Origin: an uncultured Atopobiaceae bacterium
GTDB taxonomy: Bacteria > Actinomycetota > Coriobacteriia > Coriobacteriales > Atopobiaceae
DNA: 64,000 nucleotides
Direction of reading: 5' to 3'
Assembly (NCBI GenBank): GCA_944322145.1
Contig: CALUNW010000004.1
Coordinates: forward strand, 1-64,000
Shown here piece by piece: positions 1 to 64,000 of this stretch. The position numbers and the translations under genes are program-made. The notes beneath the pieces were generated by a model, which was not told the origin of the DNA, searched no databases, and saw nothing but the letters and a program-made list of their open reading frames with translations. Numbering within the stretch: position 1 is the first letter of the stretch; each line of letters opens with the position of its first letter.

Positions 1-153
1 GGCGCACATGCCGCACGCGATGCAGAGGCTGTAGTCGATGCGGGCCTGCTTGTCCTCGACGTGCATGGCGCCCGCGGGGCAGGCGCGCTCGCAGAGGCGG
101 CAGCCTATGCAGCCCTCGTCGGCGACCCAGATGCGCCTGGTCTCGTCGTCCAT
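1..153 (-). CDS. 4Fe-4S ferredoxin-type protein, N-terminal fragment
   Basis: This is the first 51 codons of a gene that runs off the left edge. The ATG at 153 is preceded by a GAGGGGAGAG ribosome site. A complete cluster motif is visible (CIGCRLCERACPAGA: C-x2-C-x2-C-x3-C-P), followed by the start of a second one (LCIACGMCA). It therefore looks like a small two-cluster electron carrier or an electron-transfer subunit. It lies downstream of ygfK on the same strand, so it may supply electrons to, or take them from, the YgfK/molybdenum-hydroxylase system. That link is inferred from position only; the remaining protein is outside the window. Confidence 0.75.
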   Translation of the reverse strand, partial: MDDETRRIWVADEGCIGCRLCERACPAGAMHVEDKQARIDYSLCIACGMCA

Positions 154-203
154 GTCTCTCCCCTCGTGGATGGTCGTGCGGAGGGCGGCTCCCTCCGGCT
201 CCT

Positions 204-274
204 CGCCGAGTAAGAGTTATTTGCGAAAAGCGGGGCGATTTGGGCCCTGAAACTGCAAGAAACTCTTACTCGGC
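204..274. repeat. Inverted repeat, CCGAGTAAGAGTT family, copy 1
   Basis: The arms at 204-224 and 254-274 (outer bases CGCCGAGTAAGAGTT) are inverted around a 29-base GC-rich loop. The same arms recur at 22511-22582 with a different loop. It sits between ygfK and the ferredoxin fragment and could act as a processing or termination hairpin, but there is no U-tract. Confidence 0.8.
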
Positions 275-287
275 GCGGGTGGTGCGG

Positions 288-318
288 GTGATGAAAAGGG
301 ACTGTCCCTTTTCATCAC
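288..318. repeat. GGGACWGTCCC palindrome (TGATGAAAAGGGAC arms)
   Basis: This is a perfect 15-nt inverted repeat around one central base. The TGA stop codon of ygfK (317-315) lies inside the palindrome, so the element terminates the reading frame. Near-identical copies are at 23305-23333 and 55715-55743. Confidence 0.9.
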
Positions 319-3311
319 TTGGCGAGCAGGTAGGCGTAGTCGTCGCAGACCGCGCAGATGGTGAGGCGCACGTCCTCGGGCAGGCCGCACGCGGCGTCGC
401 GCACGTCATAGGTGCCCTCGCCGCCGGCGAGGCGCACGCGGAACGTGCCGTCCGGCAGCGGCAGGAAGCCGCGGTTCTCGCTCGCGTCCATGTCCTCGGA
501 GCTCCAGAAGAGCGTGAGCTTGTCCTTGTACGGGCGGCCGCTCCACGGGCAGAAGACGGCGCAGTTGCCGCACTCGTTGCACATGCCGTCCACGTGGACG
601 ACCTGCTGCTGGGCGAGGCCCGGGACCTTGATGGCCACGTTGGCGCGGTTGGGGCAGACGTCGCAGCAGACCTCGCAGACGGTGGCGCAGCCCAGGCAGC
701 GGCTCGTGCGGTCGGCGGCCACGTCGACGCAGACGTCGCCCTTGCGCGCCATGATGGCGTCGAGCTTGTCGTCGCGGACGTTCTTCTCCTCAAAGGACTC
801 GAAGGTGGCGCCCACCATGGCACGCGCCACGGCCTGCGCGTCGGCGATTGCCTCCACGAAGGTGGCCGGCCCGCGGCGGCAGTCGCCGGCGGCCCAGACG
901 TGGTCCACGCCGGTGGCGGTGCCGGCCGGGCGCCCGCGGCGGTCGAGCTCCACGCCCGCGCCCTCGTAAAGGCCGCGCTCGATCTGCTCGCCCACCGCGC
1001 AGATCACGGCGGTGGCGGGAACCTGAGCGGTCTCGCCGGTGCCCTCGGGGCGACGGCGGCCGGACTCGTCGGGCTCGCCGAGGCGCATGACCTCGCAGGC
1101 CAGCTTGCCGTCGGCCACGCCGATCGGGGCCAGGAGCTCACAGAGCTCGACGCCCTCCTCGCACGCCAGCTGCAGCTCCTCCTCGTCCGCCGGCATCTCC
1201 TTCTTGGTGCGGCGGTAGACGATGCGCACGTTCTGCACGCCCGCGGCGCGCTTGGCCACGCGCGCGGCGTCCATGGCGGTGTTGCCGGCGCCCACGATCA
1301 CGACGTCGGTGCCCAGCTCCAGGGGCTCGCCTGCCTTGGCGGCCTCGAGGAACTCCAGGACGTCGATCTCCTCGCCGGCCTTGAGGCCCACCTTGCCGGG
1401 CGCCCACGCGCCGGTGGCAACCACGACGTCGGTGAAGCCCTCGTCGAGAAGCGCCTGCACGCTCGAGACCTCGCGGCCGAGCACGGCCTTGGCGCCAAAG
1501 GCGAGGCAGAGCTCGACGTCACGGTCGATGTCATCGTGGGAGATGCGGAACTCGGGGATGATGTGGCGCGCGACGCCGCCGAGGGCGCTGGTGCGCTCGA
1601 AGATCGTGACCTCGGCGCCCGCGCGCGTGAGGAAGAACGCCGTGGCGAGGCCGGCCGGGCCGCCGCCGATGACGGCGACGTTCTTGCCCGCGGCGCCCGG
1701 GACCGGCGCCACCGGGGTGGCCTTGAGCTCGCGCAGGACCTCGTCGAAGCCGCCGCGGGCCGCGTCGAGCTTGTGGCCGCGGATGCGCGCTCCGTCGGGC
1801 TCGTAGAAGGCGCGCTCGCACTTGGCGCCGCAGGGGTGCGGGCAGAGGTTGCCGGTGATGTGCGGCAGCGCGTTCTTCTCGACGATGATGCGCAGGGCCT
1901 CCGCGAACCTGCCCTCGTCAACGCGGGAGAGGTAGGCCGGGATGTCCTGGCTGATGGGGCAGCCGGTGCGGCAGGGCGCCGTGAAGCAGCTCATGAGCGG
2001 CAGCTCGGCGTCGATCTTGTGGGGCTTGGCCGGCTTGATGGGCTTCTGGTAGTCCTTGCCGGAGGCCACGCGGGCGGCGAGCTCGGTCACGGCGTCAACG
2101 TCCACGACCTCGGAGCGCTTCTCGCCGGCGAGAAGACCGGCGATCTGGAAGAAGCGCTCGTAGCCGCCGGGCTTGAGGACGTTGGTCGCCATGGTGATCG
2201 GCCAGATGCCCGCCGCGTAGAGCTCGCGGATGTTGCGGGCGTCGGCGCCGCCGGAGTAGGAGATGCGCAGGCGGCCGTCGAACTGGCGGGCGATGCGGCG
2301 CGCAAGCTCGATCGTGAGCGGGAACAGCGAGCGACCGGACATGTACATCTCCTCGCTCGGCAGCTCGCCGCGAGTCACGTCAACCGGGAACGTGTTGGTG
2401 AGCTTGACGCCGAAGGCGAGGCCCTTCTCGGCGCAGAGCTTGATCAGGCGCTCGAACATCGGCACGGCGTCGGCCCACTGCAGGTCCTCGCGGAAGTGCG
2501 TGTCGTCGAAGACGATGTAGTCAAAGCCCAGCTCGTTGAGGCGGCTGCGGGCAAAGTCGTAGCCCAGCAGCGTCGGGTTGCACTTGATGTAGGTGTTCAC
2601 GCCCTTCTCGGTGATGAGGTAGGTGGCGATGCGCTCGATCTCGTCGGGTGGGCAGCCGTGGAGCGTGGACTCGGTGACGGAGTTGGAGACCTGCGGGGAG
2701 ACCGAGTTCACAAAGTCGGCGTCGACGTTGGCGAAGCGGTCGAGGTTGGCGAGGGCCCAGTCGCGGCACTCGGCCCAGACCTCGGTGCCGGACGCGTCCT
2801 TCATGCCCTCGATGTAGGCGTCGACCTTGGGGCTCTTGATGCCCTCGAGGCTGTAGCCCACGGACATGTTGAAGACGAAGCCGTCGGGGTCGCCGAGGCC
2901 GTACTCGCGGGCGATGAGCTTGCAGGCCCACCAGGCCTTGACGTACTCGGCGAAGGCGTCGGGCACCGTGAGCTCGGTGGACCACTCGCAGTTGTAGCAC
3001 TCGTCCTCGGCCACGATGCAGGGCTTGTTCACGCAGGCGGAGAGCTCCTCGCCGTCCATGATCTGGACGGTCTTGAGCTCGAAGAAGCGCGAGCCCGCCA
3101 CGTAGGAGGCCACGATGTTCTGCGCCAGCTGGGTGTTGGGGCCGGCGGCCGGGCCAAAGGGGGTCTCGATCTTCTCGGCAAAGATGGGCTCGGCGCCGCC
3201 CTCGTGGACGTAGGCCTTGCGCACGCCGAAGATGCTGGCCTGCGTGTCGTGCTCGGTCAGGATCCAGTCCATTACCTGCGCGAACGGAATCGGCCTCATG
3301 ACGTCGCTCAT
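315..3311 (-). CDS. ygfK: YgfK, putative selenate reductase-type flavoprotein subunit
   Basis: This 998-residue multidomain oxidoreductase has the YgfK layout. The N-terminal ~450 residues resemble a dihydroorotate-dehydrogenase-like barrel. A GltD-type module follows, with Fe-S ligand motifs (APCRTGCPISQD, LCPHPCGAKCERAF), an FAD-binding GGGPAGLA and an NAD-binding GAGNTAMDAA. The C-terminus carries two ferredoxin-like motifs (CLGCATVCEVCCDVCP, CNECGNCAVFCP). YgfK is known as a conserved partner of SsnA and selenium-dependent molybdenum hydroxylases; its substrate is not settled. The ATG at 3311 has a GGAG site just upstream. It follows ssnA by 116 bp in a three-gene minus-strand operon with the nucleobase permease. 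The likely role is electron transfer in purine or related heterocycle catabolism (inference). Confidence 0.88.
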   Translation of the reverse strand: MSDVMRPIPFAQVMDWILTEHDTQASIFGVRKAYVHEGGAEPIFAEKIETPFGPAAGPNTQLAQNIVASYVAGSRFFELKTVQIMDGEELSACVNKPCIVAEDECYNCEWSTELTVPDAFAEYVKAWWACKLIAREYGLGDPDGFVFNMSVGYSLEGIKSPKVDAYIEGMKDASGTEVWAECRDWALANLDRFANVDADFVNSVSPQVSNSVTESTLHGCPPDEIERIATYLITEKGVNTYIKCNPTLLGYDFARSRLNELGFDYIVFDDTHFREDLQWADAVPMFERLIKLCAEKGLAFGVKLTNTFPVDVTRGELPSEEMYMSGRSLFPLTIELARRIARQFDGRLRISYSGGADARNIRELYAAGIWPITMATNVLKPGGYERFFQIAGLLAGEKRSEVVDVDAVTELAARVASGKDYQKPIKPAKPHKIDAELPLMSCFTAPCRTGCPISQDIPAYLSRVDEGRFAEALRIIVEKNALPHITGNLCPHPCGAKCERAFYEPDGARIRGHKLDAARGGFDEVLRELKATPVAPVPGAAGKNVAVIGGGPAGLATAFFLTRAGAEVTIFERTSALGGVARHIIPEFRISHDDIDRDVELCLAFGAKAVLGREVSSVQALLDEGFTDVVVATGAWAPGKVGLKAGEEIDVLEFLEAAKAGEPLELGTDVVIVGAGNTAMDAARVAKRAAGVQNVRIVYRRTKKEMPADEEELQLACEEGVELCELLAPIGVADGKLACEVMRLGEPDESGRRRPEGTGETAQVPATAVICAVGEQIERGLYEGAGVELDRRGRPAGTATGVDHVWAAGDCRRGPATFVEAIADAQAVARAMVGATFESFEEKNVRDDKLDAIMARKGDVCVDVAADRTSRCLGCATVCEVCCDVCPNRANVAIKVPGLAQQQVVHVDGMCNECGNCAVFCPWSGRPYKDKLTLFWSSEDMDASENRGFLPLPDGTFRVRLAGGEGTYDVRDAACGLPEDVRLTICAVCDDYAYLLAK

Positions 3312-3326
3312 TGTTGCTCCTCTCCG

Positions 3327-3359
3327 TGATTCAAAAGGGGACAGACCCCTTTTGAATCA
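3327..3359. repeat. Palindrome, TGATTCAAAAGGGG arms
   Basis: 14-nt perfect arms (3327-3340 and 3346-3359) surround the loop ACAGA in the ssnA-ygfK gap. It belongs to the modular palindrome family, here with the imperfect centre GGGGACAGACCCC. Confidence 0.9.
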
Positions 3360-3427
3360 TTTGGCCCGCCGGCGAGACCGCGCGCCGGCGATTGGGTGAC
3401 GATCGGCCCCGCGGAGGCCGTCTGTTC

Positions 3428-4780
3428 CTAATACGTGCGCTCGTTGAGCGTGCCCCAGAGCTTCTTGGACTGCTCGAGGGTCCAGGCGTTGATGCGCTCC
3501 TCGTCGAAGGCCACGAACTCGCGGTCCTTGTAGAGCACCTTGCCGTTGACGATCGTGGTGCGGCAGTTCTTGCCCATCATGCCGAAGAGCATGTGGCCGT
3601 CGATGTTCTCGTCCGAGAAGGGCGTGAAGACCGGGTAGTCCATCACGATGACGTCGGACGCGGCGCCCGGCTTGAGCACGCCGACCTCGCGCCCGAAGTA
3701 GGCGCTCGCCATGGCGGGGTTGTTCTGGAAGAGCATCGTCATGGCCTCGACCCAGCCCACGTTGGGCATCGCCGCGTTGTGGCGCTGGATGATGAGGAAG
3801 ACCTTGAGGCTCTCGAGCATGTCGTGCGTGTAGGCGTCGGTGCCCATGTGCACGGGGATGCCGCGGCGGAAGAACTCGAGCACCGGCGCGCAACCCACGG
3901 CGTTGCCCATGTTGGACTCGGGGTTGTTGACGATGTGGGTGCCGGTTTCCTTGATGATGTCCATCTCGGCGGGCGTGACGTGGATGCAGTGGCCGAGCAT
4001 CGTGCGCGGGCCGAGAAGATTGTGCTGCAGCAGGCGCTCAATCGGCGAGATGCCGCCGCGGTTCTGGCGGGAGTCCCAGACGTCGTTCATGCCCTCGCAG
4101 ACATGAATGTGGAAACCGGTGAGGCCGTTATTGGCCTCGGCCATCTTGTCCATCGTCTCGTCGGAGAGCGTGAAGGTGGCGTGGCCGCCGAACATTGCGG
4201 CGATCATGGAGTTGCCCTCGGCCTGGGCCTTGGCCGCCCAGCGCGCGAACTCGGCGTTCTCGGCGATTCCCTGGTCGCGCTTCTCCTCGCCGCGGCGGTC
4301 GGAGGTCTCGTAGCACAGGCACGCGCGGATGCCCGTCTCCTCGCAGACGTCCTTGATGGCAAAGAGGGACCCCGGGATCTCGCAGAAGCTCGCGTGGTGG
4401 TCGAAGATCGTGGTCACGCCGTCGCGCAGGCTGTCGAGCACCGTGGCGTAGGCGCTCGCGCGGGTGCCGTCGAGCGTGAGGTTGTCGTCGATCTTCCACC
4501 ACTGCTGCTCGAGGTTCTCGAGGAAGTTGGTGGGGTTGCATCCCTTGATGGAGAGGCCGCGGGCAAGGCCGGAGTAGATGTGGGTGTGGCAGTTCACCAG
4601 ACCCGGCATGATGACGCCGCCGTGGGCGTCGACCACCTCCGCTCCCGGGTACTTCTCGGCGAGCTCGGAGGCGGGGCCGACCTCGGCGATCTTCTCGCCA
4701 TCGATGGCGACGGCGCCATCCTCGAGGTAGGCGTTGCCGGCGTCGCGCGTGATGACGCGACCGTTGGTGACGAGCAGCAT
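3428..4780 (-). CDS. ssnA: SsnA-type amidohydrolase
   Basis: This 450-residue protein belongs to the metal-dependent amidohydrolase superfamily, closest in feel to SsnA and the chlorohydrolase/guanine-deaminase branch. Visible metal-site motifs are VNCHTH near residue 65, HIHVCEG, LGHCIHV and MGTDAYT (the catalytic Asp). SsnA is usually found with YgfK and selenium-dependent xanthine dehydrogenase-like enzymes, and that pairing is present here. It probably deaminates or opens a heterocycle imported by the adjacent permease (inference). The ATG at 4780 is preceded by AGGAGACAG. The open frame continues upstream of this start through the permease gene in another frame, but the ribosome site and homologous N-terminus (MLLVTNG) support the start chosen. 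Confidence 0.9.
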   Translation of the reverse strand: MLLVTNGRVITRDAGNAYLEDGAVAIDGEKIAEVGPASELAEKYPGAEVVDAHGGVIMPGLVNCHTHIYSGLARGLSIKGCNPTNFLENLEQQWWKIDDNLTLDGTRASAYATVLDSLRDGVTTIFDHHASFCEIPGSLFAIKDVCEETGIRACLCYETSDRRGEEKRDQGIAENAEFARWAAKAQAEGNSMIAAMFGGHATFTLSDETMDKMAEANNGLTGFHIHVCEGMNDVWDSRQNRGGISPIERLLQHNLLGPRTMLGHCIHVTPAEMDIIKETGTHIVNNPESNMGNAVGCAPVLEFFRRGIPVHMGTDAYTHDMLESLKVFLIIQRHNAAMPNVGWVEAMTMLFQNNPAMASAYFGREVGVLKPGAASDVIVMDYPVFTPFSDENIDGHMLFGMMGKNCRTTIVNGKVLYKDREFVAFDEERINAWTLEQSKKLWGTLNERTY

Positions 4781-4795
4781 GTCTGTCTCCTGTCT

Positions 4796-4862
4796 GTTAA
4801 TTGGGGACAGTCCCCAATTAACATAAATCTTTTGTGTTAATTGGGGACTGTCCCCAATTGAC
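4796..4862. repeat. Tandem pair of GTTAATTGGGGAC palindromes
   Basis: Two copies of the same 27-bp palindrome (4796-4822 and 4836-4862; arms GTTAATTGGGGAC, single central A or T) are separated by 13 bases in the permease-ssnA gap. The second has one arm mismatch. It is directly followed by GGCGAGAAGGAC (4864-4875), which abuts the permease stop codon. Confidence 0.9.
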
Positions 4863-4875
4863 GGGCGAGAAGGAC

Positions 4876-6282
4876 CTACTCCTTGCTTGCGGGCATGACC
4901 TTGGCGACGGCCTGCTCCTTGGTCGCCGCGGCGCGGATCTCGTGCGGCGGGTCGGCGGGCAGGATGAGGTTGAGCAGGATAGCCATGAGGGCGGCCGGGG
5001 TGATGGCGTTGGAGCCGATGACGGTGGTCACCCAGGAGGGCATGCCGGGGCCGGCGAGGCACCCGGATGCCATCCAGATGCCCAGGCCAAACACGACGGA
5101 GGTGCCCACGATGGTCGTGGTGCGCGGCGTGAGGCCGTCCTTGGTGAACATGCGGACGCCGTTCATGGTGATGGTGCCGAACACGCCCACGGTGGCGCCG
5201 CCGATGACGGGCTGCGGGATGGCCGTGAGCAGAGCAGAGAGCTGCGGGAGCAGGCCGGCGGCGGCAAAGACCACCGCCACGATCACGAAGACCCACCTGT
5301 TGACGACCTTGTTGGAGCAGATGATGCCCACGTTCTGGCCGAGCGCGGAGGTGGGCAGGCCGCCGATGAAGGCGGAGACGAGCGACGTCGCGCCCTGGGA
5401 GACGATGGCGCCCGAGAGCTCGCGCTCGGTGGGCATGCGGTCCATGGAGCCCAGGCACGCGGCGGAGACGTCGCCGATGACCTGGATGGCGACCATCGGG
5501 TAGACCACGGCGAGCGTGATGCAGACCTCGGGGTGGAACTCGATCGCGTAGGGCATGATCTTGGGGAAGGCGAAGACGCCGGCGGAGCCCACGGCGGAGA
5601 AGTCGAGCATGCCGAACGGAGCGGACACGATGATGCCGGCGATCATGCCGAAGAAGACGCTGCCGAGCTTGAGCGTGCCCTTGGCAAAGTTGTTGAGGCC
5701 AAAGACCACGGCGAACGTGACGAGCGCCACGCACCAGGCCTGCGGGGTGCCCCAGAGATCTGTGCCCTCGCCGCCCGCCATGTACTTGATGGCGGTGGGG
5801 TACAGCGACACGCCGATCGTGAAGATCACCGTGCCCGTGACCACCGGCGGGAAGAACTGCTTGAGCTTGCCGTAGAAGACGCCAAACAGGATGGCCGCGA
5901 CGCCGCCCACGATCTCGCCGCCGAGCAGGGCGCCGAAGGAGAACGTGGCGCCCATGGCCTGCAGCGCCGGCAGGAACGCAAACGAGACGCCCATGACGAT
6001 GGGCAGGTTGCCGCCGATGCGGCGGAACGGAGCGAAGGCCTGCAGGGCCGTGTCGATGGCGGAGAGAATCAGCGCCACCTGGATGATGTCGGTGCGCTGC
6101 TGCGTCGTGAAGTCAAACGTCGCGGCGATGAGGATTGCCGGGGTGATGATGCCGGCGAACGACGCCAGCACGTGCTGGAGCGCACAGGGGATCATGTCGC
6201 CGACGGGCGGCATCCCCTCACGCTGGAACAGGTAGTCGTGCGCCTCCTTGACCTCTGCGGTCTGCGCCTTGGCCTTCGACAT
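4876..6282 (-). CDS. Nucleobase:cation symporter-2 family permease (xanthine/uracil type)
   Basis: This 468-residue polytopic membrane protein has the features of the NAT/NCS2 family: about 12-14 hydrophobic segments, the motif QVIGDVSAACLGSMD in TM8, and the family signature region QNVGIICSNKVVNR. The Thr usual in that signature is Asn here. Context (ssnA, ygfK) suggests uptake of xanthine, urate or a related purine. The ATG at 6282 has GGAGAGGAC seven bases upstream and is preferred over an upstream in-frame ATG at 6297. It is the first gene of a permease-ssnA-ygfK operon and is divergent from the YheO-like regulator. A CTAT-N6-ATAG palindrome lies 25-40 bases upstream of the start. Confidence 0.9.
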   Translation of the reverse strand: MSKAKAQTAEVKEAHDYLFQREGMPPVGDMIPCALQHVLASFAGIITPAILIAATFDFTTQQRTDIIQVALILSAIDTALQAFAPFRRIGGNLPIVMGVSFAFLPALQAMGATFSFGALLGGEIVGGVAAILFGVFYGKLKQFFPPVVTGTVIFTIGVSLYPTAIKYMAGGEGTDLWGTPQAWCVALVTFAVVFGLNNFAKGTLKLGSVFFGMIAGIIVSAPFGMLDFSAVGSAGVFAFPKIMPYAIEFHPEVCITLAVVYPMVAIQVIGDVSAACLGSMDRMPTERELSGAIVSQGATSLVSAFIGGLPTSALGQNVGIICSNKVVNRWVFVIVAVVFAAAGLLPQLSALLTAIPQPVIGGATVGVFGTITMNGVRMFTKDGLTPRTTTIVGTSVVFGLGIWMASGCLAGPGMPSWVTTVIGSNAITPAALMAILLNLILPADPPHEIRAAATKEQAVAKVMPASKE

Positions 6283-6306
6283 GATCGTCCTCTCCACGAT
6301 GATGCG

Positions 6307-6456
6307 ACTATGTTTCGATAGTATTGCGCGGCGTGGCTAACAATTTGTCTGCTTTGATGAAAATCTGTTAGACGGTAGGTTGAGGGGCGTGAGCGGTTGG
6401 CGATTTGGCCTCTGAGCACTTTTTTCGTTAGTCTCGATATGCTATAACGCGATAGC
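6307..6456. promoter_or_regulatory. Two CTAT-N6-ATAG inverted repeats in the divergent promoter region
   Basis: ACTATGTTTCGATAGT (6307-6322) and GCTATAACGCGATAGC (6441-6456) share the form RCTATnnnnCGATAGY. One is next to each divergent gene, in a locally AT-rich stretch (6298-6470). The second overlaps a possible -10 (TATGCTATAAC). They are candidate operators for the adjacent regulator; no binding has been shown. Confidence 0.5.
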
Positions 6457-6575
6457 GGAACAAGTGCACGGTGCCCCCCGAGCCGCCTGACAGCCGACCG
6501 CGCCTGACATATTTTCATGCGCGCGGGCACAGGATGCCCCGACCCTGCCGCGCTCGACGCCCCGAGGAGAACCAC

Positions 6576-7226
6576 ATGAGCCCAGAGCAGCTCGACTTCT
6601 ACAAGCGACTCGCCCACGCGCTCGCCCTGCAGTTTGGCAGCGGGTGCGAGGTCGTGGTGCACGACCTCGAGAGCGCAGATCCCAGCCACTCCATCGTCGC
6701 CATCGAGAACGGGCACGTGACCGGCCGCAAGGTGGGCGACGGGCCCAGCCACGTGGTGCTCGAGGCGCTGCACGCCGGCGACGCCCAGCTCGAGGACCGC
6801 CTCGCCTACCTCACCAAGACCGCGGACGGCAAGATCCTCAAGTCGTCGACCGTCTTCATCCGCGACGAGAGCGGACGCGCGGTGGGCATCTTCGCGCTCA
6901 ACTACGACATCACGCTGCTGCGCGCCATGGGCGACACCATCGCCGAGGTCGTGGGAACCGAGCCGAGCGCGCCCCGCGAGCCCGAGCCGATCGTGCGCAG
7001 CGTCGCCGACCTCCTGGACGATCTGATCGAGCAGAGCGTGGAGCTCGTGGGCACGCCGGTTGCGCTCATGACCAAGGAGGAGAAGGTCCGCGCGATCCGC
7101 TACCTCAACGACACGGGGGCGTTCCTCATCACGAAGTCCGGCCCCAAGGTCTGCAAGTTCTTCGGCATCTCCAAGTACACGCTCTACAGCTACCTCGACG
7201 AGGCCAAGAACGGCCCGAAGGAGTAG
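6576..7226 (+). CDS. YheO-like (PAS_6/HTH_22) transcriptional regulator
   Basis: This 216-residue protein has the two-part structure of the YheO/DauR family. The N-terminal ~120 residues form a PAS-like sensor (FGSGCEVVVHDL, VGIFALNYDIT), and the C-terminus is a helix-turn-helix (FLITKSGPKVCKFFGISKYT, YSYLDEAK). Such proteins act as DNA-binding regulators of amino-acid or purine-type catabolism. The ATG at 6576 follows CGAGGAG with good spacing. It is transcribed away from the permease-ssnA-ygfK operon and probably controls it; the paired CTAT-N6-ATAG palindromes are plausible operators. The ligand cannot be told from the sequence. Confidence 0.82.
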   Translation: MSPEQLDFYKRLAHALALQFGSGCEVVVHDLESADPSHSIVAIENGHVTGRKVGDGPSHVVLEALHAGDAQLEDRLAYLTKTADGKILKSSTVFIRDESGRAVGIFALNYDITLLRAMGDTIAEVVGTEPSAPREPEPIVRSVADLLDDLIEQSVELVGTPVALMTKEEKVRAIRYLNDTGAFLITKSGPKVCKFFGISKYTLYSYLDEAKNGPKE

Positions 7227-7300
7227 CGAGTCGGCGGGCTGCTGCGGGCCGAGGTTCTTCTCGCCTAGCAGGGGCGTCGTCGCCCAGTGTCCTTCTCGTC

Positions 7301-7396
7301 CGACTTTTGTACGACCTCGATAGGCTCGTACATCCTCTTAGATGATATATGTAATTTTATGCTTTGCCGCCCCAACTTTTGTTCGTACAAAAGTCG
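7301..7396. repeat. Inverted repeat with AT-rich loop
   Basis: The arm CGACTTTTGTACGA (7301-) and its inverse CGTACAAAAGTCG (7384-7396) enclose about 70 bases that are unusually AT-rich (TTAGATGATATATG). It lies between convergent genes and is preceded by two GTYCTTCTCG words (7257, 7290). No similar arms were found elsewhere in the window. Confidence 0.6.
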
Positions 7397-7454
7397 AGGC
7401 GCGGGCGGGCTCGGCGGGACGCGCCCGGCGAGGCGCGGAGGCGGCACGCGCCCC

Positions 7455-8417
7455 CTAGTTGACGCCGCGGAAGCCGCGCCCGATGATCTCGGAGCTGCTG
7501 GTGATCGTGATGAAGGCGCCCGGGTCGGTGGCGCGCACAAAGAGGCGCAGCTTCATGGCCTCGCGGCGCGACAGCACGCTCGTGAGGATGACCACGCGCT
7601 TGCCGGAGTACGCTCCCCAGCCAAACTGCAGCGTGGCGGTGCGGCCGAGCTTCTTGACGATGAACTCCTCCACGTCGCGCGGGTGGTCGCAGATGACCTG
7701 GCAGACCTTGCGCTGACGGATGGACTCGATGAAGCCGTCGACCACGAAGGTCTTGCCGATGAGCGCGAGCACGCAGTAGAGGCCCACGCGCGCGCCGAAG
7801 ATGCCGATCGCCGCCACCACGACGGCCACGTCCACGGCGAAGAGCGCCTTGCCGATCTCGATGTCGGTGCGCTTGCGCAAGATCATGGCAAGGATGTCCG
7901 TGCCGCCGGTGGACGCGCCGATGTCAAAGACGATGGCCGAGCCCACGGCCGGCAGCAGCACGGCAAAGCAGACGTCGAGCCAGAGGTCGCCGGTGATGGA
8001 CTGGCTCACGGGGAACAGCCACTCGAAGAGCGACGTGTAGCCCGAGAGCGCAAACGACGCGAACGCGCTCCACAGCACCGCCTTGCGGTCCAGGAAGATG
8101 AACCCCAGGAGCACGAGCACTGCGTTCATGATCCACATGTAGACCGAGACGGGCAGAGCCGGGATCGCCGCGTTGAACAGGATGGCAAAGCCCGTGGTGC
8201 CGCCGAAGGCCAGGTGGTTGGGGGTCTTGAAGAGCACGAGCGCCACGGCCGTGAGGATGAGGCCCACGTTGAGCAGGCCAAAGAACTGCGGGAAGCTGTA
8301 GGCCATGCGCTTCTTTGAGAGCCGCTCGGCACGCTGCGCCTCGTCCTCGCTCACGACCTCTGAGACCGGCTCGACCGCCGCCTCGATCTGCTCGTCCACC
8401 GCTGCCCCCTCCGGCAC
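7455..8417 (-). CDS. YitT family membrane protein (DUF161 + DUF2179)
   Basis: This 320-residue protein has a short charged N-terminus, five to six hydrophobic segments (residues ~45-220) and a soluble C-terminal DUF2179 domain (CQVICDHPRDVEEFI, RRVVILTSVLSR-like region, GAFITITSSSEIIGRGF). This is the YitT architecture. The family is widespread in Gram-positives; its function is unknown, with transport or membrane sensing suggested. The family motif FGGTTG and the glycine-rich STGGTDI are present. The start is uncertain: GTG 8417 or GTG 8399, the latter with a stronger GGAGG site. It lies downstream of gatB on the same strand but is separated by two large hairpins, so it is probably a separate transcript. 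Confidence 0.85.
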   Translation of the reverse strand: MPEGAAVDEQIEAAVEPVSEVVSEDEAQRAERLSKKRMAYSFPQFFGLLNVGLILTAVALVLFKTPNHLAFGGTTGFAILFNAAIPALPVSVYMWIMNAVLVLLGFIFLDRKAVLWSAFASFALSGYTSLFEWLFPVSQSITGDLWLDVCFAVLLPAVGSAIVFDIGASTGGTDILAMILRKRTDIEIGKALFAVDVAVVVAAIGIFGARVGLYCVLALIGKTFVVDGFIESIRQRKVCQVICDHPRDVEEFIVKKLGRTATLQFGWGAYSGKRVVILTSVLSRREAMKLRLFVRATDPGAFITITSSSEIIGRGFRGVN

Positions 8418-8478
8418 GCCCTGCCCCTTCGGAGTCGGCAGTCTATCAGGTTGGGACGCCTGCGCAGCCGAGAATTAC

Positions 8479-8526
8479 GGGCCAGTTGTGGTCACTTTTT
8501 GCCTCGAAACCGTCCACAACCGGCCC
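8479..8526. repeat. GGGCCAGTTGTGGTC inverted repeat, copy 1
   Basis: The left arm GGGCCAGTTGTGG and the inverse CCACAACCGGCCC flank a T-rich loop. The same arms, with a different loop, are at 43517-43564. Both are in intergenic DNA near gene ends. Confidence 0.75.
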
Positions 8527-8557
8527 CTTATCGGCGCCTCGCGACGAACGAGAGGCC

Positions 8558-8647
8558 GCCCCAAAACGGCGGCGCCCCGCCTTGCTGAGCAGGATCTTTC
8601 GCGAAGCGCAGTCCTGCGTGCAAGGCGGGGCACCGTCGTTTTGGGGC
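8558..8647. terminator. Long hairpin downstream of gatB with a conserved core
   Basis: The outer arms (8558-8584 and 8621-8647, GCCCCAAAACGG...) pair almost perfectly. Inside is a 30-base core (8589-8618, GCAGGATC..TTCGCGAAG) that recurs with one mismatch, inverted, in the hairpin at 22383-22450 behind the M18 gene. It ends two bases from the gatB stop codon, so it is likely a 3' hairpin or terminator, although it has no clear U-tract. Confidence 0.7.
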
Positions 8648-8649
8648 GT

Positions 8650-10158
8650 CTACCCCTCGAGCTTCTCGGCGAGCATCTTGTTGAAGGCCTTGGGGTTGCC
8701 GGAGCCCTTTGCCGCCTTCATGCACTGGCCCACGAGGAACCCGAGCACCTTCTTGTTGCCGTCACGGTACTGCTGGACCTGGTCGGTGCAGAGGCCGAGC
8801 ACCTCGTCGACGATGGCACCGAGCGCGCCCTCGTCGGTGGACTGGCGCATGCCGTGGGCGTCCACGTAGGCGACCGCGTCCTCGTCGGTGCCGTTGATCG
8901 CGTCGAGCACCTCGCGCGCCTGCGCAAACGTGAGCGCATCCTCGGCGAGAAGACCGGCGATGCCGCGGACCTGCCCCACGGTGAGTGCGTCGTAGCTCGG
9001 CACGAGGTTGACCATGACGTTGGCCAGCGTGCCCACGTTCTTCTCGGCCACGCCCTCGAGGGACTCCTCGAAGAAGGCGGCCACCTTGGGATCGCCGGCG
9101 AGCTGGGCGGCGTCGGCGCGCTTGAGGCCGTAGTCGGCGACGTAGCGGTCGCGCTTGGCGTCGGGCAGCTCGGGGATGCGCGCTCGGCAGCGGTCGATGA
9201 ACTCGTCGGTGAGGTCGAAGGGCGCGAGGTCGGGGTCCGGGAAGAGGCGGTAGTCGTCCGCGGTCTCCTTGACGCGCATGACCACGGTGCGGCGGCGGCT
9301 CGGCTCCCAGTGGCGCGTCTCCTGGTAGACGATGCCGCCCTCCTCGAGGACCTCGGCCTGGCGGCAGATCTCGTACTCGAGCGCGTCGTGGAGGCTCTTG
9401 AACGAGTTGATGTTCTTCATCTCCGTCTTGGTGCCAAACTCCGTGGTGCCGCGACGGCGCAGCGAGATGTTGCCGTCGCAGCGCATCGAGCCGCTCTCGA
9501 GCGAGCAGTCGGAGATGCCCAGGGTGAGGAAGGTCTGGCGCAGCTTCTCCATGAAGAGGCGCGCCTCCTCGGGCGTGCGCAGGTCGGGCTCGGTGACGAG
9601 CTCGATCAGCGGCGTGCCGCAGCGGTTGTAGTCGATGAGGGACTCGGTCGCCGCGGTGATGCGGCCCTCCTCGCCGCCCACGTGCACCATCTTGGCGGCG
9701 TCCTCCTCCATGTGGATGCGCAGGATCCGGATGGGCGCGACGTAGCCGCCGTCGGCGTCCTTCTCGACCGTGGCGTCCGGGCGCTCCTTGGCTCCGGCCC
9801 CGGAGACCTCGAGGTCCAGGTGGCCGTGCATGCAGAAGGCCACCGGCCCCTGCGTGGTCTGGAAGTTCTTGGCCATGTCCGGGTAGAAGTAGTGCTTCCG
9901 GTAGAACATGGAGTGGCGCATGATCTGGCAGTTGGTGGCCAGGCCCGCCATCACAATCGACTCGATGGCCTTCTCGTTGGGCACGGGCAGGGCGCCCGGC
10001 ATGCCCAGGCACACGGGGCAGACGTTGGTGTTGGGCGGGTCGTCGTGGGAGAGGCGGCAGTTGCAGAACATCTTTGTCTCAAGCGTGGTGAGCTCGGTGT
10101 GGACCTCGAGGCCGATCACGGCCTCCCAGTCCTTGAGGACCTCGGCGAGCTTCTTCAT
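8650..10158 (-). CDS. gatB: Asp-tRNA(Asn)/Glu-tRNA(Gln) amidotransferase subunit B
   Basis: This 502-residue protein is a full-length GatB. The N-terminus has the conserved WEAVIGLEVHTEL and the CPVCLGMPGALPV motif, followed by ITAATESLIDYNRCGTPLIEL and the GGIVYQETRHW region. The C-terminal YqeY-like tail domain ends with the family GQCMKAAKGSGNPKAFN stretch. GatCAB converts misacylated Glu-tRNA(Gln) and Asp-tRNA(Asn), so the organism probably lacks GlnRS and/or AsnRS (established for such genomes; not testable here). The ATG at 10158 overlaps the gatA stop (ATGA), giving tight coupling in a gatC-gatA-gatB operon. Confidence 0.97.
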   Translation of the reverse strand: MKKLAEVLKDWEAVIGLEVHTELTTLETKMFCNCRLSHDDPPNTNVCPVCLGMPGALPVPNEKAIESIVMAGLATNCQIMRHSMFYRKHYFYPDMAKNFQTTQGPVAFCMHGHLDLEVSGAGAKERPDATVEKDADGGYVAPIRILRIHMEEDAAKMVHVGGEEGRITAATESLIDYNRCGTPLIELVTEPDLRTPEEARLFMEKLRQTFLTLGISDCSLESGSMRCDGNISLRRRGTTEFGTKTEMKNINSFKSLHDALEYEICRQAEVLEEGGIVYQETRHWEPSRRRTVVMRVKETADDYRLFPDPDLAPFDLTDEFIDRCRARIPELPDAKRDRYVADYGLKRADAAQLAGDPKVAAFFEESLEGVAEKNVGTLANVMVNLVPSYDALTVGQVRGIAGLLAEDALTFAQAREVLDAINGTDEDAVAYVDAHGMRQSTDEGALGAIVDEVLGLCTDQVQQYRDGNKKVLGFLVGQCMKAAKGSGNPKAFNKMLAEKLEG

Positions 10159-11660
10159 GCGAGCTCACCCCCCTTCCCGGCAAAGGCGGGCGCGACTGGG
10201 GCCCCGCCGTCGGGCGAGAAGGACCGCTCGATCGCGCGCGCAAACGTGAGCAGCCGCGCGTCGGCGAAGGCCGGGCCCTGCAGCTGCGCCGACACGGGCA
10301 GGCCGGTCGCGGCGCCCAGGCCCAGCGGCACCGAGACGCCGCCGTTGCCAGCGATGTTGTTGGAGATCGTGAACATGTCCGACGCGTACATCTGCGTGGG
10401 GTCGGAGAGCTCGCCGAACTTGAACGCCGTGCGCGGCGCGGCGGGCATGAGGATGACATCGCACTTCTCGTACGCGCGGGCATAGTCGGCCGTGATGAGG
10501 GTGCGGACCTGCTGCGCCGGGTAGTAGTACGTATCGTAGACGCCCGAGGAGAGCAGGTAGGCGCCCAGCATCTGGCGGCGCTTGGCCTCCTCGCCAAAGC
10601 CGTGCGCACGGGAGAGCGAGGTCTGCTCGGCCAGCGTGGCCTGGCCGGGCTCCTGGTAGCCGTAGCGCACGCCGTCAAAGCGCGCGAGGTTGGAGAAAGC
10701 CTCGCACGGCGCGATCACGTAGTAGGCCGCGATGGCCGAGGCGATGTTGGGAAGGTCCACCTCGACGAGCTCGGCGCCCTGGTCGGCCAGCGCGCGGGCG
10801 GCGGCGCTCACGGCATCGCGGACCTCGTCGGTGAGGCCGGCGGCCTCCATGAGCGCGGGGACGACGCCCACACGACGGCCCTCGATGGGGTCGTCGAGGT
10901 GCGCGGCGAAGTCGCACGCGACGGGCTGGCTCGTGGAGTCCCACGGATCGCGGCCGCCGGCGGTGAGCGCGTTCATGGCAAGGGCCACGTCCTCGACGCG
11001 GCGGCCGAAGGGGCCGACCTGGTCGAGCGAGGAGCCAAAGGCCACGACGCCGTAGCGGCTGACGGCGCCGTAGGTGGGCTTGAGGCCCACGACGCCGCAG
11101 AGGGAGGCCGGCTGGCGGATCGAGCCGCCGGTGTCCGAGCCCAGCGAGACCGTGACCTCGCCTGCGGCGACGGCAGCGGCCGAGCCGCCCGAGGAGCCGC
11201 CGGGGACGCGCGCGACGTCCCACGGGTTGGCGGTGGGGTGGAAGGCCGAGGACTCAGTCGAGGAGCCGAAGGCAAACTCGTCCATGTTGGTCTTGCCCAC
11301 GGGCGTGGCGCCGGCGTCGAGCAGGCGCTGGACGCAGGTTGCCGTGAACGTGGACTCGTAGTTCTCGAGCATGCGCGAGGCGCAGGTGGTGCGGGTGCCC
11401 ACGAGGTGCATGTTGTCCTTGAAGGCCACGGGCACGCCGGCGAGGGGGCCGAGCCTCTCGCCTGCCGCGCGGGCGCGGTCGGTGGCCTCGGCCGCGGCGA
11501 GCGCGAGGTCCGCGGAGACCTGCAGGAACGCCTTGACCTCGCCGTCGCGGGCCTCCACGGCGTCGAGCGCCGCGCGGGCCACCTCGACGGCCGTGAAATC
11601 GCCGTTTGCGACGCCCGCGGCGATCTCGCGCGCGGAGAGCTGGTCGAAGTTGGCTGCCAT
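10155..11660 (-). CDS. gatA: Asp-tRNA(Asn)/Glu-tRNA(Gln) amidotransferase subunit A
   Basis: This 501-residue amidase-signature protein is the glutaminase subunit of GatCAB. The Ser-cisSer-Lys triad is visible: Lys in VAFKDNMH, cis-Ser in GSDTGGSIRQPAS and the nucleophilic Ser in the same GGSIRQP stretch. The glycine/serine-rich signature PGGSSGGSAAAVAAG precedes it. Length is typical. The start ATG (11660) shares a base with the gatC stop and the stop overlaps the gatB ATG, so all three subunits are translationally coupled. Confidence 0.97.
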   Translation of the reverse strand: MAANFDQLSAREIAAGVANGDFTAVEVARAALDAVEARDGEVKAFLQVSADLALAAAEATDRARAAGERLGPLAGVPVAFKDNMHLVGTRTTCASRMLENYESTFTATCVQRLLDAGATPVGKTNMDEFAFGSSTESSAFHPTANPWDVARVPGGSSGGSAAAVAAGEVTVSLGSDTGGSIRQPASLCGVVGLKPTYGAVSRYGVVAFGSSLDQVGPFGRRVEDVALAMNALTAGGRDPWDSTSQPVACDFAAHLDDPIEGRRVGVVPALMEAAGLTDEVRDAVSAAARALADQGAELVEVDLPNIASAIAAYYVIAPCEAFSNLARFDGVRYGYQEPGQATLAEQTSLSRAHGFGEEAKRRQMLGAYLLSSGVYDTYYYPAQQVRTLITADYARAYEKCDVILMPAAPRTAFKFGELSDPTQMYASDMFTISNNIAGNGGVSVPLGLGAATGLPVSAQLQGPAFADARLLTFARAIERSFSPDGGAPVAPAFAGKGGELA

Positions 11661-11977
11661 CAGCGGTCACCTCCCTGGTCGCCGAGGATGGACGGGACGC
11701 GGAAGCTGCGGTCGCGCGACGCGCCGGCGTTCTCGAGCGCCACGTCGACGGGCAGGTGGCGGACCTCGTCGTCCGGCACGTCGTCGGTCATCACGTTGGA
11801 GAGATCCCCGATGGGGTGGAAGGTGGGCTCCACGCCCTCAAGGTCGTACTGGCGGATGGGGTCGAGCAGCGCCACGGCGTCGTTCATGTAGGCGGTCATC
11901 TCGTCGAGCTCCTCGGGCGTGAGCGCGATGCGCGCGTAGTCCGCGATGCCCGCGACGTCTTCTCTGGTTAGGGGCAT
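11660..11977 (-). CDS. gatC: Asp-tRNA(Asn)/Glu-tRNA(Gln) amidotransferase subunit C
   Basis: This 105-residue GatC is the small clamp subunit that stabilises GatA on GatB. It shows the family pattern: an N-terminal helix PLTREDVAGIADYARIALTP, the middle LDPIRQYDLEGVEPTFHP, and the C-terminal loop with LRDD-like VPDDEVRHLPVDVALENA. The ATG at 11977 has a strong AGGAGG seven bases upstream and is preferred over the earlier in-frame ATG at 11995. It is the first gene of the gatCAB operon. Confidence 0.95.
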   Translation of the reverse strand: MPLTREDVAGIADYARIALTPEELDEMTAYMNDAVALLDPIRQYDLEGVEPTFHPIGDLSNVMTDDVPDDEVRHLPVDVALENAGASRDRSFRVPSILGDQGGDR

Positions 11978-12154
11978 AGGTCCTCCTATCGTCACTGCGC
12001 CCCATTCTACGACAGGGGCCGGCGGCGCGCGGGGCCCTGTCGCAACATCGCAACCTTACGAAAGCGCAAGCCGGCGGTAAGGCGCATCGATGGCCCCGCG
12101 ACTCCGGCGCACCGACAATGCAAGGCGAGAAGAACCCGAGGCCAGGAGGTCACC

Positions 12155-12250
12155 ATGAAAAAGCTCATCTTCATCGCCGTCGTGGCCGTGGCCGCGCTCG
12201 CCGTCATCCTGGACGACGGCCGGCCGCGCCGCCGCTGGACTCGCGGCTAG
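12155..12250 (+). CDS. Small membrane peptide (31 aa), unrecognised
   Basis: This very short reading frame has a textbook ribosome site (CAGGAGGT, 12143-12150) five bases before the ATG. It encodes MKKLIFIAVVAVAALAVIL, a single hydrophobic span with a positive start, followed by a short Arg-rich tail (DDGRPRRRWTRG). The shape resembles small actinobacterial one-span proteins such as the DLW-39 family, but the C-terminal motif does not match well, so I do not assign it. It is divergent from gatC and preceded by GGCGAGAAGAAC (12124-12135). Confidence 0.5.
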   Translation: MKKLIFIAVVAVAALAVILDDGRPRRRWTRG

Positions 12251-12282
12251 TCCGCACGCCCCGTCTCATCATGGCCCGCGTC

Positions 12283-12510
12283 TGCATAATCGGCCTTCAG
12301 TCCATATTGGGAACGCGTGAAATGCAAAAACGCGCTTCAGTCCATAAGATTCCGCTGGTTTTCGGGGGATGAATCTTTATTGCTTTAATCAATAGACGTT
12401 TTGCTTTTTCTCATGGACCACGTGCCGCCTCGCAGGGTCCATTTTCCATGGACTGAAGGCCGTTTTTGCATCCGGCGATGCCGAAATATGGATTGAAGGA
12501 CGTTTTTGCA
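12283..12510. repeat. Four copies of a 24-bp unit, two in each orientation
   Basis: The unit ATGGACTGAAGGCCGTTTTTGCA is present inverted at 12283-12306 (partial) and 12323-12347, and direct at 12448-12470 and 12486-12510. Spacing within each pair is about 40 bp. The two pairs are mirror-arranged around an AT-rich middle containing GCTTTAATCAATAGACG. It fills the gap upstream of the BASS transporter's 3' end; the function is unknown. Confidence 0.75.
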
Positions 12511-12511
12511 G

Positions 12512-13492
12512 CTAGCTGACCATCCGACGCCGGACGGAGCCCTCACCGCCCGCGCGGCCCAGCCGGCGCAGCGCCGTGCCGAACCCCGCCGCCAGCACCT
12601 GCTGGAAGAGCGTCCCGATGACCACGGGAAACATCACCTCGCCTGGGAAGTACTCCCCCGCTATCACCGCTCCCGCGGAGATGTTGCGCATGCCCACGAG
12701 GTAGGTCATCGAGACCTCCTGCTCGTGCGGTCGGCGAAGCGCCCGCGCGGCCCCCAGGCCGAGCGCATACCCACACGCCGCGAACGCACAGATGAAGGCC
12801 GCCACGCCCACGAGCTGGGGCGTGAGCGCGCGCACGTAGGGCGCCACGCCCGTCGAGTTGCAGAGGATCACCAGCACGAGCGCAATCTTTGCCGCCGGCG
12901 CGACGACCGGCGACAGCTCGCGCGCCGCGCGGCCGCGCGTGGCGTCGTTGAGGGCCGTGCCCGCGAGCGCCGGCAGCGCGATGGAGACCGCCATCTCCCC
13001 CATCATCCGTGCGGCATCGACCTCGACGACCTGGCCCAGCAGCAGGTGCAACGTAAGTGGGATGGTCACGGGCGCAGCCACCGTTGAGACCAGGATCGTG
13101 GCCAGTGAGAGCGCCGGGTCGCCGCCGAGCATGTTGGTCCACATGGCCGAGACCACGGCGACGGGCACGCTGTACTCGAGCACGATGCCGCAGACCAGGT
13201 TGGGGCTCGTCCCGAAGAGCGCCGTCGCGAGCGCGCACGCCACGCATGGCATGGCCACCGTCGCCAGCGCGAGCGAGACGAGCATCGGCAGCGGGCGGCG
13301 CACCACCCGCGCGAGGTTGCCAAAGGTGTTGGAGAGCGAGCTCTGGAACGTCATGAACGCAAAGAGCGCCGTCACGGCCGGCTTGAGGACGGAGAGCTGG
13401 TCCGGGAAGAGCACGCCCAGCACGACGCACGCCGGCGAGACAAATGCCATGTGGCTCCCGATGAAGCCGCCGAGCCGCTTCCACGCGTCCAT
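12512..13492 (-). CDS. Bile acid:sodium symporter (BASS) family transporter
   Basis: This ~326-residue polytopic protein has about nine to ten hydrophobic segments. The pattern of the BASS/ArsB-like fold is visible: GVLFPDQLSVLKPAVTALF near the N-terminus, PNLVCGIVLEYSVPVAVVSA with the conserved E-x-SVP, and the C-terminal RNISAGAVIAGEYFPGEVMFP. The family couples uptake or export of organic anions to Na+; the substrate cannot be read from the sequence. The ATG at 13492 is preferred because upstream in-frame residues are Arg-rich and unlike the family. It is divergent from the suf operon. Confidence 0.75.
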   Translation of the reverse strand: MDAWKRLGGFIGSHMAFVSPACVVLGVLFPDQLSVLKPAVTALFAFMTFQSSLSNTFGNLARVVRRPLPMLVSLALATVAMPCVACALATALFGTSPNLVCGIVLEYSVPVAVVSAMWTNMLGGDPALSLATILVSTVAAPVTIPLTLHLLLGQVVEVDAARMMGEMAVSIALPALAGTALNDATRGRAARELSPVVAPAAKIALVLVILCNSTGVAPYVRALTPQLVGVAAFICAFAACGYALGLGAARALRRPHEQEVSMTYLVGMRNISAGAVIAGEYFPGEVMFPVVIGTLFQQVLAAGFGTALRRLGRAGGEGSVRRRMVS

Positions 13493-13741
13493 GCTAAGAA
13501 GAGCCTCCCGCCGCCGCCAACAAGCCCTGCGCCATGGTACTTCTCGCCCGGCACGACGCACGCGACCGTAACGACCCCGCAAACGTCCGCGGCTGAAAAT
13601 ACCCCCAAGCTAGTAGGATTTGTTGCGAAGCGCCGGTTTTTCTCGCCCCGAGGCTTGCCTTTAATTCCCCACTCATTAGTATGAATTAGGCTAGCGAATC
13701 AGGCGCGGACCCGGCGCGGCCCGCGAGGAGAAAGGCAGACC
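13493..13741 (+). promoter_or_regulatory. Divergent BASS/suf intergenic region
   Basis: This 249-bp gap must hold the suf promoter. The right half is AT-richer (AACTAGTAGG- and CACTCATTAGTATGAATTAG-like stretch at about 13668-13690), with ATTAG repeated 9-10 bp apart. A ribosome site, GAGGAGAAAGG, precedes sufC. No binding site of a known Rrf2/IscR consensus could be assigned with confidence. Confidence 0.35.
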
Positions 13742-14551
13742 ATGGCATCTCAGCTACTCAACGTGAGCGCCCTCTCGGCAGGCACCGAGGACAAGCCCAT
13801 CCTGCACGAGGTCGACCTTGCCGTCGGCGAGGGCGAGTGCCACGTCCTCATGGGCCCCAACGGCGCCGGCAAGTCCACGCTCGGACACGTCATCATGGGC
13901 GACCCGGTCTATCGCGTGAGCTCCGGCCGCATCTCCTTCGCGGGCGAGGACGTGACCGAGCTCTCCGCCGACAAGCGCTCGCTGGCCGGCATCTTCCTCT
14001 CCTACCAGGCCCCCGTCGAGGTGCCCGGCGTGCCGCTCTACAGCTTCCTGCGCACCATCTGCCAGAAGCGCCCCGAGCTCAAGACCACCGCGCGCAAGTT
14101 CCGCGAGCGCGTGGGGCAGATCGCCGACCAGCTCGAGCTCGACCAGAGCTTCCTCATGCGCGAGCTCAACGTGGGCTTCTCCGGCGGCGAGAAGAAGAAG
14201 ATCGAGATGCTGCAGCTCCTGCTGCTCCAGCCCAAGCTCGCCATCCTCGACGAGACCGACTCGGGCCTGGACGTGGACGCGCTGGGCATCGTCTCCCGCG
14301 GCATCCAGGCCTACCGCGAGCAGGTCGGCGGCGCGCTCATCGTGATCACGCACAACACGCGCATCCTCGAGCGCCTCGAGGTCGACCGCACCCACGTCAT
14401 GGTCAAAGGCCGCATGGTCGCCGAGGGGCCGGCCGAGCTCATCGCCGACATCGACGCCCACGGCTTCGAGCGCTTCGAGCGCGCGGGCGAGAAGGGCGAC
14501 GCGTCGTGCGCCGAGTGCCCGGGATGCCCCAAGGCCGGTGATGCCGAGTGA
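13742..14551 (+). CDS. sufC: Fe-S cluster assembly ATPase SufC
   Basis: This 269-residue ABC-type ATPase of the SUF system has Walker A GPNGAGKST, the Q-loop at SYQAPVEVPG, signature FSGGEKKKIEM, Walker B LAILDETDSGLD and the H-loop VITHN. It energises the SufBCD scaffold on which Fe-S clusters are built. The C-terminus has an extra Cys-containing tail (CAECPGCPKAG), slightly longer than the usual ~250 residues. It is the first gene of sufCBDSU-rrf2. Its stop overlaps the GTG start of sufB by four bases (GTGA). Confidence 0.96.
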   Translation: MASQLLNVSALSAGTEDKPILHEVDLAVGEGECHVLMGPNGAGKSTLGHVIMGDPVYRVSSGRISFAGEDVTELSADKRSLAGIFLSYQAPVEVPGVPLYSFLRTICQKRPELKTTARKFRERVGQIADQLELDQSFLMRELNVGFSGGEKKKIEMLQLLLLQPKLAILDETDSGLDVDALGIVSRGIQAYREQVGGALIVITHNTRILERLEVDRTHVMVKGRMVAEGPAELIADIDAHGFERFERAGEKGDASCAECPGCPKAGDAE

Positions 14552-15969
14552 GCGATCAGCGCAAGCGCACGCAGGTCGCCGACGTCAACCGCTCCCTCTA
14601 CGACTTCACCAAGTCCGAGGAGGGCTACGAGCGCTACGACGACGGCCTGACGCCCGAGATCGTCCGCGCGATCTCCGAGAAGAAGGACGAGCCGGAGTGG
14701 ATGCTCGAGATGCGCCTGCGCGCGCTCGAGCTCTACCACGCGCGCCCGATGGCCGAGAACTGGGGCCCGAGCATCGCGGGGCTGGACCTGGACCACATCT
14801 CCACGTACGTCTCGCCCAAGACCAAGCAGGCCAAGAGCTGGGACGACGTGCCCGCCGACATCAAGGACACCTTCGAGCGCCTGGGCATCCCCGAGGCGGA
14901 GCGCGAGAGCCTCGCCGGCGTGGGCGCCCAGTACGACTCAGAGATCGTCTACCACAACATGCGCGACGACGTGGCCAAGCAGGGCGTCGTCTACACCACG
15001 ATCGAGGACGCGCTGCACGACCCCCAGTGGGAGCCCGTCGTGCGCGAGTACTTCGGCACGCTGATCCCGCCCACCGACCACAAGTTCGCGGCGCTGCACT
15101 ACGCCGTGTGGTCGGGCGGCTCGTTCGTCTACGTGCCCGCGGGCGTGACGCTGCCCTACCCGCTGCAGAGCTACTTCCGCCTCAACGCGGCGGGCGCGGG
15201 CCAGTTCGAGCACACGCTCATCATCGTGGAGCCCGGCGCCGACCTGCACTTCATCGAGGGCTGCTCCGCGCCCAAGTACTACGAGGCCAACCTCCACGCC
15301 GGCGCGGTGGAGCTCTTCGTGAAGGACGGCGCGCGCCTGCGCTACTCCACGATCGAGAACTGGTCCAAGAACATGTACAACCTCAACACCAAGCGCGCCA
15401 CGATCGGCGCCGACGCCAAGATGGAGTGGGTCTCCGGCTCCTTTGGCAGCCACGTGAGCTACCTCTACCCCACCACCATCATGGCGGGCGACCGCAGCAG
15501 CTGCGAGTTCACCGGCATCACCTTCGCCGGCGCCACGCAGGACCTCGACACCGGCTGCAAGGTGATCATGAACGGCGCGGACACCACCGCGTCCGTCTCC
15601 ACGAAGTCCATCTCCAAGGACGGCGGCGTCAACACGTTCCGCTCGTCGGTCGTGATCGGCCGGCGCGCCGACCGCGCGCGCTGCTCGGTGAGCTGCCAGA
15701 GCCTCATGCTCGATGACATCTCCCGCTCCGACACCATCCCCGCGATGGACGTGCGCAACGCCACCGCGCAGGTGGGCCACGAGGCCACGATTGGCCGCAT
15801 CTCCGACGACACGATCCTCTACCTCATGAGCCGCGGCTGCTCCGAGGCCGAGGCGCGCACGCTCGTGGTCAACGGCTTTGCCAACCCCATCTCCAAGGAG
15901 CTCCCGATGGAGTACGCCGTGGAGATGAACAACCTCATCAAGCTCGAGATGGAAGGGGCGATCGGATGA
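14548..15969 (+). CDS. sufB: Fe-S cluster assembly protein SufB
   Basis: This 473-residue protein is a full-length SufB scaffold subunit. Family blocks are present: EPEWMLEMRLRAL, YDSEIVYHNM, GSFVYVPAGVTLPYPLQSYFR, HFIEGCSAPKYY, and the C-terminal GHEATIGRISDDTILYLMSRG with the conserved SRG. It binds SufC and SufD and carries the nascent cluster. It starts at GTG 14548, coupled to sufC, and overlaps the sufD start by four bases, so the scaffold genes are translated together. Confidence 0.96.
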   Translation: MSDQRKRTQVADVNRSLYDFTKSEEGYERYDDGLTPEIVRAISEKKDEPEWMLEMRLRALELYHARPMAENWGPSIAGLDLDHISTYVSPKTKQAKSWDDVPADIKDTFERLGIPEAERESLAGVGAQYDSEIVYHNMRDDVAKQGVVYTTIEDALHDPQWEPVVREYFGTLIPPTDHKFAALHYAVWSGGSFVYVPAGVTLPYPLQSYFRLNAAGAGQFEHTLIIVEPGADLHFIEGCSAPKYYEANLHAGAVELFVKDGARLRYSTIENWSKNMYNLNTKRATIGADAKMEWVSGSFGSHVSYLYPTTIMAGDRSSCEFTGITFAGATQDLDTGCKVIMNGADTTASVSTKSISKDGGVNTFRSSVVIGRRADRARCSVSCQSLMLDDISRSDTIPAMDVRNATAQVGHEATIGRISDDTILYLMSRGCSEAEARTLVVNGFANPISKELPMEYAVEMNNLIKLEMEGAIG

Positions 15970-17099
15970 TGGCCGAGAAGAACGCGGCTGCGGAGGCCGC
16001 TTGCGCCGCGACGCCCGAGATCGCCCTCGAGCGCGTCAACGTTGCCCCCGCGCAGACGTGGAACCGCCTGCGCACCAACGACATCACGCTGACCGTGCCG
16101 GCGCGCGGGCGTGCCGGCGACGTGTACTTCTCGCTTCCGCGCCTTTTCGAGGGCGTGGAGTGCGGCATGGGCCGCGAGGTCACGGACTGGGCCGAGTCCC
16201 AGGCCGCCGGCGCGCGCTACGTGGAGGTCCCGCGTGGCGAGAAGCGCGAGGAGCCGATCGTGGTGGCCGTGGGCGCGGGAGAGGTCGCCGACACCGGCGT
16301 CATGGTTCGCGAGGGCGCCGAGGCCACCATCGTCGTGGCGGCGGGGGGCGAGAAGGACGGCGAGGCCGGCACCTCCGCGTCGCTTCTGCGCGTGATCGCC
16401 GAGGCCGGCGCGCGCGTGCACCTCTACGAGTACGTGAGCGCGGGCGCGGGGCAGCACCTCGAGAGCGTGGGCATCTCCGCCGGGCGCGACGCGCGCGTCG
16501 ACGTGCACCAGCGCCTGCTCGGCGGCGCCACCGTCGCCCTGGGCTTTGCCTGCGACCTGGCCGACGCCCGGGCGCGCATCGACCTGGACTGCCGCTACCA
16601 CGCGGGCGGCGCCGAGGTGCTCGACATCAACGAGATCGTCCGGCAGCGCGGCCGCAAGACCCGCTCCGAGCTCTCCTACTCCGGCGTCCTCGAGGGCGCG
16701 GCCAAGAAGGGCCTGCGCACCACGATCGACCTTATCCACGGCGCCAAGGGCGCGCAGGGCAACGAGGCCGAGACCGTGCTCGTGCTGGGCGACGACGTGG
16801 TCAACAAGACGCTTCCCACGATTCTGTGCGACGAGGACGACGTCGCCGGCAACCACGGCGCCACCATCGGCTCGGTGAGCCCCGAGCAGCTGGCCTACCT
16901 CGCCGACCGCGGGCTCTCCCGCGAGGACGCCGAGCAGCTCTTCGTGCGCGCCCTCTACGAGGAGGCGCTCATGAACGCCCCCTGCGACGAGGCCCGCGCT
17001 GTAGTGGATGATTCAATTGGGGACAGACCCCTTTTGAATCATGAGGACGATGATTCAAAAGGGGTCTGTCCCCAATTGAATCATCCGGAGGAGGCGTGA
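15966..17099 (+). CDS. sufD: Fe-S cluster assembly protein SufD with a repeat-encoded C-terminal tail
   Basis: This 377-residue SufD partner of SufB contains the family core (LHLYEYVSAGAGQHLESVG-like, VLDINEIVRQRGRKTRS, CDEDDVAGNHGATIGSVSPEQL, YLADRGLSREDAEQLFV). The family-like part ends near residue 347. The last ~30 residues (DDSIGDRPLLNHEDDDSK and on) are translated from an inverted-repeat element at 17008-17084, which stays open in this frame. The native end of the gene was probably overwritten by that insertion (inference). The stop TGA overlaps the sufS ATG (TGATG). Whether the tail affects function is unknown. Confidence 0.93.
   Translation: MMAEKNAAAEAACAATPEIALERVNVAPAQTWNRLRTNDITLTVPARGRAGDVYFSLPRLFEGVECGMGREVTDWAESQAAGARYVEVPRGEKREEPIVVAVGAGEVADTGVMVREGAEATIVVAAGGEKDGEAGTSASLLRVIAEAGARVHLYEYVSAGAGQHLESVGISAGRDARVDVHQRLLGGATVALGFACDLADARARIDLDCRYHAGGAEVLDINEIVRQRGRKTRSELSYSGVLEGAAKKGLRTTIDLIHGAKGAQGNEAETVLVLGDDVVNKTLPTILCDEDDVAGNHGATIGSVSPEQLAYLADRGLSREDAEQLFVRALYEEALMNAPCDEARAVVDDSIGDRPLLNHEDDDSKGVCPQLNHPEEA
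17008..17084. repeat. Compound inverted repeat inside the end of sufD
   Basis: Two 35-nt halves (17008-17042 and 17050-17084) are exact inverses separated by GAGGACG. Each half is a hybrid of two palindrome types in this genome: an ATTCAATTGGGGAC arm and a CCCCTTTTGAATCAT arm. It lies within sufD codons and ends one base before the GGAGGAGG ribosome site of sufS. Confidence 0.93.
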
Positions 17100-18316
17100 T
17101 GTATCGCGACGACTTCCCGCTGCTGGCTAGCCACCCCGAGATAGCGTTTCTCGACAGCGCTGCCACCGCGCAGCGCCCCGCCTGCGTCCTCGACGCCCAG
17201 CGCCGCTTCTACGAGACCATGAACGCCAACCCCCTGCGCGGGCTCTACAGCCTCTCGGTGGAGGCCACCGCGGCCATCGCCGCCGTGCGCGCGCAGGTGG
17301 CGGCCCTCATCGGCGCGCCCGACGCCCGCGACGTGATCTTCACGCGCAACACGAGCGAGAGCCTCAACCTCGTGGCCAAGTCCTTCTCGCCCTGCGTCTT
17401 GGGGGCCGGCGACGAGGTGGCCATCACCATCATGGAGCACCACTCCAACCTCATCCCCTGGCAGCAGGCCTGCCGCGCCGCCGGCGCGCGCCTGGTCTAC
17501 CTCTACCCCGAGAAGGACGGAACGCTCGCCGAGGACGAGATCGCCGAGAAGATCGGCCCGCGAACCAAGATCGTGTCCGCGGCGCACGTCTCCAACGTCA
17601 TGGGCTGCGAGCTGCCCATTCGTCGCCTCGCGGATGCGGCGCACGCCGTCGGCGCCGTGATGGTCGTCGACGCCGCGCAGTCCGTCCCGCACCTGCGCGT
17701 GAACGTGGACGAGCTCGGGGCGGACTTCCTGGCCTTCTCCGGCCACAAGGCGCTCGGCCCGATGGGCGTGGGCGTGCTCTGGGGCCGCCACGAGCTGCTC
17801 GAGCAGATGCCGCCGATGCTCACCGGCGGCGAGATGATCGACTCCGTGACCGAGCAGGGCGCCACCTGGGCCCCCGTGCCCGAGAAGTTCGAGGCCGGCA
17901 CGCAGGACGCCGCCGGCATCTACGCCACCGGCGCCGCGCTCGCCTACCTCACCGAGACCGTGGGCCTCGACGCGGTGACAGAGCGTGAGGGCGAGCTTGT
18001 GGCGTATGCGATGGAACGGCTCTCCGACCTGGGCTTTGTTGACCTCATCGGCCCGGCGGACCCGGCGCGCCACCACGGCGTCATCAGCTTCAACGTGCGC
18101 GGCGTCCACCCGCACGACGTGGCGAGCATCCTCGACGCCTCCGGCGTGTGCATCCGCGCCGGCCACCACTGCGCGCAGCCGCTGCTGGCGTGGCTCGGCG
18201 TGGAGAACCTCGCCTGCTGCCGCGCGAGCCTCGCGTTCTACAACGACGCCGCCGACGTGGACCGCCTCGTCGACGGCCTGAGCCAGGTCTGGGGGATCTT
18301 CCATGGCAGTAACTGA
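17099..18316 (+). CDS. sufS: Cysteine desulfurase SufS
   Basis: This 405-residue class V aminotransferase-fold PLP enzyme mobilises sulfur from L-cysteine. The Schiff-base Lys is K217 in FSGHKALGPMGVGVLWG. The catalytic Cys is C358 in IRAGHHCAQPLL, the short-loop type-II (SufS) form. Other family blocks are TRNTSESLNLVAKS and MEHHSNLIPW. ATG 17099 follows a strong GGAGGAGG; a GTG immediately upstream (17096) is also possible. It overlaps sufD and sufU, and sulfur should pass to SufU. Confidence 0.96.
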   Translation: MYRDDFPLLASHPEIAFLDSAATAQRPACVLDAQRRFYETMNANPLRGLYSLSVEATAAIAAVRAQVAALIGAPDARDVIFTRNTSESLNLVAKSFSPCVLGAGDEVAITIMEHHSNLIPWQQACRAAGARLVYLYPEKDGTLAEDEIAEKIGPRTKIVSAAHVSNVMGCELPIRRLADAAHAVGAVMVVDAAQSVPHLRVNVDELGADFLAFSGHKALGPMGVGVLWGRHELLEQMPPMLTGGEMIDSVTEQGATWAPVPEKFEAGTQDAAGIYATGAALAYLTETVGLDAVTEREGELVAYAMERLSDLGFVDLIGPADPARHHGVISFNVRGVHPHDVASILDASGVCIRAGHHCAQPLLAWLGVENLACCRASLAFYNDAADVDRLVDGLSQVWGIFHGSN

Positions 18317-18740
18317 CCTCTACAACGCGGCCTTCATGGACCACGTCTCGCACCCCGACTACAAGTACCAGATGGAGGACGCCGACTGCAGCCACGAGGG
18401 CGTGAACCCCTCCTGCGGCGACGAGCTCACGTTCTCCGTGCGCTTTGCCGACGACGGCACCATCGAGGAGGCGGCGTTCACCGGGCACGGCTGCGCCATC
18501 TCCCAGGCGAGCGCCGACATCATGAGCGACCTCATGATCGACAAGACGCCCGAGGAGGCGCGCGAGCTCTGCGCCCTGTTCATGCGCATGGTCCGCGGCG
18601 AGGAGACCGACGAGACCGCGCTCGACGCCCTCGAGGACGGCGTGCTGCTGCGCGACATCGCGCACATGCCGGCACGCGTGAAGTGTGCCGAGCTCGCCTG
18701 GCGCACGCTCGATGAGATGCTCGAGGCCCGAGGAAAATGA
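18303..18740 (+). CDS. sufU: SufU-type Fe-S assembly sulfur-transfer protein
   Basis: This 145-residue IscU-like zinc protein of the SufU type has the three Cys and Asp ligands in place: NPSCGDELT, GHGCAISQAS and VKCAELAW. The insertion between the second and third Cys that distinguishes SufU from IscU is present. SufU accepts the sulfur from SufS by Zn-ligand swapping. The ATG lies inside the sufS 3' end (14-bp overlap). The TGA stop is the first TGA of a palindromic repeat (18737-18771), so the repeat supplies the stop codon. Confidence 0.95.
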   Translation: MAVTDLYNAAFMDHVSHPDYKYQMEDADCSHEGVNPSCGDELTFSVRFADDGTIEEAAFTGHGCAISQASADIMSDLMIDKTPEEARELCALFMRMVRGEETDETALDALEDGVLLRDIAHMPARVKCAELAWRTLDEMLEARGK

Positions 18741-18771
18741 TTCAAAAGGGGACAGTCCCCTTTTGAATCAT
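18737..18771. repeat. Palindrome, ATGATTCAAAAGGGGAC arms
   Basis: This is a perfect 17-nt inverted repeat around a single A. It contains the sufU stop codon and ends just before the GGAGGTGATGAG ribosome site of the rrf2 gene. It would form a strong hairpin between the two cistrons. Confidence 0.93.
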
Positions 18772-18784
18772 CGGAGGTGATGAG

Positions 18785-19225
18785 ATGGCTGGAATGTTCT
18801 CGACCAAGGGGATGTACGCGCTGCGTGCGATGGCCGACCTCGCCGCGCACGACGGCTGGGTCTCGCTGGGCGACGTCTCGCGCCGGCAAAACATCTCGCG
18901 CAAGTACCTCGAGCAGGTCATCTCCCTCATGCACAAGGCCGGCTACGTCACGAGCCAGCGCGGCAAGGGCGGCGGCTACAAGCTCACGCGAGCGCCCGAG
19001 GACTACACCCTCGGCGAGCTGCTGCGCGCCGCGGAGGGGTCGCTCGCGCCCGTGAGCTGCCTCGACTGCACCAACGAGGAGCTCTGCCCCAACCGCGACA
19101 GCTGCACCACCGTCGACGTCTGGCGCGACCTCGGCCGCGTGACGGCCGGCTACCTCGACTCCAAGACGCTTGCGGACCTCATCCGCCCGGACGACGCGGG
19201 CCCCTGCACCGCCAAGCCGATCTAA
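18785..19225 (+). CDS. Rrf2/IscR family Fe-S-sensing regulator
   Basis: This 146-residue Rrf2 protein has the winged-helix signature (MFSTKGMYALRAMADLA, ISRKYLEQVISLMHKAGYV, RGKGGGYKL). A Cys cluster, CLDCTNEELCPNRDSC, could bind an Fe-S cluster as in IscR/RsrR-type sensors. In many bacteria this regulator heads the suf/isc operon and represses it when clusters are plentiful; here it is the last gene. ATG 18785 has an excellent GGAGGTGA site. It probably autoregulates sufCBDSU (inference). Confidence 0.92.
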   Translation: MAGMFSTKGMYALRAMADLAAHDGWVSLGDVSRRQNISRKYLEQVISLMHKAGYVTSQRGKGGGYKLTRAPEDYTLGELLRAAEGSLAPVSCLDCTNEELCPNRDSCTTVDVWRDLGRVTAGYLDSKTLADLIRPDDAGPCTAKPI

Positions 19226-19260
19226 CGCAGGCGCCGGACGCGGGCGTCCTGCGCCGGTCC

Positions 19261-19394
19261 CACGAACTCGCCTACGTCTGTACTTTACGGGCGAGAAGAA
19301 CCTGCCGCCCCAGCGTTTTCGCAGGTAGTGAGGTTGCGGGTTCTTCTCGCCCCTTTGTGCACGCCAGCAAAGTACAGACGTAGGCGAGTTCGTG
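19261..19394. repeat. Nested inverted repeat with CGCAGGTAG core
   Basis: 26-nt perfect outer arms (19261-19286, CACGAACTCGCCTACGTC..., and 19369-19394) enclose a second inverted pair, GGCGAGAAGAACC (19290-19302) and its inverse (19339-19351). The centre holds CGCAGGTAG (19320-19328). It lies between the convergent rrf2 and fba genes and is presumably transcribed from either side. Confidence 0.85.
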
Positions 19395-19485
19395 GCATGC
19401 CGCCCGCAACACAAACAACGCCCGGCCCCGCGCGCTGCGGGACCGGGCGTTTGCGTTGCCTATGCGACGCGCGCGTTCTTCTCGC

Positions 19486-20358
19486 TTACGCCCAGCCCTT
19501 GCCCTGGGAGCCAAACTCGACGATGAGCTCCTTGGTGCGGTCGACGATGGCGTCGCGGCCCGGCTTGAGGAGCTTGCGCGGGTCGTAGCCCTTGCCCTGC
19601 TGGTCCTTGCCGGCCTCGATGTACTTGCGGGTGGCCTCGGCGAAGACGACCTGGAGGTCGGTGTTGACGTTGATCTTGGAGATGCCCAGCGAGATGGCCT
19701 TCTGGATCTGGTCGACGGGGATGCCGGTGCCGCCGTGGAGGACGAGCGGCAGGTCGCCGGTCAGGGCCTTGATCTCGCCCAGGCGCTCGAAGGACAGGCC
19801 GGCCCAGTTCTCGGGGTAGATGCCGTGGATGTTGCCGATGCCGCAGGCGAGGAAGTCGACGCCCAGGTCGGCGATGGCCTTGCACTGCTGGGGGTCGGCG
19901 AGCTCGCCGTTGGAGGCGACGCCATCCTCGACGCCACCGATGCCGCCGACCTCGGCCTCGACGGAGATGCCCTTGGCGTGGGCGGCCTTGACGACCTCCT
20001 CGGTGCGCTTGAGGTTGAGGTCGAAGGTCTCCTCGTGGGAGCCGTCGTACATGACGGAGGTGAAGCCGGCCTCGATGCACTTGAAGACGTCCTCGTAGGT
20101 GCCGTGGTCGAGGTGCAGGGCCACGGGCACGGTGATGTTCTTGTCCTCGACGAGCTGCTTGACGATGTCGGCGACGACCTTGTAGCTGATCTGCCACTTG
20201 GCGGCGCCGGAGGTGCACTGGATGATGACCGGGGACTGCAGCTCCTCGGCGGCGTCGAGGATCGAGGACGCCCACTCGAGGTTGTTGGTGTTGAAGGCGC
20301 CCACGGCGTAGTGGCCCTTGGCCGCGGCCTGGAGCATGGCAGTAGCGTTGACGAGCAT
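19486..20358 (-). CDS. fba: Class II fructose-1,6-bisphosphate aldolase
   Basis: This 290-residue zinc aldolase of glycolysis/gluconeogenesis has the family motifs VALHLDHGTYED (catalytic Asp and Zn His), VMYDGSHE, AEVGGIGGVEDG, GIGNIHGIYP (Zn His), VLHGGTGIP (Zn His) and INVNTDLQ. The short length and DHGTYED pattern fit the class IIB group that includes tagatose-bisphosphate aldolases; an FBP role is the safer default. The ATG at 20358 is used because GGAGGT, seven bases upstream, would be the ribosome site; the earlier ATG (20370) overlaps that site. It appears monocistronic. Confidence 0.92.
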   Translation of the reverse strand: MLVNATAMLQAAAKGHYAVGAFNTNNLEWASSILDAAEELQSPVIIQCTSGAAKWQISYKVVADIVKQLVEDKNITVPVALHLDHGTYEDVFKCIEAGFTSVMYDGSHEETFDLNLKRTEEVVKAAHAKGISVEAEVGGIGGVEDGVASNGELADPQQCKAIADLGVDFLACGIGNIHGIYPENWAGLSFERLGEIKALTGDLPLVLHGGTGIPVDQIQKAISLGISKINVNTDLQVVFAEATRKYIEAGKDQQGKGYDPRKLLKPGRDAIVDRTKELIVEFGSQGKGWA

Positions 20359-20487
20359 GTTGACCTCCATACGTGTTGGTAACCCGGAAGGACCGTACGC
20401 ATAGATGATACCGCGTCGCGCCGCCGCCCGAGGGGGAAATCGGTCTCATAGCCATATTTTGGGGCAGCGGCCTGTAAGGTCTTTGTG

Positions 20488-20679
20488 ATGTCGCACATTG
20501 CGTTCGCTGAGGGGTATCACAGAAGAGAATACGCACGTGCCGGGCAGGAGATCCCGCAGCAGAAGCCCGAGGACGCCACGGACGCGGGCGGCGCGGCGGA
20601 CGACGGCTCCGGCGCGGAGGCGGGCGCGGGCAGCAACGCTAACGCGAGCGCTGGGCAGGGCGACGGAACGGCCGGCTGA
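20488..20679 (+). CDS. Doubtful short acidic/Ala-Gly-rich ORF (63 aa)
   Basis: This frame has ATG 20488 (GTG 20485 also possible) and only a weak AAGGT ahead of it. The product starts MSHIAFAEGYHRREYARAG and then becomes low-complexity (Ala, Gly, Asp, Asn). Third codon positions are GC-rich like real genes here, but a random frame in this DNA would look similar. I recognise no family. If real it would be a disordered small protein divergent from fba. Confidence 0.25.
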   Translation: MSHIAFAEGYHRREYARAGQEIPQQKPEDATDAGGAADDGSGAEAGAGSNANASAGQGDGTAG

Positions 20680-20710
20680 GCGCTGAGCCGGCGTCGCGGC
20701 ACTCCCTTCT

Positions 20711-20837
20711 CGCGTTGTGTGCGGTTTTTTGGAGGCAGCCCGAGTAACAACCTTTCTGTTCGCTATAAAACCGCAGGTAGAAAGGTTTTACAAGAGTGCG
20801 ATACCAGAGGGCCCTTCAAAAAACTGCACACAACGCG
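20711..20837. repeat. Inverted repeat, GTTGTGTGCRGTTTTTTG ends, copy 1
   Basis: Outer arms of about 23 nt (CGCGTTGTGTGCGGTTTTTT and inverse) enclose ~80 bases containing CGCAGGTAG (20772-20780). A second element with the same ends and core, but different intervening sequence, is at 44907-45026. It resembles a small non-autonomous mobile element or a structured RNA (inference). Confidence 0.8.
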
Positions 20838-20953
20838 CAGGGCCCGCGGCCGCGGAAGTGACGGAGGTGTGAGGACGCCGAGCCGGATTGGCGGCGTGCC
20901 CCGACTGAGCTAAAATTTCGAACCGTTGTGTCGACCCCGATGAAAGGAGCCCC

Positions 20954-22360
20954 ATGGAGCGTCCCAACGCCTGGAAGGGCTACGGCGAGGAGCAGCTCGC
21001 CGACCTCAACCGCATCTGCGAGGACTACAAGTCCTTCATCTCCGACAACAAGACCGAGCGCGAGTGCTGCGCCGCGGCCGTCGAGCTGGCCCGCGCGGCC
21101 GGCTACGAGGGCCTCGAGGAGCGCATCGCGTCCGGCGCGCCGCTCTCCGCCGGCGACAAGGTCTACGCCGTCAACCGCGGCAAGACCCTCATGCTGGTGC
21201 ACCTGGGCACCGCGCCGCTGACCGAGGGCGTCAACATCCTCGGCGCGCACATCGACTCGCCGCGCCTCGACGTCAAGCAGGACCCCGTGGACGAGAAGAA
21301 CGAGCTCGTCACGCTCGACACCCACTACTACGGCGGCATCAAGAAGTACCAGTGGGTCGCCATGCCGCTCGCCATCCACGGCGTCGTGGCCAAGAAGGAC
21401 GGCTCGGTCGTGAACGTGGTCATCGGCGAGAAGGACGACGACCCCGTCTTCTGCATCTCCGACCTGCTCCCCCACCTCGGCGCTCAGCAGATGTCCAAGA
21501 AGGCGACCGAGGTCATCGAGGGCGAGATGCTCGACGTGCTGGTGGGCAACCGCCCGATCGTGGTGGACGCCGACGCCGAGAAGGACGAGGATGCCGAGAA
21601 GAGCCCGGTCAAGGCCGGCGTCCTCAACATCCTGCGCGACGCCCTCGGCATCGAGGAGGAGGACCTGCTCTCCGCCGAGCTCGAGGTCGTGCCCGCCGGC
21701 GCGGCCCGCGACCTGGGCCTGGACCGCTCGATGATCCTCGGCTACGGCCAGGACGACCGCGTCTGCGCCTACACGAGCCTCGTCGCCCAGCTCGAGTGCG
21801 AGGCCCCCGCGCGCACCGCGGTGACCCTGCTCGTGGACAAGGAGGAGATCGGCTCCGTGGGCGCCACCGGCATGACCAGCAACTTCTTCGAGAACGTCAT
21901 GGCCGAGGTCCTCGAGCTCGCCGGCGTGAGCGGTCAGCTCGCCCTGCGCCGCTGCCTCGCGCGCTCCAACATGCTCTCCTCCGACGTCTCCGCCGGCTTC
22001 GACCCCGCGTTCGCGAGCGTCTTCGAGCCCAAGAACTCCTGCTACCTCGGCCACGGCCTGACGTTCAACAAGTTCACCGGCTCGCGCGGCAAGGGCGGCT
22101 CCAACGACGCCGACGCCGAGTACATCGCCACCATCCGCCGCGTCATGGACGAGGGCGGCGTCGCCTGGCAGACCGCCGAGCTCGGCAAGGTCGACGCGGG
22201 CGGCGGCGGCACGATCGCCTACATCCTCGCCGTCTACGGCATGAACGTGATCGACTGCGGCGTGCCCGTGCTCTCGATGCACGCTCCGTGGGAGGCCACG
22301 AGCAAGGCCGACGTCTACGAGGCATATCGCGGCTACCGCGCGTTCCTCAAGCTGGCGTAA
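20954..22360 (+). CDS. M18 family aminopeptidase
   Basis: This 468-residue metallo-aminopeptidase belongs to the M18 (aspartyl aminopeptidase / yeast ApeI) family. Metal-site motifs are LGAHIDSPRLD (His, and Asp as catalytic base partner), DKEEIGSVGATGM (Glu-Glu) and a later SSDVSAGFDP; the C-terminal VLSMHAPWEATSKAD carries the last His ligand. It is cytosolic and probably trims N-terminal acidic or neutral residues during peptide catabolism, consistent with amino-acid fermentation. ATG 20954 follows GAAAGGAG. A long hairpin (22383-22450) follows the stop, so it is probably a single-gene transcript. Confidence 0.92.
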   Translation: MERPNAWKGYGEEQLADLNRICEDYKSFISDNKTERECCAAAVELARAAGYEGLEERIASGAPLSAGDKVYAVNRGKTLMLVHLGTAPLTEGVNILGAHIDSPRLDVKQDPVDEKNELVTLDTHYYGGIKKYQWVAMPLAIHGVVAKKDGSVVNVVIGEKDDDPVFCISDLLPHLGAQQMSKKATEVIEGEMLDVLVGNRPIVVDADAEKDEDAEKSPVKAGVLNILRDALGIEEEDLLSAELEVVPAGAARDLGLDRSMILGYGQDDRVCAYTSLVAQLECEAPARTAVTLLVDKEEIGSVGATGMTSNFFENVMAEVLELAGVSGQLALRRCLARSNMLSSDVSAGFDPAFASVFEPKNSCYLGHGLTFNKFTGSRGKGGSNDADAEYIATIRRVMDEGGVAWQTAELGKVDAGGGGTIAYILAVYGMNVIDCGVPVLSMHAPWEATSKADVYEAYRGYRAFLKLA

Positions 22361-22382
22361 CCGGCTGACTCACCTGTAACGG

Positions 22383-22450
22383 GGCCGCCCCCAACATGCG
22401 CGCAGGACTGCGCTTCGCGAATGATCCTGCTTAGCATGTTGGGGGCGGCC
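22383..22450. terminator. Hairpin after the M18 gene with the conserved core
   Basis: 17-nt perfect arms (22383-22399, GGCCGCCCCCAACATGC, and 22434-22450) surround a 30-base core (22401-22430) that is the inverse of the core in the gatB hairpin at 8589-8618, 29 of 30 bases. It is a likely transcript end for the M18 gene, again without a clear U-tract. Confidence 0.75.
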
Positions 22451-22472
22451 TCTTGCTGTTGAGGTTGTGCGC

Positions 22473-22503
22473 GGCGAGAAGAACAGACGCCGTTCTTCTC
22501 GCC
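22473..22503. repeat. Inverted pair of GGCGAGAAGAAC words
   Basis: GGCGAGAAGAAC (22473-22484) and its exact inverse (22492-22503) are seven bases apart, forming a strong hairpin. This arrangement is reminiscent of uptake-sequence pairs that double as terminators in Pasteurellaceae and Neisseria (analogy only). Confidence 0.8.
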
Positions 22504-22510
22504 TAACGTG

Positions 22511-22582
22511 CACCGAGTAAGAGTTTCTTGCGATTATCGGGCCAATTTGAGGCCGATTCTTGCAAGAAACTCTTACTCGGTG
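22511..22582. repeat. Inverted repeat, CCGAGTAAGAGTT family, copy 2
   Basis: The 21-nt perfect arms (CACCGAGTAAGAGTTTCTTG... at 22511-22531 and the inverse at 22562-22582) match the copy at 204-274. The loop shares little with copy 1. It lies downstream of the FSA-type aldolase stop. Confidence 0.85.
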
Positions 22583-22606
22583 AAAGGCGAGTTGTCGGAC
22601 AGACGT

Positions 22607-23284
22607 CTACAGGTCGGCCATGGTCTTGCCGGGGCCGACGAGACCCTCGAAGTCGGCCGTGAAGGCGTCCACGGCTGCGTCGATGGCGGCGTTCTTGACC
22701 AGGCCCTCGATCACGGAGGAGGCGGCCGTCACGGCGCCCACGCCGTAGCGGGCGAGCTCGAGGATCTGCTGGGAGTTCTTGAAGCTCGCGGCGAGCACCT
22801 CGCAGGGCAGGCCGTTGGCGCGGAAGATGTCGTGGATCTCCATGGCCACGCCCACGCCGTCATAGCCCATGTTGTCGATGCGGTTGATGTAGGGCGCGGC
22901 GTAGGAGGCGCCGGCCTTGGCCGCGAGGAACGCCTGCATGGGGGTGTAGATGGCCGTGGCCGTGGTGCGGATGCCCTCGGCGGCGAGCATTCGGATGGCC
23001 TTGAAGCCCTCGGGGACGCTCGGGACCTTGGGGAAGGTGTTCTCGCCCAGCTCGGCGACGATGCGGCGGCCGTCGGCGACCATGCCCTCGGCGTCACGCG
23101 CCACGACCTGGGCGTGGAGCTCCATGTCAGGGCCGATGATGTCGCGGATCTCGCGCAGGACCTCGAAGGGCGCCCGTCCGGAGGCGGCCAGGATCGAGGG
23201 ATTGGTGGTCACGCCGTCGACCGGGTAGTACTCCACCAGTCGCTTGATGGCGTTGACGTCGGCATCGTCAATGATGAGCTTCAT
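22607..23284 (-). CDS. Fructose-6-phosphate aldolase / transaldolase-like protein
   Basis: This 225-residue short-form transaldolase belongs to the FSA/TalC (MipB) group. The N-terminus LIIDDADVNAIKRLVEYYPVDGVTTNPSI and the active-site region FPKVPSVPEGFKAIRML, with the Schiff-base Lys in FPKVP, are clear, as is AIYTPMQAFLAAKAGASYAAPYI. FSA-type aldolases cleave fructose-6-phosphate or related ketoses to dihydroxyacetone and an aldehyde. Next to a PflD-like glycyl radical enzyme and its activase, this reproduces the E. coli ybiWY-fsaA / pflDC-fsaB arrangement. It is downstream of the glycyl radical gene, with a 51-bp gap occupied by a palindrome. Confidence 0.88.
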   Translation of the reverse strand: MKLIIDDADVNAIKRLVEYYPVDGVTTNPSILAASGRAPFEVLREIRDIIGPDMELHAQVVARDAEGMVADGRRIVAELGENTFPKVPSVPEGFKAIRMLAAEGIRTTATAIYTPMQAFLAAKAGASYAAPYINRIDNMGYDGVGVAMEIHDIFRANGLPCEVLAASFKNSQQILELARYGVGAVTAASSVIEGLVKNAAIDAAVDAFTADFEGLVGPGKTMADL

Positions 23285-23304
23285 GAGGGCTTCCTTTCGC
23301 TGGG

Positions 23305-23333
23305 TGATGAAAAGGGACTGTCCCTTTTCATCA
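23305..23333. repeat. GGGACWGTCCC palindrome (TGATGAAAAGGGAC arms)
   Basis: This is a perfect 14-nt inverted repeat with a central T, located in the gap between the glycyl radical enzyme stop (23336) and the aldolase start. It is the same arm type as 288-318 and 55715-55743. Confidence 0.92.
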
Positions 23334-23335
23334 TG

Positions 23336-25756
23336 TTACAGGGTCTGCTCGGTGCGGGCGATGATGTCGTCCTGGGTGGCGCGGGAGAGCACGTTGAAGA
23401 AGGCGGAGTAGCCGGCCACGCGGACGATCAGGTCCTTGTGCTTCTCGGGGTGGGCCTGCGCGTCGAGCAGGGTCTCGCGGCTCACGATGTTGTACTGCAC
23501 GTGATAGCCGTGCAGGCGGTCGAAGAACGTGGAGATGAGCATCTCGAGCTTCTGCTTGTTGCGCTCGGAGGCCAGCATCGTGGGCGCCATCTTCTGGTTG
23601 AGCAGCACGCCGCCCGTGATCTTCTCGGTGGGGAGCTTGGAGACGGACTTGAAGACGGCGGTGGGACCGTGGGTGTCGGCGTTGTGCGCGGGGCTGCAGC
23701 CCTCGGCCAGCGGCTCGTGGGCGTGGCGGCCGTCGGGGGTTGCCATGGTGCCCATGCCCTGACCCACGTTGGCGCTGATCGAGGAGGTGCCGGCGTAGCG
23801 GATGCCGCCGATCGGGCCGCGGCCGTGACGCGTGTTGGGGTACTTGGCGATCTCGTCGATGTAGGAGTCGTAGGCCTTGACCACGAGCTGGTCCACGGAG
23901 TCGTCGTCGTTGCCGTACTTGGGAGCGTCGTTCACGAGCATGGACTGGATGCGCCGGCTCTCCGGCGAGGTGAAGTCGTCCTCGAGCGCGGCCCAGAGCT
24001 CGGCCGGGGTGATGCGCTTCTCGTCGAACACGAGCTTCTTGATCGCGGCGAGCGAGTCGGCCATGTTGGCGATGCCCACCTGCAGGCCGGAGATGAAGTC
24101 GTAGACCGCGCCGCCCTCCTTGATGGTCTTGCCGCGGCCGATGCAGTCGTCGGTGAGCGCGGAGCAGAGGATGTCCGGCACGTCGCGCTCGGAGGCGAGG
24201 TCGATGGCGTTCTCAACGATGACGCTCGCGCGGGTGATCTCGCGGATGGTCTTGTCCCAGGCCTCCATGAGCTCGTCGTAGCTCTTCATGTCCTTGAAGT
24301 AGCCGTAGCCCTTGGCAAAGCGCTTGCCGGTGGTCATGTCCACGCCGTCGTTCATCACCACGAGCAGCATGCGCGGGAAGTTCACGTAGCTCATGCCCGT
24401 GCAGCGGTAGCCCCACTTGCCCGGCACCGCGGTCTCCACGCAGCCGATGGCGGAGTAGTTGTAGGCGTCCTCCTCGGCAACGCCCCAGTTGATGAACGAC
24501 GGGATGATGACCTCGTCGTTGTTGAGGGCGGGCATGCCAAAGCCGAGCTTCATGACCTCGATGCACTCGTCGTAGAACTCCTTGTTGAGCCCCGCGTGGT
24601 AGCGCACCGTGAGGTTGGGCTGGGTGAGGCGGGTCTGCGCCACGGACTGCAGCACGAGAAACGACAGGTCGTTGACCGCATCCTTCTTGTCCGTGGTCTG
24701 GCCGCCGATGGTGACGTTCTGGTACATGGGGCTGCCGGCGGAGGAGAAGGTGTGTGCCTGGCTGCGGACCTTGTTGACGGAGAGCGTCTTGATCCAGAGG
24801 CACGTGAGCAGCTCGAGCGCCTCGTCGCACGTGATGGCGCCGGAAGCGACGTCGGCCTGGTAGTACGGGAACATGTACTGGTCGAAGCGGCCGTAGGAGA
24901 GGCTGTGGCCGTTGGACTCGATCTGCAGGATGAGCTGGATGAACCAGACGGACTGCACGGCCTCGCGGAAGGAGCGGGCGGGCTCGTAGGGCACGCGCTC
25001 GCAGGTCTTTGCGATCTGGCGCAGCTCGGCGGCGCGCGCCTCGTCCTTCTCGGCCTCCGCCATCTCGCGGGCGAGCGCGGCGTAGCGCCCGGCAAAGCGG
25101 CGCACCGCGGAGATCACCACGAGGACGGCCTTGTAGAAGACGTTCTTGTCGATGGAGGCGGGGTCGGTGAGGTCGAGGGCGGCGCGGCACGCGCGGACGC
25201 GCTCCTCGTAGCCTGCGAGGCCGTCCGAGAGCACGCGGGCGTAGTTGACCGCGAGGTGCGCGTCACCGGCGTTGAGCTTGCCCTCCATGCCAAAGAGGCC
25301 GGTCTCCATGTAGACCTGGACCTCGTCGGGCAGCAGGGCCTCACCGCGGGAGCGCAGGTTGTTGTTCTCCCAGAAGGGCGCGAGGTCGCGGAGCTGCTGC
25401 TTGGTCTCCTCGGTGATGTAGAAGACGTCGCCGTCGCGCTTCTCGAAGGTGTCGAGCTCGTTCAGGACGAACTCCATCGTGTACTCGGGGAAGATCGGGG
25501 CGTTGCGGTTCTTGGTGGCCTGGTTGCCCACGATGAGGGTCTTGTCCTCGATGTAGATGCTCATGTTGTCGAGGATCTTCTCGAGCATGAGCGCGCGCTT
25601 CATGACGTTGGGCTGGTTCTGGCACTCCTTGTAGGCCTCGGTTGCCAGCACCGCGCGCTCGGCGTCGATGTAGGGCTTCTCGTCGAGCATCTCCTCGCGG
25701 AACGCCTTCATGCGGGGCGTGAGCTCTCCGAAGTGGCTGCTGTTGGTCTGGGACAT
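23336..25756 (-). CDS. Glycyl radical enzyme, PflD/YbiW-like
   Basis: This 806-residue enzyme of the pyruvate formate-lyase/glycerol dehydratase superfamily is O2-sensitive. The thiyl Cys is C439 in SAIGCVETAVPGKWGY and the radical Gly is G782 in RVAGYSAFF, 25 residues from the end. The single Cys in GCVE, rather than the Cys-Cys of true PFL, points to the dehydratase-like (PflD/GldB) branch. These are often annotated as formate acetyltransferase but have uncertain substrates. ATG 25756 has GGGGAG upstream. The activase is divergently encoded and the FSA-type aldolase is downstream, so a polyol or sugar-derived substrate is plausible. Confidence 0.9.
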   Translation of the reverse strand: MSQTNSSHFGELTPRMKAFREEMLDEKPYIDAERAVLATEAYKECQNQPNVMKRALMLEKILDNMSIYIEDKTLIVGNQATKNRNAPIFPEYTMEFVLNELDTFEKRDGDVFYITEETKQQLRDLAPFWENNNLRSRGEALLPDEVQVYMETGLFGMEGKLNAGDAHLAVNYARVLSDGLAGYEERVRACRAALDLTDPASIDKNVFYKAVLVVISAVRRFAGRYAALAREMAEAEKDEARAAELRQIAKTCERVPYEPARSFREAVQSVWFIQLILQIESNGHSLSYGRFDQYMFPYYQADVASGAITCDEALELLTCLWIKTLSVNKVRSQAHTFSSAGSPMYQNVTIGGQTTDKKDAVNDLSFLVLQSVAQTRLTQPNLTVRYHAGLNKEFYDECIEVMKLGFGMPALNNDEVIIPSFINWGVAEEDAYNYSAIGCVETAVPGKWGYRCTGMSYVNFPRMLLVVMNDGVDMTTGKRFAKGYGYFKDMKSYDELMEAWDKTIREITRASVIVENAIDLASERDVPDILCSALTDDCIGRGKTIKEGGAVYDFISGLQVGIANMADSLAAIKKLVFDEKRITPAELWAALEDDFTSPESRRIQSMLVNDAPKYGNDDDSVDQLVVKAYDSYIDEIAKYPNTRHGRGPIGGIRYAGTSSISANVGQGMGTMATPDGRHAHEPLAEGCSPAHNADTHGPTAVFKSVSKLPTEKITGGVLLNQKMAPTMLASERNKQKLEMLISTFFDRLHGYHVQYNIVSRETLLDAQAHPEKHKDLIVRVAGYSAFFNVLSRATQDDIIARTEQTL

Positions 25757-25830
25757 CTGCGACTCCCCTTCTCCCGGGACGCCTTCTGGCTTTGTCATAC
25801 TTATAGCAGCGAGAAGAACGTGTGTCAACG

Positions 25831-25860
25831 TTCGCAAGAATATTTACTTTCGTTCGTAAG
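25831..25860. promoter_or_regulatory. Candidate DeoR operator half-sites (TTCGNAAG) upstream of the radical enzyme and activase
   Basis: TTCGCAAG (25831-25838) and TTCGTAAG (25853-25860, in TTTCGTTCGTAAG) occur 22 bp apart in the AT-rich divergent promoter region. The same word is found upstream of deoR (26934-26946 and inverted at 26964-26971). Confidence 0.5.
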
Positions 25861-25923
25861 TTCACTACCATTGAGCTGCCGAGAAGAACCACTTGCCGCC
25901 CGTCCGCCCAGAAGGAGCCCGCC

Positions 25924-26832
25924 ATGCAGTCCGCCACCGTCTTCAACGTCCAGAAGTTCAGCCTCGACGACGGCCCGGGCATCCGCACCGTGGTCTTTCT
26001 CAAGGGCTGCCCGCTGCGCTGCTACTGGTGCTCCAACCCGGAGAGCCAGGCCCGCGCGCCGCAGCTCGAGTGGAACGAGAAGAGCTGCGTTGGCTGCCGG
26101 GCGTGCCTGGCGGCGTGCCCCGGGGCGAAGGCAGCGGGACCGGACGAGAAGCACCACGTGGACGTGCGCTCCGTGGACGCGGGCTCGGCCGAGGCGGCGG
26201 CCGCGGTGGCGGGCTGCCCAGGTCGCGCGCTCACGGTGGCCGGCCGCACGCGCACGGTGGAGGACGTCTTCGAGGAGTGCATGCAGGACGAGCCCTTCTA
26301 CCAGCAGAGCGGAGGCGGCGTCACGCTTTCCGGCGGCGAGCCGCTCACCTGGCCGGACTTCTGCGTTGAACTGCTGGGGCGCCTGCGCGAGGCGGGCGTG
26401 GACACCAACGTGGAGACCACGGCGCACGTGCCCGCGCGCGACTTCGAGCGCGTGACGGAGCTGCTCAGCCACGCCTACATCGACATGAAGCACTGGGACG
26501 CGGCCGCGCACCGCGAGGGCACGGGCGTGGAGAACGACCTCATCCTCGCCAACACGCGCAGAGCCATCGAGCGCGGGGTCGACGTGCTCGTGCGCACGCC
26601 GGTCATCCCCGGCTTCAACGACGGGCTCGACGACGCCCGCCGCTTCGCCGAGCGCCTGCACGAGGTGGGCGCCACGCGCGTGCAGCTCCTCCCCTTCCAC
26701 AACCTGGGCGAGAGCAAGTACGACCTCCTGGGCCGCGACTACCGCCTCCACGGCCTTACGAACCTGCACGAGGAGGACCTCGAGGAGTTCCGCCAGGCGT
26801 ACGTGGACGCCGGGATCGACGCGTTCTTCTAA
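25924..26832 (+). CDS. Glycyl radical enzyme activating protein (radical SAM)
   Basis: This 302-residue activase installs the glycyl radical using SAM. The radical-SAM cluster is C29-x3-C33-x2-C36 in GCPLRCYWCSNPESQ. An auxiliary ferredoxin-like motif has C55, C58, C61 and C65. A second auxiliary motif, at exactly the same spacing 33 residues on, keeps only C98; the other three positions are S88, A91 and A94. Dehydratase-type activases usually have two clusters here, so one seems lost. Later blocks GGGVTLSGGEPL and RTPVIPGFND are typical. ATG 25924 follows AAGGAG. It is encoded divergently from its partner enzyme. Confidence 0.93.
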   Translation: MQSATVFNVQKFSLDDGPGIRTVVFLKGCPLRCYWCSNPESQARAPQLEWNEKSCVGCRACLAACPGAKAAGPDEKHHVDVRSVDAGSAEAAAAVAGCPGRALTVAGRTRTVEDVFEECMQDEPFYQQSGGGVTLSGGEPLTWPDFCVELLGRLREAGVDTNVETTAHVPARDFERVTELLSHAYIDMKHWDAAAHREGTGVENDLILANTRRAIERGVDVLVRTPVIPGFNDGLDDARRFAERLHEVGATRVQLLPFHNLGESKYDLLGRDYRLHGLTNLHEEDLEEFRQAYVDAGIDAFF

Positions 26833-26846
26833 GGTGTATTTCGGGA

Positions 26847-26908
26847 GACCGCGCATACCCCCCATTTTTGAGGAGAATAGTCGCCAAAAATGGGAGGTGT
26901 GTGCGGTC
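26847..26908. repeat. Inverted repeat between activase and deoR
   Basis: Arms of about 24 nt (GACCGCGCATACCCCCCATT... at 26847-26870 and the inverse at 26885-26908) surround a short loop GAGGAGAATAGTCG. It probably ends the activase transcript; it has no second copy in the window. Confidence 0.75.
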
Positions 26909-26933
26909 TGTCAAATATGCCACGCATTATGGT

Positions 26934-26971
26934 TTTCGTTCGAAAGCGTAGAAGACGGCTATACTTACGAA
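26934..26971. promoter_or_regulatory. Candidate DeoR operator upstream of deoR
   Basis: TTTCGTTCGAAAG (26934-26946) matches TTTCGTTCGTAAG at 25848-25860 in 12 of 13 positions. CTTACGAA (26964-26971) is the inverted half-site. The location just upstream of the deoR start fits autoregulation. Confidence 0.5.
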
Positions 26972-26992
26972 TAGTCAATCGAAGGAGCCGTC

Positions 26993-27742
26993 ATGCCCGC
27001 ACGCACCAACCGCATCCTGGAGGTCCTGACCGAGCGCGAGCGCGTGGAGGTCTCGACGCTGGCCGAGGAGCTCGGCGTCTCGCAGGTCACCATGCGTAAG
27101 GACCTCACCGAGCTCGAGCGGCGCGGCCTCATCCGTCGCGAGCACGGCTTCGCGGTGCTGCGCAGCGCGGACAACGTCGAGGGGCGCCTCGCCTATCACT
27201 ACGAGGAGAAACGCACGATCGCCCGGCGCGCCGCCGATCTTGTGCACGACGGCGACACCATCATGGTGGAAAGCGGAAGCTGCTGCGCGCTGCTCGTGGC
27301 CGAGCTCGCTGCCGCGGGACGGGACGTGACCGTGGTCACCAACAGCGCCTTCATCGCGGGCTACGTGCGCGACGCCGCGAGCGTGCAGACCGTTCTTCTC
27401 GGTGGCATCTACCAGAAGGACTCCCAGGTCATGGTGGGTCCGATGGTGCGCACGTGCGTCGAGGGGTTCTACGTCGACCTGCTCTTCGCCGGCGCGGACG
27501 GCTTCTCGCCGCGCACCGGCTTCACCAACAGCGACCAGATGCGCGCCCAGGCGGTGCGCGACATGGCGGGGCATGCGGAGCGCGTCGTGGTGCTCACGGA
27601 GAGCGAGAAGTTCAGCCGTCACGGCACCGTGCCGCTCGCCCTGGGCGAGAAGGACCTCGCCGTGATCACGGACACGCACGTGAGCGACGAGGCGCGCGCC
27701 GAGCTCGAGGCCGCCGGCGTCGAGCTCATCTGCGCGGAGTAG
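26993..27742 (+). CDS. DeoR/GlpR family transcriptional regulator
   Basis: This 249-residue repressor has an N-terminal DeoR winged helix (VEVSTLAEELGVSQVTMRKDLTEL, RRGLIRREHGFA) and a C-terminal phosphosugar-sensing domain (DGDTIMVESGSCCALL, FAGADGFSPRTGFTNSD). DeoR proteins bind sugar phosphates; the neighbouring FSA-type aldolase and radical enzyme suggest a sugar- or polyol-phosphate signal (inference). ATG 26993 is preceded by GAAGGAG. Shared TTCGNAAG sites in its own promoter and between the radical enzyme and activase suggest it controls the whole cluster. Confidence 0.92.
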   Translation: MPARTNRILEVLTERERVEVSTLAEELGVSQVTMRKDLTELERRGLIRREHGFAVLRSADNVEGRLAYHYEEKRTIARRAADLVHDGDTIMVESGSCCALLVAELAAAGRDVTVVTNSAFIAGYVRDAASVQTVLLGGIYQKDSQVMVGPMVRTCVEGFYVDLLFAGADGFSPRTGFTNSDQMRAQAVRDMAGHAERVVVLTESEKFSRHGTVPLALGEKDLAVITDTHVSDEARAELEAAGVELICAE

Positions 27743-27768
27743 AGGGCCGCGCTGGGCGTCGCGCCCGT

Positions 27769-27960
27769 TTTGGCCGGTGCCTGATTTCCGGCATCTGCGC
27801 ACGTGCCTGATTTCCGAGAAATGCGTGTTTTGGTGCCGGATTTCCGAGAAATGCGTGCGGCGGGCACGCATATGCCCGGATTCTGGCACCGATATGCGCA
27901 TATGGCGGGATTCTGGCACCAGGCCGGGCACGGCACGCATACAGCCGGATTCCGGCACCG
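27769..27960 (+). repeat. Large intergenic repeat, copy 1
   Basis: This ~190-bp element is built from ~25-bp units. Three direct units of the type GGTGCCKGATTTCCG...ATGCG are followed by three mirror units CGCATATGSCSGGATTCYGG-CACC. It lies between the convergent deoR and telA genes. Copies 2-4 are at 32911, 50080 and 57052, all in the same orientation. It is open in several frames on both strands, but no start is supported. Confidence 0.92.
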
Positions 27961-27971
27961 CCGGGCCTGAC

Positions 27972-29153
27972 CTATTCCGCTGCGCCACCCTCGCCGTCGC
28001 GGTTCATGCGCTCGGCATAGGTACGGGCGCGCTCGAGCTGGTCGTTGAGCACGTCGATCGTCTTGGAGAAGGACTCGTTGGCCTGCTCGCGGAACTTATC
28101 GATGCTGTCGAGCGTGGAGAAGACTGCGTCGTAGGCACGGCGCAGGGTCTCCGGAGAGACGCCACTCGAGACCGCCTGCTGCTGCGTGCGCAGGGAGTTG
28201 TCCTGCAGAAGCTTGCTCGTGCGGTCGATCATGGCATCCGTGGTCTTGTTGACAGCGTCAATCTGGTCGAGCACGAGCTTCTGGTTCTCGAGCGACTGCG
28301 CCACGATCACCGCCGTGCGCAGCGCGGTCACCGTGGTGGTCTTGGCACGCTCCACGCCGCGGACGAGCTGGTCGTTGTTCTGCTGGATGATGCCCATCGA
28401 GAGGTAGGCCTGGATGGTCACGGCTGCCTGCGTCTGCACGTCCTGACGACGCTGACGAACTGCGAACAGGGCGTCTTTCTCGAGCGAGGATGCCAGCTCG
28501 ACGTTGCCCGCCGCGCGCTCTCGGTCGATGCGCGCCACGAGTTCGTCGTCGATGCTCGTGAGCAGCTCGTAGGCGCGCTTGAGGGTGCCCAGGTTGCCCC
28601 AGAGGCTGCGGCGCTCCACGTTGAGGGCGGCGTTGTCCTTGCGCAGCAGGTCCTGTCCCTTGCCGAGCGACAGCAGAATGGAGTTGAGCTGCTGCTGGTT
28701 GGACTCGTAGCGCTTGAAGTAGCGCTTCACGCGGCTGGCAAAGGGCAGCGCACCCAGCAGGCGCTCGGCGAAGGTGTCCTCGCCAGGCGCGAGCTCGTCG
28801 ACCTCGTTGCGCAGGTCCACGAGGCTCTTGGAGACCTGCTCCTGCGCGCCGCCGGTCTTGGACGTTGCAAGGGACTGCTCGAGGAAGCGGCTTGAGGTGC
28901 TGGCGGTCTCTCGGAAGGCGTCGGACCCCACCTCAAAGATCGCGTCGACCTCCTGCTTGAACTCCAGGCTCTGAGGCGGCAGGGATGCCACGCGGGAGAC
29001 CCAGGAACTTGCGTTGCCGCTCAGGCGCAGCAGCTCCTCGGCGCTCGGCGCGGGCACCTGCGCGAGGGCGCCCTCGGTCTTGACGGGCTCCGGCGCCGGC
29101 GTCACCTCCAGGTCGAAGCTGTCATCGGGCGCGTCGAGAAGATCGTGTGCCAT
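27972..29153 (-). CDS. TelA/KlaA family (toxic anion resistance) protein
   Basis: This 393-residue, mostly helical and coiled-coil protein is from the TelA family named for tellurite resistance. Family blocks include GALPFASRVKRYFKRYESNQQQLNSI, the long SLGKGQDLLRKDNAALNVER helix and the QTQAAVTIQAYLSMGIIQQNNDQLV stretch. It is probably cytoplasmic and membrane-associated. It is the last gene of a four-gene minus-strand cluster (binding-like protein, binding-protein/VWA fusion, XpaC-like, TelA). TelA and XpaC are known partners in Ter-type stress systems. The true function is probably ion or envelope stress rather than tellurite as such. Confidence 0.88.
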   Translation of the reverse strand: MAHDLLDAPDDSFDLEVTPAPEPVKTEGALAQVPAPSAEELLRLSGNASSWVSRVASLPPQSLEFKQEVDAIFEVGSDAFRETASTSSRFLEQSLATSKTGGAQEQVSKSLVDLRNEVDELAPGEDTFAERLLGALPFASRVKRYFKRYESNQQQLNSILLSLGKGQDLLRKDNAALNVERRSLWGNLGTLKRAYELLTSIDDELVARIDRERAAGNVELASSLEKDALFAVRQRRQDVQTQAAVTIQAYLSMGIIQQNNDQLVRGVERAKTTTVTALRTAVIVAQSLENQKLVLDQIDAVNKTTDAMIDRTSKLLQDNSLRTQQQAVSSGVSPETLRRAYDAVFSTLDSIDKFREQANESFSKTIDVLNDQLERARTYAERMNRDGEGGAAE

Positions 29154-29190
29154 GGTGGTCTCCTATCCTTGTGTCGGATCGTTCCTTCGA

Positions 29191-29880
29191 TTACGACAGT
29201 TCATCGGTCGGCTCGCCCAGGGAGAGCTCGCTCGGGCGGTGCCCCAGGCGGTGCCGCAGGTAGTCGGAGCCCGTCTCTATCTGCGTCGAGGCACCCTCGA
29301 CGATGCCCGTGCGCATGCGGTCGAGCGCTCCGGCGACGTCAGCGCATTGCTCGTCGAGAGCCGTGACGTTTCTGCGCGCGCGATTGCTGGCGCGCCCGCC
29401 AAAGCCGAGGTAGCGTACGTTGGTCACAAGCTGCTCCCACGCTCCGGGCAGCCAGGACGTCGCGAGCGAGAGCACGAGGTGGCGGTCTTCCTCGGCGCCT
29501 GCGGTCGTGAACTCGGGCAGCTCCACGAGCTCGGCCATCGAGCCCACCACGGTACGCAGACGCTCGGCCTCGGCGGAAATGCCGTGCGGCTCGTCGGCCT
29601 CGCACGCCGCCTCGATGCGCGCTGCCATGTCGTTCACGGCCTGCGCGGATTCCTTGAGCGTGGGGTCGGCTCCCACGAGCGCGTCGAGGTCGATGGCGCC
29701 GACGTGCTTTGGCATGTTGAGCGAGGTCAGCAGCATCCAGGAGCCCGCGGACATGGCTGCACCGGCCACGACGAGCGCCACCTGCGAGACGAGGCTCGAG
29801 GCGAGAAGGACCGCGGAGGCTCCAAAGACAACAAAGACCGTCGCCGCGACGCCCGTCACCAGTGCCTTGTCTCCTTGCAT
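29191..29880 (-). CDS. XpaC-like membrane protein (BCIP-hydrolysis family)
   Basis: This 229-residue protein starts at ATG 29880, with GAGAGGGGGG upstream. Two N-terminal membrane spans (residues ~8-50) are followed by a helical cytoplasmic region containing SWLPGAWEQLVTNVRYLGFG, similar to the conserved mid-part of XpaC (PF10112). The assignment rests on this shape and on the TelA gene 37 bp downstream, since xpaC-telA is a recurrent pair; direct sequence similarity is modest. A role together with TelA in an envelope or ion-stress complex is inferred. Confidence 0.6.
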   Translation of the reverse strand: MQGDKALVTGVAATVFVVFGASAVLLASSLVSQVALVVAGAAMSAGSWMLLTSLNMPKHVGAIDLDALVGADPTLKESAQAVNDMAARIEAACEADEPHGISAEAERLRTVVGSMAELVELPEFTTAGAEEDRHLVLSLATSWLPGAWEQLVTNVRYLGFGGRASNRARRNVTALDEQCADVAGALDRMRTGIVEGASTQIETGSDYLRHRLGHRPSELSLGEPTDELS

Positions 29881-29904
29881 TCGCCCCCCTCTCGAGCCTG
29901 ATGG

Positions 29905-29972
29905 CCTGTCCCTTTTTGTCTGAACGAAAAAACACGTCCCCAATGTGCAGAAAACCTGTCCCGTTTTTACAG
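29905..29972. repeat. Degenerate member(s) of the GGGGACGTGTT repeat
   Basis: Fragments CCTGTCCCTTTTTGTCTG, AACACGTCCCCAATGTGCAG and CCTGTCCCGTTTTTAC match parts of the long palindromes at 37581-37671 and 38673-38759 but are not self-complementary here. The TAA stop of the VWA gene lies inside. It looks like a decayed or rearranged copy. Confidence 0.55.
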
Positions 29973-31598
29973 GTAGCCACGAATCTCCTTGAAGGCGGCG
30001 GTGAGGTCGCCGCCCACGGCGTCGAAGACGCGGCCGCCCGTGAGCTCGGCGAGGCGGCCCATCTCGTCGGCGCTCGCCTCGCCAAAGAGAATCGCGTAGA
30101 CGGGGATGCCCTGCACCGCCTCGTTGGCCTCGTACCACTGCGCAAAGCCGTCAATGCCCGGGGCGTCGGTGTTCTCGCCGTCCGAGAAGAGCACGACGGA
30201 GGTCACGTTGTCGTCCGCGCGAGTCTGCGCCGCCAGCTCGAGCGCGTGCTGGAGCGTGCCGTAGAGCGCCGTGCCGCCGAGCGCGGAGAGGTCGTTCACG
30301 TAGGAGCTCACGTCGGCGAGGTTTCCGTCCTCCCCCACAACGAGGTCCTTCTCGCTTTTTATTCCGGAGGCAAACTCCACAAAGCGAATCGTCTCGCGCG
30401 GCTGGAAGGTGAGCAGCGCCGCCGTGCCGTCCGCACCCGTCTCGGTGAGCGAGAGCAGGGCTGCCTTGAGGGCGTCGAGGCGCTCGCCGCCCATGGAACC
30501 CGAGGTGTCGATCTGGAAGACCATGTTTGCAGGCTTGCGCACCTCAGAGACCCAGCTGGAGAGCAGGGCACGCACCGTCTCGAGCCGGTTGGGGAAGGGA
30601 ATCTCAAAGGCCATCCGCTCGTCGTCGGGCGTGGTGGCGTCCGTGCGGCGGTGCGTCTCGTCGGCAATGCGCTGCTGGACGTCGTCGCGACGCAGGTAGT
30701 CCACCAGCGCGCCGTAGGCGGCCTCGGCCTTCTCGCCCCTGCCGGAGAGCAGCGTGAGCGGGTAGTCGGCCGTGATGACGCCGTCCTGCGGGATAACCTC
30801 GACGAGGTCGGGGTCCTGCAGGATGAGCGACTCGTAGTTGAACACGCCGTCGACGGTGGACGCGTCCTTGCCGTAGGCCTCCATGAGCCATCCCGACGAG
30901 CCGCTCGCGAGCGCCTGCCCCCGGGCGAACCGCATGAGGTCGGCCGCCACGGCCGTGACGTCGTCGGCCGTGATGGCGGCACCCGTGCCGGAGAGCGCCG
31001 TCGCGAGCTCAACCAGCGTCGAGAAGCCGCTGTTTGACGAGACCGGGCTGGACATGCCGTAGGCAAACTCCCCGGAGGCCGCTGCGTCGACGACCTCCGC
31101 CCAGGTGGGGCTCTTCTCGTCCCAGCCGAGCTCCGCCGCACGGTCGCGCTTGACGCCGAGGACCACCGGCGTGCGCATGATCGAGGCCTCCTCCGAGACC
31201 AGCGCGCTCTTCTCGTCAAAAAGCGTCATGTAGGCGTTGGAGGGGAACCACGTTGCGTCGAAGTCGCCCTCGCCGGACATGACCGCCTCGGTGCCGTCGA
31301 GCGTGCCCTGGTAGGTGAGCTCCACGGTGATGCCGAGCTCGGCCTGCGCGTCCTCGAGGATGGGCAGCATGTCCTTGACCTCGGAGCCGGCGAGGATTCG
31401 CAGGGTCGTGCCGGCGACGTCGGGGTCGGGGGTGGCCTCGGGGTCGATCGCGGGCTGCTCCCGCGCGTCGTCGGGCGCGGGCTCGGCGGCGCCCTCGCGC
31501 GAGCACGCGGGCAGCGCCACGACGCAGGCGAGCGCGCAGACCAGGGCGAGAAGGACGGTGAGCAGGCGTGTGCGCGGACGCGCGGCGGCAGCTGGCAT
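29967..31598 (-). CDS. Lipoprotein: solute-binding domain fused to a VWA domain
   Basis: This 543-residue protein has a signal peptide with lipobox LPAC (Cys near residue 32). Residues ~60-340 look like a type-2 periplasmic binding protein (TTLRILAGSEVKDMLPIL, DFDATWFPSNAYM, SSNSGFSTLVEL). The C-terminal ~190 residues are a von Willebrand factor A domain with a complete MIDAS start, FQIDTSGSMGG, plus LGGTALYGTL and VVLFSDGENTD. It should be anchored outside the membrane, with the VWA binding a divalent metal. ATG 31598 has GGGGAGA. It is followed by xpaC-like and telA and preceded by another binding-like gene. Confidence 0.85.
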   Translation of the reverse strand: MPAAAARPRTRLLTVLLALVCALACVVALPACSREGAAEPAPDDAREQPAIDPEATPDPDVAGTTLRILAGSEVKDMLPILEDAQAELGITVELTYQGTLDGTEAVMSGEGDFDATWFPSNAYMTLFDEKSALVSEEASIMRTPVVLGVKRDRAAELGWDEKSPTWAEVVDAAASGEFAYGMSSPVSSNSGFSTLVELATALSGTGAAITADDVTAVAADLMRFARGQALASGSSGWLMEAYGKDASTVDGVFNYESLILQDPDLVEVIPQDGVITADYPLTLLSGRGEKAEAAYGALVDYLRRDDVQQRIADETHRRTDATTPDDERMAFEIPFPNRLETVRALLSSWVSEVRKPANMVFQIDTSGSMGGERLDALKAALLSLTETGADGTAALLTFQPRETIRFVEFASGIKSEKDLVVGEDGNLADVSSYVNDLSALGGTALYGTLQHALELAAQTRADDNVTSVVLFSDGENTDAPGIDGFAQWYEANEAVQGIPVYAILFGEASADEMGRLAELTGGRVFDAVGGDLTAAFKEIRGYL

Positions 31599-31618
31599 GG
31601 CGGTTCTCCCCTCCTGCG

Positions 31619-32770
31619 CTAGTACAGCGCCTCGATGGTCTGAAGCATCACGTCGGCCACTTCGTAGCTGGGCGCCTGGGCGGCGTCGATGAAGGTGCCG
31701 TCGGCGGCGTAGCCGGCGAGGCCGGCGGAGCCCACCTGCTCGGAGAAGGCGGCTGAGTTCGCGCCGTTCACGCGGAAGCCGTGCCGAGCTATGACGCGGG
31801 CCATGTCGGGGTCGTTCTCGAGCACGTCCTGGACCCGCTGCCCGGCCTCGGAAAAGGCAACGACCACATGGTCCGAGAAGATCGTGGGCGCGGGATAGCA
31901 GATGCGCATCGCGTCGGTCACGCGCGAGGGCTCGTTCATCTGCGCCTCGAGGTACTGGCTCTCGTAGATGAGGGTGAGCGGCTGGTTGAGGGGCCCCTTG
32001 GAGAGGAAGGACTCCCACGGGCCCGAGGAGGATGACTGCGAGTAGCCCTGATCGAGGAAGAGCCGGGCGAGGGAGGTCGAGGCCTGCTCGCGAGCGGCGT
32101 CCTCGCTCGTGACCACGGCGTTGCCGTTGAGCACGTAGCTCGCAAGACTCAGGTACATGAGCGCGGAGTTGGACGAGCGCACGTCGGTCGTGGTGATCAT
32201 GACGTTGCGGCTCGAGGGGTAGGCGTCGGAGCCCGCAAGGTCCGTCCAGCGTCTGCCGTTTGCCACGGCGTCAAGGTAGGCGGCCATGTCGAGGTACCAG
32301 ACACCGTCGCGCTTCTCGGCAAGGCCGTTTTGTTCGAGAACCGCAAGAACCGTGTCGCCCGTGGCGATGGCGAGCGGCGAGTAGAACGGACGAGATGTGG
32401 AGAGCACCGCGGCTCCGTGGACGTCCTCGATGTGCGCGGCGGCGATCTCGGAGGAGGGCGAGGCAAAGTCGGACTCCTCGATGTCCGCACGCTCTGCCAT
32501 GGCCCAGGAGCCCGAGGTCGTGACCTGCACGTCGAGGCCGTGGCGCGCGAAGATCTCCTTGGCCTCGGGGTCGGCGAAAAGCGACTCCTTCTCCGAGCCG
32601 ATGATGCCGCGGACCGTCGTGAGCTCCGACTGCTGGACGGTGGGGGCTTCGCTAGTCGGCGGCTCGGCCGAGCCGAGCGCCCGCGGACCGAGCGCGATGG
32701 CGCCGGCCACCACGACCGCAGCGAGGATGAGGACCACACCGGCAACCAACGTCTTGGCTCTCGAGCCCAC
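31619..32770 (-). CDS. Exported solute-binding-like protein of the TelA cluster
   Basis: This 383-residue protein has an N-terminal membrane anchor (TLVAGVVLILAAVVVAGAIAL) and a large external domain. The layout (SEKESLFADPEAKEIFARHG, SYVLNGNAVVTSEDAA, LIYESQYLEAQMNEP, ICYPAPTIFSDHVVVAFS) resembles an extracellular binding-protein fold like the one fused to VWA in the next gene, but with no recognised ligand. It starts the four-gene TelA cluster, with 20 bp between it and the VWA gene. There is no ABC transporter in the cluster, so it is more likely a sensor or assembly partner than a transport component (inference). Confidence 0.6.
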   Translation of the reverse strand: MGSRAKTLVAGVVLILAAVVVAGAIALGPRALGSAEPPTSEAPTVQQSELTTVRGIIGSEKESLFADPEAKEIFARHGLDVQVTTSGSWAMAERADIEESDFASPSSEIAAAHIEDVHGAAVLSTSRPFYSPLAIATGDTVLAVLEQNGLAEKRDGVWYLDMAAYLDAVANGRRWTDLAGSDAYPSSRNVMITTTDVRSSNSALMYLSLASYVLNGNAVVTSEDAAREQASTSLARLFLDQGYSQSSSSGPWESFLSKGPLNQPLTLIYESQYLEAQMNEPSRVTDAMRICYPAPTIFSDHVVVAFSEAGQRVQDVLENDPDMARVIARHGFRVNGANSAAFSEQVGSAGLAGYAADGTFIDAAQAPSYEVADVMLQTIEALY

Positions 32771-33113
32771 CTGACTCCCTTCGAACGCATCGCATGCAGT
32801 AACGATACGTCTCAGAGGGGTCGTTCCCCCACCTGTGTGGGCCGGGCTTACGAAGCGCTTACGGTATCAAAGCTGATGCCGTGTGGCGGGGCGGGTCTCG
32901 GAGGCCTGCGCCCGTTTTGACCGGTGCCTAATATCCGGCATCTGCGCGCGTGCCTGATTTCCGAGAAATGCGTGTTTTGGTGCCTGATTCCCGGGAAATG
33001 CGTGCGGCGGGCACGCATATGCCCGGATTCCGGCACCGATATGCGCATATGGCGGGATTCCGGCACCGGCGGGGCTGGCGCGCATACGGCGGGATTTTGG
33101 TACCTGCGGCGGG
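32771..33113. other. Intergenic region: TelA-cluster promoter plus repeat copy 2
   Basis: This 343-bp gap contains the presumed promoter of the TelA cluster (32771-32910, including GGGGTCGTTCCCCC) and the large repeat at 32911-33104, which ends nine bases from the thiamine ATPase stop codon. I see no gene. Confidence 0.6.
32911..33104 (+). repeat. Large intergenic repeat, copy 2
   Basis: This has the same unit structure and orientation as the copy at 27769-27960 (three direct then three mirror units), with scattered substitutions; the last mirror unit ends GGTACC. Copies 1 and 2 flank the complete TelA cluster as direct repeats about 5.1 kb apart. Confidence 0.92.
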
Positions 33114-33989
33114 CTACCCCAGCAGGGCCATGACCTGGCGCTTGGCGGCGAGGTACTCGTCGGTGAGCTCGAAGCTCTCGCTTTCCACGCGATCGACCTC
33201 GACGACGCCCGCCACATGGCTGGGCTCCCCCGCCGACGGCGCGCCCGCGAGCACGTAGATGCGGCTCGCCATCGAGACGGCCTCGTCGACGTCGTGCGTG
33301 ATCACCAGGGCAGAGAGCCCCAGCTCAGCCGCCACGTCCACGAACCAGCGGCGTACGTCCGTGCGCGTGAGGGCGTCGAGTGCCGAGAAGGGCTCGTCGA
33401 GCAGTGTCACGTCCGCGCCCATGAGGTAGGTGCGCAGGAACGCCGCACGCTGCCGCATGCCGCCGGAGAGCTCGCTCGGCCACTTGCGCTCGCAGCCCGC
33501 GAGTCCGAAGCGCTCGAAGAGCGGCGCCGCCTTCGCGCGCGCCTCGTCGCGCCGCGTGCCCGCGAGCACGAGCGGCAGGCACACGTTGTCGATGATGCGG
33601 CGGCTCGGCAGCAGCAGGTCCTTCTGGAGCATGTAGCTCACGCGACCGGGACGTCCGGTCACGTCCTCCCCGTGCAGGAGGACGCGACCGGACACAGGAG
33701 TCGTGAGGCCGGCGAGCGCGTGCAGGATCGTGGTCTTGCCGCAGCCGGACCGCCCCACGAGGCAGCAGACCTCGCCCGGAGCGACGTCAACGGAGACGCC
33801 CTGGACGACGACGTGCTCCCCGTCCCAGGAGAGCGTCAGGTCGCGCGCCTCGAGCGCAGGGGCGACGGGAAGGTCCGCCGCGAGTTCCGCAGCCGCGCGC
33901 CCTGTGCGCGGCGAGGACTGTCCGAGCGCCGGATCTTCCCGTCGCCCCTCCCCCGCGCGCCGCACGTTCTTCTCGCCAGCCTGTGCCAT
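33114..33989 (-). CDS. ABC transporter ATPase, thiamine-precursor type
   Basis: This 291-residue ATPase has Walker A GRSGCGKTT, Q-loop SYMLQKDLLLP, signature LSGGMRQRAAF, Walker B VTLLDEPFSALD and H-loop VITHDVDEA. It has the nitrate/taurine/ThiZ-type subfamily look. The first ~40 residues are a non-conserved charged extension, so an internal start is possible; no better ribosome site was seen. It is the fourth gene of a TPP-riboswitch operon with a binding protein, a permease and a thiamine-binding protein, and probably energises uptake of HMP or another thiamine precursor. Confidence 0.88.
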   Translation of the reverse strand: MAQAGEKNVRRAGEGRREDPALGQSSPRTGRAAAELAADLPVAPALEARDLTLSWDGEHVVVQGVSVDVAPGEVCCLVGRSGCGKTTILHALAGLTTPVSGRVLLHGEDVTGRPGRVSYMLQKDLLLPSRRIIDNVCLPLVLAGTRRDEARAKAAPLFERFGLAGCERKWPSELSGGMRQRAAFLRTYLMGADVTLLDEPFSALDALTRTDVRRWFVDVAAELGLSALVITHDVDEAVSMASRIYVLAGAPSAGEPSHVAGVVEVDRVESESFELTDEYLAAKRQVMALLG

Positions 33990-33992
33990 GCG

Positions 33993-35051
33993 CTACTCCA
34001 GGAAGGAGAGGTCGTAGCCGGCGTTGACGTCGAGCTTGTTGGCCACGAGGTCGTTGTCGTTGAGCCACTGGTAGAAGGCGGCCCAGCGCTCGGGGTCGAT
34101 GACGCCCCAGCTCTCGGCCTCGGCGGTGTACTGGTCGGCCAGGAAGGTCTGGCTCTGGTGGACGAGGTCAGCGTCGAGCTCGGGCACCTGGGCACAGAGG
34201 ATGTCCGCGGCGCCGTCGGGGTTCTCCACCGCGTACTCGTAGCCCTTCTTGACCGCGCGCAGGAAGGCCTTCACGGCCTCGGGGTTCTGGGCCGCGAAGT
34301 CGTCGTTGGCGGCGATGACCGGCGTGTAGTAGTCAAAGACCGGGTCCACCGAGATGAAGCTGAAGTAGTTGTACGGGAAGTCCTGGACCACGGCGTTCTG
34401 GACGGCCCAGGCCTCGTAGACCCACACGGTGTCGAACATGTTGGCGCGCAGGCCGCTGACCTCGTCGTCGACCTCGTACGGCACGAGCTCGACCTTGGAG
34501 AAGTCGCCGCCGTCGGCCTCCATCACGCGGGCGACCGTGGCCTGCTCGACGGGCATGTTCCAGGTGGCGTAGGTGTGGCCCTCCATGGCGGCCGGGTGCG
34601 TGATGCCGTCCTCCTCGCGGCTCATGATGCCGGAGGTGTTGTGCTGGATGATCGCGGCGACGGCCGAGTAGGGCATCGGCTGGTCGGAGGCCAGGTTGTT
34701 GGCGATGTAGTCCTGGTAGGAGACGCCCATCTGCGCGCCGCCGGCACCGATGAGGGCGTCGGCGCCGTCCGCGGGCGGCTGCACGATCTCGACCTCGAGG
34801 CCCTCCTCGTCGAAGTAGCCCTGGTCGAGGGCAACGTAGATGCCCGTGTGGTTGGTGTTGGGCGTGTAGTCCAGGACAAAGGAGATCTTGGTCTTCTCGG
34901 CAGCGTCGGAGTCGCCCGCGGCGTCGGCGCCGGGGTCGGCGGCGGGCGCGGAGCTGTCGCAGGCGGCCAGGGCGACGCTCGCGGCGGCGGCGCCGGCGGC
35001 GGCGACGAACTGGCGGCGGTTGAGGCTCTTGACGAGGTTCTTATCGCTCAT
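33993..35051 (-). CDS. ThiY/NMT1-type substrate-binding lipoprotein
   Basis: This 352-residue binding protein has a Tat-type signal (NRRQFVAAAG) ending in lipobox LAAC. The mature part has the NMT1/THI5-like signature (LDYTPNTNHTGIYVALDQGY, VEIVQPPADGADALIGAGGA, MGVSYQDY), characteristic of pyrimidine-precursor (ThiY) binding proteins. It should deliver HMP or formylaminopyrimidine to the permease. The riboswitch upstream of the operon supports a thiamine link. It overlaps the permease gene by 11 bases. Confidence 0.9.
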   Translation of the reverse strand: MSDKNLVKSLNRRQFVAAAGAAAASVALAACDSSAPAADPGADAAGDSDAAEKTKISFVLDYTPNTNHTGIYVALDQGYFDEEGLEVEIVQPPADGADALIGAGGAQMGVSYQDYIANNLASDQPMPYSAVAAIIQHNTSGIMSREEDGITHPAAMEGHTYATWNMPVEQATVARVMEADGGDFSKVELVPYEVDDEVSGLRANMFDTVWVYEAWAVQNAVVQDFPYNYFSFISVDPVFDYYTPVIAANDDFAAQNPEAVKAFLRAVKKGYEYAVENPDGAADILCAQVPELDADLVHQSQTFLADQYTAEAESWGVIDPERWAAFYQWLNDNDLVANKLDVNAGYDLSFLE

Positions 35052-35838
35052 TGTTGTTCCTTTCGGCCCTCTTCCAGGGCATGCATGCGCGCTGGGCGAG
35101 CTCCACGAGCTTCATGAGGCCCAGCGACAGGGCGGAGATGACGATGATCGCGGAGAACATGCGGTCATACGAGAAGGACTTGCGGACGCGCGTCATGTAG
35201 ACGCCCAGCCCCTCGTTGCCGCCGAGCCACTCGGCGATGACGGCGCCGACGATGGCGTAGGTGGCGGAGATCTTGAGGCCGCTGAAGAACTGGTCCGCGG
35301 CGGCGGGCAGCTTGGCGTACCAGAAGATCTGCCAGCGCGAGGCGTTCATGGTGCGCATGAGGTCGATGACGTCCGGGTCGACCGAGCGGAAGCCCGAGGC
35401 CAGCGAGACCGTGATCGGGAAGAACGTCGAGATGATCACGAGCACGACCTTGGGCAGCGCGCCATAGCCGAGCCACAGCACCAGAAGCGGCGCGATGGCG
35501 ACGGTCGGGATGGTCTGCGAGATGGTCATGAGCGGCTCGAAGGCCAGGTAGAAGGACTCGAACCGGTCCATGAGCACCGCGAAGACAAACCCCAGGGCGA
35601 CGCCTGCGGCAAGGCCGGCGGCGGCCTCGGCGAGCGTGGTCACGCAGTGGCTCGCAAGCAGCGCCGCATCCTCGACGAGGGCCTGGACCACCTGCACCGG
35701 CGTGGGCAGCAGGAAGTTGGGCACGATGCCCACGACCACCACGGCCTGCCACAGGGCGAGAAGGGCCACGATGGTCAGGAGCGGCGTGAGGACGCGTCGC
35801 GCGCGGCTGGGCTCGGAGCGGTCGACGGGGCGCGCCAT
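35041..35838 (-). CDS. ABC transporter permease, thiamine-precursor type
   Basis: This 265-residue inner-membrane permease of the binding-protein-dependent (SsuC/ThiX-like) type has about six hydrophobic segments and the cytoplasmic EAA-like loop FRSVDPDVIDLMRTMNASRWQIFW...LPAAADQFF, with the conserved Gly replaced in this family style. ATG 35838 lies one base from the stop of the thiamine-binding gene, and the 3' end overlaps the binding-protein gene, so the operon is tightly coupled. Confidence 0.9.
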   Translation of the reverse strand: MARPVDRSEPSRARRVLTPLLTIVALLALWQAVVVVGIVPNFLLPTPVQVVQALVEDAALLASHCVTTLAEAAAGLAAGVALGFVFAVLMDRFESFYLAFEPLMTISQTIPTVAIAPLLVLWLGYGALPKVVLVIISTFFPITVSLASGFRSVDPDVIDLMRTMNASRWQIFWYAKLPAAADQFFSGLKISATYAIVGAVIAEWLGGNEGLGVYMTRVRKSFSYDRMFSAIIVISALSLGLMKLVELAQRACMPWKRAERNNNER

Positions 35839-35839
35839 G

Positions 35840-36181
35840 CTAGGCCGCCGCGTCCGCGCTCTTGGGGGCGAACTCGGGGTCGCCGGGGTGGTACTTGCCG
35901 ATCTTGCGGTCCGTGGACATGACGTCGCCGTCGGGGCGGAAGTTGATCTTGGCGTAGCACATCATGTGCTTGCAGCCGGCCTTTGCGCCCACGAGCTGGC
36001 AGTTCTTGAGGATCTCCATGCAGATCTCGTAGTCGCCCTCGATCGCCGTCTCGAAGGGGCCGACGAAGTAGTCGATTCCCGTCGAGTCGATGTAGGCGAT
36101 GACCGCGTCCACCGCGTCGCACGTTGCGTCGTCGTTGGTGGCGTCCATGGGCAGGAACTGAATCGCAACCGAGCAGTTCAC
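35840..36181 (-). CDS. MTH1187/YkoF-type thiamine-binding protein
   Basis: This 113-residue protein belongs to the MTH1187/YkoF-like family (NCSVAIQFLPM, YFVGPFETAIEGDYE, EILKNCQLVGAKAGCKHMMCYAKINFRP). These proteins bind thiamine or its pyrimidine moiety in the cytoplasm and are common in thiXYZ-type operons. The start is GTG 36181, with GGGAGGG ahead of it; there is no suitable ATG. It is the first gene after the TPP riboswitch, leading a four-gene uptake operon. Confidence 0.88.
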   Translation of the reverse strand: MNCSVAIQFLPMDATNDDATCDAVDAVIAYIDSTGIDYFVGPFETAIEGDYEICMEILKNCQLVGAKAGCKHMMCYAKINFRPDGDVMSTDRKIGKYHPGDPEFAPKSADAAA

Positions 36182-36247
36182 GCGCCCTCCCTTCCGGGTG
36201 CCCCAAGGCACCCCGTCTCTCGTAGGTGCCTCGTTGCGCGCGAAGCT

Positions 36248-36345
36248 CTTCCCTACGCCGGCATTACCCGGATCAGGTTCCTGGGTCAGGGCCGCTCTCG
36301 GACGCGCGTCCGATCTCCTGGGCCCAATCTCAGCCGGCGTGCGCC
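36248..36345 (-). ncRNA. TPP (THI-box) riboswitch
   Basis: Read on the minus strand, the element has the conserved THI-box parts: GCCGGCTGAGATTGGG (36327-36342 region), CCTGATCCGGGTAATGCCGG and CGTAGGGAA (36250-36278 region). The two long arms (CACGCCGGC... and GCCGGCGTAG) pair as P1. It lies 67 bases upstream of the GTG of the thiamine-binding gene and should shut the operon off when TPP is high. Confidence 0.95.
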
Positions 36346-36444
36346 AGCCCCCCGTTGTCGGTTGGTAGTGTAGCACGGTCGGGCGGGGCTGACGGCGGGT
36401 ATCATGATCGGATGTGGAGGGGAGCCGAGAAGAACGGAGCGCTC

Positions 36445-37044
36445 GTGACCGGGAAGACGCATGTCATCGTGGGGGCCGCGGCGGGGCTGGTCGCGGCGTC
36501 GGCGCTCGCGCCGGGCCTTGCGTCTCCGGCGGGGCTCGCCTGCGCGGCCGCGGGCGGGGCGCTCGGAGGCATGCTCCCCGACCTTGACGTGAGAAACACT
36601 GCGCGCCCTCTGCAGGAGCGGCTCGCGCGCGGCGGGTGCGCTGCGCTGCTCGTCGCGGGCCTGGCCATGGAGGCCGCCGCGGGCTGGCCGCTCGTGCGCC
36701 GGGCGGCGGAGGCGGGGCTCGAGGTCGTCGCCGCCGGGGCGATCGCCCTTCTCGCCCTCTGCTGCGCCGCGCGGCTCTCGACGCACCGCGGCTTCTCCCA
36801 CTCGCTGCTCGCGCTCGCCGGGTTTGCCGCGGCGACGTGGCTCGTCTGCCCGCCGCTCGCCCCGTGCGTCGCGGCCGGCATGGCCTCCCACCTGGCGCTC
36901 GATGCGCTGGGGCGCCGCCCGGTGCGACTGGCGTGGCCCGCCCGCCGCGGCGTCTGCCTGGGCCTCTGCAAGACCGACGGCGTCGTCGAGGCGTGCTGCC
37001 TCGTGGCGGGCCTCGCCGTGGCTGTCTACGTCGTTCTTATGTGA
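36445..37044 (+). CDS. YdjM-like membrane-bound metal-dependent hydrolase family protein
   Basis: This 199-residue membrane protein has the YdjM (PF04307) signature: N-terminus TGKTHVIVGAAAG, then GGMLPDLDVRN, STHRGFSHSLLAL and SHLALDALGRR, carrying the conserved His and Asp residues in or near membrane spans. The family is described as metal-dependent membrane hydrolases; in E. coli ydjM is LexA-controlled. GTG 36445 with GGAG five bases upstream gives the conserved N-terminus; ATG 36412 would add 11 residues with a poorer ribosome site. It is divergent from the thiamine operon; no partner gene is evident. Confidence 0.82.
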   Translation: MTGKTHVIVGAAAGLVAASALAPGLASPAGLACAAAGGALGGMLPDLDVRNTARPLQERLARGGCAALLVAGLAMEAAAGWPLVRRAAEAGLEVVAAGAIALLALCCAARLSTHRGFSHSLLALAGFAAATWLVCPPLAPCVAAGMASHLALDALGRRPVRLAWPARRGVCLGLCKTDGVVEACCLVAGLAVAVYVVLM

Positions 37045-37081
37045 CAGATACCCCGGAGGTGTCTGTCACAGCGGGCGGACC

Positions 37082-37534
37082 TTACGCCTCCGCGCGGACG
37101 CCGAGCTCGCGGCAGAGGATCTGGACCGCGGCGCCAGCCGCGAGCGCGCAGTGGTCCTGGCACTGGGAGACGCGCTCCTCGCCCCACCAGTCCATCCCGC
37201 GCGTGAGCACGCGGCAGCAGGTCACGTGCTTTGCCGTGCCGTCTCGGAAGGCGTCGTGCAGCTCGGCCGCGAGCGGCTTGGCGCGCTCCTTGGTGCCCAC
37301 CATGAGGCCGAGAAACGCCACAGCTCCCGCGAGCGCGCCGCAGATGCATCCCGAGCCGCCGATGCCCGCGCCCATGCCGGCGCCCATCGCCACGACCGAG
37401 CGCGGAAAGTCGGGCTCGAAGGCGTCCCAGAGCGCCGCGATGACGGACTCGCCGCAGTTCATATGGTCCGGTCCGGGCCTGTTGTTGGCGCGGGCGGCCG
37501 CCTGCACCGCCTCGATGCTCACACTGTCGCGCAT
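37082..37534 (-). CDS. C_GCAxxG_C_C family protein
   Basis: This 150-residue protein with the C_GCAxxG_C_C signature (PF09719) has NCGESVIAALWD, GGSGCICGALAGAVAFLG, HVTCCRVL and VSQCQDHC-type cysteines. It is probably a redox-active Cys protein; the function is unknown, and relatives are seen near Fe-S, selenium or molybdenum enzymes. In the motif the Ala of GCA is replaced (GCICGALAG). ATG 37534 is preceded by AGGGGGAG. It has no operon partner here; the 41-nt-arm palindrome lies upstream. Confidence 0.85.
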   Translation of the reverse strand: MRDSVSIEAVQAAARANNRPGPDHMNCGESVIAALWDAFEPDFPRSVVAMGAGMGAGIGGSGCICGALAGAVAFLGLMVGTKERAKPLAAELHDAFRDGTAKHVTCCRVLTRGMDWWGEERVSQCQDHCALAAGAAVQILCRELGVRAEA

Positions 37535-37580
37535 TGCTCCCCCTCTGGTCGAAGTCACGTCGATTCTAGCAAGGGTGTAC

Positions 37581-37671
37581 ATTGGGGACGTGTTATTTCG
37601 TGCAGACGGTTTGGGACAGGTTATATAGAGACCTGTCCCAAACCGTCTGCACGAAATAACACGTCCCCAAT
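37581..37671. repeat. Very long palindrome, 41-nt arms
   Basis: The perfect 41-nt arms (37581-37621, starting ATTGGGGACGTGTTATTTCG, and 37631-37671) surround the loop TATATAGAG. It contains the blocks GGGGACGTGTTATTTCGTGC and TTTGGGACAGGT, and shares the first ~30 bases with 38673-38759. It lies between divergent genes, upstream of the D-2-hydroxyacid dehydrogenase. Confidence 0.95.
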
Positions 37672-37692
37672 TAACAGACGAGGGAGAGGGAC

Positions 37693-38673
37693 ATGAGGAT
37701 CTTTGCCTACGCGCTGCGGCCCTACGACGAGCTGGGCTATCTCGACGCGCTGAGCCGCGAGCTCGGCTTTGAGTACGGCTGGACGCCCGACTACCCCACG
37801 CTCGAGAACGTGGGCCTCGCTGAAGGGGCCGACGCCCTCTGCATCATCACCAATCCCATGACGCCGGAGCTGCTGGACCGCTACCACGAGCTCGGGGTCC
37901 GCGGCATCGCCACCCGCTCGATCGGCTACGACCACATCGACGTCGAGCATGCCCGCAGGCTGGGGATTCGTGTGGCGCACGCCGCCTACCCGCCCGAGGG
38001 CGTGGCCGACTACGCGATCATGCTGATGCTCATGGCGCTGCGCAAGGTCAAGTTCGTCCAGCGGTGCGCCGCCGCGCAGGACTTCTCGCTCGAGGGCAAG
38101 ATCGGCCGGTCGCTCGGGAGCTGCACGGTCGGCGTGGTGGGAACCGGCGCCATCGGCTCGTGCGTGGTGCGCGAGCTGCAGGGCTTTGGCTGTCGCGTCC
38201 TCGCGCACGACCCGGTCGAGAAGGACGAGCTCTCCGGGCTCGCCACCTACGTAGACCTGCCCGAGCTGCTCGCCGCGTCCGACGTGGTGACGCTGCACGC
38301 GCCGGGCCTGCCCGAGAACCGCCACATGATCGGTGCGGACGAGCTCACGCGCATGCGCGAGGGCGCAGTGCTCGTGAACGCGGCGCGCGGCAGCCTCGTG
38401 GACACGGCGGCGCTGCTCGACGCGCTCGAGTCCGGGCATCTGGGCGGCGCCGCGCTCGACACCATCGAGGACGAGGCGGGGCTCTACTACCTCGACCGCA
38501 GTCGCGACGTGCTCGCTGGCCGCGACCGCGCCGCGCTCATGGCGCTGCCCAACGTCGTCGTGACGCCGCACATGGCGTTCTACACCGCCGAGGACGTCGA
38601 GGGCATGGTGCGCAGCAACGTCGAGGCGCTGATCGCCTTTGCCGCGGGCGAGAGCACCCCGTACGAGGTGTAG
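37693..38673 (+). CDS. D-isomer-specific 2-hydroxyacid dehydrogenase
   Basis: This 326-residue NAD-dependent dehydrogenase is of the D-lactate dehydrogenase/VanH type. The NAD-binding GVVGTGAIGSCVV, catalytic Arg in NAARGSLVDT, Glu in the TIEDEAGLYY block and His in VVVTPHMAFYT are all present. The likely reaction is pyruvate to D-lactate or reduction of a branched 2-oxoacid in fermentation. ATG 37693 follows GAGGGAGAGGG. It is bracketed by two long palindromes of the same family; the TAG stop touches the edge of the second. Confidence 0.92.
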   Translation: MRIFAYALRPYDELGYLDALSRELGFEYGWTPDYPTLENVGLAEGADALCIITNPMTPELLDRYHELGVRGIATRSIGYDHIDVEHARRLGIRVAHAAYPPEGVADYAIMLMLMALRKVKFVQRCAAAQDFSLEGKIGRSLGSCTVGVVGTGAIGSCVVRELQGFGCRVLAHDPVEKDELSGLATYVDLPELLAASDVVTLHAPGLPENRHMIGADELTRMREGAVLVNAARGSLVDTAALLDALESGHLGGAALDTIEDEAGLYYLDRSRDVLAGRDRAALMALPNVVVTPHMAFYTAEDVEGMVRSNVEALIAFAAGESTPYEV

Positions 38674-38759
38674 GGTCTTCTGCCAATTGGGGACGTGTTA
38701 TTTCGTGCAGACGCTTTCCGTCTGCACGAAATAACACGTCCCCAATTGGCAGAAGACCC
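38673..38759. repeat. Very long palindrome, 41-nt arms, second copy
   Basis: The perfect 41-nt arms (38673-38713 and 38719-38759) enclose a five-base loop. The central ~30 bases of each arm (TTGGGGACGTGTTATTTCGT...) are the same as in 37581-37671; the outer 12 bases (GGGTCTTCTGCC) are specific to this copy. It lies between the dehydrogenase and asp23 stops (convergent genes), so it can act as a two-way terminator. Confidence 0.95.
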
Positions 38760-38768
38760 GGCCCGGAG

Positions 38769-39320
38769 CTACTCGGCGTCGTCCGCGGCCTTCTCCTCCT
38801 TCTTGGAGGCGGCTGCGGCGCGACGGCTGCGCTGCTCGATCTCCTCGGGCGTGAGGACGTCCTCGATGCGCAGGTTGACGCCGGCGACCTCCAGGCCCGT
38901 CATGCCCGTGACCTGCTTGACCACGGCCTTCTTGACGTCCTCGAAGACCTGCGGGGCGTAGGCGCCGTACTCGATCAGCACGGAGATGTTCACGCGCACC
39001 GCGCTCTCGGGGGTGACCTCGACGGTCACGCCCTTGGTGGAGTCGCTCGCGCCGAAGGCGTCCTGGACGCGGTTGAACCAGGTGCCCTTCATTCCCACGA
39101 CGCCGGGGACCTCGCGCATGGCGATGGCGACGATCTTCTCGATGACGCCGTTGGAGAAGGTCAGGGAATCCTCGGAGTCGAAGTCCTCCTCGTCGGAGAA
39201 GGCCTCGATGTCCGTGCCCGTCTCCGTCACCTCGGCGAGGGCCGTCTCCTCGACGACCGGCTCGTCCTGCGGGACGTCCTTCTCGACCTTCTCGGGCTCT
39301 TTGCTCGTGCTCTTGCTCAT
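38769..39320 (-). CDS. Asp23/Gls24 family envelope stress protein
   Basis: This 183-residue protein has a ~60-residue acidic, disordered N-terminus. The Asp23 domain follows (FSNGVIEKIVAIAMREVPGV, TVEVTPESAVRVNISVLIEYG, VFEDVKKAVVKQVTGMTGLEV, VNLRIEDV), and the tail is charged. Asp23 coats the inner membrane through the anchor AmaP and responds to alkaline or cell-wall stress. It is the last gene of the amaP-DUF2273-asp23 operon, matching the known partnership. Confidence 0.92.
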   Translation of the reverse strand: MSKSTSKEPEKVEKDVPQDEPVVEETALAEVTETGTDIEAFSDEEDFDSEDSLTFSNGVIEKIVAIAMREVPGVVGMKGTWFNRVQDAFGASDSTKGVTVEVTPESAVRVNISVLIEYGAYAPQVFEDVKKAVVKQVTGMTGLEVAGVNLRIEDVLTPEEIEQRSRRAAAASKKEEKAADDAE

Positions 39321-39363
39321 GTCCTGCTCCTCGCTGCCGGGCGCGCCCGGCCGACGTCGATGG

Positions 39364-39738
39364 CTACTGGCTGTTCCGGTTGAAGAGATGCCTCAGCGTG
39401 TTGACGATCCGGGGGTCGCCGTCGAGGACCTGCCCCGCGGCCACGCCCACGAACACGAAGATCGCGATCACGACGAGCGGCCACGGACCCACGGCAAGGA
39501 ACACGATCGCGGCCAGAAGTCCGATGATGGCGCCCCAGAAGGCCTTCTCCTGCCCGGGGAAGGTGCGCCGCACCCAGGCGCTGAGGCGGCTCACGCCGTC
39601 GCGGAAGGCGTCGCCCACGGTGTAGCGCCCCTCGTCGGCGGAGGGTCCGGGCTCGGGGGCGGCGGGGGCGGGCTCGGGGGCGCGCTCGTCCTTCTCGCCC
39701 ACGTTGATCTTGGGCTTGGGAGTCTTCTCGTCCGCCAT
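39364..39738 (-). CDS. DUF2273 small membrane protein
   Basis: This 124-residue protein has a Pro/Ala/Glu-rich N-terminus and two adjacent membrane spans (FWGAIIGLLAAIVFLAVGP, PLVVIAIFVFVGVAAGQVLDGD). This is the DUF2273 pattern found between AmaP and Asp23 genes. The N-terminal ~45 residues are longer than the usual ~60-residue family core and contain the GEKDE word. It probably helps position Asp23 at the membrane (inference from context). Confidence 0.85.
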   Translation of the reverse strand: MADEKTPKPKINVGEKDERAPEPAPAAPEPGPSADEGRYTVGDAFRDGVSRLSAWVRRTFPGQEKAFWGAIIGLLAAIVFLAVGPWPLVVIAIFVFVGVAAGQVLDGDPRIVNTLRHLFNRNSQ

Positions 39739-39741
39739 GGC

Positions 39742-40467
39742 CTACGCCTCCTTCTCGGGATCGGAGCCGAGCTTGGGCTCGGGTTCGGGCTCGGGTTCGG
39801 GCTCGGGCTCAGACTCGAGCTTGGGCTCGGGCTCGCGCGGAGCGCTCATGGACACCGTGATCTCGCTCGTGGTATCGGGGGCAGGGGCCTTGGCGGCGGG
39901 CTTTGCCGGGGTCTCGGCGGCCTCGGCGTCGTCGTCGGCGCCGGCGAGCGTGACGGACTCGGGCTCGACGAACTCCAGGCTCACGTCCTCCACCTTGTCG
40001 CCGCACACGATTGCCAGCCCGTCCATGAGGTCCTCGTGGAGCTCGGCGCCCTTGGCGACGACGTCCACGGTCTCGTGCGGGAGCACCCGGACGTGCACGC
40101 GGACGTGGCCGCGGGCCTTGGCGTCCACGCGGACGCGGGCGGCGGTGAGCGTGCCGTCAGCCTCGACGATGTGGGACGCCTGGGCGGCGATGGCGTCGCG
40201 CGTGACGGAGATGACGCCGCCGTCCACCGCGGCGATCTCCACGGTGCGCACCGTGCGGCGGGCGAACAGGGCCCTCGCCAGCAGCACCAGCAGGCCGAGC
40301 GCGCTCACCGCGAGGCACGCGACCACGGCGATGGCAAACGGCTCGAGGTTGAAGAGCGCCGAGACCTCCGCCGTCCACGGGCCAAACCACGTGAGCGCGA
40401 AGGCCGCGAGCGAGAAGGCGCAGGCGAGCACGAAGATGACCGTGCACAGGCGCTTGAGTCCACTCAT
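39742..40467 (-). CDS. amaP: AmaP, alkaline shock response membrane anchor protein
   Basis: This 241-residue protein has two N-terminal membrane spans (VIFVLACAFSLAAFALTW and IAVVACLAVSALGLLVLLA), then an AmaP-like soluble domain (VDGGVISVTRDAIAAQASHI, VRVDAKARGHVRVHVRVLP). An extended tail has a run of Glu-Pro repeats (positions ~215-230). ATG 40467 with TTGGAG upstream is preferred to the in-frame start 30 bases earlier. It is the first gene of the Asp23 operon and anchors Asp23. The EP-repeat tail may be a rigid spacer. Confidence 0.85.
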   Translation of the reverse strand: MSGLKRLCTVIFVLACAFSLAAFALTWFGPWTAEVSALFNLEPFAIAVVACLAVSALGLLVLLARALFARRTVRTVEIAAVDGGVISVTRDAIAAQASHIVEADGTLTAARVRVDAKARGHVRVHVRVLPHETVDVVAKGAELHEDLMDGLAIVCGDKVEDVSLEFVEPESVTLAGADDDAEAAETPAKPAAKAPAPDTTSEITVSMSAPREPEPKLESEPEPEPEPEPEPKLGSDPEKEA

Positions 40468-40533
40468 GCGAATCTCCAATCGGACGTCGTCCCCCAAAAC
40501 GTCATGGGTCTAGGATACCCCTTGGGCCGGACA

Positions 40534-41931
40534 TTAATTGCGCGAGGGACGCCTCGCGGGCCGAGAGGGTCGTTCGGGCCGCTCGCCGCGCAGCGCGATG
40601 CGCGCGAAGAGGACGCCGAGAAGCGCCGAGCTCACAGATCCCAGCAGGATCGCGCACTTGGCGGCGATGGCCTCCTCGGGCGAGGAGAACGCGAGCCCCG
40701 TGATGAGGATCGACATCGTGAAGCCCACACCGCCCATGATGCCGACGGTCACGACCTGCGGCCAGTCCATGCCGCGCGGCAGGCGCGCGAAGCCCAGGCG
40801 CACGAGCAGCCACGTCACGCCGATGATGCCCAGCGGCTTGCCCAGCACCGCTCCGAGGTAGACGCCGTGGGCGACGGGGCTCGCGAGCAGCGCGCCGAAG
40901 TTCTCCCCCACGAGGTGCAGCTCCGCGTTGACGAAGGCGAAGAGCGGCAGCACGAGGAAGTTCACGAAGACGGAGACGTAGCGCTCCATGCGCTGCAGCG
41001 GAGGGGTGACGTGGTGCATCACGCGCTCCGTGCGCCAGGCGCCCTCGGTGAAGTCGTGCTGGCCGAGGACGTGGTGCTCGTCGTCGTAGGTGTCGTCGAG
41101 GTCGTGGGCGCGGCGCTCGAGCCAGCCGCCGAGCTCGGAGAGGCGCACGTCGGAGCGGCTCGGCAGGGCGAAGGCGAGGATGACGCCGGCGAGCGTAGCG
41201 TGGATCCCCGAGTTGAACATGCACGCCCAGAGCACCAGGCCCACGGCCACGTAGGGCGCCACGGAGTAGACGCGGGCGCGGTTGAGCGCGGCCAGCACGC
41301 CCACGAGGGCGAGCGACGCGAGGCACCACCCGAGCTGCGGGACCTGCCCGTAGAAGAGCGCAATGACCACGATCGCGAGGATGTCGTCCGCGATGGCGAG
41401 CGTCTGGAAGAAGACCTTGGTCGCAGGCGAGATGCGGTCCCCCAGCAGCGACACCACGCCCAGCGCGAAGGCGATGTCGGTGGCGATGGGCACCGCCCAG
41501 CCGCGCGCCGCCCCGCCCAGGTTGAGGACCACGTAGATGAGCGCCGGCATGCAGACGCCGCCAACGGCCGCGAGCATGGGGAGCGCCGCCTGGCGCGGGC
41601 GCCGGAGCTGGCCCACCGTGGTCTCGTACTTGAGCTCGATGCCCACGAGCAGGAAGAAGACCGCCATGAGGAAGTCGTTCACGAACTGCTCGACGGTGAG
41701 CGAGACCTCGAGCCGCCCCACGCCCACGATCAGCGGCAGCTCCAGGATGTGCTCGACCCCCTCGTAGAGCGGCGTGTTGGCGACGACCAGGGCGAGAAGG
41801 GCGGCGGCCACCATGACCGCGGCGGCGACGGTGGAGCTCCCGGTCACGGACGCGAGGGCGCTGCGACGCTCCAGCCTCCGCACGACCGCGGGCTCGCCGA
41901 AGATGACCCCCGGGCGCGACACGGCGCTCAC
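40534..41931 (-). CDS. nhaA: Na+/H+ antiporter NhaA
   Basis: This ~465-residue NhaA antiporter has the ion-binding Asp pair in LAIADDILAIVVIALFY. Other conserved blocks are FLMAVFFLLVGIELKYE, PIATDIAFALGVVSLLG and GVGFTMSILITGLAF. A long charged cytoplasmic linker (HDLDDTYDDEHHVLGQHD...) sits mid-protein and is longer than in E. coli NhaA. GTG 41931 overlaps the stop of the DUF1836 gene (GTGA); GTG 41922 has a better-spaced GAGGGGGG. It maintains sodium and pH balance. Confidence 0.92.
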   Translation of the reverse strand: MSAVSRPGVIFGEPAVVRRLERRSALASVTGSSTVAAAVMVAAALLALVVANTPLYEGVEHILELPLIVGVGRLEVSLTVEQFVNDFLMAVFFLLVGIELKYETTVGQLRRPRQAALPMLAAVGGVCMPALIYVVLNLGGAARGWAVPIATDIAFALGVVSLLGDRISPATKVFFQTLAIADDILAIVVIALFYGQVPQLGWCLASLALVGVLAALNRARVYSVAPYVAVGLVLWACMFNSGIHATLAGVILAFALPSRSDVRLSELGGWLERRAHDLDDTYDDEHHVLGQHDFTEGAWRTERVMHHVTPPLQRMERYVSVFVNFLVLPLFAFVNAELHLVGENFGALLASPVAHGVYLGAVLGKPLGIIGVTWLLVRLGFARLPRGMDWPQVVTVGIMGGVGFTMSILITGLAFSSPEEAIAAKCAILLGSVSSALLGVLFARIALRGERPERPSRPARRPSRN

Positions 41932-42518
41932 TCCCCCCTCTCGCCGAGGAGCAGCGTCTGCTCGACGACGACCTTGGACGCCAGGGCGTCGGTGGCGGCA
42001 CCGAGCAGCCACGCGAGCTCGGGGGCGGAGGGGTTGCCCGCCTGGTCGCGCAGCTCGAGCGCGGGGCGCGCGTCCTTCTCGCCCGGCGTGACGTAGGCGG
42101 CCAGCGCACGCTCGAGGGCATCGCAGGAGCTGTCATAGAGCGCCTCGAGGTCGAGGTCGGAGGCCCAGATGAGCGCCGCGAGCTGGCTCACCTGCGCGAT
42201 GGAGAACACCCGCTTGAGCGCGCAGACGAACAGCAGCGCCGCCACGTGACGACGCGTGTAGCGCTTCTTGCGCGGCGCGGGGATGACCCCCTGCTTGACG
42301 TAGTTGTTGACCATCGATCCCGTCACGAGCGTCTCGTCGGGCAGGCGCATGAACTCGAGCTCCTGCGAGACGAGCGTGAGCAGCTGGTCGAGGTAGAGCT
42401 CGATGCGGGGCATCTCGCGGATGCGCGAGATGTGCACCGACCCCAGGCGCTCCGCGAGCTCGCGCCGCCGCTCGTCGGTGACGCGCACCGGAACCAGGGC
42501 CTTAGACTTGTCCGCCAT
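41928..42518 (-). CDS. DUF1836 domain protein
   Basis: This 196-residue protein matches the DUF1836 pattern: a MerR-like helix-turn-helix flavour in TGSMVNNYVKQGVIPAPRKKRYTRRHVAAL followed by helical segments (LKRVFSIAQVSQLAALIW). It is possibly a DNA-binding regulator. ATG 42518 follows GGGGGTGG; a GTG nine bases upstream is also in frame. It is coupled to nhaA by a four-base overlap and may regulate it. The function of the family is not established. Confidence 0.8.
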   Translation of the reverse strand: MADKSKALVPVRVTDERRRELAERLGSVHISRIREMPRIELYLDQLLTLVSQELEFMRLPDETLVTGSMVNNYVKQGVIPAPRKKRYTRRHVAALLFVCALKRVFSIAQVSQLAALIWASDLDLEALYDSSCDALERALAAYVTPGEKDARPALELRDQAGNPSAPELAWLLGAATDALASKVVVEQTLLLGERGE

Positions 42519-42647
42519 GCCGTCCACCCCCGTTATTTCTTCAAAAGCGGATTATCTAGTATTCAAAACCATGTGAAAGGGCTATAGTCTGTCCAACATG
42601 ATACCCACCGTGGCGCCGTGCGTCACGTCGCGAGGGAGAGCCGAACC

Positions 42648-43502
42648 ATGAACGAGCAGCGCATCGCCATCATCACCGACTCCGGCACGGACACGCCGGC
42701 GGACTTCGCGGCCGCCCACGACATCCGCGTGATCCCGCTGCGCATCAACTACTCCGACGGGTCAACGTACGAGAACGGCGTCGACATCACCGCGCAGGAG
42801 GTCGTCGAGCGCTTTGCCGAGGAGATCCCCACCACGTCGCTCCCCTCCCCGATGAAGATCCGCGACACGCTCGAGCAGGCGCGGCGCGACGGCTATGTGG
42901 GCGCCGTCGTGGTGACCATCTCGTCGGGGCTCTCCGCCACCTTCGAGACCATCGGCATGGTGGCGCGTCAGATGGAGGACTTCCCGGTGGTCATGGTGGA
43001 CACCAAGAGCATCGGCATCGCGGCAGGCTTCGTCGTGATGGAGGCGGCGCGCCAGATCGAGGCGGGCATGCCGCTCGAGCGCCTGGGCAGCGTGCTTGCG
43101 GCGGTGAGCGAGCGCGTGCGCGTGTTCTTCTCGGTCCAGAAGCTCGACTTCCTGCGCAAGGGCGGCCGCATCAGCGAGGCCGTCTACCGCGTGGGCTCCG
43201 TCCTCAACATCAAGCCGGTCCTCACCTGCAGCCCCGAGGGCAAATACGTCATCGAGAAGAAGGCCCGCGGGTGGCAGCGCGCGCTCGACACGCAGATCGC
43301 GCTGGTGGCCGAGCAGGCGGCGCGCTGGCAGCAGGTGCGCCTGGCGGTGTGCACGTACGACCCCGCGCTGCGCGAGGAGCTGGTTCCGCGCCTGCGCGAG
43401 CGCATCGGCAACGCGGTCGAGATCCTGCAGACCGGGCTCTCCGCCGACCTTCTCGTCCACACCGGCCCCACCCTCGTGGGCATGGGCGTGATAGGACTGT
43501 AA
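42648..43502 (+). CDS. DegV family fatty acid-binding protein
   Basis: This 284-residue DegV protein binds fatty acids for the FakA/FakB kinase route. The motifs are IITDSGTDTPADFA at the N-terminus, TTSLPSPMKIRDTLE (the TS of the lipid-binding site), VVTISSGLSATFE, VDTKSIGIAAGFVVMEAA, SVQKLDFLRKGGRISEA and a C-terminal HTGPTLVGMGVIG. ATG 42648 has CGAGGGAGAG upstream. It is divergent from the DUF1836 gene. It should present exogenous fatty acid to FakA (not in the window). Confidence 0.92.
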   Translation: MNEQRIAIITDSGTDTPADFAAAHDIRVIPLRINYSDGSTYENGVDITAQEVVERFAEEIPTTSLPSPMKIRDTLEQARRDGYVGAVVVTISSGLSATFETIGMVARQMEDFPVVMVDTKSIGIAAGFVVMEAARQIEAGMPLERLGSVLAAVSERVRVFFSVQKLDFLRKGGRISEAVYRVGSVLNIKPVLTCSPEGKYVIEKKARGWQRALDTQIALVAEQAARWQQVRLAVCTYDPALREELVPRLRERIGNAVEILQTGLSADLLVHTGPTLVGMGVIGL

Positions 43503-43516
43503 GCCTTTCCATTTTG

Positions 43517-43564
43517 GGCTGGTTGCGGTCATTTTTACGAGAAGGACCGACCACAACCGGCCCG
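43517..43564. repeat. GGGCTGGTTGCGGTC inverted repeat, copy 2
   Basis: The arms GGGCTGGTTGCGGTC (43517-43531) and GACCACAACCGGCCC (43550-43564) correspond to the element at 8479-8526. The loop contains GAGAAGGAC. It lies between the convergent degV and mtnN genes. Confidence 0.75.
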
Positions 43565-43608
43565 CTATCAAATACTGGGCCAGCGACCCGAGACGGCAGC
43601 CGGAGAGG

Positions 43609-44310
43609 TTAGAGGGCGGCGACCATGTACTCGACGATCTTGGCGCAGCGCTCGGCGGAGGCGCGCTCGAAGGTGGCGTAGTCCATGGCCTGGCCCTCGG
43701 TGCCGGGCTTGTCGGAAATCGCGCGCACGATGGCGAAGGGCACGCCGTTGGCCTCGGCAGCCTGGGCGATCGCAGCACCCTCCATCTCGCAGCACAGGGC
43801 CCCGAACTGCTCCACGATGCGCGCGCGGGTGGACTCGTAGCACACGAACTGGTCGCCCGACGCAACGCGGCCGGCGAGCACGTTGACCTCGGGCGCCGCC
43901 GCGGCAGCCGCGGAGAGCGCCGCCTCGCGCAGGCCCGCGTCAGCGACGAACTCCACCTGCTCGCGTCCCGGGATGAGGCCGGGCTCGTAGCCGAGCTCCT
44001 CCACCGTGAAGTCGTGCTGGACGCAGTCCGTGGCGACGACGAGGTCGCCGATGTCGAGGCGGGCGGCGTCGAGCGACCCGGCGATGCCCGTGTTGATGAG
44101 GTGCGTGCAGCCGAAGTGGTCGGCCAGGGTCTGGGCGCAGATGCCGGCGTTCACCTTGCCGACGCCGCACTTGACCACGACCACGTCCTTCTCGCCCAGG
44201 CGCCCGGAGCAGAAGTCCGTTCCGGCCACGCGCTCCACGCGTGCGTCCGCAAGCTCCGCCTTGAGGTGCTCCACCTCGACGTCCATGGCACCGATGATTC
44301 CGATCTTCAT
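43609..44310 (-). CDS. mtnN: 5'-methylthioadenosine/S-adenosylhomocysteine nucleosidase
   Basis: This 233-residue Pfs/MtnN hydrolyses SAH and MTA. The N-terminus IGIIGAMDVEVEHL, the substrate block NTGIAGSLDA, LVVATDCVQHDFTV, the catalytic-site SGDQFVC, CEMEGAAIAQAA and AIVRAISDKPG (catalytic Asp) are all conserved. It follows luxS by 9 bp on the same strand, so S-ribosylhomocysteine made here goes directly to LuxS in the activated methyl cycle, with AI-2 precursor as by-product. Confidence 0.95.
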   Translation of the reverse strand: MKIGIIGAMDVEVEHLKAELADARVERVAGTDFCSGRLGEKDVVVVKCGVGKVNAGICAQTLADHFGCTHLINTGIAGSLDAARLDIGDLVVATDCVQHDFTVEELGYEPGLIPGREQVEFVADAGLREAALSAAAAAAPEVNVLAGRVASGDQFVCYESTRARIVEQFGALCCEMEGAAIAQAAEANGVPFAIVRAISDKPGTEGQAMDYATFERASAERCAKIVEYMVAAL

Positions 44311-44319
44311 GTGCTCCCC

Positions 44320-44808
44320 CTAGTCCTGCGGGTAGACGAGGTGCGCCTCGTCGATGTGCTCGAGCGTGCCCTCCAGGTAGCGGCGCGCCCACCACTGGGC
44401 CTGCGCGAGGTCGGCGTCGTGCCAGTTGCCGCACTCCTCCGGGCGCGCGCCGGGAATCTCGCCCTCGAAGTCGCACACGAACTCGAAGGTCTCGCGCACG
44501 AGCGGCGCCACCTCGGCGGAGGTGTGCTCGCCAAAGAGGATGAGGTAGAAGCCCGTGCGGCAGCCCATCGGACCAAAGTAGACCACGCGGTCGCGCCACT
44601 CGGGACAGTTGCGCAGGTAGGTGGCACCCAGGTGCTCGATGGCGTGCACAGCTGCCGTGTCCATCACGGGCTCGCGGTTGGGCGCGGTGAGGCGCAGGTC
44701 AAAGGTGGTGACCACGGCGCCGGTCGCCGGGTCCGCGTCCACGCGGGACACGTAGACGCCCGGCTCGAGCGTGAGGTGGTTGACGGTGAAGCTGGCGATT
44801 TTCTCCAT
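44320..44808 (-). CDS. luxS: S-ribosylhomocysteine lyase LuxS
   Basis: This 162-residue LuxS is a metal-dependent lyase giving homocysteine and DPD (the AI-2 precursor). The metal ligands His-x3-His in HAIEHLGATYLRN and Cys in EECGNWHDADL, and the catalytic Cys in GPMGCRTGFYL, are present. ATG 44808 follows CCGGAGG. It forms a two-gene operon with mtnN. Confidence 0.97.
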   Translation of the reverse strand: MEKIASFTVNHLTLEPGVYVSRVDADPATGAVVTTFDLRLTAPNREPVMDTAAVHAIEHLGATYLRNCPEWRDRVVYFGPMGCRTGFYLILFGEHTSAEVAPLVRETFEFVCDFEGEIPGARPEECGNWHDADLAQAQWWARRYLEGTLEHIDEAHLVYPQD

Positions 44809-44906
44809 GGGGCCTCCGGAGTCACGGGGTCTTCTCGGCGGTTCTCTACTTCAGTTTAGCGTCCGCAAACCGGCACGATGCCACGCTCTTGGGCGGACCC
44901 GGCACA

Positions 44907-45026
44907 GTTGTGTGCAGTTTTTTGAAGATGGTCCCGGTAGAGCCAACATGAGTAGAGAAAAGTCGCAGGTAGCGGACATGCAGTCAAACTCGCTACTCCG
45001 GGGGTCGCTCAAAAACTGCACACAAC
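44907..45026. repeat. Inverted repeat, GTTGTGTGCAGTTTTTTG ends, copy 2
   Basis: The ends GTTGTGTGCAGTTTTTTGA and TCAAAAACTGCACACAAC are inverted. Inside, at 44964-44972, is CGCAGGTAG. It has the same ends and core as 20711-20837, with otherwise unlike interior. It fills the gap between mscS and luxS. Confidence 0.82.
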
Positions 45027-45050
45027 AGCGGAGAGCGCCCCCAGAGCCCC

Positions 45051-45815
45051 CTACACGCAGCTCGCGAGCCAGGGCATGCCGGAGAGGGCCCGCGCCAGGC
45101 GGTCCTGCGCCGTGGAGCAGACCACGTCGCGGCGCACGTGCAGGCGGACCTCGCCCTGCGTGCCGTAGGCGGTGAACGCGGTGAAGATGACGTCGGTCTC
45201 GAACGCAGGGTCGAGCAGGTCCGAGAGCTCGCGCGCCGCCACGCGGCAACACTCGTCCGACACGGCGTTAAGGTCCGCCCCCGGAACCACGGCGATGGGC
45301 ACGCCGCAGTAGCCCACGCTCCAGGGCGTGATGCGCGTGAGCGCGGTCTTGGAGAGCACCGAGTTGGGGATGACCTCCTGGGCGCCCCCGCGCATCATCA
45401 CGGTGGTGCTGCGCCAGTTGACGTCGGTGACCTCGCCGGTGACGTCACCCACGGAGATGTAGTCGCCGGGCTGGACGGCCTTGCTCAGCATCAGGCTGAT
45501 GCCGCCGATGATGTTGGAGATCGTGTCCTGCATGCCCAGGGACACCGCGATCGAGACCACACCGAGAGCGGCGACGAAGCCCGCCGGGTCCACGCCAAAG
45601 ACGGGCTGCAGCACGCTGAGCAACGCGAGCACCCAGATGACAGCGCGCCCGATGTTGATGAACAGCGACGCGCTCGGCAGGTCCGAGGCGTCGAGCAGCC
45701 TGTGCATGAGCCGCACGACCACGCGCTCGACCATCACGGCAATCACAACCGCCACGGCGAGCGTCACGCACTTGTCGAGCCAGCCGCCCGCGTCTATGCC
45801 CAGAAGATGCTCCAT
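45051..45815 (-). CDS. Small-conductance mechanosensitive channel (MscS family)
   Basis: This 254-residue channel has three N-terminal hydrophobic segments, the pore-lining helix AALGVVSIAVSLGMQDTISNIIGG, the beta-domain VQPGDYISVGDVTGEVTDVNWRSTTV and the conserved VIPNSVLSKTALTR. It releases solutes during osmotic down-shock. ATG 45815 is preferred over the adjacent GTG 45818; GAGGGG lies upstream. The short C-terminus is normal for minimal MscS. It lies just downstream of hipA (gap of about 26 bp) but is unlikely to be part of that system. Confidence 0.92.
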   Translation of the reverse strand: MEHLLGIDAGGWLDKCVTLAVAVVIAVMVERVVVRLMHRLLDASDLPSASLFINIGRAVIWVLALLSVLQPVFGVDPAGFVAALGVVSIAVSLGMQDTISNIIGGISLMLSKAVQPGDYISVGDVTGEVTDVNWRSTTVMMRGGAQEVIPNSVLSKTALTRITPWSVGYCGVPIAVVPGADLNAVSDECCRVAARELSDLLDPAFETDVIFTAFTAYGTQGEVRLHVRRDVVCSTAQDRLARALSGMPWLASCV

Positions 45816-45841
45816 CACAACGCCCCTCGTTTGTCATGCGC

Positions 45842-47131
45842 CTAGCCGGCGCAGTACTCGGAAAGAATTCTCACGCGCGGCATCATATCCTCGACGAGGT
45901 CATCGGCAATGTCGGCGGTCGACTCGAGCACGGGCCCGAGCTCGCCCTCGCTCGCACGCCGCACACCGTCGACCATCCCCTCGACAAGCGGGCGCGCAAG
46001 GCGCCTGAGCGCAGAGTCCCTGATGCCCAGATCTGCAGCGAGCGCATGGAGGCTGTCGGGCGTCACCTCGTCGATCGTCCGCGCGTCGCCGAGGCGCATG
46101 GCAAGGCGCCTCGGGTGATTGGGGAAGTAGGTCGTGCTCACCACGTCGTACGCCGGAGCAAGGGAGACGAGCGCTCCCCCGTCACGGTCCCGTCCCTCGT
46201 GAAGTATCGAGAAGTTCTTGAGGTGGGCGTCACAGTTTCCCACGAGGTAGTTCAGACACGCCGTCTGAGCCAGCCCCGCCACGTCGCTCGCCGGCCTCGC
46301 GCCGTGCCTCTTCAGGAGCTCCGCCATCACATGGATGCTCCCGCCGTCGAGCTCGGCGTACTTCGATCCTCCGTTGACCCCCAGAGCCTGGGCCATATCC
46401 TCCTGATGGCGCCTAGAGACCACCAGGCGCCCGTCCACGTGAGACACCTCGCGATCGAACCTCTCGACGGCCAGAACCGGATTTCCAAGACGCAGAAGCT
46501 TTGCGTCTGCCACGCTCATCCCGCACAGCCTGGCTGCGGACATGCAGAGGAACTCGACTTCCGGAAGGTCGCGAAGGTGGCTTGTCTTGAGGACGTGCGT
46601 GCTCGCGGACAGACCGACGGGGCGCAGCCAGCGCCCGCGCTCCGACAGCTCGTCGTCGTACGCAAGAGCGGTCTTTGACTGCGTGCCAGCAAGCGAGAGC
46701 CGCGTTGCGACGTTCTCACGTGCGACGCTCGGCTCGTTGAGGAACGTCCTGCGAAGGGCGTCGTCGCCGAGCGGCTCATACTCGCAGACGTCCAGTGGGT
46801 GCCCGGAGAGACGGTGGCTGAGCACCAGCACGTCCCCGACGCACTCCCTCCCGCACGCAGCCAGCAACCCGACCCAGTCCTCCTCGGCAATGCCGAGCTC
46901 GGAAGCCAGCGCCGTCCGGGCGCTGCCCTCGGCGAGAAGCCCCTCGAAATAGGGACGAATCTCCTCCCCGTCGAATCCCTCGGGCCTCAGGGGCAGCGAG
47001 AGGGACAGCGGGGTGACTCCGGGCGTCCCAAGGTACTCGGCGTCATACGAGAAGGACGTCCCACGCCCGTCGAGTGTCCCCACGAGATCCGCGGACGAGC
47101 GCTCGAGCCTGTAGACGTAGTGCACCGACAT
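45842..47131 (-). CDS. hipA: HipA-type serine/threonine kinase toxin
   Basis: This 429-residue HipA-family kinase has an N-terminal subdomain with the conserved PYFEGLLAEGSAR, the ATP-loop SLAGTQSKTALAY, the catalytic loop NYLVGNCDAHLKNFSIL (Asp and Asn) and the Mg-binding PAYDVVST. The family phosphorylates a tRNA synthetase (GltX in E. coli) and causes dormancy. It is longer than the HipS/HipT split forms and so belongs to the two-gene hipBA type. It is separated from hipB by one base. The antitoxin probably neutralises it and represses the operon through the three palindromes upstream. Confidence 0.92.
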   Translation of the reverse strand: MSVHYVYRLERSSADLVGTLDGRGTSFSYDAEYLGTPGVTPLSLSLPLRPEGFDGEEIRPYFEGLLAEGSARTALASELGIAEEDWVGLLAACGRECVGDVLVLSHRLSGHPLDVCEYEPLGDDALRRTFLNEPSVARENVATRLSLAGTQSKTALAYDDELSERGRWLRPVGLSASTHVLKTSHLRDLPEVEFLCMSAARLCGMSVADAKLLRLGNPVLAVERFDREVSHVDGRLVVSRRHQEDMAQALGVNGGSKYAELDGGSIHVMAELLKRHGARPASDVAGLAQTACLNYLVGNCDAHLKNFSILHEGRDRDGGALVSLAPAYDVVSTTYFPNHPRRLAMRLGDARTIDEVTPDSLHALAADLGIRDSALRRLARPLVEGMVDGVRRASEGELGPVLESTADIADDLVEDMMPRVRILSEYCAG

Positions 47132-47132
47132 C

Positions 47133-47348
47133 TCAGCTCCTTGGGCTTGCGTCGATGTCGATTCCGAGCATGGTCATGACCTGAATGGCCTTTCCGATCT
47201 CCGCCGAGTCCTTGCCGTTCTCGAGCTGCGAGAGGAAGGTGACTCCCACGTCCGCGAGACCGGCGAGATCTGCCTGGGTCATCCCCTGCCGCCGGCGCTC
47301 GTCGCGGATGATCCTCCCCAAGTCCTTGGCGCTTCTCAAACGTGCCAT
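47133..47348 (-). CDS. hipB: HipB-type HTH antitoxin
   Basis: This 71-residue Xre/HTH_3 protein has the helix-turn-helix QGMTQADLAGLADVGVTFLSQLENG. It ends shortly after the HTH, as expected for an antitoxin that binds DNA as a dimer. ATG 47348 has AAGGAGCG directly upstream, overlapping the edge of the first operator. It is first in the hipBA operon and is a likely autorepressor. Confidence 0.92.
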   Translation of the reverse strand: MARLRSAKDLGRIIRDERRRQGMTQADLAGLADVGVTFLSQLENGKDSAEIGKAIQVMTMLGIDIDASPRS

Positions 47349-47356
47349 GACGCTCC

Positions 47357-47452
47357 TTTATGCGAACGCATAAATCCACGATGCGACTATCGAAATTTAT
47401 GCGTTCGCATAAATCAACGGCCTCCTGCTCAAAACTTATGCGAACGCATAAA
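47357..47452. promoter_or_regulatory. Three hipBA operators at 39-bp spacing
   Basis: TTTATGCGAACGCATAAA (47357-47374), TTTATGCGTTCGCATAAA (47396-47413) and CTTATGCGAACGCATAAA (47435-47452) are near-identical 18-bp palindromes with centres exactly 39 bp apart, just upstream of hipB. They are the obvious sites for HipB dimers; the spacing would allow cooperative looping or bending. Confidence 0.9.
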
Positions 47453-47456
47453 TGTT

Positions 47457-47477
47457 ACGAAGGGACTGTCCCTTCGT
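47457..47477. repeat. Short GGGACTGTCCC palindrome at the pcrA stop
   Basis: ACGAAGGGAC-T-GTCCCTTCGT is a perfect palindrome; the TGA stop of pcrA (47479-47477) begins at its edge. It has the same core as the other family members but with short ACGAA arms. Confidence 0.85.
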
Positions 47478-49963
47478 CACCCCTCGATCTTGACGAGCGG
47501 GGCAAAGCCCTTGAGGAGCTTCTTGGTCTTGCCCGTGCGCGTGAACTTGACCTCGATGGTGTCGCCGGAGACGGAGAGCACCTTGCCGGGACCGAAGGTC
47601 TTGTGGGAGACGGAGTCGCCTGGCGAGAAGGACGAGCTCGCCGTGGGCCGCGCCGGAGCGACGGCCGTGGGGGCCGCGGCAGGACGCGCTCCCCCGCCGG
47701 TCGAGCGCGTGCGCGACCCGAAGACGTTGCCGCCGTAGACCGCAGACCCGCGGCCGCTGCCGAAGGTGCCGTGGCGGTCGCCGCGCTTCTCCCAGCCCAC
47801 GCCGGCAAAGCCCGACGAGCCCACGCCCACGCGCTCCACGTCCGCGGCGGGGATCTCGTTCAGGAAGCGGCTCGGCGGGTTGGCCTGAACCGAGCCAAAG
47901 GTGCGCCTGGTCACGGCATGCGTGAGGTAGAGCTTCTTACGGGCGCGCGTGATGGCCACATATGCCAGGCGCCGCTCCTCCTCCACCGCCGCCAGGTCGC
48001 CGTCGTAGGAGGCGTGCGGGAAGATCCCCTCCTCCATGCCGGCGACGAACACCACCGGAAACTCCAGGCCCTTCGCGGAGTGAATCGTCATCATCGTCAC
48101 CGCATGGGTCTGCCCGGCAAGGGAATCCAGGTCGGACCTCAACGCCAACCACTCGATGAGGGCGGGCAGCTTCTCCGAGGCAACGGGCGGCCTGAAAGAG
48201 GCAGGCGCCGAGACGGCGTCCCCAGCGGGCGAATCGTCTTGACGAGCGAGCGAAGCGAGCGCTGAGCCCGTCGGGGACGCCGCCTCGGCACCGGACGGCT
48301 CGATCGCGCCCGCGGCGCGGAGCTGCTCCAGGGACTCGAGGGTCTCCACGGCGTCGTGCGTCTCGTCGAACTCTGTGGCGACGCCCATGAACTCCTTGAT
48401 GTTCTCGATGCGGCCGTCCGCCTCCACGCTGTGCTCGGCCTCGAGGGCGCGGATGAGGCCGGAGCGGTCCACGATGGCGTCGACCACGTCGGCCAGCTCG
48501 CCGGTGAAGTGGCGCCCGGCCTCGATCACGCCCGTGAACTCCGCGAGCGCCTGGCGCGCCTTGGCGCCGAGCAGGCCCGTCTCGGCGATCGCCAGCTCGC
48601 ATGCTGAGAAGAACGAGATGCCCTCGTCGGCCGCGAGCTCGCGAATCTTGGCGATGGAGGTGGTGCCGATGCCGCGGCGCGGCGTGTTGACCACGCGCAG
48701 CGCGGCCACGTCGTCGTCCGGGTTCACGACGAGCTTGAGGTATGCCATGACGTCGCGGACCTCGGCGCGGTCGAAGAAGCGCGTGCCGCCCACGATCTTG
48801 TAGGGGACGCCCGCGCGCAGGAACATGTCCTCGAGGATGCGCGACTGCGCGTTGGTGCGGTAGAAGACGGCCATGTCGTCGTAGCTCGTGCCGCCGTCAT
48901 GGAGCTTCTCGATCTCCGAGCCAATCCAGCGGCCCTCGTCGCGCTCGTCAGAGGCCTGGAACACGTGGATCTTCTCGCCGTCCCCTGCGTCGGTGAACAG
49001 GCGCTTGGGCTTGCGACGAGCGTTGTTGGCCACCACCGCGTTGGCCGCGGCGAGGATGTGGCCCGTGGAGCGGTAGTTCTGCTCCAGGCGCACCACGCGG
49101 GCGTCCGGGTAGTCCTTCTCAAAGTCCAGGATGTTCTGGATGTCAGCACCGCGCCAGCTGTAGATGGACTGGTCGTCGTCGCCCACGACCATGAGGTTGC
49201 GGTGGCGCGCGGCCAGCAGGTTGGTGATTGCGTACTGGACGTGGTTGGTGTCCTGGTACTCGTCCACGCTGATCTGGCGGAAGCGGTCCTGATAGCGCTC
49301 GAGCACCTCGGGGCGGCGGCTCAGCAGCTCGAAGGTCTTGACGAGCAGGTCGTCGAAGTCCATGGCGTTGGCCTTGGCCAGACGGCGGTCGAGCTCGCGG
49401 TAGACGCGGGCGGCGGCGCGGTCGGCCGGGTTGGACGAGCTCGCCATCTCGTTCGGGCCCACCATCGCGTTCTTGGCCGAGGAGATCTTGGCGCGGATCG
49501 CGTTGAGCGGGAACTGCTTCTGGTCGATGTCGAGGTCGGCCATGATGGACTTGACCAGGCGGCGCGAGTCGTCGTCATCGTAGATGGTGAAGTTGGGTCG
49601 GTAGCCCACGAGCTCCGGGTCCTCGCGCAGCATGCGCACGCACATGGCGTGGAAGGTGCAGACCCACATGCCGCGCGTGCCGTAGGGAAGCAGGGCGTCC
49701 AGACGCTCGCGCATCTCGGCGGCGGCCTTGTTGGTGAACGTGATGGCCAGGACCTGCCACGGGCGCACGCCCTCGTCGGCGATCATGTGGGCGATGCGGT
49801 ATGTGAGCACGCGCGTCTTGCCCGAGCCCGCGCCCGCGAGCACGAGCAGCGGCCCGCGCGTGCACTCGGCCGCCTCCCGCTGGGCGGGGTTGAGGGTCGA
49901 CAGGTCGATGGTCGGGGCCGGGGCCTGTGCCTGGGGAAACAGTGTGGTCTGCTCGATCGCCAT
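47477..49963 (-). CDS. pcrA: ATP-dependent DNA helicase PcrA/UvrD
   Basis: This 828-residue superfamily 1 helicase has Walker A GAGSGKTRVLTYRIAHMI, Ia TFTNKAAAEMRERL, DEYQDTNHVQ, GDDDQSIYSWRGAD, LEQNYRST, TIHSAKGLEFPVVFVAGMEEG and VAITRARKKLYLTHAV. It has the PcrA-type C-terminal tail with a Tudor-like end (SPGDSVSHKTFGPGKVLSV, IEVKFTRTGKTKKLLKGFAPL), which contacts RNA polymerase in relatives. It acts in repair and replication-transcription conflict. Length is slightly above average owing to a ~60-residue Ala/Ser/Pro-rich linker around residue 560-600. Confidence 0.95.
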   Translation of the reverse strand: MAIEQTTLFPQAQAPAPTIDLSTLNPAQREAAECTRGPLLVLAGAGSGKTRVLTYRIAHMIADEGVRPWQVLAITFTNKAAAEMRERLDALLPYGTRGMWVCTFHAMCVRMLREDPELVGYRPNFTIYDDDDSRRLVKSIMADLDIDQKQFPLNAIRAKISSAKNAMVGPNEMASSSNPADRAAARVYRELDRRLAKANAMDFDDLLVKTFELLSRRPEVLERYQDRFRQISVDEYQDTNHVQYAITNLLAARHRNLMVVGDDDQSIYSWRGADIQNILDFEKDYPDARVVRLEQNYRSTGHILAAANAVVANNARRKPKRLFTDAGDGEKIHVFQASDERDEGRWIGSEIEKLHDGGTSYDDMAVFYRTNAQSRILEDMFLRAGVPYKIVGGTRFFDRAEVRDVMAYLKLVVNPDDDVAALRVVNTPRRGIGTTSIAKIRELAADEGISFFSACELAIAETGLLGAKARQALAEFTGVIEAGRHFTGELADVVDAIVDRSGLIRALEAEHSVEADGRIENIKEFMGVATEFDETHDAVETLESLEQLRAAGAIEPSGAEAASPTGSALASLARQDDSPAGDAVSAPASFRPPVASEKLPALIEWLALRSDLDSLAGQTHAVTMMTIHSAKGLEFPVVFVAGMEEGIFPHASYDGDLAAVEEERRLAYVAITRARKKLYLTHAVTRRTFGSVQANPPSRFLNEIPAADVERVGVGSSGFAGVGWEKRGDRHGTFGSGRGSAVYGGNVFGSRTRSTGGGARPAAAPTAVAPARPTASSSFSPGDSVSHKTFGPGKVLSVSGDTIEVKFTRTGKTKKLLKGFAPLVKIEG

Positions 49964-50079
49964 GCTGCGTGGTTCCTCTCGCCGTTTTTCTTGCCCTACG
50001 AGTGTAGCGGCATGACCGGACAGAAACCTCCGGCGAGCGAGAAGAACACAGGGCCGCGGTCAGCGCGCCGCGAGTTGAT

Positions 50080-50234
50080 CCTGGTGCCGGATTTCCGGCA
50101 TCTGCGCGCGTGCCTGATTTCCGAGAAATGCGTGTTTTGGTGCGGGATTACCGAGAAATGCGTGCGGCGGACACGCATATGCCCGGATTCTGGCACCGAT
50201 ATGCGCATATGGCGGGATTCCGGCACCGGCACCA
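50080..50234 (+). repeat. Large intergenic repeat, copy 3
   Basis: This copy has the same unit organisation as copy 1 but is shorter on the right (about 155 bp, two mirror units). It lies between the pcrA start and the marR stop. GCGAGAAGAAC precedes it (50038). Confidence 0.9.
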
Positions 50235-50255
50235 GGGCCCGCGGTCGCGGCCGCG

Positions 50256-50807
50256 CTACTTGCGCTCCTTGTCGGACTCCCCGATCGAGATGTCCTTGTC
50301 GTAGGTGAGGCTGTAGGCGATCTCGAGGCCGCGCAGCAGCTCGCGCGCATCGTGCTCGCCCATCTTGCTCAGGGTCGCGGCGAGGCCCGAGACACCGCCC
50401 GAGCTGTTGTCATGGGCGTGCGCGCGGCCCTCGTTCGTGCAGTAGACGATCACGCGGCGACGATCGTTCTCGTCCGGGATGCGCTTCACGTAGCCCTTGG
50501 TCTCCAGCGAGTCCAGGATGCGCGTCATGCGGGGGCGGGTGTAGCCGAGCTTGCTGGCAAGGTCGGACGGGTTCATCCCCTCGTCCTGGCGGGAGAGGTA
50601 CTCGAGCACCGGGTCCTCGCCCATCGACATGCCATAGGCCGTGCCAATGGAGCCCTTGGCGACGCCTCGGGAGTACATGATGAGCTTCTTAGCCGCGTCC
50701 TCGTAGTCCATCCTCGCGCTACTCGTCCCTTCCAGCGAGCACACGGAGCTTGTCGCCCCACCAAACTCAAGTTGGTTAATGGTAGCAACTTTTTCCTGAG
50801 TTTGCAT
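50256..50807 (-). CDS. MarR family transcriptional regulator
   Basis: This MarR-type winged-helix regulator (183 residues from ATG 50807) has MNPSDLASKLGYTRPRMTRILDSLETKGYVKRIPDENDRRRVIVYCT as its core. ATG 50807 has GGGAGGTG ahead of it, but the family-like part starts only at the internal ATG 50711, and the DNA between the two is locally AT-rich; a 151-residue product is possible. Positions 50774-50790 (GGTTAATGGTAGCAACT) match a site upstream of the PTS operon. It is the last gene after the PTS, ManA-like and HAD genes and may regulate them. Confidence 0.82.
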   Translation of the reverse strand: MQTQEKVATINQLEFGGATSSVCSLEGTSSARMDYEDAAKKLIMYSRGVAKGSIGTAYGMSMGEDPVLEYLSRQDEGMNPSDLASKLGYTRPRMTRILDSLETKGYVKRIPDENDRRRVIVYCTNEGRAHAHDNSSGGVSGLAATLSKMGEHDARELLRGLEIAYSLTYDKDISIGESDKERK

Positions 50808-50853
50808 GAAGAACACCTCCCGTGAAAGCGAGAAAAGCGATCCTGTCGGGACG

Positions 50854-51696
50854 TCACGACTCCCCGAGAAGCGAGAAGATCGTCTCAGCGAGGCCGTCGT
50901 GGTCGTTGTCGAGCGCGGTCACGCGCGCGGCCGCGGCGCGCACCTCCGCGGGCGCGTTGGCCATGGCCCAGCTCTGCGGCACCGCACTCAGCATGTCGAT
51001 GTCGTTGCGGCCGTCGCCGAACGCCGCAGCGCGCTCGAGGGGCACGCCGAGGTGCTCGCACACGGCGCCGATGCCCTCCGTCTTGCTCGCGCGCCCGTCC
51101 ATGACCTCGCAGAGAATGGACGAGGACCTCACCACGGAGAGCTGCGGGAACGCCGCGCCCAGCTCGCGCTCCGCACGCTCGATGGCCGCGGGCTCGCCTG
51201 CGAGCAGGAACTTGTGGAGCCCGCGCTCCGAGAAGTGCTCCTCGAGCGACCCCTCGACCGACTCCACGCCCACGATGCGCTCCTCGCGCGCGACGCGCGG
51301 GTCGCGGCGGTCCGACGTCACCCACGCGTGGTAGCCGTAGGCCATGCAGCAAAGCTCCGGAAAGGCACAGGCCACGTAGTCGTGCACCTCAAGCGCGCAC
51401 CCGAGCGCGATGGGACGGCTCAGCAGCTCCGCGCCCGCCGCGTCTATCACGTAGGCGCCGCTGTAGCACACCGTGGGGCCGGAGCAGCCCAGCTCGCGCC
51501 TTATCTCCTCCAGCGCCTCCGGCATGCGGGCCGAGACCAGCACGAGCGGCACGCCGCGCGCAGCGAGCTCGCGCGCCGCCGCGGCGGTCCGCGGGCTCAC
51601 CCGATGCGCCGCATCGAGGACGGTCCCGTCAACGTCCGAGAACACCACCGAGGGCAGGGCACCGTCGCCCGACGCCCCGCAAAGCGCGTCAGCCAT
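50854..51696 (-). CDS. HAD-superfamily phosphatase (Cof type IIB)
   Basis: This 280-residue HAD hydrolase has motif I FSDVDGTVLD, motif II LVSARMPE, the Lys motif in DGRASKTEGIGAV and motif IV AAFGDGRNDIDML. A IIB cap lies between motifs II and III. It most likely dephosphorylates a sugar phosphate or related small metabolite. ATG 51696 (or 51699) follows GGAGGAG and overlaps the stop of the ManA-like gene, so it is co-translated with the PTS-linked sugar genes. Confidence 0.9.
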   Translation of the reverse strand: MADALCGASGDGALPSVVFSDVDGTVLDAAHRVSPRTAAAARELAARGVPLVLVSARMPEALEEIRRELGCSGPTVCYSGAYVIDAAGAELLSRPIALGCALEVHDYVACAFPELCCMAYGYHAWVTSDRRDPRVAREERIVGVESVEGSLEEHFSERGLHKFLLAGEPAAIERAERELGAAFPQLSVVRSSSILCEVMDGRASKTEGIGAVCEHLGVPLERAAAFGDGRNDIDMLSAVPQSWAMANAPAEVRAAAARVTALDNDHDGLAETIFSLLGES

Positions 51697-53450
51697 CATC
51701 TCTCCTCCGTACCGCGCACGTGCGCGCGCATCAGCATCGCAGTCGATCGTCCGTCGTTTCTTATCGCGAAGGCGCCCGTCGCCGCCGGGACCACGAACGT
51801 CTCCGCGTAGTGCACCCTCATCGGCTCGAAGGCGCCCTCGGGGCTCTCCACGAGGACCTCCTCGCCCTCCACCAGGTTGAGCACGTTGACGGTGCCCGCC
51901 GTGTCGAGAAGGGCGCGCCCGCCGGGCCCCACCGTGTAGCGCCTGGTCTCCAGCGGCTCCAGCGCGTGGAGCCCGGTGCGCTCCACCCGCGCCGCACCGC
52001 AGGGCTCGTCGACGTCCGCCGCCTGGTCCACGAGGCTCTTCTCGACCCACCCCGTGGTGCGGTCCCACCGGATGACCTCGCGGCCGCGTGTCAGGTGCAC
52101 CGGGCGCGGCCGACCGTCCAGGCCCGTGCGCCCCCAGTCCCAGAGCTTGAACGTGAAGATGTAGGGCGTGGCGCTGATCTCCAGGACCATCGTGTTGGCG
52201 CCGGAGCAGTGGACCGTCCCCGCGGGAATGAGAACGTGGTCGTGGCGGCGGGCGGGGCTGCGGTTCACGTAGCGCTCGGCATCGAAGGGGGCGCCTCCCG
52301 CATTGGCCTCCTCCAGGGCGCCCATCATCTCACCGGGGTCCACGCCCTCACGAAGCCCCAGGTAGACGCACGCGTCCTCGCCCGCGTCCAGGATGTAGTA
52401 GCTCTCGTCCTGCGTGTAGGCCATGCCAAACGCGCGCCGGATATAGTCCGTGGTGGGGTGCACCTGCAGCGAGAGGTTCTGCCCGCCCATGGTGTCCAGG
52501 AGGTCAAAGCGGATGGGGAACTCCGCCCCGTAGCGCGCGTAGACGCCCTCGCCCAGGAGCGGCAGCGGCCGCAGGAGCACGAGGTCCATCGCCGGCACGC
52601 GCACCACGGCGTTGTCAAAGGCCAGGGCGAGCGCGTTCTCCTCGGGCACGCCGTCGAAGGACCAGGCGTAGTTGGGGGCGTCATCCGGCAGTCCAAAGCG
52701 CTCGCGCATCCACTGGCCGCCCCACACGCCGGGGTCGAAGTACGGAACCGTGCGGAAGGGACGGCTCGCCGCAACGTCCAATGCGTCCTGGAGCGCCTCG
52801 CCTGTGACGGCGCGGGGCGCGCCCGCCTCCACGGTGTCCACCACGAAGTCCGCCCGGGGCAGCACGCGGGCCTTCACGCGGTCCGCCAGGCGCCACTCCA
52901 CGAAGTAGCCGCGCTTGACCTTGCGCAGGACGTCCTCGCCCGCGTTGTCGCAGCCGTAGTTGGGCATGCCGGCGCGGTAGCGGAGCTGAATCTCCCAGCG
53001 CGTCACGTCCGCGTAGACGAGCACGTCACCGGGGTGGACGAGCGTCGCTCCAAAGCCGCAGACCACCACGAGCCCCTCGGCGCTCGCCACCCGCTCGCGC
53101 GCGGCGGCAAGCGCGTCGGCGTCCATGAAGTCCTCGAGCTCGCCGAAGCACATGCGCCCGAAGACGCGGTCGTCCGTGAGGAAGGGCGCCATGCGGCGCG
53201 TGAGCTCCGCGGGCTCGGGAAAGAGCCCCCGCGTGGCGAGAAGAACGTCCGGCCGCAGATCGCGCAGGGCGTCCAGCAGCTCGTCCTCCCGCACGCCCGG
53301 GTAGCACTCGCACGAGACCACGACGCGCGACGGGCCCGCCGCGCGGAGTTCGTCCACGTGGCGGGCCAGTGCGGCCAGCAGGGCGCCATAGCCAAGAAAG
53401 ACCTCGTGCCCCGGAACGGGAACGGTGGGGAAGCGGTCGTACGAGCCCAT
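51696..53450 (-). CDS. Class I mannose-6-phosphate isomerase-like protein with N-terminal extension
   Basis: This 584-residue protein carries a type-I phosphomannose isomerase-like cupin module in its C-terminal ~360 residues. Family blocks include YFDPGVWGGQWM, NLSLQVHPTTDYI, DESYYILDAGEDA, IPAGTVHCSGANTMVLEIS and YIFTFKLWDWGR, with the metal-ligand pattern QVHP...E...H. The first ~215 residues form a domain I do not recognise with certainty; it has kinase-like alternation (VVVSCECYPG, VVVCGFGATLVHPGD) but no P-loop. Related long ManA forms occur in Gram-positive bacteria. It is downstream of the PTS and probably channels the imported hexose-6-phosphate. Confidence 0.75.
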   Translation of the reverse strand: MGSYDRFPTVPVPGHEVFLGYGALLAALARHVDELRAAGPSRVVVSCECYPGVREDELLDALRDLRPDVLLATRGLFPEPAELTRRMAPFLTDDRVFGRMCFGELEDFMDADALAAARERVASAEGLVVVCGFGATLVHPGDVLVYADVTRWEIQLRYRAGMPNYGCDNAGEDVLRKVKRGYFVEWRLADRVKARVLPRADFVVDTVEAGAPRAVTGEALQDALDVAASRPFRTVPYFDPGVWGGQWMRERFGLPDDAPNYAWSFDGVPEENALALAFDNAVVRVPAMDLVLLRPLPLLGEGVYARYGAEFPIRFDLLDTMGGQNLSLQVHPTTDYIRRAFGMAYTQDESYYILDAGEDACVYLGLREGVDPGEMMGALEEANAGGAPFDAERYVNRSPARRHDHVLIPAGTVHCSGANTMVLEISATPYIFTFKLWDWGRTGLDGRPRPVHLTRGREVIRWDRTTGWVEKSLVDQAADVDEPCGAARVERTGLHALEPLETRRYTVGPGGRALLDTAGTVNVLNLVEGEEVLVESPEGAFEPMRVHYAETFVVPAATGAFAIRNDGRSTAMLMRAHVRGTEER

Positions 53451-53487
53451 GGGGAGGCGTCACCCCCGCCCGTTCTTCTCGCCCACG

Positions 53488-53808
53488 TCACTTCCCGCCC
53501 TTCTTGAAACCGGCTTCGAGGTCCACGCCCGCGGCGTCGAGGATCGCGCGCACGTTCTTCTTGGCGTTGGTGGTGCCCACCTTGAGGACGACGGACATGA
53601 CCGCGCCAACCACCAGCAAAGCTACGCCGAGCACGCCGAAGCCCGCCCCTCCCCCGCCGTAGAAGCCCCAGTACCCCACGAGAAACCCGACGGCCAGCAG
53701 CGAGTAGCCTATGCGCAGCCACACGTTCAGCCGCTGGATGGCGTCGGTCTGGAGCTTGGCCTCTCGGACGAGGTCCTCGCGCGTCCAGTTGGAGGTGTCG
53801 AGTGCCAT
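53488..53808 (-). CDS. Small two-span membrane protein of the PTS operon
   Basis: This 106-residue protein starts at ATG 53808 (GAGAGGAAG upstream). A short amphipathic N-terminus (WTREDLVREAKLQTDAIQRL) precedes two membrane spans separated by a Gly-rich loop (YSLLAVGFLVGYWGFYGGGG, VLGVALLVVGAVMSVVLKVG) and a basic tail. I recognise no family; it is not the soluble DUF956 (ManO) often found in mannose PTS operons. It lies between EIID and the ManA-like gene in the same direction, so a role with the transporter is only inferred. Confidence 0.65.
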   Translation of the reverse strand: MALDTSNWTREDLVREAKLQTDAIQRLNVWLRIGYSLLAVGFLVGYWGFYGGGGAGFGVLGVALLVVGAVMSVVLKVGTTNAKKNVRAILDAAGVDLEAGFKKGGK

Positions 53809-53911
53809 GGTCTTCCTCTCGGTAGCGGTGTGCCCGGGCCGCACAGGGGGAGACGACGGCCCGGGCAGAAGGAGGTATGCGAACCTAAAGGTGCGGTGCG
53901 TCGAGCGGGAC

Positions 53912-54763
53912 TTACGCGGTCGGCGCGGCGATCGTGGCGGCGCCGAAGAAGCCCACGGCAGCGCCGACGAAGGCGATGACGAGCAGGATCAGCATCGTGA
54001 CGATGGGGCTGACCTTCTTCTTGGTCATGAGCCACCAGCACAGGATGGTGAAGCCGAGCGGGAGCAGCTTGGGGTAGATGCCGTCGAGCGTGCCCTGGAG
54101 CGTGCCGCCGCCGGGAAGCTGCAGCGACGTGGAGATGGAGACCCAGGTGGCGCAGACGGCGCCGATGACCATGGTGCCGACCATCACGATGGCGTCGCGC
54201 AGGGCCGTGGCGTTGGGGCCGACGAGGGCCTCGACCGCGGCGCCGCCGAGGTCATAGCCGCGATAGTACGCGAGGCGCATGCCGAAGTAGGCGAGCAGGT
54301 TCCACACCACGATGTAGAAGATGGCGCCGAGCGGGCTGCCGCCCTCGGAGAGGCCCATCGCGATGCCGAGCAGGATCGGGATGAGCGTGCCGACGATCAG
54401 GGAGTCGCCGATGCCGGCGAGCGGGCCCATGAGGCCGGCGCGAATGCCGTTGATGGTCTCGTCGTCGATGGCCTCGCCGTTGGCGCGCGCCTCCTCGAGG
54501 CCCACGGTGACGCCGACGATCATGGAGCCAATCTGCGGCTCGGTGTTGAAGAACGCGGAGTAGGTGGTGAGGGCCTTCTGCTGGTCCTCCTTCTTGTCGT
54601 AGAGGTCCTCGACGATCGGCAGCATGGAGACCAGGTAGCCGAAGGTCTGCATGTGCTCCTGCGAGAAGCACGTGAGGTTGCCGTAGTACCAGTTGCGGAA
54701 GGACTTGGCGAGGGCCTTCTTGGAGACCTTCCTGCCTCCCTTGGCGGCGGTGGTGTCAGCCAT
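53912..54763 (-). CDS. PTS mannose/fructose/sorbose family EIID
   Basis: This 283-residue EIID membrane component of a mannose-superfamily phosphotransferase has the N-terminal SFRNWYYGNLTCFSQEHMQTFGYLVSMLPIVEDLY, AFFNTEPQIGSMIVGVTVGLEE, IRAGLMGPLAGIGDSLIVGTL and LAYYRGYDLGG blocks. The first Thr-rich 20 residues are a variable extension. Its ATG overlaps the EIIC stop (TAATG). Sugar specificity (mannose, fructose, sorbose, GalNAc, glucosamine) cannot be set from sequence alone; the neighbouring ManA-like protein favours mannose or a derivative. Confidence 0.93.
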   Translation of the reverse strand: MADTTAAKGGRKVSKKALAKSFRNWYYGNLTCFSQEHMQTFGYLVSMLPIVEDLYDKKEDQQKALTTYSAFFNTEPQIGSMIVGVTVGLEEARANGEAIDDETINGIRAGLMGPLAGIGDSLIVGTLIPILLGIAMGLSEGGSPLGAIFYIVVWNLLAYFGMRLAYYRGYDLGGAAVEALVGPNATALRDAIVMVGTMVIGAVCATWVSISTSLQLPGGGTLQGTLDGIYPKLLPLGFTILCWWLMTKKKVSPIVTMLILLVIAFVGAAVGFFGAATIAAPTA

Positions 54764-55620
54764 TAGATGTCCTCCTCTTCCTCGTCGTCAGCTGCGGTGA
54801 GCTCGCCGGACGCGGCAGCCACCACGGGACGGTTCTTGAGCGTGGAGATCTGGAAGTTGATGAGCGCGAAGAAGCAGGCGATCGCGGAGGCGGCGATGAG
54901 GTTGCAGCCCATGACCGCGGCCAGGGTGAAGCCGAAGAAGAAGGTCAGGAAGTCGGTGGGCTTGGCGATGACCTGCTTGAGCAGGATGGCGATACCGACG
55001 CAGGGAAGCAGGGAGCCGAGGGCGAACAGCGTCTTCATGGGCAGGCCGTCCATGGGCAGGCTGTTCATGATGAAGCTCACCATGTCCTGGCCAAAGTAGA
55101 CGATGACGAACGTGGGGATGAAGGAGCAGACGATGTGGGAGATCCAGGGCAGGACCATGTCCACGAGGTAGAGCTTGTGGGTGTCACCCTTCTCGAGCCA
55201 CTTCCAGCCCATGCCCTGCCAGGCGAGGTTGATGGTGGCGGTGCCGTAGAAGAGGATGGCGCCGAGGGTGCCGCAGGTGGCGCCGAGGGTCGTGGCGAGA
55301 GCGGCGGCGTCGGCGCTGTTGGGGTCGAGGCCCTGGGCCTTGACGGCCATCATGGCCAGCGGGATGCCGATGTAGCAGGCCGCGCGGACGTCGGCGGAGA
55401 CGGTGCCGCCGGGGGTGACGAGAGCGATGTAGACGACCTGGATGGCCATGCCCACGATGATGCCGAGGGTCATGTCGCCCAGGATGAGGCCGACGATCAG
55501 GCCGGCGACGAGCGGGCGCCCGAGCGTGTAGTTGCCGATGGACGTGCCGCCGAGGCCGGGCATCGACGCCAGGCAGGCGAACAGTCCCAGCAGCGCCGCC
55601 TGGAACACGTTAATAACCAT
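54763..55620 (-). CDS. PTS mannose/fructose/sorbose family EIIC
   Basis: This 285-residue EIIC membrane component begins FQAALLGLFACLASMPGLGGTSIGNYTLGRPLVAGLIVGLILGD, the family N-terminus. Further blocks (GTVSADVRAACYIGIPLAMM, WISHIVCSFIPTFVIVYFG) and multiple spans are typical. It ends with a very acidic tail (DDEEEEDI). It lies 133 bp downstream of EIIB, a gap that contains a palindromic repeat; its own start is ATG 55620. Confidence 0.93.
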   Translation of the reverse strand: MVINVFQAALLGLFACLASMPGLGGTSIGNYTLGRPLVAGLIVGLILGDMTLGIIVGMAIQVVYIALVTPGGTVSADVRAACYIGIPLAMMAVKAQGLDPNSADAAALATTLGATCGTLGAILFYGTATINLAWQGMGWKWLEKGDTHKLYLVDMVLPWISHIVCSFIPTFVIVYFGQDMVSFIMNSLPMDGLPMKTLFALGSLLPCVGIAILLKQVIAKPTDFLTFFFGFTLAAVMGCNLIAASAIACFFALINFQISTLKNRPVVAAASGELTAADDEEEEDI

Positions 55621-55714
55621 TGCTTACCACCTTTCCGTGAGTGGTGTCCCCTAGGGACATTATGTTTGCCGGAGCGGCGGCATCCCGGGACGTGCCGCCA
55701 CGAAGCAACGTGAG

Positions 55715-55743
55715 TGATGAAAAGGGACAGTCCCTTTTCATCA
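55715..55743. repeat. GGGACWGTCCC palindrome (TGATGAAAAGGGAC arms)
   Basis: This is a perfect 14-nt inverted repeat around one A, in the EIIB-EIIC gap of the PTS operon, 11 bases past the EIIB stop. It could protect or segment the polycistronic mRNA. Confidence 0.92.
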
Positions 55744-55753
55744 TGGGGCTGGG

Positions 55754-56251
55754 CTAGAAGCCAAACTGGCCGCGGAACTTGTCCCAGGTGCCGGTCTCCT
55801 TGTCGGGGATCAGGCGGAAGTCGACGGTGTAGCCCTTCTTGGAGATGGCCTCGAGCGCCTCGGCCTCCTCCTGGGTGATCGACTGGTTGTTGCCGATCTT
55901 GGTGGTGCCGGGACGGTCGTTGCACGGCCCCACGATGACGGTCTTGACGTCGTCGGGCACAAACCCAAAGTTCACGAGGATCTCGGCCATGTCGACGGGG
56001 TTCTTGGTGATGAGGAAGTAGCGGGTCTTGGAGTCGCGAACGGTCTGGGCCTTCTCCTTGAAGTGCTCCATCGTCCACACGAAGGTCTTCTTGTCGGGAG
56101 CGGCACTCTTGTAGGCGCTCTTGAGGACGGGGTTGGACGCCGCGGCGTCGTTGACGGCGATGATGCCGTCGCAGGGGTACTCGAGGGCCCAGCGGGTGAC
56201 GGTCTGGCCGTGGATCATGCGGTCGTCGATGCGGACAAACGAAACTGCCAT
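55754..56251 (-). CDS. PTS mannose/fructose/sorbose family EIIB
   Basis: This 165-residue EIIB has the phosphorylated His at residue 14 in IDDRMIHGQTVTRW. The LITKNPVDMAEILVNFG, VIVGPCNDRPGTTKIG and NNQSITQEEAEALEAISKKGY blocks are conserved. It receives the phosphate from EIIA and passes it to the sugar. ATG 56251 has AAGGAGAAG upstream; an upstream in-frame extension is Arg-rich and not family-like. Confidence 0.95.
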   Translation of the reverse strand: MAVSFVRIDDRMIHGQTVTRWALEYPCDGIIAVNDAAASNPVLKSAYKSAAPDKKTFVWTMEHFKEKAQTVRDSKTRYFLITKNPVDMAEILVNFGFVPDDVKTVIVGPCNDRPGTTKIGNNQSITQEEAEALEAISKKGYTVDFRLIPDKETGTWDKFRGQFGF

Positions 56252-56316
56252 GTTCTTCTCCTTACGCGTGTTCTTATCTGATGGCGGGCGCACCCGCCGT
56301 CCTTGCGTCGTGCGGA

Positions 56317-56748
56317 CTAGAGGTCCTCGTCCTCCTCGTCGGAGCCAAGATCCAGCTCCATCTCGCTCATGGCCGCCTGGCCCTCGGAGAGCATCGAGGC
56401 GCACAGGGCGTCCTCGTCGTCGGTCTGGAGGTCGAAGGCCGCGGTGAGCGCCATGGGGAGGTTCATGCCGCCAAAGGCGCGCGCCTGGGCGAGAAGACCG
56501 TGGGCGGAGAGGGTGTTGAGCGCGTTGGTGAGCGGCGAGCCGCCGATGAGGTCGCCGAGGACGATCACGCGGTCCTCTGCGGTGATGGGCGCGATGACGC
56601 CCTCGAGCTCGCTCACGTACTGATCGGCGCCCTCGCCGTCGCGCAGGCTGCAGCTCAGGATGTCGTCGCGCTTCCCCACCAGCATGTCGAGCACGCTGTG
56701 CAGGCCCGGGGCGAAGGTTCCGTGGCTGACCAGGAGCAGGTATCGCAT
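56317..56748 (-). CDS. PTS mannose/fructose/sorbose family EIIA
   Basis: This 143-residue EIIA of the mannose superfamily has its phosphorylated His as H9 in LLVSHGTFAPGLHSVLDML. LGDLIGGSPLTNAL and GGMNLPMALTAA are conserved. The C-terminus is an acidic tail (GSDEEDEDL). It is the first gene of the PTS operon (IIA-IIB-IIC-IID-membrane protein-ManA-like-HAD-MarR). AAAGGACACCC precedes ATG 56748. Confidence 0.95.
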   Translation of the reverse strand: MRYLLLVSHGTFAPGLHSVLDMLVGKRDDILSCSLRDGEGADQYVSELEGVIAPITAEDRVIVLGDLIGGSPLTNALNTLSAHGLLAQARAFGGMNLPMALTAAFDLQTDDEDALCASMLSEGQAAMSEMELDLGSDEEDEDL

Positions 56749-57051
56749 CTTGGGTGTCCTTTCGTTGCTGATTTGCCGTAGCTTGACTCTCGCTGAAAAT
56801 GATTGTCGTTATTAACTATTAACGGCACAATCAGATAGTTGTCAGCGGTAACTATTCGTCGGTTAACGGTAGCAACTATTTCGCGGAACAACTACTTTCC
56901 AATGGTGGCTGGCAGATGTTTCCGCTGGTCAGAGGTATTGGACGATAGGTTGCCCAATTCGACGGCGAACGGGGAGCGGGAATTATGGTTCGCTCAACGG
57001 TAGTTCTCGGCAATTATTCGCGGAGGCGCGGGCGGCAACTATTGGCTCTTT
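56749..57051. promoter_or_regulatory. AT-rich PTS promoter region with repeated AACTATT boxes
   Basis: This gap is clearly AT-richer than its surroundings. It contains TTAACTATTAACGG (56812-56825 region), the inverted TAGTTG-N7-TAACTA (56836-56854) and GGTTAACGGTAGCAACT (56861-56877). The last matches marR-proximal positions 50774-50790 in 16 of 17 bases. These are candidate operators of the PTS operon regulator, possibly the MarR protein. Confidence 0.5.
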
Positions 57052-57245
57052 GCCGGTGCCGGTTTTCCGGCATCTGCGCGCGGTGCCTGATTTCCGAGAA
57101 ATGCGTGTTTTGGTGCCGGATTTCCGAGAAATGCGTGCCGCGGACACGCATATGCCCGGATTCCGGCACCGATATGCGCATATGGCGGGATTCTGGCACC
57201 GGCCGGACATGGCGCGCATATGGCGGGATTCTGGCACCGGCACCA
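57052..57245 (+). repeat. Large intergenic repeat, copy 4
   Basis: This is a full-length copy (about 194 bp) with the same order of direct and mirror units as copies 1 and 2. It is located upstream of the PTS operon and downstream of the hydrolase stop. Confidence 0.92.
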
Positions 57246-57280
57246 GGGCCCGGCGCCGCGGGCGAGAAGGACGCGCCCTC

Positions 57281-58336
57281 CTACGCCCAGCGGCCCACGA
57301 AGCCGAGGACGGCGTCCCAGTAGCGGGCAGGGTCGGCGAAGACCGCGCAGCAATGGCCGGCACCCGGGAAGATATGCAGCTCGTGGCCCGTGCCCGCGCC
57401 CGCGAGCTCGTGGGCCATCTCGACCGGCACCACGCGGTCGCCCTCGCCGTGGAGCAGCAGCACCGGGACGCGCGCGTACGCGATCGCGCCAACCGGGCGG
57501 GCGAGCCGCAGGTCGTAGCCGCCGCGTGCCCGCATCAGGCGCCGGCGCGCCACGTCGAGCAGCGGGTGCGCCGCGACGGGCGGCGTGCCGAGCGAGCCCG
57601 TGGACACGACGTTTTCCGCCGTGCGCCAGAAGTCGGAGTAGCCCGAGTCCGCCACGCAGGCGCGGACCTGCGGCGGGAGGTCCTTCTCGCCCGAGGCCAT
57701 GAGGCAGGAGGCGGCGCCCATCGAGATGCCCATGAGCACCACGCGCGCGCCCTCCCCCGCCCGGTCGGCAACCCAGCGGGCCCACGCCACGAGGTCGCGC
57801 CGGTCGAGCCAGCCGCACCCCACCCAGTCGCCGCCGCTCGCACCATGCGCGCGCAGATCGCAGAAGAGCAGGTTGAACCCCGCCTCGGCATAGCGCCGCG
57901 CGTAGGTGAGGCCGGCGCGCCAGTTGTCGTGATAGCCGTGGGCAAAGACGAGCCAGCGCGGGGAGCCCGGGCGGCACGCGAGCACGTGGCCGGCGAGGCG
58001 GGTGCCGTCGTCGGAGCTCGCCCACACGTCCTCGACGCCCGAGGGCAGCGCGTGCAGCCAGCGCCAGGTGCGGTCCGCCTCCTCGGCGCGGTCCCACTCG
58101 ATGACCTCCCCCTCGTGCGCGGTGAGCCCCGGCGACATGTCGCGCACGCGCGCGTCGCCGCCCCCGCCCAGGTAGGGACCGAGCTCCTCGGAGCCCAGGT
58201 CGCGCTGCGGCCCGAGCACGGCCGGGAGGATCTTTGGCGCCAGGGCAGCTGCCGCCACGCCGCGCGCCGCTGAGGGCAGGCGCAGGGAACGCAGCCAGTC
58301 GAGCAGCCCGTTCTTCTCGCCGCTTCTCTCTCCCAT
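57281..58336 (-). CDS. Alpha/beta hydrolase family protein
   Basis: This 351-residue serine hydrolase has the oxyanion region LVFAHGYHDNW, the nucleophile elbow LMGISMGAASCLMA, the acid in LLLHGEGDRVVPVEM and the His in FPGAGHCCAVF. The N-terminal ~45 residues are hydrophobic/Ala-rich (residues ~20-45) and may anchor it. It resembles the YqkD/COG1073 group of esterase-like proteins. ATG 58336 has an AAGGAGG site. Substrate unknown; it appears to be a single gene. Confidence 0.85.
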   Translation of the reverse strand: MGERSGEKNGLLDWLRSLRLPSAARGVAAAALAPKILPAVLGPQRDLGSEELGPYLGGGGDARVRDMSPGLTAHEGEVIEWDRAEEADRTWRWLHALPSGVEDVWASSDDGTRLAGHVLACRPGSPRWLVFAHGYHDNWRAGLTYARRYAEAGFNLLFCDLRAHGASGGDWVGCGWLDRRDLVAWARWVADRAGEGARVVLMGISMGAASCLMASGEKDLPPQVRACVADSGYSDFWRTAENVVSTGSLGTPPVAAHPLLDVARRRLMRARGGYDLRLARPVGAIAYARVPVLLLHGEGDRVVPVEMAHELAGAGTGHELHIFPGAGHCCAVFADPARYWDAVLGFVGRWA

Positions 58337-58400
58337 CGGGCCTCCTTCGCAGCCTCCGCCAAAACCAATCCCACGTCGCCTGATGCCGCCTCCGCCACCT

Positions 58401-58542
58401 GAGGGTATGTACGATGCACATACCGGGTATGTACACTCGACGCCAAAGTTCTTCTCGCAAACGCGCAGGTCAGAGGCGTGGGCGAGAAGAGCGGCGGGGT
58501 CTGATAGTGCGCATACCCTACAGGCTGGGTGCGCATACCCTC
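58401..58542. repeat. Imperfect inverted repeat with GGGTATGTAC units and a CGCAGGT core
   Basis: The left block (58401-58436, GAGGGTATGTACGATGCACA...) and right block (58507-58542, GTGCGCATACCCTACAGGCT...) each contain two ATACCC/GGGTAT units and are inverted. The interior has GTTCTTCTCGC (58450), CGCAGGT (58464-58470) and GGCGAGAAG (58481). It lies between the hydrolase start and the phosphatase stop. Confidence 0.7.
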
Positions 58543-58577
58543 CCCGCCGCACGACGGCGCCCGAGGCGGGCCCGCCC

Positions 58578-59024
58578 CTACAGCGCCGCGAGCAGGGCCT
58601 CGCAGCCGGCGAGCACGTCACGATAGGTGGCGTCGAAGTCCCCGGTGTACCAGGGGTCGGCCACGTCACGCGGGCGCGCGGTCCAGTCGAGCAGGCGGCT
58701 CACCTTGCCGTCCGGGTCCCCGCCGAGGATGCGGCCCAGGCCGCGGGCGTTCTCCGCGTCCATGTAGACGATGTGGTCCCAGCTGTCGTACTCGTCGCGC
58801 CGCACGCGCCGGGCGAGGTGACGCCCCACCGGGATGCCCTCCGCGCGCAGCTTGGACACGGTGCCGTGGTGCGGCGGATTGCCGAGCTCCTCGGAGCTCG
58901 TCGCCGCCGAGTCGATCACGAACTCGTCCTCGCGCCCCGCGCGGCGCACGAGCTCCTCCATCACGAACTGCGCCATCGTCGAGCGGCAGATGTTGCCATG
59001 GCAGATGAACAGGATGCGGGTCAT
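58578..59024 (-). CDS. Low-molecular-weight protein tyrosine phosphatase
   Basis: This 148-residue LMW-PTP has the P-loop FICHGNICRSTMAQF (Cys-x5-Arg-Ser with Cys at position 8) and the general-acid DPWYTGDF near the C-terminus. These small phosphatases act on tyrosine-phosphorylated proteins, often linked to exopolysaccharide synthesis. No kinase partner is seen. It is followed upstream on the same strand by the D,D-carboxypeptidase gene, 9 bp away, so probably in one operon with cell-envelope genes. Confidence 0.93.
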   Translation of the reverse strand: MTRILFICHGNICRSTMAQFVMEELVRRAGREDEFVIDSAATSSEELGNPPHHGTVSKLRAEGIPVGRHLARRVRRDEYDSWDHIVYMDAENARGLGRILGGDPDGKVSRLLDWTARPRDVADPWYTGDFDATYRDVLAGCEALLAAL

Positions 59025-59033
59025 GGCTCCCCC

Positions 59034-60515
59034 CTAGCGGCGCGCGTGCTTGCCGGGCGCCGCGTGACGGCCGGCCTTGCGCTGCTGCTCGGGCAGGTCG
59101 AAGCGCTGGCCGCCGGCTCCGGGCCTCACGCGCGGGCGCGCGCCCACGGCCATCTGGTAGCGAGAGCTCCTGCGGCGGCGCGCCGAGGCGGAGACGAGCC
59201 CCACGACCACGAAGACCGCCGCCACGCACACGACCGCGATGACGGCGTGCACCGGGTCGGAGAGCCACCACATCACGAAGTCCGGGATGGAGAGCTCCAT
59301 CGTCTGGGCGGCCACGATCGGCAGGGACGCGAGCCAGCGATCCCCCAGGGAGATGTCCACCATGCCGAGGCCCTGGCCCTCCTCGAGCGGGGCGTGGAAG
59401 GCCCCGGCCTCGGAGTCGATGCCCTCCCACGAGGGCACGAGCGTGAGGTCGGCGAGGGTCGTCTCGCGCGGGACGGTGCCCGCGACGCCGCCGGCGGCCA
59501 CGGCGTCGACCGCGTCGCCGTCGCTCGACAGCATCACGTCCACCCGGCCCATGACGTCGCCCGGGACCACGATGTCGCCCGTGCGCCACGCGCCGAAGCC
59601 CCAATTGAGCATGTTGCGCATGTCGTAGTAGTTCTCGGTGACGCCCTGCGCGTCGGCGTAGGGGGAGCCGCCCAGCACCACGCCCACGAGGCTCAGGTCC
59701 GCGCCCTTCGCGCTGACCACCAGGCAGCGGCCGGCGGCGTTGGTGAAGCCGGTCTTGCCCGCGGTCACGACGCCCTCGCCCATGTAGACGGGGCTCTCGG
59801 GGTCGATGAGCAGGTTGGTGTTCTCGAGCGTGCGCGCGTCGTTGCCGCTCGTGGCGGGCAGGTCCCAGGTCGCGGCGCCCGCGATCTCGCAGAACTCGGG
59901 GTGGGTGCTCGCGGCCCGCATGATGGTCGCGAGGTCGCGCGCGGTGGTGTAGTGGTCCTCGGCAGGCAGGCCGCAGGGGTTGGCAAAGTGCGTGTTCGCG
60001 CAGCCCAGCTCAGCGGCCTTCTGGTTCATCAGGTCCACGAACGCGTGCCAGTCCCCGCCGCCCACGTAGCGCGCGAGCACGTAGGACGCGTCGTTTCCGG
60101 AGGGCAGCAGCAGGCAGGCGAGAAGGTCGCGCACGGTGAGGGTCTCCCCCGCCACGAGGCCCGCGACGGAGCTCTCGGCCGTGACCTCGTCGAAGTCCGC
60201 CTCCTCGACCGTGACCTCCTCGTCCAGGCCCACGTTCTCGATCGTCACCAGCGCCGTCATGACCTTGGTGGTCGAGGCAGGCTCGCGGCGCTCGTCCGCG
60301 TTCTGGTCGAGAAGGACCTGGCCCGTGTCGGCCTCGACGAGGAAGGCCGCGGGCGAGGAGATCGCGGGCGGCTGGTCGGCGGCGTAGACCGGGTCGTTGG
60401 CTGCCTGCGCGACGTCGTCGGCGAGCGCGACGGACGGGGCCTGGGCGCCGGCGGCGAGCAGGGCGACGAGCAGCGACGCGGCAACGCGGGCGACGATGGG
60501 GCGACGGTTTCTCAT
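59034..60515 (-). CDS. D-alanyl-D-alanine carboxypeptidase (serine type, PBP5-like)
   Basis: This 493-residue exported peptidoglycan enzyme has a cleavable signal peptide (IVARVAASLLVALLAAGAQA). The penicillin-binding motifs are SxxK in PASTTKVMTAL, SGN in LLPSGNDASYVL and KTG in AGKTGFTNAAG. A C-terminal beta domain is followed by a membrane span (VIAVVCVAAVFVVVGLV) and a basic tail. It trims the terminal D-Ala of stem peptides. It is preceded 9 bp upstream by uppP, so wall-precursor recycling genes are clustered. Confidence 0.93.
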   Translation of the reverse strand: MRNRRPIVARVAASLLVALLAAGAQAPSVALADDVAQAANDPVYAADQPPAISSPAAFLVEADTGQVLLDQNADERREPASTTKVMTALVTIENVGLDEEVTVEEADFDEVTAESSVAGLVAGETLTVRDLLACLLLPSGNDASYVLARYVGGGDWHAFVDLMNQKAAELGCANTHFANPCGLPAEDHYTTARDLATIMRAASTHPEFCEIAGAATWDLPATSGNDARTLENTNLLIDPESPVYMGEGVVTAGKTGFTNAAGRCLVVSAKGADLSLVGVVLGGSPYADAQGVTENYYDMRNMLNWGFGAWRTGDIVVPGDVMGRVDVMLSSDGDAVDAVAAGGVAGTVPRETTLADLTLVPSWEGIDSEAGAFHAPLEEGQGLGMVDISLGDRWLASLPIVAAQTMELSIPDFVMWWLSDPVHAVIAVVCVAAVFVVVGLVSASARRRRSSRYQMAVGARPRVRPGAGGQRFDLPEQQRKAGRHAAPGKHARR

Positions 60516-60524
60516 GATCTCTCC

Positions 60525-61454
60525 CTAGTGCAGCGCAAACCACGTGATCACGGCGATGCCGAGCACGATGCGATACCAGCCGAACGGCTTGAAGTCATGA
60601 CGGCGGACGAAGTCCATGAGGAACTTGATCACGACGAGGGACACCACGAAGGCGACGAGGCAGCCCACACCGAGCACCGCAAGCTCCATCGAGGTGGGGG
60701 CGTTGCCGGCGAGGAAGTACTTCACGAGGCGCAGGCCGCTCGCGCCGACCATCACGGGAATCGCGAGGAAGAACGTGAACTCGGCCACGACGGTGCGCTT
60801 GCAGCCCAGGATGAGGCCGCCGATGATCGTGGAGCCCGAGCGCGAGGTGCCGGGAACGATGGAGAGCACCTGGAAGAGGCCGATGCCGATGGCGGTCTTC
60901 CAGTCGAGCTCCTCGAGGGACTGCACGCGCGCGTCGGCGTCGGCGAGCTCGGAGCGGGAGAGGGCCGCGGTCGGGGCCGCGGCGAAGTGACGGCCCGCGG
61001 GGCGCGCGCCCTTCTCGGCCAGCGCCCGGTCGGCGCGGCGCTCGCGGACGGTCTCGATGACGATGAACGCGATGCCGTAGACGATCAGCGCCGCCGCGAT
61101 GACGAAGGGGCTGCCGAGGTTGGCCTCCATCCAGTCGTCGATCGGGATGCCGATGACGGCGGCGGGCAGGCACGCGACCACGGTCTTGGCCCAGAGCAGC
61201 CACGTGTCGCGCTTCTCGCCCCTGTCCTTGCTCGGCGAGAACGGGTTCAGCCGGTGGAAGAAGATCACGCACACGGCGAGGATGGCGCCGAGCTGGATGA
61301 CCACGAGGAACATGTTCCAGAAGTCCTCGGAGACGTTCATCGTGAGGAACTGGTTGAGCAGCAGCATGTGCCCCGTCGACGAGATGGGCAGCCACTCGGT
61401 TATGCCCTCCACGATGCCGAACACGGCCGCCTTTACGAGCTCGATGATATCCAC
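60525..61454 (-). CDS. uppP: Undecaprenyl-diphosphate phosphatase UppP/BacA
   Basis: This ~309-residue membrane enzyme recycles undecaprenyl diphosphate. Conserved blocks are [21 protein letters not shown], with the catalytic Glu-rich motif, and [19 protein letters not shown]. It has a charged ~45-residue cytoplasmic insertion ([13 protein letters not shown]... to SLEELD, about 145-190) that most UppP proteins lack. GTG 61454 has GGGAAGG close upstream and restores the usual N-terminus. It precedes the carboxypeptidase and tyrosine-phosphatase genes on the same strand. Confidence 0.93.
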
Positions 61455-61642
61455 AGCCTTCCCTTCCCCGGGTCCAAACCGTCCTATCATCGCGCGCCGG
61501 GGCGCGAGGCCCTCCCGCGCGCATGCTCCCCCACCGAAAAACTATGCCGTTTGGCGGGAGAAACGGCAAGCTCCCAGGCGTTCGGGGAATATCTGAGCCA
61601 GTCCGCGAAATCGTGTCCGCGGGACGCGAGAAGGGAGCCACC

Positions 61643-62104
61643 ATGGCCGAAACCGCCACCACCTACCAAGACCTCGGCTACGACAAGATCTTCGTCTCCC
61701 TGGACGGGTCCGACCAGCAGGACAAGGTGCTCGACCGCGCCATCGTCATGGCCGCCAACGACAACGCCGAGCTCTACATCGGGCACGTCATCGACTCGAC
61801 GGCGCTGGAGGCCGCCGGCACCTTCCCCGTCGACATCGTCCCCTCGCTCGAGAAGACCTTCCGCGAGTCCATCGACGCCAAGGTGAGGGCCGCCGAGGCC
61901 AACCCCGACATCAAGAAGGTCGAGGTGCTCGTCCGCGCGGGGCGCATCCGCGAGACCATCAAGGACGAGATGCTCGACGTCATCGAGCCCGACCTCGTCA
62001 TCTGCGGCGCACGCGGGCTCTCCTCGATCAAGTACGCCATCCTCGGCTCGATCTCCACGTTCCTCACGCGCAACACCGAGTGCGACACCCTCATCATCAA
62101 GTAG
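61643..62104 (+). CDS. Universal stress protein (UspA family)
   Basis: This 153-residue UspA-type protein has an N-terminus, YDKIFVSLDGSDQQDKVLDRAI, that is typical, as is the C-terminal ATP-binding motif GARGLSSIKYAILGSIS (G-x2-G-x9-G-S). It should bind ATP and accumulate under stress. ATG 61643 follows AAGGGAG. It is divergent from uppP and ends at a clear terminator hairpin. Confidence 0.93.
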   Translation: MAETATTYQDLGYDKIFVSLDGSDQQDKVLDRAIVMAANDNAELYIGHVIDSTALEAAGTFPVDIVPSLEKTFRESIDAKVRAAEANPDIKKVEVLVRAGRIRETIKDEMLDVIEPDLVICGARGLSSIKYAILGSISTFLTRNTECDTLIIK

Positions 62105-62149
62105 CGCGAGCGGGCCGGCGACCGCACCGGACCCCATCGCGACCCCCAC

Positions 62150-62185
62150 GCCCCGCAGCCCCCCGAGCTGCGGGGCGCCTTTTTG
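62150..62185 (+). terminator. Rho-independent terminator of usp
   Basis: GCCCCGCAG pairs with CTGCGGGGC around a short C-rich loop, followed by GCCTTTTTG. This is the clearest classical terminator in the window. Confidence 0.85.
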
Positions 62186-62234
62186 CCGCGTGGTCGCGGT
62201 GCCGCGCCGCCGCGCCGCCGCGGTGCCGCGCCGC

Positions 62235-62307
62235 TAGTACGCACAGTTCTAGAAACGAGAAAAACTCACCTGCGGATATATAAGAGTTAATCGAACTGTG
62301 CGTACTA
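62235..62307. repeat. Inverted repeat, TAGTACGCACAGTTC arms
   Basis: Perfect 15-nt arms (62235-62249 and 62293-62307) surround an AT-rich loop containing GATATATAAGAG and the inverse of CGCAGGT (ACCTGCG, 62268-62274). It belongs by layout to the CGCAGGT-core group. Confidence 0.75.
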
Positions 62308-62427
62308 CGCGGGCGCGGGAAAAGAACAAGTCATGTAGGAACGATGATTGCGCGGCGAGAGCCGTAAAATAGGAAGGCTTGTTATGTTGGCACGCCCCTT
62401 GGGGACCGCTTTCGTGGAGGTTTGTTC

Positions 62428-63537
62428 TTGTCGTCAGAGACACCATCTAGCAGCCGCTGCGCGCGCAGGATCGTGACGTTTGGCCTCGCCGGCCTCATCG
62501 CCGCCTCGACCGCGCTGCTGCCCAAGACCGCTCTCGCCGACACCGCAGAGGAGCTTCAGAGCGCCCAGCAGGCGGTCCAGGAGAGCAACCTGGCCTACGA
62601 GGAGGCGTCCTCGCGCGTCGAGGAGCTCGAGGGGCAGATCGACGCCAACCAGGACCACATCGACGAGCTCGAGGCCCAGCTCCCCGAGCTGCAGGAGCGC
62701 GCGAACGACTCCATCCGCTCCCTCTACAAGATGCAGCAGGGATCCGGTAGCCTGATCGAGCTGCTCCTCTCCGCGGACGACTTCTTCGACCTCGTCTCCA
62801 CGATCCAGTACCTCGACGTCATCCAGTCCCGCAACTCCAGCGCCGTGGACGAGCTCGTGGAGCTCACCGACGAGCTCGCCCTGACCCAGGCCAACCTCAG
62901 CGCCCAGATGAGCGAGGCAGAGGAGGAGCAGGAGCGCGCCGCGCAGGCCCTGAGCGAGGCCCAGGACGCGCGCGACCGGCTCGAGGCCCAGATCGCCGCG
63001 CAGGCCGCCGCCGAGGAGGCCGCCCGCCGCGCCGCCATCGAGGCCGCCCAGCGCGCCGCGCAGGCCGCCGAGCAGACGCCGGGCGAGGACGCCACGTTCA
63101 CCAACGAGTCCGGCACCCAGGCGCCCATCGAGGTCCCGGAGACCACCGACCCCGACATCGTGATCCCCGAGAGCGACCAGGAGAAGTTCGTCGCCGAGTG
63201 GGCGCCGCGCATCGACGCCTATCTCGCCGGCTCCCCCCTCGCCGGGCAGGGCACGACGTTTGCCGAGGCCGCCTGGCAGTACGGCTGCGACCCGCGCTTC
63301 TCCCCCGCCATCTCCATGGTGGAGAGCAGCCAGGGACGCCACTGCTTCCTGCCGTACAACGCCTGGGGCTGGGGCTCCTCGAGCTGGAGCAGCTGGGAGG
63401 AGGCCATCTGGGCGCACGTCGCCGGCCTCGCGTCCGGCTACGGCGGCCAGCTCACCTATGCCGGCGCGCAGAAGTACTGCCCGCCCAACGCCGACGAGTG
63501 GTACGCGAGCGTGCTGGCCAACATGCAGAGCATCTAG
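62428..63537 (+). CDS. Secreted coiled-coil protein with a C-terminal lysozyme-like domain
   Basis: This ~369-residue protein has a signal peptide (RIVTFGLAGLIAASTALLPKTALA) and a long coiled coil of the CwlO/PcsB/EnvC type (about residues 40-220, heptads such as AYEEASSRVEELEGQIDA and LEAQLPELQERANDSIRS). An acidic linker follows. The ~110-residue C-terminal domain (TTFAEAAWQYGCDPRFSPAI, MVESSQGRHCFLPYNAWGWG) looks like a lytic transglycosylase/glucosaminidase fold with a candidate catalytic Glu in SMVESSQG. The start is TTG 62428 (GGAGG seven bases upstream). It is probably a cell-separation hydrolase, possibly controlled by FtsEX as for PcsB (inference). Confidence 0.8.
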   Translation: MSSETPSSSRCARRIVTFGLAGLIAASTALLPKTALADTAEELQSAQQAVQESNLAYEEASSRVEELEGQIDANQDHIDELEAQLPELQERANDSIRSLYKMQQGSGSLIELLLSADDFFDLVSTIQYLDVIQSRNSSAVDELVELTDELALTQANLSAQMSEAEEEQERAAQALSEAQDARDRLEAQIAAQAAAEEAARRAAIEAAQRAAQAAEQTPGEDATFTNESGTQAPIEVPETTDPDIVIPESDQEKFVAEWAPRIDAYLAGSPLAGQGTTFAEAAWQYGCDPRFSPAISMVESSQGRHCFLPYNAWGWGSSSWSSWEEAIWAHVAGLASGYGGQLTYAGAQKYCPPNADEWYASVLANMQSI

Positions 63538-63568
63538 GGTCTCGCGCCCCATCGCGACTTAGGCTCAG

Positions 63569-63596
63569 CGCCCCGCCCGGGACTTCGGGCGGGGCG
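63569..63596. terminator. Shared terminator hairpin of convergent genes
   Basis: CGCCCCGCCCG and CGGGCGGGGCG pair around GGACTT, followed by ATCTTT on the plus side. It lies between the wall protein and the DMT exporter stops. Confidence 0.8.
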
Positions 63597-63625
63597 CGAT
63601 CTTTAGGCTGCCCCAGCCCCACGAC

Positions 63626-64000
63626 CTACGCCGTGAGGTACACCATGGCGATGATGAGCACGAAGCCCACGATCTCCGCGGGCGAGAAGGACGTGCCCAG
63701 CCAGACCACTGTGGCGATCGTCGCCGTGACCGGCTCGATCGTGCCGAGCAGGCTCGCCCGCATGGACCCGGCGTCCTTCACGCCCTGCAGGTAGAGCGCG
63801 TACGCGCCGAAGGTTCCCACCACGACGCACGCCGCGAGCACCGCCACCGCCACGCCGTCGAGAGCCGGCATGTGCTCCCAGGGCCGGTAGACCGCCGCGA
63901 GGATGACACCCGAGAAGAGAAACGCCAGGCCGTTCACCGTGAAGTTGCCCCAGCGCGTCATCGGCGCCGCCGGCAGGATCGAGAGGCACGCGGCGGCCGC
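63626..64000 (-). CDS. EamA/DMT family transporter, C-terminal fragment
   Basis: The last 124 codons of a gene that continues beyond the right edge. The frame stays open to the window end. Four membrane spans and the EamA pattern are visible (GLAFLFSGVILAAVYRPW, GTFGAYALYLQGVKDAGSM, RASLLGTIEPVTATIATVVWLG, PAEIVGFVLIIAMVYLT). The A-S-L-x-x-x-E-P-V motif is characteristic of the second EamA repeat. It is a drug/metabolite-type exporter; the substrate is unknown. Confidence 0.88.
   Translation of the reverse strand, partial: AAAACLSILPAAPMTRWGNFTVNGLAFLFSGVILAAVYRPWEHMPALDGVAVAVLAACVVVGTFGAYALYLQGVKDAGSMRASLLGTIEPVTATIATVVWLGTSFSPAEIVGFVLIIAMVYLTA

Follow-up and report, generated by a model that had tools for sequence, protein, structure and literature searches.

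The 64-kb stretch of Atopobiaceae DNA analysed here, hereafter the window, raises the question of why one short word, GAGAAGRAC, recurs throughout it, and whether that word serves as a DNA uptake sequence, as an initial annotation had proposed. The annotation had put the excess at roughly 29 plus-strand and 24 minus-strand copies. The exact count is 54, with 29 on the plus and 25 on the minus strand (Table 1), against a mean of 0.80 and a maximum of 4 in 100 dinucleotide shuffles. Seventeen of the 54 words fall between genes, as delimited by our own home-made gene caller (self-trained for genomes of lower G+C), and the word is present at all ten intergenic positions that had been listed by eye, with an offset of at most 3 bases. 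A search of the window against Rfam gave no match at the gathering score.

Table 1. Exact copies of the word in the window and the two inverted pairs that some of them form.
Feature	Positions	Strand	Remark
GAGAAGAAC word	780..788	-	not called intergenic
GAGAAGAAC word	1872..1880	-	not called intergenic
GAGAAGGAC word	4867..4875	+	intergenic
GAGAAGAAC word	7254..7262	-	intergenic
GAGAAGGAC word	7289..7297	-	intergenic
GAGAAGAAC word	9037..9045	-	not called intergenic
GAGAAGGAC word	9757..9765	-	not called intergenic
GAGAAGGAC word	10216..10224	+	not called intergenic
GAGAAGAAC word	12127..12135	+	intergenic
GAGAAGAAC word	15975..15983	+	not called intergenic
GAGAAGGAC word	16350..16358	+	not called intergenic
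GAGAAGGAC word	17380..17388	-	not called intergenic
GAGAAGGAC word	17510..17518	+	not called intergenic
Inverted word pair, long stem	19289..19352	.	fold z -6.0
GAGAAGAAC word	19293..19301	+	intergenic; inverted-pair arm, partner 19340
GAGAAGAAC word	19340..19348	-	intergenic; inverted-pair arm, partner 19293
GAGAAGAAC word	19475..19483	-	intergenic
GAGAAGAAC word	21293..21301	+	not called intergenic
GAGAAGGAC word	21428..21436	+	not called intergenic
GAGAAGGAC word	21578..21586	+	not called intergenic
Inverted word pair, perfect 12-bp stem + 7-base loop	22473..22503	.	fold z -4.9
GAGAAGAAC word	22476..22484	+	intergenic; inverted-pair arm, partner 22492
GAGAAGAAC word	22492..22500	-	intergenic; inverted-pair arm, partner 22476
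GAGAAGGAC word	25043..25051	-	not called intergenic
GAGAAGAAC word	25811..25819	+	intergenic
GAGAAGAAC word	25881..25889	+	intergenic
GAGAAGAAC word	27392..27400	-	not called intergenic
GAGAAGGAC word	27647..27655	+	not called intergenic
GAGAAGGAC word	28066..28074	+	not called intergenic
GAGAAGGAC word	29803..29811	+	not called intergenic
GAGAAGGAC word	30345..30353	-	not called intergenic
GAGAAGGAC word	31548..31556	+	not called intergenic
GAGAAGAAC word	33966..33974	-	not called intergenic
GAGAAGGAC word	35171..35179	+	not called intergenic
GAGAAGAAC word	36427..36435	+	not called intergenic
GAGAAGGAC word	38218..38226	+	not called intergenic
GAGAAGGAC word	39276..39284	-	not called intergenic
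GAGAAGGAC word	39688..39696	-	not called intergenic
GAGAAGGAC word	42072..42080	-	not called intergenic
GAGAAGAAC word	43124..43132	-	not called intergenic
GAGAAGGAC word	43539..43547	+	intergenic
GAGAAGGAC word	44185..44193	-	not called intergenic
GAGAAGGAC word	47049..47057	+	not called intergenic
GAGAAGGAC word	47625..47633	+	not called intergenic
GAGAAGAAC word	48606..48614	+	not called intergenic
GAGAAGGAC word	49112..49120	-	not called intergenic
GAGAAGAAC word	50039..50047	+	intergenic
GAGAAGAAC word	53238..53246	+	not called intergenic
GAGAAGAAC word	53472..53480	-	intergenic
GAGAAGAAC word	56252..56260	-	intergenic
GAGAAGGAC word	57264..57272	+	intergenic
GAGAAGGAC word	57680..57688	-	not called intergenic
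GAGAAGAAC word	58310..58318	-	not called intergenic
GAGAAGAAC word	58448..58456	-	intergenic
GAGAAGGAC word	60309..60317	+	not called intergenic
GAGAAGGAC word	63684..63692	+	not called intergenic

The excess extends to the genome and to the genus. The whole genome holds 1578 copies of GAGAAGRAC (799/779 on the two strands), a density of 657 per Mb, compared with 51 copies (24/27) of the reversed word. All 31 genomes of the genus are enriched over this control, with 330-1674 copies each. In 200 kb of pooled same-genus intergenic DNA the sharp form of the motif, GNCGAGAAGRAC, was counted 197 times against 0.34 expected, the pooled relatives being not fully independent of one another; single changes inside CGAGAA reduce the count in this pool to 0-9 copies each. 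The spacing of the words is near-random. A longer dispersed repeat as the carrier of the word was considered and rejected for the bulk of the copies, the flanks of which are not conserved. Some copies were seen within palindromic elements (L013). In genome G008, six of the 20 stretches (20 kb) hold 0-3 words, and some of the five that were inspected by eye resembled acquired islands. Prophages, sought as a word-free control by a PF03354 search of the 31 genomes of the genus, were not found.

Orientation bears on two alternatives that the annotation had named beside uptake, a Chi site and a KOPS-like marker. The 10-12-base word is balanced genome-wide (710/705), its strand has no link to GC skew (r about -0.1 over 21 stretches), and the 20 stretches of G008 hold 81 plus and 88 minus copies without any one-sided run; the largest imbalances within the genus are those of G005 (186/144) and G009 (526/621). 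The word is short, non-palindromic and alike on both strands in hundreds to over a thousand copies, well beyond what composition and codon use predict, as uptake sequences are, and the absence of local bias is likewise what an uptake word should give. The orientation bias predicted by Chi and KOPS was not seen, and neither is therefore supported by orientation. Were the word the Chi site of the genus, AddAB would pause there in double-strand break repair and load RecA. Over-representation and variation from lineage to lineage are traits of Chi words. G000 carries, at C1:196.7-201.3 kb, two large neighbouring open frames of 1142 and 1361 codons with PD-(D/E)XK nuclease matches; judged by nuclease domain and frame length alone, they fit AddB and AddA. 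AddAB-like nuclease matches were obtained in all eight genomes tried, so that the enzyme content does not argue against Chi. However, known Chi sites have 5-8 bases, as against 10-12 here, and show a strand bias with respect to replication. No Chi-type bias of this kind was found, genome-wide or locally, in that no one-sided region was seen (the origin was not located). The word is moreover four times denser between genes, and the nuclease also occurs in word-poor genomes. We regard a Chi role as unlikely. A word that is genome-wide, conserved in the genus and sparse in some island-like stretches would also suit a marker of chromosome segregation or of domains (KOPS for FtsK, or the site of a nucleoid protein). 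Yet KOPS point strongly towards the terminus, a polarity absent from both the GC-skew comparison and the stretches of G008, and known domain markers are far less dense than the word, at about 600 sites per Mb. Such a marker is, in our estimate, quite improbable.

The placement of the word relative to genes was analysed in 464 kb. The word is about fourfold denser between genes (1.97 per kb; 141 copies in 71.5 kb) than in coding DNA (0.51 per kb), a preference for permissive, mainly intergenic DNA that is also a mark of uptake sequences. The reading senses named by the annotation were all found among the 200 in-gene words, with EKD or EKN in 118, VLL in 40, xSFS or xFFS in 38, and others in 4. 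At high G+C, codon choice and amino-acid content (GEKD, GEKN) might produce the word as a mere side effect, and a synonymous-codon shuffle, run as the refutation test that the annotation had asked for, does reach about 60% of the coding 9-mers (121 expected, 200 observed). In the genera g4, g10, g21 and g31 the counts of GAGAAGRAC are raised, yet no intergenic copy was found in 40 kb of each (G071 has only 1.9 kb of intergenic DNA there), and the raised counts may therefore be coding only. Against this reading, the same shuffle yields 77 coding copies of CGAGAAGRAC where 176 are observed, and 17.5 copies of the 12-mer GGCGAGAAGRAC where 56 are observed; the 141 intergenic copies are untouched by it, and dialects of the word are seen in intergenic DNA. 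Because of the intergenic counts and the synonymous shuffle, codon and protein usage is ruled out as the full explanation, and we give it next to no credence. Much of the in-gene count reflects codon and protein usage.

Both inverted pairs that had been taken for terminators exist and fold (Table 1). Neither was recovered in a scan of 19000-26000 for a stem followed by a T-run, in which the 19293/19340 pair was possibly missed because only loops of 3-8 bases were allowed. The term terminator is therefore not established for the pairs of the window, and it would apply to few copies at most. Stem-loop-forming inverted pairs are common among uptake sequences. Across the 464 kb (341 words), 22 neighbours at a distance of up to 60 bases were counted, only slightly more than the 14.7 of random placement, and 9 of these 22 are in the inverted +- order; in same-genus intergenic DNA, 8 +- pairs within 45 bases occur among 261 intergenic words. 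A role in transcription or in RNA, for instance as a regulator site or a terminator stem, would account for the stable folding of some inverted pairs and for the word density of convergent intergenic regions (3.37 per kb). It would also suit the surroundings of genes: downstream of 369 stop codons, 43 words lie at a distance of up to 20 bases (15 on the same strand, 28 on the opposite), and within 60 bases before starts there are 20 same-strand and 3 opposite-strand words. In contrast, 200 of the 341 words are in genes, on both strands and in several frames; inverted pairs are few, and those of the window are without a T-run. An element of this kind is very doubtful as an explanation of the word.

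Related genera have variant words with the common core CGAGAA. The dialect of g13 and g14, GCCGAGAAACC, reaches 64-183 copies there versus 0-17 elsewhere. The preferred form in g25 is GGCGAGAAGNGC, which is frequent in g1 and g24 as well, and for which the reversed-word control is weak by itself because GEK coding confounds it in G+C-rich genomes. The dialect signal is weak in g12, g16, g24 and g31. Samples of 40-80 kb showed no conspicuous word with the shared core in 10 of 18 other genera, which counts against the uptake reading, and the strings picked up in g4 and g11 resemble longer repeats. Dialects with a shared core, as in g13/g14 and g25, are a further trait by which uptake sequences are recognized.

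Site conservation among relatives was dropped as support for an uptake word, there being no conservation above the flanks (identity 0.78 at intergenic word sites versus 0.84 in the flanks). Intergenic word sites were intact in 14 of 35 comparisons, as against 33% of control 10-mers. Among genic sites, 93 of 170 were intact, slightly better than the control (48%). The intergenic word sites turn over. Conservation above flanks is a usual property of uptake sequences and not a strict criterion.

An uptake word also calls for competence genes and a type IV filament, and the check for such genes suggested by the annotation found both. ComEC is encoded in 128 of 129 genomes of the family, the ComEA and ComEC genes adjoin each other, DprA is present in all eight genomes tried, and a Tad/Flp pilus locus is encoded. 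In G000 the search yielded a single Tad locus, and PF00437 matches only one CpaF/TadA-type and one PilT-like ATPase there; the Tad genes of G082 are present though missed by our gene caller. The word-poor genomes G005, G066 and G032 also carry ComEC, DprA and a Tad locus, a point against an uptake role. By ComEC identity, the window is placed near an uncultured Atopobiaceae MAG (87%), Olsenella sp. An270 (65%) and Atopobium sp. UBA1382 (63%). No report of competence in these bacteria was found in the open-licence literature.

Taken together, strand balance, intergenic excess, shared-core dialects and the competence and pilus genes support the uptake proposal, and from this genomic evidence we consider it probable that GNCGAGAAGRAC is a DNA uptake sequence of the Atopobiaceae genus, acting through a surface receptor and a Tad/Flp pilus route. 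We infer competence, a receptor and an uptake bias with dynamics of its own. A surface receptor, which probably belongs to the Tad/Flp pilus or attaches to it, would prefer double-stranded DNA that bears the word; by position, the Tad minor pilins and a Tad-locus protein of about 140 aa are candidates. Pilus retraction and ComEA would deliver the DNA to ComEC, through which a single strand would enter, followed by recombination by DprA and RecA. Alleles that gain a word are proposed to spread because uptake and recombination favour word-bearing fragments, and the genome would fill with the word on both strands where selection on sequence is weak, mostly between genes. Drift in the preference of the receptor might then give rise to a new dialect, such as those of g13/g14 and g25. 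If this explanation is true, these bacteria are predicted to be naturally transformable, and the word is a ready bait for a receptor search.

Uptake sequences serve naturally transformable bacteria as tags by which they recognize DNA of their own kind. According to a 2025 paper, the Neisseriaceae and Pasteurellaceae are the only families known for self-specific DNA uptake (PMC12616744); the two are unrelated to the Atopobiaceae and Gram-negative. We lean towards the view that transformation guided by uptake sequences arose independently a third time in the Atopobiaceae, and for the first time in Gram-positives (Actinomycetota, Coriobacteriia), with a Tad/Flp receptor and with genus dialects as gene-flow barriers. 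With such a case from a remote phylum, and with a different pilus at work, one could ask whether the principles of uptake sequences, namely a receptor preference, a drive-like spread of the word and dialects that act as mating barriers, arise repeatedly in evolution.

The DNA uptake sequences (DUS) of Neisseria have dialects with an invariant core, an intergenic association and inverted pairs (PMC3630211). As in the DUS of the Neisseriaceae, for which the minor pilin ComP is the receptor, the Atopobiaceae word is a strand-neutral, non-palindromic word of 10-12 bases in hundreds to more than 1000 copies, with an intergenic preference, some inverted pairs, com genes present and a core shared between dialects, CTG in DUS and CGAGAA here (PMC3630211, PMC12616744). 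It differs in that the word is unrelated and the host belongs to the Actinomycetota, and in the ATPases of G000, confined to the CpaF/TadA and PilT-like types. Neisseria DUS also keep their sequence through recombination (PMC3630211), unlike the intergenic sites of the Atopobiaceae, which were not seen to be conserved. In Micrococcus luteus, of the same phylum, transformation involves Tad/Flp pili with ComEA and ComEC, a combination frequent in the actinobacterial lineage (PMC4322843); the Atopobiaceae resemble it in their Tad locus and ComEA/ComEC. M. luteus needs two tad clusters, as against the single locus found in G000, and that paper uses neither of the terms 'uptake sequence' and 'specific sequence' (PMC4322843). 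The uptake signal sequences (USS) of the Pasteurellaceae are unrelated in word, phylum and pilus; they are alike in having divergent dialects and in density, with 31-913 USS per Mb in Pasteurellaceae genomes (PMC12616744) compared with 657 GAGAAGRAC per Mb here.

The over-representation of GAGAAGRAC proposed in the initial annotation was borne out by direct counting. The window has 54 copies of the word, 29 of them plus-strand and 25 minus-strand, where dinucleotide shuffles average 0.80. The whole source genome, G000, comprises 25 contigs totaling 2.40 Mb, with the window at C4:1-64000; it has 799 and 779 copies by strand, compared to 24 and 27 for the reversed word that served as control; the longer form with a leading C, CGAGAAGRAC, is present in 710 and 705 copies. 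In a 464-kb sample of this genome, consisting of the window and 20 further stretches, CGAGAAGRAC was seen 312 times against 19.9 expected from a third-order Markov model. The majority of its single changes fell within about threefold of the Markov expectation in the same sample, the exceptions being at bases 4, 7, 8 and 9 (4- to 12-fold). We also pooled 200 kb of intergenic DNA from G000, a second genome (G008) and stretches from further genus members. Here GNCGAGAAGRAC was observed 197 times against 0.34 expected, the pool including mutually orthologous sites among relatives, such that the copies are not all independent. One-base variants inside CGAGAA were limited to 0–9 copies each in the pool, and variants at the edges were commoner. 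The flanks carried little information, apart from a weak G+C lean over some ten bases on the downstream side (175 distinct words, G000 and G008 only).

Could the word simply follow from codons? Our own gene calls (389 genes in the 464 kb) placed 200 words in 392.5 kb of coding sequence (0.51 per kb). The other 141 fell in the 71.5 kb that is intergenic (1.97 per kb). The coding sequences were subjected to 30 rounds of synonymous-codon shuffling, with proteins and codon content preserved. The shuffles gave 121 (sd 4) genic 9-mers against the 200 observed. CGAGAAGRAC was observed 176 times and averaged 77 (sd 6) after shuffling; for GGCGAGAAGRAC the observed count was 56 and the shuffled mean 17.5 (sd 2.4). 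Thus, the coding of GEKD/GEKN yields about 60% of the genic 9-mers. It does not yield the remainder or the intergenic copies, which rule out codons as the sole cause.

Each of the 31 genus genomes has the word, with copy numbers from 330 to 1674. The minimum belongs to G005, in which 13 kb of intergenic DNA held no word; with 330 words, yet with ComEC, DprA and the Tad locus in place, this genome (L066, L067, L070) offers a natural contrast. Across the family (129 genomes of at least 80% completeness, 32 genera), GAGAAGRAC reached 834–1388 copies in genus g24 and 210–629 in genomes of g4, g10, g12, g17, g21, g22, g25, g31 and one of g32; the other family genomes had 26–266, and reversed-word controls ranged from 27 to 174 family-wide. 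There is no sharp divide in these counts, to which in-gene GEKD/GEKN coding contributes. A survey of the order with CGAGAAGRAC (118 genomes, 10 families) gave its highest counts outside the family in G179 (f10, g62; 248) and G131 (f3, g34; 222), the rest having 1–151. Named loci around comEC put the window in Atopobiaceae. Twenty of the 80 loci retrieved were counted: CGAGAAGRAC occurred 17 times in the locus of an uncultured Atopobiaceae MAG (22 kb), 12 times in Olsenella sp. An270 and 10 times in Atopobium sp. UBA1382, and the remaining 17 loci had 0–3.

Related genera were searched for intergenic words of their own (18 genomes from 18 other genera, 40–80 kb each, four extended to 140 kb). 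The g13 word (G054) is TGCCGAGAAACCC; 12 intergenic regions contain GCCGAGAAACCC, where 0.01 would be expected. Across whole genomes, GCCGAGAAACC numbers 175 and 183 in the two g13 genomes (controls 6 and 8) and 64 in the 1.0-Mb g14 genome (control 3), compared to 0–17 in the remaining 126 family genomes. Genus g25 (G083) favors GGCGAGAAGNGC, seen 15 times between genes, compared to 3 for the form with A at the eleventh place; since g1 and g24 have many copies of GGCGAGAAGNGC too, the g25 form represents a shift of preference. CGAGAA is common to the genus word, the g13/g14 form and the g25 form. Enrichment of CGAGAAG was weak in g12, g16, g24 and g31, and other repeats were found in g4 and g11. 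No prominent word with the shared core emerged in g2, g8, g10, g18, g21, g23, g26, g28, g29 or g32, where small intergenic samples can hide one; g2 had CGAGAAAA in 5 regions against 0.4.

The strand excess of the word bore no relation to GC skew (r about −0.1, 21 stretches). G008 showed no one-sided run: the 20 stretches sampled, which span 1.73 Mb of a single contig, have 81 plus and 88 minus words. The greatest imbalances in the genus were 186/144 (G005) and 526/621 (G009). Spacing was near random, with a coefficient of variation of 0.96 (random 0.92, sd 0.05) and a variance-to-mean ratio of 0.87 per 20 kb. Intergenic density per kb was 3.37 between convergent, 1.84 between tandem and 1.52 between divergent genes. 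Within 20 bases past 369 stop codons, 15 words started on the same strand and 28 on the opposite one. Within 60 bases upstream of starts there were 20 same-strand words against 3 opposite, an asymmetry for which we have no explanation. Neighboring words lay at most 60 bases apart in 22 instances, compared to 14.7 under random placement, and 9 of the 22 were inverted +− pairs. Further repeats and elements are collected in the table.

Repeats and elements noticed in the window and in other DNA stretches (L numbers)
Feature	Location	Remarks
Tandem word array, five copies	L003:10220-10296	14-18-base spacing
Tandem word array, three copies	L012:17488-17522	13-base spacing
Word triplets resembling these two arrays	G001	
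PilT-like ATPase and adjoining genes	L069:8869-16596	adjoining genes resemble a Pel-type polysaccharide operon
68-base palindromic intergenic element, CCGAGTAAGAGTT...AACTCTTACTCGG	window 206-273, 22513-22580	
Stretches resembling the 68-base element	L013 near 115, 2210, 3579	inverted word pair inside
Dispersed palindromic intergenic repeats (GATGAAAAGGGACTGTCCCTTTTCATC; TGATTCAAAAGGGGACAGTCCCC...)	window 285-319, 23301-23335, 55711-55745; 3319-3361, 17001-17085, 18730-18772	pieces near 23301-23335 match other genus genomes
178-base repeat	window 27743-27920, 32890-33067, 50050-50227, 57023-57200	copies 75-89% identical to the first; GCGCATATGGCGGGATTCCGGCACC units inside
Over-represented intergenic string GGGGAGTACCCCC of g4	L077-L078 (G035)	probably part of a longer repeat
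Over-represented intergenic strings GACCGAAGCGTCC, GGACAAATGGCT of g11	L081-L082, L125-L129 (G048)	probably parts of longer repeats

The window was aligned with ten relatives, at most over 3.6–43.5 kb, with many comparisons missing. Of 35 usable comparisons for intergenic words (160 in all), 14 had the word intact, and control 10-mers were identical in 33%; for genic words the figures were 93 of 170 (330 in all) and 48%, the test allowing A/G exchange at R for the word and not for the controls. Identity in the word compared to its flank was 0.78 against 0.84 at intergenic sites, and 0.88 against 0.83 at genic ones. These figures indicate that sites are gained and lost, while density remains high in each counted genome. 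Such turnover is consistent with accumulation through biased gain; strong protection of single sites does not fit. In G008, 6 of 20 stretches had 0–3 words (mean 8.45). Five of these were labeled by eye: L103 has an integrase-like gene, L113 transposase-like genes, L105 and L102 ABC and PTS gene sets, and L098 a long part without called genes. The by-eye labels are suggestive of islands. The phage terminase family PF03354, the sole terminase family searched, had no match in the 31 genus genomes.

ComEC is encoded in 128 of the 129 family genomes; the exception, G038, is a draft of 88% completeness split into about 260 contigs. In G000, comEA (SLBB and helix-hairpin-helix) lies immediately upstream of comEC. 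DprA and AddAB-like nuclease matches were each present in all eight genomes tried. T2SSE had two matches in G000, a PilT-like ATPase next to Pel-like genes and the CpaF/TadA of a Tad locus, in which Pfam also gave two T2SSF matches and one to TadE; its TadZ, Flp and TadG were assigned from gene order and by eye. The Tad locus is kept in G005, G028, G066, G032 and G082. Since word-poor genomes carry the same machinery, gene presence is no predictor of the word.

Our searches of the open-licence PMC literature found nothing on the word itself, on a DNA uptake sequence in Coriobacteria or on natural competence in Olsenella, and among the matches listed for natural transformation in Atopobium none was on topic by title. 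We consider the word most likely to be a DNA uptake sequence with genus dialects, with competence, uptake and a receptor putative. For known DNA uptake sequences, one study describes dialects, a CTG core, inverted pairs and a location in permissive DNA between genes (PMC3630211). Transformation of M. luteus, according to another, uses Flp pili with ComEA/ComEC, a combination frequent in actinobacteria (PMC4322843). Both the lineage and the pilus type would be new for a DNA uptake sequence, neither being known for one.
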